DNA of 21,644 nucleotides from a virus, in the IMG/VR virus record IMGVR_UViG_3300047560_000424, positions 1 through 21,644 of that record, one strand, 5' to 3'. The translations under genes and the position numbers were made by a program. Below are positions 1-21,644 of the stretch, piece after piece. Every line of letters starts with the position of its first letter. Within the stretch, counting starts at the first letter, position 1. A model generated the notes under the pieces. The model was not told where the DNA came from. It saw nothing but the letters and a program-made list of their open reading frames with translations, and did no database searches.

Positions 1-127
1 CGCTGCGCAGTTGTTCATCTGCTGAATCCATTTATCCTGACCTTTATGCACCATAGTCTTGTTGTCGAGAGCGTTCTTTAGATCCGTGCAAGCCGTATAG
101 AACGCAGCGCCGGATATGTCTTGGACT
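1..127. repeat. 127-bp exact repeat at the window start (partner 16595-16721)
   Basis: Bases 1-127 are identical to 16595-16721, and base 128 (G) differs from 16722 (A). The repeat lies inside the terminase gene and is the first part of a roughly 4.6-5 kb diverged homology. An exact repeat that begins at the first base of the window and ends at the first polymorphism, with length 127, is what a de Bruijn assembler with k=127 produces at a branching node. I regard it as an assembly seam of a circular or permuted genome, not as a biological terminal repeat. Confidence 0.9.
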
Positions 128-1287
128 GCCTGACCGGATGTGGCTAGGCGGTCTGCGATTGTTTGGGTAGCGTACTTATCGAAGCAGATCATACGAGGGC
201 GGTATTGGTCAGCCCAAGCCTTGATGTCTACGGCAATCTTGAGGTCGTCTACCGAGACTTGGCTCTCCCACGTTTGTAATAGTCCAACTCCAATTCTACC
301 ATCCGGGAGAATCTGCCCAGCAACCAGAGACGCATTCCTACGAGACGGATTGACGTCGAAGGCGAAAACCGTGTAACCGCCGGGTGGAATTTCCAGGTTA
401 GCGTCAGAGCAATCTTCAATAGAGCCATGAGTCCATGGAGACTGGAGCGACGAAACCCAAGTGCAAAGGAGCTCCGTTTTGGTGTTTTCGATTGGCGAAG
501 TCGCAACTGATTCTTCAAGGGTCTCCTCTGTGATGGTATGACCGAGAGCTGGGTTAGCCTGTTGCCAAGCTTTCCTGTCCCATATATCGGCGGTTGGTTC
601 TGCTGAGTATTCATAGAAGCCGAAGCTCTTAGGTGGAGACTCTAACGCGCGCTGTCTCATATCATTCAAAACGGTTGAAAAACTATCACCGGCGTTGCTA
701 GTCAGCCATATATGAGCATTAGGACGAGCTCTGGTTACTGGCGTAGCAGCTCTATAGGCTTCTTCGCCCCATTCACGCAACTCATCGAGGAAGAGAGCGT
801 CTGCGGTACGACCACGGGCTCCGTCACGGGTTGCAGCTACGATGTCTAAGCGTTGTCCTGTTTTCATCTCAATACACTCAGTACCGTTGGCATAACGGAT
901 AGCCTTGACAAGTGCCATCAGGTTCTCGTTGGACTCAAAGACCTGTGCTACCTGTCTAAATGTATCAAGAGCCATAGCACGGTTAGAGCTAGCAATAATG
1001 ACATTCTTGGACTCCCATTTCAGTAGGTGGGCGAGGATAAGCATACGGGTAAGGTGAGTCTTACCATTCTGACGGGCTACGAGGATGAGGTTGGTCTTCC
1101 TAATCCACTTGCCTTCCTTGTCTACGGTCAGCGCGTCACGTAGGACGTGTTCCTGCCAAGGTAGCAACGGCATCTTAATAAGGTTCGCCAGCTCTATTAC
1201 GTCGTCTACCTTCGACTGACCCTTCAGGGGTGTGTTGGAGAGTCTAGGGGCAACTTTCCCCTGTAGTGGTTTGGTTCGCGCCGCCAT
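1..1287 (-). CDS. terL: Terminase large subunit, copy A (partial at window edge)
   Basis: This is the ATPase and nuclease motor that packages DNA into the prohead. The window holds codons 1-429; the C-terminus runs off the left edge. I read the frame from base 1287 to base 1 in triplets and found no stop. It aligns with the complete copy at 16460-17881 without a single indel (constant offset 16594), and most differences are synonymous. The ATPase motifs (ARQNGKT near residue 71, ADALFLDE near 162) and nuclease aspartates are retained. Joining base 1 to base 16594 would restore a full 473-residue protein in frame, so the truncation looks like a contig-end effect rather than a broken gene. The start overlaps the HNH stop (TGATG). 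Confidence 0.95.
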   Translation of the reverse strand, partial: MAARTKPLQGKVAPRLSNTPLKGQSKVDDVIELANLIKMPLLPWQEHVLRDALTVDKEGKWIRKTNLILVARQNGKTHLTRMLILAHLLKWESKNVIIASSNRAMALDTFRQVAQVFESNENLMALVKAIRYANGTECIEMKTGQRLDIVAATRDGARGRTADALFLDELREWGEEAYRAATPVTRARPNAHIWLTSNAGDSFSTVLNDMRQRALESPPKSFGFYEYSAEPTADIWDRKAWQQANPALGHTITEETLEESVATSPIENTKTELLCTWVSSLQSPWTHGSIEDCSDANLEIPPGGYTVFAFDVNPSRRNASLVAGQILPDGRIGVGLLQTWESQVSVDDLKIAVDIKAWADQYRPRMICFDKYATQTIADRLATSGQAVQDISGAAFYTACTDLKNALDNKTMVHKGQDKWIQQMNNCAA

Positions 1288-1628
1288 CAGTCATGACCGT
1301 TCTGGTTTGGTTTGAGCTTAAACGGGCTGTCATCGGCTGGAATCGAGCGCATTGGAGAGATAAAGGAAGAAAAGACAGGGGGGGTACGCTGGCTCTGCAA
1401 AAAAAGCCCCTCTGAGCGTGAACCCTTGCGTGAGTTGCATGACACACAACACGCCACCATATTGTCAAGCCCTACTGGGTCGCCACCCTTCTTGATTGGT
1501 ATCACATGATCCACAGTAGTAGCAGGTTGTTGGCAGTAATGACACGTCCACTCATCTCTAGCCAATACAACCTTACGCATTTCTCTATACTTACGAGATA
1601 GACGAGGGTCACCTTTCTTAGTTGCCAC
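1287..1628 (-). CDS. HNH endonuclease, copy A
   Basis: Small HNH nuclease, 113 residues. Seen: CHYC, then TVDHVIPIKKGGD, then NMVACCVSCNSRKG, that is two CxxC zinc knuckles around the catalytic DH and N residues. In HK97-like phages an HNH protein encoded beside terminase is needed with TerL for cutting and packaging DNA, and this one touches terL (TGATG). I chose the GTG start at 1628 because it aligns with the ATG start of copy B and gives the same 113-residue length. ATG codons at 1646 and 1643, or the far upstream ATG at 1697, would add a hydrophobic N-terminus absent from copy B. The last 40 residues are low complexity and lie over an unusually conserved DNA block. Confidence 0.85.
   Translation of the reverse strand: MATKKGDPRLSRKYREMRKVVLARDEWTCHYCQQPATTVDHVIPIKKGGDPVGLDNMVACCVSCNSRKGSRSEGLFLQSQRTPPVFSSFISPMRSIPADDSPFKLKPNQNGHD
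1352..1427. other. 76-bp block identical between copies A and B inside the HNH tail
   Basis: Bases 1352-1427 match 17946-18021 without a mismatch. The 92 bp on the left side carry five mismatches and the right side diverges quickly. The block holds a G7 run and an A7 run on the plus strand and encodes the low-complexity C-terminal tail of the HNH protein. Conservation at synonymous positions suggests a second role in the DNA or RNA, for instance a packaging (pac or cos) site beside terL. Recent recombination is the alternative. Confidence 0.4.
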
Positions 1629-1707
1629 AGGCTTCACACCCATCATGATGGCAACAGCAATTGCAATTAGCAGCACCCCAGCATCCAGCACACTCATCGC
1701 ATTCCAT
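1618..1707 (-). CDS. Cys-rich 29-residue microprotein (unit A only)
   Basis: A 29-codon ORF with 9 Cys and 2 His: Cys at residues 3, 6, 9, 15, 17, 18, 19, 24 and 27, His at 20 and 21. The pattern is CxxCxxC, then CxCCCHH, then CxxC, which suggests metal binding. Its ATG overlaps the stop of the SLT gene (TAATG), with AAGGGG about 8 bases upstream as ribosome binding site. Its stop lies just inside the start of the HNH gene. Copy B has exactly the same arrangement (TGATG, same ribosome site, end inside HNH) but with an unrelated 64-residue protein. That shared slot is the main argument that this tiny ORF is real. The competing reading is a hydrophobic extension of HNH in another frame. No homologue is known to me. 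Confidence 0.6.
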   Translation of the reverse strand: MECDECAGCWGAANCNCCCHHDGCEACGN

Positions 1708-2138
1708 TAGTGCCACCCCTTCTGTTGCCAATGCTTCCATGCTTTACACATATCACCTTTGTATTGGCTTCTCTGTCGAATATAGTCTATACCAGCATCT
1801 ATCTGCTGCACTGCATTCATTAAGCCAACCTCTGGGTTCTTCAATTGAGGTATGCCGTAAGCCTGCTTCTTTCCTTCTATGTTTCCTATTGCATATCTAT
1901 TAAATGCTGATTCTTTTCCATATAACTTAATTAAGCATAGAGCTTGTGGTTTATCTAAGATAGATCGTATATATGCTTTAGGTTCGATGGCATCTAGTGA
2001 ACCATTCTCTGCAGGACTCGCTCCGAAAGACATAGCTCCCACCAATGCGATTGCAACCCCGCAAGCTCGCGCCCTCAGGCGCTTGCGGTGAGCCTTTGAG
2101 AGGCTCTTGCAAGAGAGCATATCATGGTAGTCAAGCAT
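1707..2138 (-). CDS. Exported SLT-type lytic transglycosylase, copy A
   Basis: 143 residues. A basic N-terminus (KAHRKRLRARA) precedes a hydrophobic stretch (residues 26-42) ending in ASPA, which looks like a signal peptide or membrane anchor. The rest resembles the lysozyme-like SLT fold: YGKESAFN with the probable catalytic Glu76, AYGIPQ near 94, a repeated-helix segment and a C-terminal W..WQQKGWH. Such enzymes cleave peptidoglycan between MurNAc and GlcNAc. It is encoded in the early block, far from the endolysin, so a role in wall opening during infection, or a second lytic activity, is inference. Start ATG at 2138 has GAGG 8 bases upstream. The C-terminal 25 residues differ strongly from copy B. 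Confidence 0.75.
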   Translation of the reverse strand: MLDYHDMLSCKSLSKAHRKRLRARACGVAIALVGAMSFGASPAENGSLDAIEPKAYIRSILDKPQALCLIKLYGKESAFNRYAIGNIEGKKQAYGIPQLKNPEVGLMNAVQQIDAGIDYIRQRSQYKGDMCKAWKHWQQKGWH

Positions 2139-2187
2139 GTGTATAACCTCGGCGTGTCTTGAGCGTGTTCGATAGTTTCATGCACAC

Positions 2188-2220
2188 TTATCCACAGGTG
2201 TTGATAACTATCTGTTATCA
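2188..2220. promoter_or_regulatory. DnaA-box-like inverted pair and hairpin
   Basis: TTATCCACA at 2188-2196 (plus strand) is a perfect match to the classical DnaA box. It is followed head-to-head by TTATCAACA on the minus strand (2199-2207), so the 20 bp form an imperfect palindrome. Overlapping it, TGATAAC and GTTATCA (2202-2208 and 2214-2220) form a perfect 7-bp inverted repeat with a 5-base loop. The site sits in the 69-bp gap between the FmdB and SLT genes and is absent from copy B, where a gene fills the gap. It could be a host-DnaA binding site or origin element, or simply a terminator or operator. Confidence 0.4.
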
Positions 2221-2399
2221 GTTGAGTAGAAGCCGGTTCCCTTGAATATAGCTGCTGGAACGCTTGAGTAGACCTTATTCATAGGCTCATCACAGAACGG
2301 GCAGTCAATATCATGAGGCTCGTTGATTGCTAGAACGTGATCTAGGATAGCCGTGGACTCGCAGTCCTCATTACGGCATTGGAACTCATAGGTTGGCAT
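2208..2399 (-). CDS. FmdB-type zinc ribbon protein, copy A
   Basis: 63 residues beginning MPTYEFQCRNEDC, then CPFCDEP, and ending TGFYSTDNR. This is the typical layout of the FmdB family of putative regulatory zinc ribbons: an N-terminal PxYeF, two paired-cysteine motifs, then a Val-Pro-Ala turn and a short tail. The molecular role is not established; proposed functions are nucleic-acid or protein binding. It is separated by 12 bases from the upstream nuclease gene and is nearly identical to copy B, which shows purifying selection. The TAG stop lies inside the hairpin at 2202-2220. Confidence 0.85.
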   Translation of the reverse strand: MPTYEFQCRNEDCESTAILDHVLAINEPHDIDCPFCDEPMNKVYSSVPAAIFKGTGFYSTDNR

Positions 2400-2411
2400 T
2401 ATCGAGCTTGC

Positions 2412-2849
2412 CTATCGGTAGTGATGTTCGAGTATTTTACATACATGACATGGTGAGCCTTTCATAATCGTGTTACCGCATTTGCAGTAGACAGGCTCAA
2501 GTTTATCAGTGTCATCTTGGAAATCAGTGTAACCAGCCTTGATAAGTAGCTGCACCAAGTCGCTGAACTTCATAAAGCTTAGATACTCCGCCGCATCCTC
2601 GCCCTGTCCATTCATACGGCACACAACGACGTTTAATTCGCCGTTCTTCTCCGTGCGCTTACGACTTTGGCGCAACCACTCTAACGGTTGGAAGGCTGTC
2701 CTCGCCTTCACTTCTATATCCATAGGGATATTCACTATGTCTTTACCGTTGCCACGCCCTACAGCTGCACCTGTCCACCATTGGGATAGATACTGGGCTA
2801 CGACCCGTTCTGTACGCAGTCCTCGGTGTTTGCGTGACTGAGATGGCAT
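2412..2849 (-). CDS. PD-(D/E)xK-type nuclease with C-terminal zinc ribbon, copy A
   Basis: 145 residues. An N-terminal helix (TERVVAQYLSQWW) leads to GRGNGKDIVNIPMDIEVKAR, where Asp37 and Glu46-x-Lys48 fit a PD-(D/E)xK nuclease core of the kind found in phage Holliday-junction-resolvase-like proteins. The C-terminus has CKCG and CHVC, a probable zinc ribbon. Together with the putative annealing protein upstream in the operon it may resolve recombination or replication intermediates before packaging; that link is inference. Protein and DNA are almost identical in copy B (changes at FMKF/FLKF, DDT/ADT and CKILEHH/CEILKHH), the strongest conservation of the early block. Confidence 0.75.
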   Translation of the reverse strand: MPSQSRKHRGLRTERVVAQYLSQWWTGAAVGRGNGKDIVNIPMDIEVKARTAFQPLEWLRQSRKRTEKNGELNVVVCRMNGQGEDAAEYLSFMKFSDLVQLLIKAGYTDFQDDTDKLEPVYCKCGNTIMKGSPCHVCKILEHHYR

Positions 2850-2854
2850 TCTGG

Positions 2855-3109
2855 TTACGCCTTCCCTGTGCTAGTTATAGCATGACACTTAGGACAACTC
2901 CAAGTGAAACCATGCTTGTAATTACCGCCAGTGACTACGATCTGCTCCATAGGGAACGGCTCGTTGCATAGGTGGCAGACGGTTTGAATCTCTGGATGCA
3001 CCGCTGGCACTAGAACGCCATCTTTGGCATCGTTGAGAATCTCTAGCTCCTCATCGCTAGGGAACTTCTCCCACTCGCCATCTTGGTTCATGAACTCTAA
3101 CTGACCCAT
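2855..3109 (-). CDS. Small zinc-ribbon protein, copy A
   Basis: 84 residues of unknown function. The N-terminus (MGQLEFMNQDGEWEKFPSDEE) is conserved in copy B, and the centre (about residues 20-38) is variable. The C-terminal half has CHLCNEPF and CPKCH, two CxxC knuckles about 28 residues apart that would bind one zinc. The start directly follows the stop of the 89-residue gene (TAG then ATG), so translation is probably coupled. It is one of several small Cys-paired proteins in this operon. Confidence 0.8.
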   Translation of the reverse strand: MGQLEFMNQDGEWEKFPSDEELEILNDAKDGVLVPAVHPEIQTVCHLCNEPFPMEQIVVTGGNYKHGFTWSCPKCHAITSTGKA

Positions 3110-3379
3110 CTATGCCAACTCCTTCTCAATAGCCTGAATAGTTGGGCAGGGATAAATAACCCAATACTTAGGGTCTTTCGAATGCGAGCATTCGAAACAC
3201 ATAAGGCTTGGGAGTTCTAAGTAATTGCCAGTCCGTTTGAACGGTACTGGATGATGTACTTCCACTATTGCACGAAGGGCATTAAGTATGCCAAGTTCTG
3301 CTTTGTTATTTCGACCAACCATTTTAACGACATTTTTTATATATCCGTCTATCTTTGCCAGCAATTCATCGTGTATCAT
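3110..3379 (-). CDS. Small Cys protein with YPCPTIQAIEKEL tail, copy A
   Basis: 89 residues from the ATG at 3379, which overlaps the stop of the annealing-protein gene (TAATG) and has GAGAGG upstream. A longer reading from 3433 would lie inside that gene and is not conserved. The N-terminus MIHDELLAKI and the C-terminus YPCPTIQAIEKELA are shared with the 85-residue protein of copy B, while the middle is highly variable. CFEC near residue 61 plus the PC motif could bind a metal. A similar PCxTI tail occurs in small proteins of other actinobacterial phages as I remember them. Function unknown. Confidence 0.8.
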   Translation of the reverse strand: MIHDELLAKIDGYIKNVVKMVGRNNKAELGILNALRAIVEVHHPVPFKRTGNYLELPSLMCFECSHSKDPKYWVIYPCPTIQAIEKELA

Positions 3380-4074
3380 TACCATTTCCTCTCTTGTGGC
3401 TTCCATGACCCATCGGCTGCAATCTCGTACCAATTAACGGTGTCGCATCCCGAGCCGGTGGACTTATTCCATACGCTGCACTTGAAATGACCCCACGGCT
3501 TATTGTTCTTGCCTACGCCAGTCTTCCAGACCATTTCCTTACCGCACTTGCAATAAGGAATATCTCGCTCAGTCTGACCGCCGATAATGTCCTTGACTAT
3601 TGCAACCGCTTCATCGACTGTTGCAGCCGGCTTAGCTTCTCTAATAGTCCAAGGATCATCTTCCTTAGCAATAGGAACGTATTCCTTAGCAGTCTGAGAC
3701 ATCTTCGCCTTGGCCTCTGCGATAGCATTCTCAGCCGTAGCCTTTGCAACTACCTTTGTCATTTCTTCACGGCTCGCTCGCTTGCCTTTGGTCGCATATC
3801 CAGCGTTAGCCAAAGCGCGACCAATAGCAGAAGTCTCACAGTTTTCGAGAGCTGACGTCGCATTAACTCCGCGCCCTTGAACGGTTTCCTCGGCGAGTCC
3901 AGTAGCCCACGGTGCACTATCTTCATGGCTGCGATATATAGCTGCCTCGACAATAAATCTGCTAGCCGAGGACTCAAGTAGCCGAGTGAAGATACGACCT
4001 TGCGGGTTATCTTTCCAATATTTAACGAGACGTTCTTCAACAGTTTCATAGTCTTCAAGATTAAAGAACGCCAC
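3379..4074 (-). CDS. Putative single-strand annealing protein (ERF/Rad52-like), copy A
   Basis: 231 residues. The N-terminal domain contains a conserved core, VNATSALENCETSAIGRALANAGY (about residues 70-93; only the CETSAIGRALANAGY part is diagnostic), that resembles the core of ERF-like single-strand annealing proteins. An Ala/Lys/Glu-rich helical linker follows (about 98-130). The C-terminal domain carries CKCG and further Cys residues with a Trp-rich end, likely a zinc-binding module. Such proteins pair complementary DNA strands during phage recombination. The assignment rests on memory of the motif and is moderate; the gene itself is certain, as it is conserved in copy B at full length. 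Its start overlaps the preceding 51-residue gene. Confidence 0.6.
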   Translation of the reverse strand: MAFFNLEDYETVEERLVKYWKDNPQGRIFTRLLESSASRFIVEAAIYRSHEDSAPWATGLAEETVQGRGVNATSALENCETSAIGRALANAGYATKGKRASREEMTKVVAKATAENAIAEAKAKMSQTAKEYVPIAKEDDPWTIREAKPAATVDEAVAIVKDIIGGQTERDIPYCKCGKEMVWKTGVGKNNKPWGHFKCSVWNKSTGSGCDTVNWYEIAADGSWKPQERKW

Positions 4075-4216
4075 GGTCGTTAATCTCCTTTAGTTTCCAG
4101 CCTATAGACTTCAGCTCTCGAAGAATCTGTTCGTTCTGATAGACCAGTACCTCATTGAAAGCATCGCGCTCTAGTGCTGCCTTCTTTAGATCATCTAATT
4201 CATCCCACTTAAACAT
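4061..4216 (-). CDS. Conserved 51-residue protein, copy A
   Basis: ATG at 4216 lies 8 bases inside the end of the DUF6378-like gene, and the stop lies inside the start of the annealing-protein gene. The protein starts MFKWDELDDLKKAALERD, is charged and probably helical, and ends LKSIGWKLKEINDRG. Copy B encodes a 51-residue homologue with identical ends and substitutions concentrated in the middle (residues 19-28). Conservation of length and frame shows that it is a real gene. The function is unknown. It could be a small partner of the annealing protein, with which it is translationally linked. Confidence 0.85.
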   Translation of the reverse strand: MFKWDELDDLKKAALERDAFNEVLVYQNEQILRELKSIGWKLKEINDRGVL

Positions 4217-4484
4217 ATAAATCATTCTCCTCTGTAGCTAGTTGTCCTGAAATAGCAAAGTATGCTGCTCCGTCGATGAAATTATCGACCTTTGGTGTTT
4301 CCATTGACCGTGCGACTTTGACCAACGCCAGACACATTGCCACCTGGTCAGGACGTACCGGCATTTCGAGGTATGCAGACCATAGTGATGCGGTTCTGGA
4401 CATATTGTCTGTCGGGTGTCCGTAGTCCATACCACGGTCTTGGATGATTGCTCTTGCTTCGTTAAGGTAGTCACGAGCGTTCAT
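4209..4484 (-). CDS. DUF6378-like protein, copy A
   Basis: 91 residues: an N-terminal helix (MNARDYLNEARAIIQDRG), DYGHPTDNMSRTASLWSAYL, then DQVAMCLALVKVARS and DNFIDGAAYFAISGQL. This matches the DUF6378 phage family as I recall it (DYGdp..N..r...lW..yl, then vKvaR, then D..iD.agY). The small all-helical layout recalls MazG-type nucleotide pyrophosphohydrolases, but the metal-binding ExxE motifs are not evident, so I do not assign an enzyme activity. The start overlaps the stop of the upstream membrane-protein gene (ATGA). Copy B differs by only a few residues. Confidence 0.8.
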   Translation of the reverse strand: MNARDYLNEARAIIQDRGMDYGHPTDNMSRTASLWSAYLEMPVRPDQVAMCLALVKVARSMETPKVDNFIDGAAYFAISGQLATEENDLYV

Positions 4485-4609
4485 CGCTGTTCCCGATACA
4501 TCTCAGAACGACCATCAAGGTAGCCGTCCTTCTTGCCTGAATCATTTCCTATCATGTAGCCAAGTGTGACCATAGCTACTGAATAAATGAAAATGCTGAA
4601 TAGTGTCAT
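4481..4609 (-). CDS. Small single-pass membrane protein, copy A
   Basis: 42 residues: MTLFSIFIYSVAMVTLGYMIG is one transmembrane helix, followed by a polar tail containing GYLDGRSEM. Copy B has a 53-residue homologue with the same helix and motif but a longer tail. It is the first gene of the early operon, after the candidate promoter at 4675-4704, with GGAAGGG about 7 bases before the ATG. The role is unknown. Its early position argues against being the lysis holin; superinfection exclusion or membrane remodelling are possibilities only. Confidence 0.8.
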   Translation of the reverse strand: MTLFSIFIYSVAMVTLGYMIGNDSGKKDGYLDGRSEMYREQR

Positions 4610-4674
4610 TTTCTGCCCTTCCGCGCAGTATCTCTGCGACAAGAAGAACTTTACCGGATGGCTGGGCGGTGTCG

Positions 4675-4704
4675 AGTATATTTTGGTAACGGTTTGATAA
4701 CGAT
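4675..4704 (-). promoter_or_regulatory. Candidate early promoter with tandem 11-bp repeats
   Basis: On the minus strand ATCGTTATCAA (4704-4694) is followed directly by ACCGTTACCAA (4693-4683), two tandem 11-bp repeats differing at two pyrimidines. After two bases comes TATACT (4680-4675), a good -10 hexamer. There is no TTGACA-like -35 at 17 bp; the repeats, one helical turn each, occupy that place. This suggests an activator- or repressor-controlled promoter. A transcript starting near 4668 would have a leader of about 60 bases before the membrane-protein gene. It lies just downstream of the terminator. Confidence 0.45.
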
Positions 4705-4712
4705 TAAAACAG

Positions 4713-4736
4713 AAAACCCCACCGAAGCAGGGTTTT
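4713..4736 (-). terminator. Bidirectional intrinsic terminator with UUCG loop
   Basis: The minus strand shows AAAACCCTGC, loop TTCG, then GTGGGGTTTT. That is a 10-bp stem with two G-T wobbles, closed by the very stable C(UUCG)G tetraloop and ending in four T, with more T after (CTGTTTTAAT). On the plus strand the same sequence also ends in TTTT. It should end transcription arriving from the phosphoesterase and lysis genes and insulate the early promoter. Confidence 0.85.
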
Positions 4737-4768
4737 CGCGGCTAGCCCCCGAAGCGACTAGGGATGTG

Positions 4769-4893
4769 GGGTAAATAATAGCACAATGCCCCACGTTTCG
4801 AGGCGTGAGGCAAAGGCGGACAACGCCCCAAGAGTGGCTAGCAATCCCCAGCATTCCAGAGAACACTACTCAGTTTGTCGTGGGTAAATAATA
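4769..4893. repeat. Two copies of 12-bp GGGTAAATAATA
   Basis: GGGTAAATAATA occurs at 4769-4780 and 4882-4893, each preceded by GTG or GTGG, with starts 113 bp apart. On the minus strand each reads TATTATTTACCC and could offer a -10-like TATTAT, but neither has a -35 at the right distance. They may be operators, binding sites for a phage regulator, or iterons. I did not see a third copy in the window. Confidence 0.6.
4787..4812 (-). terminator. Stable 9-bp hairpin, possible second terminator
   Basis: Minus strand: TGCCTCACG, an 8-base loop CCTCGAAA, then CGTGGGGCA. All nine positions pair (one T-G). The downstream sequence (TTGTGCTATTATTT) is U-rich but interrupted, so termination would be weaker than at 4713-4736. 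It could also be an RNA processing or regulatory element in the 3' end of the late transcript. Confidence 0.5.
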
Positions 4894-4927
4894 CCAGACG
4901 GCTACGTCCTCATCCTCAAAGTAAGGG

Positions 4928-5674
4928 TTAGCGAGCGCGTCCGTAGCGCTTGCCTGAGACAACGAACGTACCGTCCTTTTCGATATAGATGAGATCAACT
5001 TGAACGTTCTTCTTATCGACGTACATAATGGCGAAAGCCTGTTGCCAGTTGAATACGCCCTTGGTGTATGCAGCTTGTCGGGTATCCATGAGATGCCCCA
5101 CCTCTACGCCATGCAGGATACGCCCTACACGCCCCCCAGAAGCCTCTGTGAAGCTCGAACGCCCTGCTCGGTGGGTATGACCTGAGATTACGTTCTTTCC
5201 GCGCCTACGAGCCCCTTCAAGGGCTGATAAGCCCCCCTGTGGCTTGATAGGGGTATGGTCACCGTGGACTGCTACCCAGTTGGGAGCGATATTCATTGGC
5301 TCTTTGTGGAACTTGATGCCTAACTCATCCATTTTCATGAACCGCTCGAAGCGTAGTTCTGGAAGTGAGCCTAAGGCTGGAATCTTTGAGGAAATTTGAT
5401 TATAGAGGCGGTCTGTGTGGTTGCTACGGATCATGTCCGTTACTTGTAATTCCCAGAGTATGTCGACCGTCCGGTTGCGGTTCTCGTCTAGGGTCTGAGC
5501 GAACCAGTCTGCCTTGCCTTCTGACCAACGCCCTAGCTCCTGCATATCCATCTCGTCACCTATGGTAACGACTTGGTGCGGCTTAAATCGCTTTATAAAT
5601 TGTGCTACATTTTTAACTGCCACCGTATCTTCATAGGGTACTTGAAGGTCGCTGACTATTACGATTCGCTTCAT
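4928..5674 (-). CDS. Calcineurin-like metallophosphoesterase
   Basis: 248 residues with the full motif series: SDLQVPYED (residues 8-16), GDEMDMQE (39-46), RSNHTDR (83-89), HGDHT near 137 and SGHTHRAG near 164. These supply the Asp, Asn and His ligands of the two-metal centre of this superfamily, although Gln replaces the usual His in the first motif (DLQ instead of DxH). The substrate is unknown; phage members may hydrolyse phosphodiesters in nucleic acids or nucleotides. The start overlaps the stop of the 73-residue gene (ATGA). It is the last gene of the late operon before the control region. Only one copy is present in the window. Confidence 0.85.
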   Translation of the reverse strand: MKRIVIVSDLQVPYEDTVAVKNVAQFIKRFKPHQVVTIGDEMDMQELGRWSEGKADWFAQTLDENRNRTVDILWELQVTDMIRSNHTDRLYNQISSKIPALGSLPELRFERFMKMDELGIKFHKEPMNIAPNWVAVHGDHTPIKPQGGLSALEGARRRGKNVISGHTHRAGRSSFTEASGGRVGRILHGVEVGHLMDTRQAAYTKGVFNWQQAFAIMYVDKKNVQVDLIYIEKDGTFVVSGKRYGRAR

Positions 5675-5892
5675 TCATCCTCATCGTCCTCATAGGGGAT
5701 ATTGTCTATCTTGTTAGGCAGATTAGGAATTATCCAATCAGGAAACGAATCACGATCAGAGATAAGCCAGAAGATATGCTTCTCAGAAAAGCCAGCCTTC
5801 TTAAGACTCTTGTAATACTCGTTTAACGCTATTGCATACGCATCTAAAGCGTTGTAGGTATCTAAGTCGATTGTAGGTCGCTTCCTTGCCAT
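5671..5892 (-). CDS. Hypothetical 73-residue acidic-tailed protein
   Basis: Start at the ATG at 5892 (MARKRPTIDLDTYNALDAY), which has AAGGG 12 bases upstream; the longer reading from 5937 would run into the holin-like gene. Charged, helical and without a membrane segment. It contains EKHIFWLISDRDSFPDWI and ends in YEDDEDE, an acidic tail. Four bases overlap the phosphoesterase gene. Not recognised. Its place between lysis genes and phosphoesterase says little about its function. Confidence 0.75.
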   Translation of the reverse strand: MARKRPTIDLDTYNALDAYAIALNEYYKSLKKAGFSEKHIFWLISDRDSFPDWIIPNLPNKIDNIPYEDDEDE

Positions 5893-5896
5893 GGCA

Positions 5897-6082
5897 TTAT
5901 TTTCCCTTGAGTAGTAGCTCCAGCATAGCTTCGACACGCACTAGGCGGTCATTCATTGAAGAACCTGAATTAGGCTTCAGTTCCTGTAGGTAGTGCATGA
6001 TTAGGAATCGAAGAAGGGCAGCAGTTCCAGTCAGAACCGTCGCGCATATGGCTACAATCGCAGCCCAGTCTTGGAAGCTCAC
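5897..6082 (-). CDS. Holin-like small membrane protein
   Basis: 61 residues from a GTG start that overlaps the preceding stop (GTGA). Residues 6-30 (WAAIVAICATVLTGTAALLRF and on) form one strong transmembrane helix. A basic and polar segment and a helical tail (MNDRLVRVEAMLELLLKGK) follow. Size, membrane topology and position two genes after the endolysin are typical of phage holins, which form the lesion that lets endolysin reach the wall. No sequence family is recognised, so holin is an inference from context. Confidence 0.6.
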   Translation of the reverse strand: MSFQDWAAIVAICATVLTGTAALLRFLIMHYLQELKPNSGSSMNDRLVRVEAMLELLLKGK

Positions 6083-6228
6083 TTCTTGTGGTCGATGGCA
6101 TCTACTGCTGCTTCGATAGCATCTACGGCAACGTCGGCAATTGCCTTCTTTGCACGGTATGAGTTAATAGCTGCGCGGATAGCAGGTAATGCTGCGATGC
6201 CACACATAGCGAATATTGCTGTTTTCAT
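6079..6228 (-). CDS. Small 49-residue protein of the lysis cassette
   Basis: ATG at 6228 overlaps the endolysin stop (TAATG), and its TGA overlaps the next gene's GTG. The N-terminus MKTAIFAMCGIAALPAI is hydrophobic (membrane or short signal-like), followed by RAAINSYRAKKAIADVAVDAIEAAVDAIDHKK without its last residues, an Ala-rich amphipathic helix. It lies between endolysin and the holin-like gene, so it could be a second holin component, an antiholin or an inner-membrane accessory. It was too short for a usual ORF threshold, but start and stop coupling on both sides support it. Confidence 0.7.
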   Translation of the reverse strand: MKTAIFAMCGIAALPAIRAAINSYRAKKAIADVAVDAIEAAVDAIDHKK

Positions 6229-6656
6229 TACTTACCCCCTAAGAGCGGAATGTTAAAGAACGTAGAATCGAGATCGCCCTTTGAGGTAAAGCTAATATGG
6301 CAGTGATGGTTGTGCTTATTAGCCCCATCGTAAGGACGCCAAGCCCAAGACTTCTTAGCTGAGGCAATGCGTCCATCGAAGATGACATAGGCAATGCGCT
6401 TGTCTCCTGCCTTTGCGCATAGCCGTATCTGATCAGCAATATCGGGCATGAGGTCGGGCTTAGCCTTTCCACTGACATCTCTATCGACATCGATGGCTCG
6501 TACAACCTCAGTTGGTGCAGCAGGGTTGTGGTCGCTAGGACGCGATGCGTGACGTGTGTCGCCAATCCATCCATCGGAAGTACGATCTCTATCGGGAAAG
6601 GTGTCATCGAACTGTTCCCTTAACTGTTGTCCTGCTTTACTTAGCCATGGCTTCAT
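6228..6656 (-). CDS. Endolysin, M15-type zinc peptidase
   Basis: 142 residues from ATG 6656 (MKPWLSKAGQQ), chosen because GAGG lies about 9 bases upstream; it overlaps the previous gene by 20 bases. The chain carries RPSDHNP (His43), AIDVD (Asp56) and HCHISF (His120), the zinc ligands expected for the peptidase M15 / VanY-like fold. Such enzymes cut peptide bonds in the peptidoglycan stem peptide. There is no separate wall-binding domain and no signal peptide, so release would depend on a holin, and candidate membrane genes follow directly. Annotations as D-Ala-D-Ala carboxypeptidase or L-Ala-D-Glu peptidase are both possible. Confidence 0.8.
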   Translation of the reverse strand: MKPWLSKAGQQLREQFDDTFPDRDRTSDGWIGDTRHASRPSDHNPAAPTEVVRAIDVDRDVSGKAKPDLMPDIADQIRLCAKAGDKRIAYVIFDGRIASAKKSWAWRPYDGANKHNHHCHISFTSKGDLDSTFFNIPLLGGK

Positions 6657-6954
6657 TAAAACTAGCCTCACAATCGGAACATTGCCACAATTTGTTATCA
6701 TTCAAGAGTAGGTCTTCATGACCGCAATCAGGCATAGGTGGGATAAACGCATCATCTATAAGATCATAAAAATAGCCAATACCTGCATAGTTAAAACGTA
6801 TTCTGCCATTATAGGAAGTTCTGACACATTTTTGACCTCGGTAATTTCCGTACCATTCTTCTGGTGTCAAACCTTCTATAAGTTCAGTTTCGTCTTTGCC
6901 TACGATAACTTCAGTAACGATATTGCTATCATCCAAAAATGCATAATGAGCCAT
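6637..6954 (-). CDS. Conserved phage tail-region protein with Cys-rich C-terminus
   Basis: 105 residues: MAHYAFLDDSNIVTEVIVGKD, then SYNGRIRFNYAGIGYFYD and DAFIPPMP. This is a common small protein family of aquatic phages, found beside tail-fibre genes, without known function (a MAHFAxLDxNNxV start and a NYAGIGYxYD motif are its hallmarks). Unlike members I recall that end soon after the IPP motif, this one continues with CGHEDLLL and CSDCEASF, a possible zinc ribbon. The start overlaps the end of the Gly-rich gene (ATGG within TTTAATGG). Confidence 0.75.
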   Translation of the reverse strand: MAHYAFLDDSNIVTEVIVGKDETELIEGLTPEEWYGNYRGQKCVRTSYNGRIRFNYAGIGYFYDLIDDAFIPPMPDCGHEDLLLNDNKLWQCSDCEASFNEAMAK

Positions 6955-7838
6955 TAAACAGTCACCGTTCCTGTTCCTGCAGTAAACTGGTAAATCTTAT
7001 AACTGCCAGAAGTGGTCTTTGTATAAGTCAAGCCACCGCTAATGGTTGTTAAATCAGGGTATGAAGAAAGATAACGGATAATCACAATTCCTGAACCGCC
7101 ATTACCACCGTCATTGTTTGTAGTGTGCCCGTCGTTTCCACCGCCGCCACCGCCGCCGCCACCAGTGTTAGGTGTTCCGTTTGTGCCGTTTCCGAAATTT
7201 TGTGCGGCAGCACCACCACCGCCTGTTCCACCAGCTCCTGCTGTGCCGTTGTAATAAACACCACCGCCGCCACCGCCGGCATAAGTTACTGAAGAACCAC
7301 TGTATGAAGAAGATAAACCGTTTCCGCCTACGCCGCCAATTAAAGAACCGCCAGTTAGATCAACAGCAGCTGCTCCTGCACCGCCGCCACCGCCTGAACC
7401 GTAGTTACCAACATTAGCCGCTGGCGCGCCTTTCGCGCCATCGTTACCTTGACCGGCAGTTCCAGTTCCGAAAGAGTTGGTTGAATGAATGCCACCACCA
7501 CCTGAACCACCATTACCTGCAGACGCTCCAGAGTTTCCGTTTCCGCCGCGTCCACCGCCTGTTGCAGTAAAGCTAGAGAAAACAGAGTTAGTGCCGTTGG
7601 TAGAAGCGGTTGTAGAAGATTGAATACCACCTGCGCCACCTGCGCCAACGGTTATTGTGAATGAACTAGGAAGAGAATAAGATGCAGCAGTTACAAAACC
7701 ACCTGCACCGCCACCACCACCGACGAAGTAACCGCCACCGCCACCGCCGGCAACAATTAAATAATCAGCAACTGCTGAAGTTGGTGTAGGTAGCCCTTGA
7801 ATGCCGCTAATACAATTAAGCAATTGCGCCCACCACAT
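6954..7838 (-). CDS. Glycine-rich tail protein
   Basis: 294 residues from ATG 7838. After about 25 residues comes ADYLIVAGGGGGG, followed by some 190 residues of Gly-rich repeats (GGGGGAGG, GGGGGG and similar) separated by short Ser/Thr/Asn segments, then a compact C-terminal domain (GSGIVIIRYLSSYPD) ending TAGTGTVTV. Such poly-glycine-II type domains occur in phage tail fibres or tips and can mediate host contact. The reading frame upstream of 7838 is a shadow of the preceding gene, so the start lies at or below 7838. No clear ribosome site precedes it; the 23-base overlap suggests coupled re-initiation. Confidence 0.7.
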   Translation of the reverse strand: MWWAQLLNCISGIQGLPTPTSAVADYLIVAGGGGGGYFVGGGGGAGGFVTAASYSLPSSFTITVGAGGAGGIQSSTTASTNGTNSVFSSFTATGGGRGGNGNSGASAGNGGSGGGGIHSTNSFGTGTAGQGNDGAKGAPAANVGNYGSGGGGGAGAAAVDLTGGSLIGGVGGNGLSSSYSGSSVTYAGGGGGGVYYNGTAGAGGTGGGGAAAQNFGNGTNGTPNTGGGGGGGGGNDGHTTNNDGGNGGSGIVIIRYLSSYPDLTTISGGLTYTKTTSGSYKIYQFTAGTGTVTV

Positions 7839-8199
7839 ACCAAGTATTAGCAGCGACCTGCATAAGCGCGCAGCTCTTGTATTGGTTGAGAACTGGAGAA
7901 GCCGCAGTTGCACCAGCTGAGAGGACTGTAACGCCACCTGCACCTGAGATAGTGACTGCTCCTGCGCCCTTATTGAGTACGGTGATGACTGTACCGACTG
8001 GGAAGGCTACTGAGGCATTGGTTGGGATAGTGAGAGTAGATGCTGACGCGTTAGATCGTGTGATGAGTACCTGATACTGGTCAGTAAGGACAGGGGTGTA
8101 TGAAGTGCCTGTCTGGTCATTCAGCGTGAACGCTACTAGCCCATTAAACATAGCAGCTGTGAGGATGTCACCTGTCGCCGCCGGAAAGCCTGTGCTCAT
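7816..8199 (-). CDS. Small tail-associated protein
   Basis: 127 residues: MSTGFPAATGDILTAAMFNGL, then TPVLTDQYQVLITRSNASAS and WYVVGAIA at the end. The Ser/Thr/Val-rich beta pattern and the MSTGFP...GDILTAA start recall small proteins found beside tail-fibre genes in aquatic phages. A role as fibre base or tip decoration is inferred from its place between the minor tail and Gly-rich genes. A strong ribosome site (AGGAG, 7 bases upstream) precedes ATG 8199. The stop TAA lies 23 bases inside the next gene in another frame. Confidence 0.7.
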   Translation of the reverse strand: MSTGFPAATGDILTAAMFNGLVAFTLNDQTGTSYTPVLTDQYQVLITRSNASASTLTIPTNASVAFPVGTVITVLNKGAGAVTISGAGGVTVLSAGATAASPVLNQYKSCALMQVAANTWYVVGAIA

Positions 8200-8208
8200 T
8201 TATATCTC

Positions 8209-9453
8209 CTAGTATGTCATCGCAGATACGCCTATTATACCGCGTTCTGAGTTTCCTATAATGAATCCATCGGTTATGGGTTCTAGTGTTGTTACGGTGC
8301 AATACATAGACTGTGGGGTGATTTCCCACTTGAGTCCTTGGCACTGCAAAGTCTTGTTAATGGTCGAGCCGTCAGGCTGGACGTTGGTGATATGTAGGAC
8401 GTCAAAGTAATCAAGCCCAATAATGGTATTGGTTGGAACTGCTGGATCTAGCAGGTTAATCTTCATTGCGTCGATGCGAATGGTTGTCTCAGCACGGGTA
8501 GCTACATAGGTCGCAGCGATATTGGCTGCTGCTTCGTCTGTGTCGATAACCAATTCTTGCACTGAATACTGATGTGGGAAGTAGCGAGTAGCCGAAGCGG
8601 TGTTCTCGTAGAACTGCTGAGTGCCACCAATACGGGTAATAGCCGCTTGGTTGATAATGAGCTTATCGTCGAAGGCGAAGACTAGGTTGGCGTATGGAAT
8701 GCCGGTGGTCTGGTTAAACTCGATAGGGGTTTGAGCAATTGACTGCTGGACACTGTGACGGCTCTTGAATACCGCTGTGCCTGAGCCGTTGATGTAGAAC
8801 GCGCCCTGCTCGGAGAACTCTACATTCTTTAGAGCTGCAAGGCTGGTGCGAAGGGTTGATGGATCAGCTTGAACTGTTGCCTGACCTTCGTCAAGAATGC
8901 GCATATTGGACGGGAACTGGACTGCATCCAAGAGCTTTGCGATACGTGTTCCGCTTGGCTGGTCGCTTGATGCGTGTTCTACAAGCTGAACCTGAGAGAG
9001 CTGAAAGAGACGGAAAGCATCCGCGCAGTAAATATCGACATAGGCAGTTTCTTGGTTGATTGGGTAGTGGTAGCGATACTCGGTAGTATATCCAGAAAAC
9101 AAGAATTCCTGCCCTGAGGATGTAGTAGCACTCACACGGAGCTTGCGTAGAGGCACGAGATAGCCGTAGTAAGGCGATGAGGTGTTCTGAGGGTTAAAGT
9201 ATGAGTCAGGGTCTAGAACGCGTACGACGGCTGTTCCAGCGATATATTGGTCTTGCTGGATATTACGACCACGGTCAATAGTAATCTGATAGACGTTTGG
9301 AGTCAGGTCTACTACTGGAGCAGCAGGACTTGAACCGGCTAACTGAGAGACTCCCAGAACGCCGTACTTGCTATCGCCAATAGTAAATGGGTAGCCGAAA
9401 GTCGCTCCTGATGAGAAGTCGAAGCTGACGGATATATTGGCAGGTAAAGTCAT
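8209..9453 (-). CDS. Minor tail protein (tail tip/hub region)
   Basis: 414 residues directly after the tape measure gene, the usual place of distal-tail and tail-hub proteins. The N-terminal part (MTLPANISVSFDFSSGATFGYPFTIG is the first segment, here noted by its first and last residues) is beta-rich. Residues 60-150 include DRGRNIQQDQYIAGTAVVRVLDPD and FLFSGYTTEY, resembling the receptor or baseplate-hub core found in actinobacterial phage minor tail proteins. The C-terminus LEPITDGFIIGNSERGIIG echoes the N-terminal GDSKYGVLG segment. No enzyme motif is seen. The exact structural class (Dit or Tal) cannot be settled from sequence alone. Confidence 0.75.
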   Translation of the reverse strand: MTLPANISVSFDFSSGATFGYPFTIGDSKYGVLGVSQLAGSSPAAPVVDLTPNVYQITIDRGRNIQQDQYIAGTAVVRVLDPDSYFNPQNTSSPYYGYLVPLRKLRVSATTSSGQEFLFSGYTTEYRYHYPINQETAYVDIYCADAFRLFQLSQVQLVEHASSDQPSGTRIAKLLDAVQFPSNMRILDEGQATVQADPSTLRTSLAALKNVEFSEQGAFYINGSGTAVFKSRHSVQQSIAQTPIEFNQTTGIPYANLVFAFDDKLIINQAAITRIGGTQQFYENTASATRYFPHQYSVQELVIDTDEAAANIAATYVATRAETTIRIDAMKINLLDPAVPTNTIIGLDYFDVLHITNVQPDGSTINKTLQCQGLKWEITPQSMYCTVTTLEPITDGFIIGNSERGIIGVSAMTY

Positions 9454-11051
9454 TAGAAGTCGAAGCCACCTGTACGACGGTTAATGTAAGTCTGATTACC
9501 TGACAAAGACTGATCCATAAGGGTCGCAGCAATAGTCTTTCCGTCAATCTGAATTACCACCGGCGGAACTACATCTGTAGAAGAACTGCTGCTAGAAGGA
9601 CGGTAGTTGTCTAGAACACTGCCACCAGTGGCTGGATTGCTATAGAAGTCATAGCTACCTGTATATCCAGAGCCGTTAGCAGCTCCGCCACCTGCATAGG
9701 TGCTCACGCCAGCTGAAGTAATTCTTTTAACCTGTTCCTCAATTGCGTCGAGATATGACTGCCAGTTCTTGAAAGGGTTATTGGCATCTGGCAAAGTCTG
9801 CAGGTACTTAGCAAGGTTGCCAGTCTTGTCAATTGAGTTGGCAATCTGAGTAGATAGGCGAGAGGCTTCTTCTTCATTGCCTTGCAATAGAGCCAACTGT
9901 AGAAGTACGCGATTGCGATCTTCTTCGGATAATTTACCCTTAAGAGCTGCGACAAGTTCAATCTGCTGAAGGTCGAATAAAGCAGACTGCTTCTTAACCA
10001 GTGACTGTTCTTTGAGTGCCTTGGTATTGGCTTGCTGAGCCTTCAGGATGGCTTGAGCGCGCTTCTTAGCGTCTGCTTCAGCCTTTGCCGCCTTAGCTGC
10101 GTTAGCGGTTGCCATATGGTCATTAAGGAATTGGTTAGCAGAAGCAGGAGCAAGGGCAGAAGATTTAGCCTGATTAGCCTTCTTCTTCGCTGCATTGAAT
10201 AGAACCGCAAGACCAGAAGTCTTTACTGCTGCGCTGAATGCCTGAGAGAGTAAACCCGCTCCAGGAATCTTTTTAAGTTCGCCAATCATGAGCGAGATTC
10301 CAGTGGTGACATCTGCTGCCTGAGTTGCAATGTTACCCATAGCATCGGCTACTCCTTGAACATCACCTTGCTTACCTGCGAGGATTGTCAGGGAATCTAC
10401 TAGACCTTTACCGATAGTCTCCTTGGCTTCACCTGCAGCGGTGTTTAGTATGTCCATTTTGCCCGCGTAGGTGGCTAGGTATGCTGCAGACGATCCTGAG
10501 AACTGGGCATTGAGCTTTGTCTGGATATCTGTGAATGATGTGGCTTTAAGTTCTGCCTGAGTAAGACCTAGGTTGTACTTCTTGAGCCCCTTAGTATTGC
10601 CCACAAAAGCGTTATTTAAGTCCTGTACGACTGTGGCTAGTTCAACGCCAGAGCCGCGAGAGATGTCAATAGCCTGAGCGAGAAGTTTCTGAGAACCAGC
10701 AAGTGAGCCAGTAGTAGTTAGAAGTGTCTGCATAGCAGGACGAAGTTGGTCGTCTGCTACTCCAGCAGCCCGAGAGAGCTTGCCGATGAATGTTTCAATT
10801 TCAGGATTAGCGAATTGCAATCCTAGGTTCTTCATGGTGTTAGCCAAGAGAGCCGCTGACTTCTGGTCTTCCTCAAATGCTTTAACTGAAGCCTTGCCGA
10901 ATGCGTAAATCTTCTGGGCAGCGAATACTCCAGCAAGTTGCTTGCCTAGTTTGCCTACTGCCTTCTCAAGTCCACCAACGGACTTTCCAGCCTTATCGAA
11001 TGCTGCTTTACCTCTGAACTCCGAAGCAATGTCAATCGTTACGTTAGCCAT
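9453..11051 (-). CDS. Tape measure protein
   Basis: 532 residues from ATG 11051 (MANVTIDIASEF), which has GAGG 4-5 bases upstream; ATG 11063 would add four residues. Mostly helical and Ala/Lys/Gln/Glu-rich. It begins with a conserved actinophage-type segment (AFDKAGKSVGGLEKAVGKLGKQL in part), has a hydrophobic central part near residues 240-290, a long coiled coil (KAAKAEADAKKRAQAILKAQ and beyond) and a Ser/Gly C-terminus. It sets tail length; at about 0.15 nm per residue the tail would be about 80 nm. It overlaps the minor tail gene by one base (position 9453) and the upstream gene by 8 bases. Confidence 0.9.
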   Translation of the reverse strand: MANVTIDIASEFRGKAAFDKAGKSVGGLEKAVGKLGKQLAGVFAAQKIYAFGKASVKAFEEDQKSAALLANTMKNLGLQFANPEIETFIGKLSRAAGVADDQLRPAMQTLLTTTGSLAGSQKLLAQAIDISRGSGVELATVVQDLNNAFVGNTKGLKKYNLGLTQAELKATSFTDIQTKLNAQFSGSSAAYLATYAGKMDILNTAAGEAKETIGKGLVDSLTILAGKQGDVQGVADAMGNIATQAADVTTGISLMIGELKKIPGAGLLSQAFSAAVKTSGLAVLFNAAKKKANQAKSSALAPASANQFLNDHMATANAAKAAKAEADAKKRAQAILKAQQANTKALKEQSLVKKQSALFDLQQIELVAALKGKLSEEDRNRVLLQLALLQGNEEEASRLSTQIANSIDKTGNLAKYLQTLPDANNPFKNWQSYLDAIEEQVKRITSAGVSTYAGGGAANGSGYTGSYDFYSNPATGGSVLDNYRPSSSSSSTDVVPPVVIQIDGKTIAATLMDQSLSGNQTYINRRTGGFDF

Positions 11052-11550
11052 GAGCCCTCGCATTTAACTTATCTGCAGCGCTCTCGATAGCCTTTAGAAC
11101 GGCTTGCTGAGCCTTGCCTTGGTTTTCTTCCCATGCCTTGTAAATCATGCGACCTTTACCAGCTGGGGAAGTTGTCAGCGGTACTAGATGCGGTACGAAG
11201 TTACCGCCTATTTTCTTGCGTCCTGCTGTCTCATAGATAGCACCTGCAGCGGTCTTATTGTTAATCTGAGCAAGAGCGACGAACCCACGACGGTTAGGCT
11301 TAGAAGGTGTTGTCTTGTATCCAATACCGCGCTTAACTTCTCCAGAGTCGAACTGAGGGAACTTAGCAGCAGAATCAGGGCGCTTGACCCATCCGCTCAA
11401 TGGAGCAGGAGCTACGACATAACCCTTAGCCCTAGCCGTGATTGGTTTAAGGATAAGGGCTATCTCGCGTGTGGTCTCTTTGCCTAGGTCAGGGGTAAAC
11501 TTCTTAAGAGCCTTGCGGAGTTCAAGACCGCCTTTTACGGTTGCTGCCAT
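11044..11550 (-). CDS. HK97 gp10-like neck/tail component (putative)
   Basis: 168 residues, basic: MAATVKGGLELRKALKKFTPD, then RAKGYVVAPAPLSGW and GAIYETAGRKKIGGNFVPHLVP, then a C-terminal helix. The layout (amphipathic helix, then YE.. and G-rich turns) resembles HK97 gp10-like tail-completion proteins. In many phages that gene lies upstream of the tail tube gene; here it sits between the chaperones and the tape measure, which is uncommon but seen in some small actinophages as far as I recall. A strong ribosome site AAGGAG precedes ATG 11550. The frameshifted chaperone product ends 29 bases inside it. Confidence 0.6.
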   Translation of the reverse strand: MAATVKGGLELRKALKKFTPDLGKETTREIALILKPITARAKGYVVAPAPLSGWVKRPDSAAKFPQFDSGEVKRGIGYKTTPSKPNRRGFVALAQINNKTAAGAIYETAGRKKIGGNFVPHLVPLTTSPAGKGRMIYKAWEENQGKAQQAVLKAIESAADKLNARAHG

Positions 11551-11946
11551 CTTTGATCTCCTTCCCTCTGTCGTTAAGCGCTGCCATATACACTTTGAAA
11601 GTGTAATGATCCATATTCAAGATATTTTCAATCGGAATCCCTACCTCTATGGAGACTCTCGCCGCCATATAGGTAAAGGACTGCCGATCTATTCTAAAGG
11701 GTCGTCGTCTAGCACCTCAACGCTCTTGAGAGTGTCGAGAAATGCCTCGCCGAACGGCTTAACTGTGATGCCGTTCTGACGAAGCCCTTCCCATGCCAAC
11801 CAATAAACGTCTGACTGCTTCTGGTCTTCGATGAAGGCTTTGTGAAAGCCCTTCTTTGCGTAGTTCTCGAATGCCCACTCCAACTTGGGAGTTACTGCAA
11901 TGTCGTGAACCGTGCCGTCGACCTGTGTGACCTTTAATTTTGCCAT
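11522..11946 (-). CDS. Tail assembly chaperone, -1 frameshift fusion (gpG-T-like)
   Basis: If ribosomes slip -1 at CCCTTTA (11701-11695), translation leaves the 85-residue frame near residue 84 and continues for 57 codons to TGA at 11522-11524, giving 141 residues. The extension reads RIDRQSFTYMAARVSIEVG and later DHYTFKVYMAALNDRGKEI, protein-like and without stops. It fits the position (between tail tube and tape measure) and mechanism of the lambda gpG/gpGT pair, which holds the tape measure during tail assembly. The region 11552-11688 contains no other gene, which is further support. Confidence 0.8.
11689..11946 (-). CDS. Tail assembly chaperone, short product (gpG-like)
   Basis: 85 residues: MAKLKVTQVDGTVHDIAVTP, then LEWAFENYAKKGFHKAFIED and SDVYWLAWEGLRQNG, ending EVLDDDPLE. 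The pattern of an N-terminal beta segment, then W.FE..... and W.a.eglr matches the small chaperones encoded upstream of tape measure genes. It ends at TAG only one codon after the slippery heptamer, the classical arrangement for a programmed frameshift. AAAGGG lies 8 bases before the ATG. Confidence 0.85.
   Translation of the reverse strand: MAKLKVTQVDGTVHDIAVTPKLEWAFENYAKKGFHKAFIEDQKQSDVYWLAWEGLRQNGITVKPFGEAFLDTLKSVEVLDDDPLE
11695..11701 (-). promoter_or_regulatory. Programmed -1 ribosomal frameshift site CCCTTTA
   Basis: On the minus strand the zero-frame codons are GAC CCT TTA GAA TAG, so the heptamer C CCT TTA obeys X XXY YYZ. After slipping, both tRNAs re-pair on CCC and TTT. The zero frame stops one codon later, while the -1 frame stays open for 57 codons. 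I did not find an obvious strong downstream hairpin by eye. Confidence 0.8.
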
Positions 11947-11968
11947 GCTATGCCCTTTCTGTTAATGC

Positions 11969-12388
11969 TTAGAAGCTACCTGATGTAGTGACAGCTACTG
12001 TACCACTGACGTTCCAAGTAACGCTCTGAGTTGAGAGGTCGCCTGTCGCGCCGTTGATGTCTGTTGTTCCGTTGAGGAGAACAGTCATTGTGTAAAGTGG
12101 GTTTGTCGCTGATACTGCTGTTCCCTTGTTCTGCAAGAGTACGACAGTTACGTTTGTTCCCCATGCAGCTTGAAGTGTCTGAAGAACAGATCCTGTAGCT
12201 GTATCGTTGAGGAAGTCGAGTGTGATAGATGAAGCCTCAAGACCCTTGATGAACTTGTGACCTGAGTCACCCATTGCTGTTACTTCGAGTTCGTCGAAGT
12301 TGCGGTTGAGGGTGATGTTGTTAACGTGGTCAGAGAGGTCGACAGAGTTAACCTTCACGCCTACGCCATTATTTAGAAATACTGCCAT
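11969..12388 (-). CDS. Major tail (tube) protein
   Basis: 139 residues, beta-rich: VKVNSVDLSDHVNNITLNRN, then ELEVTAMGDSGHKFIKGLEAS, then SITLDFLNDTATGSV and a C-terminal TQSVTWNVSGTVAV. This is the common pattern of siphovirus tail tube proteins: an N-terminal D-L-S-d-h strand, an E.T..GD.... loop and a W.v.G.v C-terminus. It lies between the connector genes and the chaperones as expected. It should be among the most abundant virion proteins. GAGGAATAACCAAATG offers a ribosome site. Confidence 0.85.
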   Translation of the reverse strand: MAVFLNNGVGVKVNSVDLSDHVNNITLNRNFDELEVTAMGDSGHKFIKGLEASSITLDFLNDTATGSVLQTLQAAWGTNVTVVLLQNKGTAVSATNPLYTMTVLLNGTTDINGATGDLSTQSVTWNVSGTVAVTTSGSF

Positions 12389-12392
12389 TTGG

Positions 12393-12506
12393 TTATTCCT
12401 CGTCTTTCTTTGACTTTGTTGGCTTTGCTTCTTCTACCTGACCGATTTTAGTCAGGAATGCTTTGGTCTCTGCGTTGAACGCATCCATGTCTGTGTAGTG
12501 ATCCAT
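12393..12506 (-). CDS. Small 37-residue protein before the tail tube gene
   Basis: ATG at 12506 lies two bases after the stop of the preceding gene, with GGAG 6 bases upstream. The protein starts MDHYTDMDAFNAETKAFLTK and ends in a Lys/Glu-rich tail (KSKKDEE); very hydrophilic. It ends four bases before the tail tube start and helps carry that gene's ribosome site (GAGG within its last codons). No family recognised; a small tail-assembly or regulatory role is possible. Supported by packing and ribosome site rather than homology. Confidence 0.65.
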   Translation of the reverse strand: MDHYTDMDAFNAETKAFLTKIGQVEEAKPTKSKKDEE

Positions 12507-12508
12507 TA

Positions 12509-12916
12509 TTAGCTCCATGAGGTGACTAGGCTGATTGCCATCTCACAAGAGAGCAAGTCTCCGGATGCGGCGTTCAGAACTTGTGGCTGGCTTACTGTAC
12601 CTACGTTGTAGGCGATTGTGTCGGCTTCTGTCGCAGCAAAGAGAGCATTGAACATAGTGACGACGGCTTCTTCGATTCCCTGTAAGTTGCCTTGGTTGTC
12701 GAAGAGTGGAACTGTGATGATGAGCTTGAAGTTAGCAGTCGGCCCGACAGACGCCCAAGAGTCATTGGATGGCTCAAGATACGGATCATCGGGAACGATA
12801 ATGACTGAGTTTGCCTGAATGGTTGCAGGTGGATAAGCGAATACTTGATAAGTCGTATTAGCGGTTAACGCCGTCGCCAATGTCTGGCGTAGCGTGGAGA
12901 CGGCAGGTGCTGTCAT
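12509..12916 (-). CDS. Tail terminator / head-tail completion protein (putative)
   Basis: 135 residues: MTAPAVSTLRQTLATALTAN, then VFAYPPATIQANSVIIVPDDPY, then FKLIITVPLFDNQGNLQGIEEAV, ending SCEMAISLVTSWS. The order helix, beta strands, long helix (IEEAVVTMFNALFAA) and C-terminal strands is that of tail terminator proteins of the gpU or SPP1 gp17 type, and the gene lies between the connector and tail tube genes as those do. Four bases overlap the connector gene (ATGA). Confidence 0.65.
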   Translation of the reverse strand: MTAPAVSTLRQTLATALTANTTYQVFAYPPATIQANSVIIVPDDPYLEPSNDSWASVGPTANFKLIITVPLFDNQGNLQGIEEAVVTMFNALFAATEADTIAYNVGTVSQPQVLNAASGDLLSCEMAISLVTSWS

Positions 12917-13575
12917 CCAATCATCGCCGATGGGTTTGTATAAGGCGCGATTAGACCGCGTACCTTAGCGAGCATTGTGTTGCCCAAGCGGTATGGGCTA
13001 GGGGTAATTCCATCGACGCTGACGCCGCCAGAAGAAGGTGCTTGGCGAGCTTGCCATACGTCGATAGCCAACATAAGAGCCGCCTGACGGATGCTGTCGA
13101 TTGCAGCATAGGCTGGATCTTGAGTATCTGAACCGTCGACACCAATAGCCTTTCCATAAGGCTTAATGAGGCGATAGTTCATATCTGTCTTGTTGGTTGT
13201 GTTGAACTGAATCAAAGAGTAATTCTTTGGAAAGGTGTAATAGTTATATGGGAACATATAAGTAAAAAGTGGGAATGTTCCTGAGCCTTGTGACCAAGGG
13301 TATGTAGCAGTAATTGTATGCTGACCGTTAAGGCGTGAACCTGATGAGCTAATCTCGATAACTTCACCAGCGGTGAAGGAGACTGGCTGAGAGAGGACTA
13401 CTGTCGCAACGTTATTTTGAACTGTGCCACCAATTACTGGGTATGAGTCATACCAGAGGTATTGCTGAAGTGTCTCTGTCGCTGTCTGACAGGCTGACTC
13501 CAAGACTTCATCGGAATACAATGTGCCGACGCCGAGAGTATCGCGTAGCTCGTCGACTGTTACGAATAGCGCCAT
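12913..13575 (-). CDS. Head-tail connector / adaptor (gp6-like, with insertion)
   Basis: 220 residues. N-terminus MALFVTVDELRDTLGVGTLY, then an Ala/Glu helix (ESACQTATETLQQYLW), and C-terminal helices (IDSIRQAALMLAIDVWQARQ) ending in LIAPY. This is the adaptor pattern of HK97 gp6-like proteins. About 80 residues of beta-rich sequence (residues 47-125) are inserted between the helices. It first contacts the portal on the tail side. It follows the capsid gene after a hairpin, with AAAGGATCACAATG as ribosome site. Confidence 0.75.
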   Translation of the reverse strand: MALFVTVDELRDTLGVGTLYSDEVLESACQTATETLQQYLWYDSYPVIGGTVQNNVATVVLSQPVSFTAGEVIEISSSGSRLNGQHTITATYPWSQGSGTFPLFTYMFPYNYYTFPKNYSLIQFNTTNKTDMNYRLIKPYGKAIGVDGSDTQDPAYAAIDSIRQAALMLAIDVWQARQAPSSGGVSVDGITPSPYRLGNTMLAKVRGLIAPYTNPSAMIG

Positions 13576-13595
13576 TGTGATCCTTTCAATTTAGA

Positions 13596-13633
13596 CCGAA
13601 AGGGGTCGGGAAGGGCTTGCCCGACCCCCTCGG
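13596..13633 (-). terminator. Hairpin after the capsid gene (partial terminator)
   Basis: GGGGTCGGG (13602-13610) and CCCGACCCC (13620-13628) form a perfect 9-bp stem with a 9-base loop; CCGA and TCGG (13596-13599 and 13630-13633) extend it across a small bulge. On the minus strand it is followed by TTTCGGTCTAAATT, only weakly T-rich. Placed between capsid and connector genes it could attenuate transcription, so that capsid is made in excess, or stabilise the upstream mRNA 3' end. Confidence 0.65.
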
Positions 13634-13651
13634 CGTACTAGGGGTTCGCTA

Positions 13652-15277
13652 TTAAGCGAGGTTGAAGCGACGAACGCCAGCAGGAATGAGAACCTTACCT
13701 GCGCCGTAGCCGTAGATTGCTGTCTGAACGCTCATTGAGTTAACAACGTTAACTGAGAAGAACGCCTCAGGTGACTCCCACCAGTAAGCTGTCTCTGGTG
13801 CGATGATGAATGCTGACTCGTCGATAAGACCAGCTGTTACGTTCTTATCAACGTACAAGTCCAAGCCCATGACCTGACCCTTGATAGATGTAGGCTTTGC
13901 CTCACCTGCAGAGTTCCATGGTGTTGTAGTTGTAAAGAGTGGGCGTCCTGTTGAATCTAGAGCGCCGATCAAGTTAGACCACCAGTCAGTGTTGGTAACG
14001 ATGCGGTCTGCGAAGTATGAAGAACCCTTATAAGCTGCAGGTGCTTCAGTAGCGATGTATGAAATCATGCCAGCAGTTGTACCTGCAACGCCTGTTGCCT
14101 GTGTTCCCTGTGCTGTCAAGATTGCGACCATTGCGTTATCTGTTGCGAGCTTGTAAGCGCGCTCAAGCTGAATTGCAAGCTGGTCGAAGAAGATTGGGTC
14201 TGAACGCTCGAGAAGCTCGAGTGAGATTGTCTGCTGTCCAGCGTACTTGTTGATAGTTACTGACTCGTAAGCAGATGTCATTCCTGTATCTGATGGAGCT
14301 GCTGATTCAGCTGTTGCTGCAACTGTTGGAGCAGTTGAAGAACCGCCACCTGCAGATGTAACCAATGAAGGGATGTTCATTGTTAGACCAGATGCTGGAA
14401 GTGTACCGCGTGAAACTGCGTCGATTGTTGGACGACCGAAGTTTGTGTTAGATACGAAGTTTGAAAGGTACTGAATTGGGTTGAACGCAGGGTTAGTAGA
14501 CATTGAATCCGCTGCAGCCTGAACTGCCTTTGGATCTTCTGCTGCTGCTACGTACTGACGTGATGTATCGTCACCGAGAGCTGCCTTAACCTTATGCTCA
14601 ACGTACTTACCCATAGACACGATGTCGTGGCGTGGAGTAGTTGAATAAGGTGCTGCTGCCTTGATGATTGGGCGTGAGGCTTCTGCTGCCGCTGCTGCCT
14701 CAGTTGTTGCGGTAGTTGTATCTTCTGACACAGCTGCCTCACTTTCTGTTGATGGGGTTTCCTCTGCAACCTCTACTGGTGCAGAATCTTCTGGTGTGAC
14801 TTCTTCTGTCACTTCTTCGCCTTCTGATGCGACTACTTCGAGAACACGTGCCTCGGTAAATGCTGGAGACTCTACGAGAGAGACTTCCTTGAGAACTGCT
14901 GATGAAACAATGATGACGCCATCCTTACGCTCGCGAGATGCAAGGACTTCAACGCCAACTGATAAACCGTCGATAAGACCTTCAGACGCCATAACCAAGT
15001 AGTCCTGAGCCTTAGAAGCTGCAGAGAGCTTGAATACGCCGTTGATGCCCTGAGCGGTCTCAGCAAAAGATTGAGCGCGTCCGATTGGATCGTTAGTGTT
15101 GTGCTGTGCAAGTAACTTAATCTTGGAAGCTGATGGGATCTGAATTGAACCGCGCTCAAAGATGACGTGCCCTGCTGATGTGTTACCGATTGCACCGAAA
15201 GGAACAATCTGTCCTGAGACGATGCGACGCTGACCGTCTGCTGCCTCGATTGGTGCGCTAAATGTCAGGTGTTGCAT
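13652..15277 (-). CDS. Prohead protease-major capsid protein fusion
   Basis: 541 residues. Residues 1-150 are an HK97-type (S78-like) prohead protease: LLAQHN (His59), IDGLSVGV (Ser106) and LKEVSLVESPAF (Glu131), the expected catalytic series. Residues 150-200 are an acidic Glu/Ala/Thr linker that may act as internal scaffold. From about residue 205 to the end the chain fits an HK97-fold capsid protein (SRGTLPASGLTMNIPSLV; later ETAYWWESPEAFFSVN). Usually protease and capsid are separate genes, but fusions are known in some small actinophages. Self-cleavage after assembly near residue 200-260 would release mature capsid protein. It overlaps the portal gene by 20 bases. Confidence 0.9.
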   Translation of the reverse strand: MQHLTFSAPIEAADGQRRIVSGQIVPFGAIGNTSAGHVIFERGSIQIPSASKIKLLAQHNTNDPIGRAQSFAETAQGINGVFKLSAASKAQDYLVMASEGLIDGLSVGVEVLASRERKDGVIIVSSAVLKEVSLVESPAFTEARVLEVVASEGEEVTEEVTPEDSAPVEVAEETPSTESEAAVSEDTTTATTEAAAAAEASRPIIKAAAPYSTTPRHDIVSMGKYVEHKVKAALGDDTSRQYVAAAEDPKAVQAAADSMSTNPAFNPIQYLSNFVSNTNFGRPTIDAVSRGTLPASGLTMNIPSLVTSAGGGSSTAPTVAATAESAAPSDTGMTSAYESVTINKYAGQQTISLELLERSDPIFFDQLAIQLERAYKLATDNAMVAILTAQGTQATGVAGTTAGMISYIATEAPAAYKGSSYFADRIVTNTDWWSNLIGALDSTGRPLFTTTTPWNSAGEAKPTSIKGQVMGLDLYVDKNVTAGLIDESAFIIAPETAYWWESPEAFFSVNVVNSMSVQTAIYGYGAGKVLIPAGVRRFNLA

Positions 15278-16442
15278 CTGGAACTGACTCCTCTGGCTCT
15301 TGGTCGGTTGGTTCTGGAGACTCGTTACCGTCTGGTGTCAAGCCTTCCATTTCTTTAGCTTGGTTAAGGTCGATAAGTTGAAGCTGTAAGAGCTTCTCTG
15401 TCACTGCCAAGCGGTCTTGTGGGTTAGCACGAAGGAAAGTTTCATCCACGGCGAATCTCACGACTTGACCACGTGGAGTGATGTCATCTAGTGATAGACG
15501 GTCTTCAATAGCATTGATATATGGAGCAAGGCTGTAAGCCATAAACTCTTTGCGCTGATCCAATACGTTCTGATAAGTTGAAGAACGGTTGTGTTCTGCG
15601 TTAATCATTGCGGCAGGTATATTTAGCATTCTTGCTATTTGCGCCGCGAGTTCCTCTGCAGAATCGTTGTACGTCATTTCTGCTGGTGAGTAAGATGTTG
15701 GAACGTACTCAAGAGTAGAAGTTAAGTAAGCAGTTGAGCGAGAATTACGAGCGTTCTTCCAAGAATTGAGAAGACCTTGAATCATGTTTTCAGGAAGGTC
15801 TGCGCCGGTGTTCTTAAGGTATCCGGTTGGCTGTGGAGAAGTCATCGCTACATTGATTGCATTCTCTACGTTGATTGCGCTGTTAATGGTGCGCTGACCC
15901 TTTAATAATAGCCCTTGGTCAAAGGCTTGGAATGTCACAAGACTTCCAACACCTGAATCTGGAACACGTGTGCCGTTGACCATGTAGTAGTCAACTTCTT
16001 GAGTCATTGGGTCGAGTTTTGTTGAAATTCGATTGTTCTGTACCCAATGGAAAGATGCTGGGCGTTGGTCATCAGCGAAGACGCTATCGACCTGCCAGAA
16101 AGCTTGACCATAATAAATGAGGCTGTCAACCGTCCAAGCAATTGTTACGGAACGAGGAGCGCGTGAATCTGGCTGATTAATCCACGCGGGGAAGACGTCA
16201 AGTTCTTCACCAGTGCGAGATGAATAAACTTCTAGTGGGATACCTGCAATAGTTCCCTTGATGAGTTGAACGCATTGTGAAACTGCTGGCACGGATGCTG
16301 CAGCTTGGCGATCTACTGGAGAAGCCCAGTTGTTCCAACCGCCGAAGTTACCCATTGAATAGGATGAGCCGAAAGGCGCATCGTAGACTGCTGGATTTAC
16401 CTGAGCGGTAATTTCCTTTGGCTTGCGGTTAAAGATACCCAT
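15258..16442 (-). CDS. Portal protein
   Basis: 394 residues of the HK97-like portal family: MGIFNRKPKE at the start, VSQCVQLIKGTIAGIPLEVY near 55, DSLIYYGQAFWQVD near 105, LLLKGQRTINSAINVENAI in the wing or stem part, and LNIPAAMINAEHNRSSTYQN followed by the crown helices. It ends in an acidic Pro/Glu tail (PEPTDQEPEES). Twelve copies form the vertex through which DNA passes, docked by terminase. Somewhat short for the family, in line with the small genome. There is no ribosome site before ATG 16442; a perfect TATAAT lies just upstream. Confidence 0.9.
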   Translation of the reverse strand: MGIFNRKPKEITAQVNPAVYDAPFGSSYSMGNFGGWNNWASPVDRQAAASVPAVSQCVQLIKGTIAGIPLEVYSSRTGEELDVFPAWINQPDSRAPRSVTIAWTVDSLIYYGQAFWQVDSVFADDQRPASFHWVQNNRISTKLDPMTQEVDYYMVNGTRVPDSGVGSLVTFQAFDQGLLLKGQRTINSAINVENAINVAMTSPQPTGYLKNTGADLPENMIQGLLNSWKNARNSRSTAYLTSTLEYVPTSYSPAEMTYNDSAEELAAQIARMLNIPAAMINAEHNRSSTYQNVLDQRKEFMAYSLAPYINAIEDRLSLDDITPRGQVVRFAVDETFLRANPQDRLAVTEKLLQLQLIDLNQAKEMEGLTPDGNESPEPTDQEPEESVPDATPDI

Positions 16443-16451
16443 AGACCGCTA

Positions 16452-16457
16452 ATTATA
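16452..16457 (-). promoter_or_regulatory. TATAAT hexamer just before the portal start
   Basis: The minus strand reads GAATAGTGTATAATTAGCGG, with a perfect TATAAT at 16457-16452. Transcription would start about 7 bases further, near 16445, only some three bases before the portal ATG (16442), which has no ribosome binding site. Leaderless mRNAs are common in Actinobacteria, so this may be a late promoter for a leaderless portal transcript. No TTGACA-like -35 is seen, so it may be chance. Confidence 0.3.
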
Positions 16458-16459
16458 CA

Positions 16460-17881
16460 CTATTCACCGACATAAATCGTTGGCATTTGCTGTGGTTTAA
16501 CCAGTTGTGTCACAACCATCGCTGTAGCAATAGCTCCAGAGATGTCGCCACCGCTTGTACGCTTCACAATACGCCATGACGAGTCGTTGGTCTTCGCTGC
16601 GCAGTTGTTCATCTGCTGAATCCATTTATCCTGACCTTTATGCACCATAGTCTTGTTGTCGAGAGCGTTCTTTAGATCCGTGCAAGCCGTATAGAACGCA
16701 GCGCCGGATATGTCTTGGACTACCTGACCGGATGTGGCTAGGCGGTCTGCGATTGTTTGGGTAGCGTACTTATCGAAGCAGATCATACGAGGGCGGTATT
16801 GGTCAGCCCAAGCCTTGATGTCTACGGCTATTTTTAGGTCGTCTACCGAGACTTGGCTCTCCCACGTTTGTAATAAGCCGACTCCAATGCGACCATCCGC
16901 GAGTATTTGCCCAGCAACCAGACTCGCATTCCGGCGACTAGGATTGACGTCGAAAGCGAATACCGTATAACCGCCGACTGGAATCTCAAGAGAAGCGTCA
17001 GAACAGTCCTCAATAGAGCCATGCGTCCACGGAGACTGTAGAGACGAAACCCAAGTGCAAAGAAGCTCTGTCTTGGTGTTTTCGATTGGTGACGTAGCAA
17101 CTGACTCTTCAAGGGTCTCCTCTGTAATGGTATGACCGAGAGCAGGGTTTGCTTGTTGCCAAGCCTTACGATCCCATATATCGGCGGTTGGTTCTGCTGA
17201 GTATTCATAGAAGCCGAAGCTCTTAGGTGGGTTTGATAACGCTCTTTCCCGCATATCATTAAGCACCGTACTGAATGCGTCTCCTGCGTTACTGGTGAGC
17301 CAGATATGAGCATTAGGACGCGCTCTAGTGACCGGCGTTGCCGCTCTGTAGGCTTCTTCGCCCCATTCACGCAACTCATCGAGGAAAAGAGCGTCAGCAG
17401 TACGACCACGCGCTCCATCTCGGGTTGCAGCTACGATGTCGAGGCGTTGACCTGTTTTCATCTCAATACACTCAGTACCGTTGGCGTAGCGGATGGCTTT
17501 GACGAGTGCCATGAGGTTTTCGTTCTGCTCGAATACTTGTGCTACCTGTCTAAATGTATCAAGAGCCATAGCACGGTTAGAGCTAGCAATAATGACATTC
17601 TTGGACTCCCATTTCAGTAGGTGGGCGAGGATAAGCATACGGGTCAGGTGGGTCTTACCGTTCTGACGAGCTACGAGGATGAGGTTGGTCTTCCTGATCC
17701 ACTTGCCTTCCTTGTCTACGGTCAGCGCGTCGCGTAGGACGTGTTCCTGCCAAGGTAGCAACGGCATCTTAATAAGGTTCGCCAGCTCTATTACGTCGTC
17801 TACCTTCGACTGACCCTTGAGAAGTGTGTTGGAGAGTCTAGGGGCAACTTTCCCCTGTAGTGGTTTGGTTCGCGCCGCCAT
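16460..17881 (-). CDS. terL: Terminase large subunit (complete; junction of unit A and segment B)
   Basis: 473 residues. ATPase domain: Walker A variant ARQNGKT (71-77), Walker B ADALFLDE (162-169) and a TSNAG coupling motif (196-200). Nuclease domain: AFDVNPS (Asp311), ICFDKYA (Asp370) and GGDISGA (Asp446) supply the metal-binding acids. It packages DNA through the portal. The 44 C-terminal codons (16460-16594) belong to unit A if the circular model is right; codons to the left of the first difference (16722 and up) are of segment B. Copy A (1-1287) has the same protein length without indels. No small terminase subunit was recognised nearby. Confidence 0.95.
   Translation of the reverse strand: MAARTKPLQGKVAPRLSNTLLKGQSKVDDVIELANLIKMPLLPWQEHVLRDALTVDKEGKWIRKTNLILVARQNGKTHLTRMLILAHLLKWESKNVIIASSNRAMALDTFRQVAQVFEQNENLMALVKAIRYANGTECIEMKTGQRLDIVAATRDGARGRTADALFLDELREWGEEAYRAATPVTRARPNAHIWLTSNAGDAFSTVLNDMRERALSNPPKSFGFYEYSAEPTADIWDRKAWQQANPALGHTITEETLEESVATSPIENTKTELLCTWVSSLQSPWTHGSIEDCSDASLEIPVGGYTVFAFDVNPSRRNASLVAGQILADGRIGVGLLQTWESQVSVDDLKIAVDIKAWADQYRPRMICFDKYATQTIADRLATSGQVVQDISGAAFYTACTDLKNALDNKTMVHKGQDKWIQQMNNCAAKTNDSSWRIVKRTSGGDISGAIATAMVVTQLVKPQQMPTIYVGE
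16595..16721. repeat. 127-bp exact repeat, internal partner of 1-127
   Basis: Identical to the first 127 bases of the window; homology continues to 21572 with substitutions and three gene-sized indels. Position offset is 16594 through terminase and HNH, rising to 16930 at the DUF6378-like genes because segment B carries extra genes. See the partner entry for the assembly-seam interpretation. Confidence 0.9.
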
Positions 17882-18222
17882 CAGTTATGACCGTTCTGGT
17901 TTGGTTTGAGCGTAAACGGGCTGTCTTCGGCTGGAATCGAGCGTGTTGGAGAGATAAAGGAAGAAAAGACAGGGGGGGTACGCTGGCTCTGCAAAAAAAG
18001 CCCCTCTGAGCGTGAACCCTTTCTACTATTACATGACACACAACACGCTACCATGTTATCGAGTGCCACAGGGTCGCCACCCTTCTTGATTGGTATCACA
18101 TGATCCACAGTAGTAGCTGGTTGCCCGCAGTAATGACACGTCCACTCATCTCTAGCTAATACAACCTTACGCACTTCACGGTACTTACGAGATAGACGAG
18201 GGTCACCCTTCTTTGTAGCCAT
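17881..18222 (-). CDS. HNH endonuclease, copy B
   Basis: 113 residues from ATG 18222 (MATKKGDPRL); a TTG three bases further up is less likely. CHYCGQP, TVDHVIPIKKGGD and CVSCNSRKG form the zinc-HNH core. Differences from copy A are concentrated in residues flanking the core, while the low-complexity tail is nearly unchanged. The stop overlaps the terminase ATG (TGATG). It probably cooperates with TerL in packaging, as shown for HK97-type phages. The start lies 20 bases inside the 64-residue gene. Confidence 0.85.
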   Translation of the reverse strand: MATKKGDPRLSRKYREVRKVVLARDEWTCHYCGQPATTVDHVIPIKKGGDPVALDNMVACCVSCNSRKGSRSEGLFLQSQRTPPVFSSFISPTRSIPAEDSPFTLKPNQNGHN

Positions 18223-18397
18223 CAAGTGTCTTCTCTATAGCTGTGTTAATCATATCTACCAAGCGTCGCGCTTGTTCTACTGTAAGCCAAGCAGTCGCAT
18301 CTTCTTCTTCAATCCATAGGCGCACTGTTGGTTCTCCCATATACCAAGCCACGTCAATAGGCTCATTACCATTACTTAATGATACATATAAGCTCAT
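18203..18397 (-). CDS. Hypothetical 64-residue protein (segment B only)
   Basis: ATG at 18397 overlaps the SLT gene stop (TGATG), with AAGGGG upstream as in copy A; a GTG at 18406 would give 67 residues. Sequence features: DVAWYMGEPTVRLWIEEEDA, then a C-terminal helix VEQARRLVDMINTAIEKTL. Acidic and soluble, with a pattern of beta strands then helix. Not recognised by me. It occupies the same slot as the Cys-rich microprotein of unit A, to which it has no similarity, so the slot is a cassette site. Confidence 0.8.
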   Translation of the reverse strand: MSLYVSLSNGNEPIDVAWYMGEPTVRLWIEEEDATAWLTVEQARRLVDMINTAIEKTLDGYKEG

Positions 18398-18807
18398 CAG
18401 TGCCACCCCTTCTTCTTATAGTGTGCATAGGCTCTACATGGTGTGCCATATCTATACTCTATATAGTCTATCCCAGCATTGACCTGTTCTACTGCATTCA
18501 TTAACCCTACCTCTGGGTTCTTCAGCTGAGGTATGCCGTAAGCCTGCTTCTTTCCTTCTATGTTTCCTATTGCATATCTATTAAATGCTGATTCTTTCCC
18601 ATATAACTTAATTAAACATAGAGCTTGTGGTTTATCTAAGATAGATCGTATATATGCTTTAGGTTCAATGGCATCTATTGAAGCCTCAGATATAGGACTC
18701 GCTCCTATAGATAGAAGTATCCCAATAGCGATGGCTACCCCGCGAGCTCGACGCTGAGGCGGCTCGCAGTGAAGCCCCTGATGGGCTTCTAGCCTAGAGA
18801 GTACCAT
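18397..18807 (-). CDS. Exported SLT-type lytic transglycosylase, copy B
   Basis: 136 residues from ATG 18807 (a TTG nine bases upstream is possible). The signal or anchor segment GVAIAIGILLSIGASP follows a basic stretch (PPQRRAR). The catalytic region YGKESAFN and QAYGIPQL is identical to copy A. The end, DYIEYRYGTPCRAYAHYKKKGWH in part, is the standard end of actinobacterial SLT-like proteins (RYGTPC.A..H....GW), more typical than in copy A. The N-terminal 45 residues diverge in sequence but keep charge and hydrophobicity. Confidence 0.75.
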   Translation of the reverse strand: MVLSRLEAHQGLHCEPPQRRARGVAIAIGILLSIGASPISEASIDAIEPKAYIRSILDKPQALCLIKLYGKESAFNRYAIGNIEGKKQAYGIPQLKNPEVGLMNAVEQVNAGIDYIEYRYGTPCRAYAHYKKKGWH

Positions 18808-18812
18808 ACGTG

Positions 18813-18974
18813 TCAAGCCTGAATAAGCTCTAATTGGGTAAAAGTGCTGGTCAGAGCCTTGATTTCTTCATCCTTGCGTTGGGCGTGTCGGCAGCAATCT
18901 CCCAATTTATATAATTGGTTGCCTTCGTGACTGCCTATTTTCTTCATACATGACCAGCAATATATGTCGTTCAT
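18813..18974 (-). CDS. Hypothetical 53-residue Cys/His protein (segment B only)
   Basis: ATG at 18974 overlaps the FmdB stop (TAATG); the stop lies five bases before the SLT ATG. Sequence starts MNDIYCWSCMKKIGSHEGN, has CCRH near residue 27, and ends in a helical segment (KDEEIKALTSTFTQLELIQA). CxxC and CCxH could form one zinc site. Copy A has no counterpart; its gap instead holds the DnaA-box-like element. Coupled start and clean fit between neighbours support it as a gene, although it is short. Confidence 0.7.
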   Translation of the reverse strand: MNDIYCWSCMKKIGSHEGNQLYKLGDCCRHAQRKDEEIKALTSTFTQLELIQA

Positions 18975-19168
18975 TATCGCCTCGAATCAGTGCTATAGAA
19001 GCCAGTTCCCTTGAATATAGCCGCTGGAACGCTTGAGTAAACTTTGTTCATTGGCTCATCACAGAACGGGCAATCTATATCGTGTGGCTCGTTGATGGCT
19101 AGAACGTGATCTAGGATAGCCGTGGACTCACAGTCCTCATTCCGGCATTGGAACTCATAGGTTGGCAT
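18974..19168 (-). CDS. FmdB-type zinc ribbon protein, copy B
   Basis: 64 residues, identical to copy A over nearly the whole length, and differing at the end (YSTDSRR against YSTDNR). CRNEDC and CPFCDEP form the zinc ribbon. Substitutions between the two DNA copies are almost all synonymous, so the protein is under purifying selection. Starts 12 bases after the nuclease stop. Confidence 0.85.
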   Translation of the reverse strand: MPTYEFQCRNEDCESTAILDHVLAINEPHDIDCPFCDEPMNKVYSSVPAAIFKGTGFYSTDSRR

Positions 19169-19180
19169 TATCGAGCTTGC

Positions 19181-19618
19181 CTATCGGTAGTGATGTTTAA
19201 GTATTTCGCACACATGGCACGGTGAGCCTTTCATAATCGTGTTACCGCACTTGCAGTAGACAGGCTCAAGTTTATCAGTGTCAGCTTGGAAATCGGTGTA
19301 GCCAGCCTTGATAAGTAGCTGCACCAAGTCGCTGAACTTCAAGAAGCTAAGATACTCCGCCGCATCCTCGCCCTGTCCATTCATGCGGCACACAACGACG
19401 TTTAATTCGCCGTTCTTCTCCGTGCGCTTACGACTTTGGCGCAACCACTCTAACGGTTGGAAGGCTGTCCTCGCCTTTACTTCAATGTCCATAGGGATAT
19501 TCACTATGTCTTTACCGTTGCCACGCCCTACAGCTGCACCTGTCCACCATTGGGATAGATACTGGGCTACGACCCGTTCTGTACGTAGTCCACGGTGTTT
19601 GCGTGACTGAGATGGCAT
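19181..19618 (-). CDS. PD-(D/E)xK-type nuclease with zinc ribbon, copy B
   Basis: 145 residues, nearly identical to copy A. The GRGNGKDIVN and DIEVKAR motifs (Asp37, Glu46, Lys48) and the C-terminal CKCG/CHVC pair are unchanged. Likely a structure-specific or recombination nuclease acting with the annealing protein encoded upstream. DNA identity here is higher than in the flanking small genes, which suggests either strong constraint or recent exchange between the two genomes. Confidence 0.75.
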   Translation of the reverse strand: MPSQSRKHRGLRTERVVAQYLSQWWTGAAVGRGNGKDIVNIPMDIEVKARTAFQPLEWLRQSRKRTEKNGELNVVVCRMNGQGEDAAEYLSFLKFSDLVQLLIKAGYTDFQADTDKLEPVYCKCGNTIMKGSPCHVCEILKHHYR

Positions 19619-19622
19619 CTGG

Positions 19623-19874
19623 TTATGCCTTCCCTGTGCTAGTTATAGCATGACACTTAGGACAACTCCAAGTGTAACCTGCTACGGGGTTGCCCCCTGT
19701 GACTACGATCTGCTCCATGGGGAACGGCTCATTGCATAGGTGGCAGACGGTGGTAATCTCAGGGTGAACTGGCGGTTGTGCTACTTCCTGAAGCTCTTTG
19801 AGGACTTGCATTTCCTCATCGCTAGGAAACTTCTCCCATTCGCCGTCTTGGTTCATGAACTCTAACTGACCCAT
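19623..19874 (-). CDS. Small zinc-ribbon protein, copy B
   Basis: 83 residues. N-terminus MGQLEFMNQDGEWEKFPSDEE as in copy A, then a rewritten middle (MQVLKELQEVAQPPVHPEI in place of the copy A segment), then CHLCNEPFP and CPKCHAITSTGKA. The start overlaps the stop of the 85-residue gene (TAATG). The conserved cysteines point to zinc binding; function unknown. Confidence 0.8.
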   Translation of the reverse strand: MGQLEFMNQDGEWEKFPSDEEMQVLKELQEVAQPPVHPEITTVCHLCNEPFPMEQIVVTGGNPVAGYTWSCPKCHAITSTGKA

Positions 19875-20131
19875 TACGCTAGCTCCTTCTCAATAGCCTG
19901 AATAGTTGAGCAAGGATATTCTTCACGACAACCAGCAGCATCACAGGAAGGTTCTGCTGCGCCTATTGAAACGCCTTCACTATTGGGAACGCCTTGTGTG
20001 CGTGTTGATTCTCTTGGCTTATGCAATTCCACTATTGCACGGAGGGCGTCCGCTAGTTGAACCGCAATATCATCTTCGTATACTGTGGCTCGCTTGTTCA
20101 TTATCTTTCCTAGCAATTCATCGTGTTTCAT
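19874..20131 (-). CDS. Small Cys protein with YPCSTIQAIEKEL tail, copy B
   Basis: 85 residues: MKHDELLGKIMNKRATVYED, an ALRAIVELH helix shared with copy A, a variable centre with CDAAGC, and the conserved tail EYPCSTIQAIEKELA. Third and longest member of a tandem set of three ORFs ending in related tails (see 20128-20253 and 20250-20309). The start overlaps the preceding stop (ATGA), with AAGGAG upstream. Two CxxxxC/PC groups could hold a metal. Function unknown. Confidence 0.8.
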   Translation of the reverse strand: MKHDELLGKIMNKRATVYEDDIAVQLADALRAIVELHKPRESTRTQGVPNSEGVSIGAAEPSCDAAGCREEYPCSTIQAIEKELA

Positions 20132-20253
20132 TGCAACTCCTTTTCAACAGCCTGGCTAATGGATTGACCTTCGGGAATCGGACAAGTAAGAATATAACCT
20201 TCACATGCCCAAGGGCAGCGACCTTTTGGATGTACGCAATTCATTTCACTCAT
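20128..20253 (-). CDS. Small 41-residue Cys/His protein, second member of tandem set
   Basis: Starts MSEMNCVHPKGRCPWACEG and ends YILTCPIPEGQSISQAVEKEL, a diverged form of the YPCxTIQAIEKEL tail. Cys6, His8, Cys13, Cys17 and Cys24 suggest metal binding. Both ends overlap neighbours by ATGA, so it lies in a translationally coupled chain. Copy A has nothing here. It probably arose by tandem duplication of the tail-bearing gene followed by replacement of its front half. Confidence 0.7.
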   Translation of the reverse strand: MSEMNCVHPKGRCPWACEGYILTCPIPEGQSISQAVEKELQ

Positions 20254-20309
20254 CCCAACTCATTTTCAATAACCTGAATAGTTTGGCAGGGATATTCATC
20301 GTGAATCAT
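20250..20309 (-). pseudogene. 19-codon remnant of the YPCxTIQAIEKEL gene
   Basis: The ATG at 20309 overlaps the annealing-protein stop (TAATG), exactly where the 89-residue gene of copy A starts. It encodes MIHDEYPCQTIQVIENELG: the first five residues of that gene joined directly to its C-terminal tail, so the middle has been deleted in frame. It may still be translated and serve mainly to pass ribosomes to the next ATG (ATGA overlap), or it may act as a micropeptide. Confidence 0.6.
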
Positions 20310-21004
20310 TACCATTTCCTTTCTTGTGGCTTCCATGACCCATCAGCTGCAATCTCGTACCAATTAACGGTGTCGCATCCTGAGCCGGTGGACTTGTTCC
20401 AGATGCTGCACTTGAAATGACCCCAAGGCTTATTGTTCTTGCCTACGCCAGTTTTCCAGACCATCTCCTTACCGCATTTGCAATGAGGAATGTCTCGTTC
20501 AGTCTGACCGCCGATAATATCCTTGACTATCGCTACTGCCTCATCGACTGTCGCAGCCGGTGTTGCTTCTCGAATAGTCCATGGATCATCTTCCTTGGCT
20601 ACTGGCACATAAGTTGAGCCGGTCTGACTCATCTTTGCTTTGGCTTCCTGAATTGCTTCCTCAGCCTTAGCCTTAGCAGCTACCTTGCCCATCTCCTCTC
20701 GTGTAGGTCGCTTGCCTTTTGTGGCATATCCAGCGTTAGCCAAAGCACGACCAATTGCAGATGTCTCGCAATTCTCAAGCGCAGACGTAGCATTAACTCC
20801 TCTACCTTGAACCGTTTCTTCTGCCAGCCCAGTAGCCCAAGGTGCGACGTCATCTGCTGCGCGAAATACTGCTGCCTCAACAATAAATCTTGATGGACTG
20901 TGTTCCAAGAGTCGTGTTGCGATTCTCCCATTTGGGTTATCCTTCCAATACTTAATAAGTCGTTCTTCGACGGTTTCGTAGTCGTCAAGATTAAAGTGAG
21001 CCAC
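20309..21004 (-). CDS. Putative single-strand annealing protein (ERF/Rad52-like), copy B
   Basis: 231 residues, same length as copy A. The GVNATSALENCETSAIGRAL core and the Cys-containing C-terminal domain are unchanged; substitutions fall in residues 25-60 and in the helical linker (EEMGKVAAKAKAEEAIQEAK). That pattern, a fixed core with a drifting N-terminal loop and linker, supports a folded DNA-binding core. Family assignment remains moderate; an alternative is a generic ssDNA-binding accessory protein. Confidence 0.6.
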   Translation of the reverse strand: MAHFNLDDYETVEERLIKYWKDNPNGRIATRLLEHSPSRFIVEAAVFRAADDVAPWATGLAEETVQGRGVNATSALENCETSAIGRALANAGYATKGKRPTREEMGKVAAKAKAEEAIQEAKAKMSQTGSTYVPVAKEDDPWTIREATPAATVDEAVAIVKDIIGGQTERDIPHCKCGKEMVWKTGVGKNNKPWGHFKCSIWNKSTGSGCDTVNWYEIAADGSWKPQERKW

Positions 21005-21146
21005 GGTCGTTTATCTCCTTTAGCTTCCAGCCGATAGACTTCAGCTCACGAAGAATCTGCTCTGAAACGTAAGCAAGATACTCGTTGTAATCGTCGCGCT
21101 CCAATGCGCCCTTCTTTAGATCTTCAATTTCATCCCACTTAAACAT
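20991..21146 (-). CDS. Conserved 51-residue protein, copy B
   Basis: MFKWDEIEDLKKGALERDDY at the start and LKSIGWKLKEINDRGSL at the end, with the same overlaps as in copy A (8 bases into the DUF6378-like gene, 14 bases into the annealing gene). The middle (NEYLAYVSEQILRE) differs from copy A by several conservative changes. Real but unrecognised gene; small helical protein. Confidence 0.85.
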   Translation of the reverse strand: MFKWDEIEDLKKGALERDDYNEYLAYVSEQILRELKSIGWKLKEINDRGSL

Positions 21147-21414
21147 ATAAATCATTCTCCTCTGTAGCTAGTTGTCCTGAAATAGCAAAGTATGCTGCTC
21201 CGTCGATGAAATTATCGACCTTTGGTGACTCCATTGACCGTGCGACTTTGACCAGCGCCAGACACATCGCCACTTGGTCAGGACGTATCGGCATTTCGAG
21301 GTATGCAGACCATAAGGATGCGGTTCGCTGCATATTGTCTGTCGGGTGTCCGTAGTCCATACCACGGTCTTGGATGATAGCTCTTGCTTCGTTGAGGTAG
21401 TCACGAGCGTTCAT
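21139..21414 (-). CDS. DUF6378-like protein, copy B
   Basis: 91 residues, nearly identical to copy A (QRTASLW against SRTASLW; ESPKVDN against ETPKVDN). DYGHPTDN, LVKVARSM and DNFIDGAAYFAI are unchanged. Function unknown; helical fold recalls MazG-like proteins, but the metal-binding glutamates are not evident. The start overlaps the stop of the membrane-protein gene (ATGA). Confidence 0.8.
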   Translation of the reverse strand: MNARDYLNEARAIIQDRGMDYGHPTDNMQRTASLWSAYLEMPIRPDQVAMCLALVKVARSMESPKVDNFIDGAAYFAISGQLATEENDLYV

Positions 21415-21572
21415 CGCTTGTCCTTGTAGTAGCTGCCCTTATTGGTAGCAAACTCGTCAAACATTTCTGAACGTCCGTCGATATAGCCGTTTTCTGTTCC
21501 CTTATCGTGTCCGATCATGTAGCCAAGTACGACCATAGCCACTGAGTATAGGAAGATGCTAAATAGCGTCAT
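21411..21572 (-). CDS. Small single-pass membrane protein, copy B
   Basis: 53 residues: helix MTLFSIFLYSVAMVVLGYMI, then GHDKGTENGYIDGRSEMFDE and a tail of 13 residues that copy A lacks. First gene of the early operon in segment B. AAAGGGCAATAAATG provides the ribosome site. Homology with copy A ends just upstream of this gene, where the control regions differ. Confidence 0.8.
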   Translation of the reverse strand: MTLFSIFLYSVAMVVLGYMIGHDKGTENGYIDGRSEMFDEFATNKGSYYKDKR

Positions 21573-21591
21573 TTATTGCCCTTTCTGTTAG

Positions 21592-21643
21592 GTAGGGGCG
21601 GCGATGAACAGGAATACCACTTCCTTGGTTAAACCGCCCCTAC
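21592..21643. terminator. Long imperfect hairpin at the right window end
   Basis: GTAGGGGCGG (21592-21601) and CCGCCCCTAC (21634-21643) are a perfect 10-bp inverted repeat enclosing a smaller AGGAA/TTCCT hairpin (21610-21614 and 21621-21625, loop of six). It lies upstream of the early operon of segment B, where unit A has its terminators, and could be the functional equivalent. No T-tract is visible inside the window, and the window ends one base later. Confidence 0.5.
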
Positions 21644-21644
21644 A

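Follow-up and report, generated by a model that had tools for sequence, protein, structure and literature searches.

A probable lasso contig of a small uncultured tailed phage and a putative packaging site within its HNH endonuclease gene

Introduction

The HK97-type packaging pair consists of an HNH endonuclease (gp74) and the large terminase. Among the small actinobacteriophages, with genomes of 14.8-17.3 kb, the genes run in the order terminase, portal, fused protease-capsid and tail, and the HNH gene is the last one, adjoining the right genome end, with a T-tract upstream of that end in most of them. We compared representatives of Microbacterium cluster EE (Orlajensenviridae, e.g., Noelani, 17,349 bp) and Arthrobacter cluster AN (e.g., Decurro, 15,524 bp), together with Atraxa, Kels and Gordonia phage Rahul. 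In cultured cohesive-end phages, the 3′ extensions measure 8-11 bases for Microbacterium and 9-13 for Arthrobacter (PMC7302621, PMC5513430).

Here we describe a metagenomic relative of this general type, IMG/VR record IMGVR_UViG_3300047560_000424, and call the whole analysed stretch of 21,644 nucleotides the window. It shares the gene order of the small actinobacteriophages, and its phage fits the EE/AN-like type by a genome in the 14-18 kb range and a fused protease-capsid protein. Part of its structure probably reflects its assembly. For metaSPAdes, a study in which k reached 127 describes contigs that break at branches of the graph, the overlaps between their ends being equal to the maximal k (PMC10914622).

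Results

The first 127 bases of the window are identical with bases 16595-16721, and the first mismatch is found at base 128 (against 16722). Direct comparison thus bears out the sequence-only reading, which had pointed to an exact 127-bp repeat starting at base 1. As the virus record is itself exactly 21,644 bases long, base 1 is a genuine contig end. Homology extends past the seam, with 90% identity across 128-1600 and further exact runs in the vicinity (107 and 106 bp), and similarity runs to the end of the window with offsets shifted by indels (16594, 16681, 16769, 16930 and 16963). The repeat and the similarity continuing to the window end together show that the window comprises a single lap of a genome plus approximately 4.9 kb of a related copy (Table 1). 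With homology continuing in this way, a 127-bp run alone is not very rare (0.9^127 comes to about 1.4e-6 per fixed start, but identity differs locally). What chance does not explain is its start at base 1 together with a length that is the most frequent one among the end overlaps of related contigs.

Table 1 Features of the window
Feature	Positions	Strand	Evidence or remark
Seam copy 1 (graph node), at contig start	1..127	.	exact 127, next base differs
Seam copy 2, within terminase	16595..16721	.	exact match; end overlaps of related contigs most often have this length
One full genome lap, strain A, circular map 16,594 bp	1..16594	.	repeat; equals cos-to-cos distance
Strain B path: second terminase, HNH, right-arm genes	16722..21644	.	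~78-91% identity in matched blocks; L103 overlaps
Terminase large subunit A, truncated by contig end	1..1287	-	in-frame closure 16594 to 1
HNH endonuclease ORF spanning cos, first copy	1287..1697	-	PF01844 E=2e-10; in frame through cos
cos, first crossing, putative 13-nt overhang CCCCCCTGTCTTT	1371..1383	-	relatives' ends; left end starts 1370, reading leftward
Probable tape measure protein	9453..11063	-	size and position only; no family match
Major tail protein	11969..12388	-	phrog_4574 E=2e-22
Fused prohead protease - major capsid protein	13652..15277	-	PF04586 + PF05065; phrog_2263 E=4e-55
Portal protein	15258..16442	-	PF04860 E=1e-34
Terminase large subunit B, complete, 473 aa	16460..17881	-	PF03237 E=3e-9, PF03354
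HNH endonuclease ORF of strain B, likewise across cos	17881..18225	-	ORF; AlphaFold model
cos, second crossing, putative 13-nt overhang CCCCCCTGTCTTT	17965..17977	-	16,594 bp from first

We then surveyed every exact match starting at a contig end among the fetched related contigs. The modal exact end overlap is 127 bp, with 68 hits (some of them double-counted, as a few contigs occur with two identifiers). Two contigs, L084 and L094, close on themselves with a 127-bp terminal repeat, giving units of 16,873 and 15,751 bp, and L096 is a second lasso, in which the first 127 bp recur at 16,855 before the copies diverge (unit 16,854). Contig L103 shares exactly 127 bp at one end with window 18934-19060 and then diverges, its opposite end overlaps window 6215-6340 by 126 bp rather than 127, and it shares an exact 516 bp with window 21129-21644, continuing where the window stops. 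Judged by these matches, L103 behaves as another strain, drawn from the assembly graph of the window or from a sibling one. By exact search, the first 127-mer of the window is absent from every other contig in the collection, so that this node is confirmed directly by no neighboring contig. The modal overlaps, the two closures, the second lasso and the 127-bp end of L103 all favor the earlier proposal of a de Bruijn node, and we infer that k was 127 in the assembly of this record; the 126-bp overlap of L103 and the missing 127-mer count against it. Like the k-sized overlaps described for metaSPAdes (PMC10914622), the overlap in the window would have exactly the maximal k and lie at a branch; unlike them, it joins the contig end to an internal position of the same contig, as in a lasso, rather than to the end of another contig.

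The 127-bp overlap pattern in relatives, taken together with L103, indicates that 1-16594 is a full lap and that 16722-21644 derives from a related strain. Both parts had been proposed from the letters alone. The completeness of the first unit is supported by a lap length equal to the cos-to-cos distance of 16,594 and by the genome lengths of relatives (15.6-16.9 kb), and the assignment of the remainder to a related strain's path by the diverged matching blocks and the overlap with L103. Closing the lap also restores terminase A in frame, as predicted, giving an ORF of 473 aa with only the terminal stop and 97.9% identity to terminase B. In the compared part, the differences between the two terminases fall mostly at the third codon position (19, 11 and 89 by position), and both look like working genes. 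In the right arm of strain B, near 20250-20323, part of a gene-end segment occurs a second time, the segment being single in strain A (3111-3154, 19875-19918 and 20251-20294; and 3350-3393, 20102-20145 and 20280-20323), a mark of small duplication or gene replacement.

The contigs of relatives also place the genome ends. Many of them start 83 nucleotides upstream of the terminase start. In the full set of fetched contigs with an end close to this site, the left end is exactly the base following one 13-mer in 18 of 21 cases, and the right end is the base preceding it in all seven (a further right-end pattern match in L256, an unrelated sequence, was excluded). The same 13 nucleotides (CCCCCCTG[T/C]CTTT) are absent from both contig ends. 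Five contigs of relatives, each close to full length, have both of their ends at cos (L083, 16,415 bp; L085, 16,841 bp; L087, 15,607 bp; L093, 15,847 bp; and L095, 16,800 bp); the 13 nucleotides read CCCCCCTGTCTTT or CCCCCCTGCCTTT in cos-spanning contigs and are missing at both ends of all five. Their loss from both ends can be attributed to the trimming of a 3′ overhang during library end repair, whereas a 5′ overhang would have been filled in, leaving the 13-mer on both ends; a 13-nt 3′ overhang is therefore probable. Coverage trimming could explain the loss instead, but the exactness of the ends argues against it. The fixed contig ends in relatives point to a virion genome that would be linear with fixed cos ends, not permuted. 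The complete lap of the earlier description is thus supported, but "circular or permuted" as the virion form is not, as the ends of relatives are fixed at cos. In this way the relatives reveal the site of packaging in a widespread group of uncultured phages. A 55-mer approximating the cos region of L017, with its first bases inexact, gave only chance-level matches in cultured phages.

The cos site is located inside the HNH ORF, which sits between the right-arm genes and the terminase. In the first copy, the HNH stop overlaps the terminase start (TGATG), and the true HNH start may be nearer 1631. In L083, the HNH codons are divided between the two contig ends, with residues 23-104 at one and 110-132 at the other. 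The HNH frame is open into cos in 144 of 156 distinct cos contexts, in one phase throughout, and the cos-encoded peptide T-P-P-V/A-F is found in nearly all of the 144. The frame remains open for more than six codons in 136 of them, several of which run off the contig, as do the other eight; where stops are reached, they lie 25-47 codons after cos entry and none is within cos. The cos-in-HNH layout is conserved across well over a hundred related contigs. The codon-3 excess is 0.189 (vs 0.118 and 0.104) beyond cos and stronger before it (0.314 vs 0.107 and 0.071), a pattern as would be expected for a translated, loosely constrained tail. In the AlphaFold model of the strain B HNH protein, the core residues 11-70 are confident (block means 85-96), confidence beyond residue 70 is low (52-63), and cos corresponds to residues 83-87. 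Since the confidence is confined to residues 11-70, the part before cos is predicted to encode the whole HNH fold; beyond cos, disorder is predicted for the tail, which may be dispensable. Literature searches, thin on subscription journals and hence weak evidence, gave no publication that places a cos site within an HNH gene.

It is also evident that some relatives change type at cos. L063 is ~73-88% identical with L185 up to cos and ~43-68% beyond it; in comparison with L043, it is 87-100% identical beyond cos and only 40-63% before. L113 shows similar mosaic behavior. These mosaics may have arisen by real cohesive-end exchange, by ligation during library preparation, or in assembly. Discordant pairs number 8 and 5 at cos, none at two internal boundaries of the left arm, and 30 at an internal boundary of the right arm. 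Frequent recombination exactly at cos, in its strong form, was set aside because the right-arm boundary gives more discordant pairs. One contig longer than a lap (G017 or L091/L092, 21,365 bp) combines the right arm of one type with the full genome of another; the join is exactly at cos (L091:5425), and the contig also ends exactly at cos.

Outside the packaging region, the product of window 6954-7943 is rich in glycine, contains repeats of ACCGCCGCCACC (repeat family D8), matches phrog_2295 and is possibly a virion surface or fiber protein. The right-arm genes at 1707-2138, 2412-2849 and 4928-5674 match transglycosylase, RusA-like resolvase and metallophosphoesterase families.

Discussion

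We consider it very probable that the window is a metagenomic lasso contig of a 16,594-bp tailed phage, assembled from multiple strains, whose packaged genome is linear and cos-ended. Several strains of this small phage would have co-occurred in the sample, and an assembler with k=127 would have left a branching node at 16595-16721; strain mixing is the probable cause of the branch. The assembler would then have walked strain A once round the circular map to the node and continued into strain B. For the contig to span cos, DNA with joined ends would also have been sequenced, as circles, as concatemers or after re-annealing. The seam is mostly explained as a feature of the assembly, and base 1 marks a branch of the graph rather than an end of the genome. 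The record thus exceeds the genome, whose length is 16,594 bp; neither additional genes nor a terminase duplication should be read into 16722-21644.

Three other readings have to be weighed against this one. A genuine tandem concatemer, in which two diverged genomes lie in one molecule (e.g., after co-infection) and were recovered as one contig, would account for the two crossings of cos with the cos sequence intact each time, and G017 does join two phage types exactly at cos. The seam of the window, however, lies within the terminase rather than at cos and is exactly k long, and near-complete relatives are single-lap with few exceptions, which makes a concatemer improbable. A circularly permuted headful genome would be recovered as a complete lap, without fixed ends, and the self-closure of the contig is what it would produce; yet the contigs of relatives stop at one exact base per side, with a conserved 13-mer between these ends. 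Permuted or headful packaging was rejected on the fixed ends, and we regard it as somewhat less probable still than the concatemer. Least credible of all is that the 127-bp identity is a biological repeat, whether conserved terminase sequence or the junction of a recombination event, with a coincidental length. Other exact runs, of 106-107 bp, in the same region speak for it, but the repeat starts where the contig starts, its length is the most frequent among the end overlaps of relatives, and that length recurs at an end of L103. The lasso contig thus remains our preferred reading.

The main interest of this locus is not the seam but the conserved cos-in-HNH layout. We infer that the HNH protein acts in cos cleavage: the terminase and the HNH nuclease would cut at CCCCCCTGTCTTT (1371-1383 and 17965-17977), leaving 13-nt 3′ overhangs. 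In our judgment the chances are about even that, in this large, uncultured group of small phages, the packaging cut falls within the HNH gene, so that the gene would be intact only when the genome ends are joined and would be split again by packaging, and that joining of cohesive ends in co-infection could pair the HNH domain of one phage with the tail and terminase of another. The layout raises the question of whether a packaging nuclease, by cutting the gene that encodes it, is regulated or has its tail reassorted.

The host is probably an actinobacterium, judging indirectly from the nearest cultured matches, which are mostly actinophages, and from a metagenome-assembled genome (MAG) labelled uncultured actinobacterium UppL4_bin-798. 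The latter contains L275 (CAIXTG010000145.1, 15,902 bp), which has the same cos CCCCCCTGTCTTT; this MAG is a possible host lead, the binning of phage contigs being weak. In gene order and in the layout of its ends, Pseudomonas phage Hadban (L278, OR067381.1), recorded from P. aeruginosa, matches the small actinobacteriophages.

In sequence, the window phage is remote from the small actinobacteriophages, with ~30-42% identity in the capsid protein over the first ~145 aa and ~27-30% in the terminase to the hits listed, and no cultured member of its group was found in this analysis. Seven cultured small phages have a complete HNH gene whose stop lies 20-105 bp before the right end, whereas the HNH frame of the window runs through cos; they also have at least one gene between the left end and the terminase, whereas the terminase of the window is 83 nucleotides from the end. 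As the cultured HNH genes are complete before the right end, the split layout sets the uncultured group apart from those seven. The putative packaging pair of the window, known by adjacency and family match, resembles that of the HK97 type (gp74) in that the HNH gene directly adjoins the large terminase gene at the cos end, but differs from it in the position of cos, which here falls inside the HNH coding sequence instead of adjoining it.
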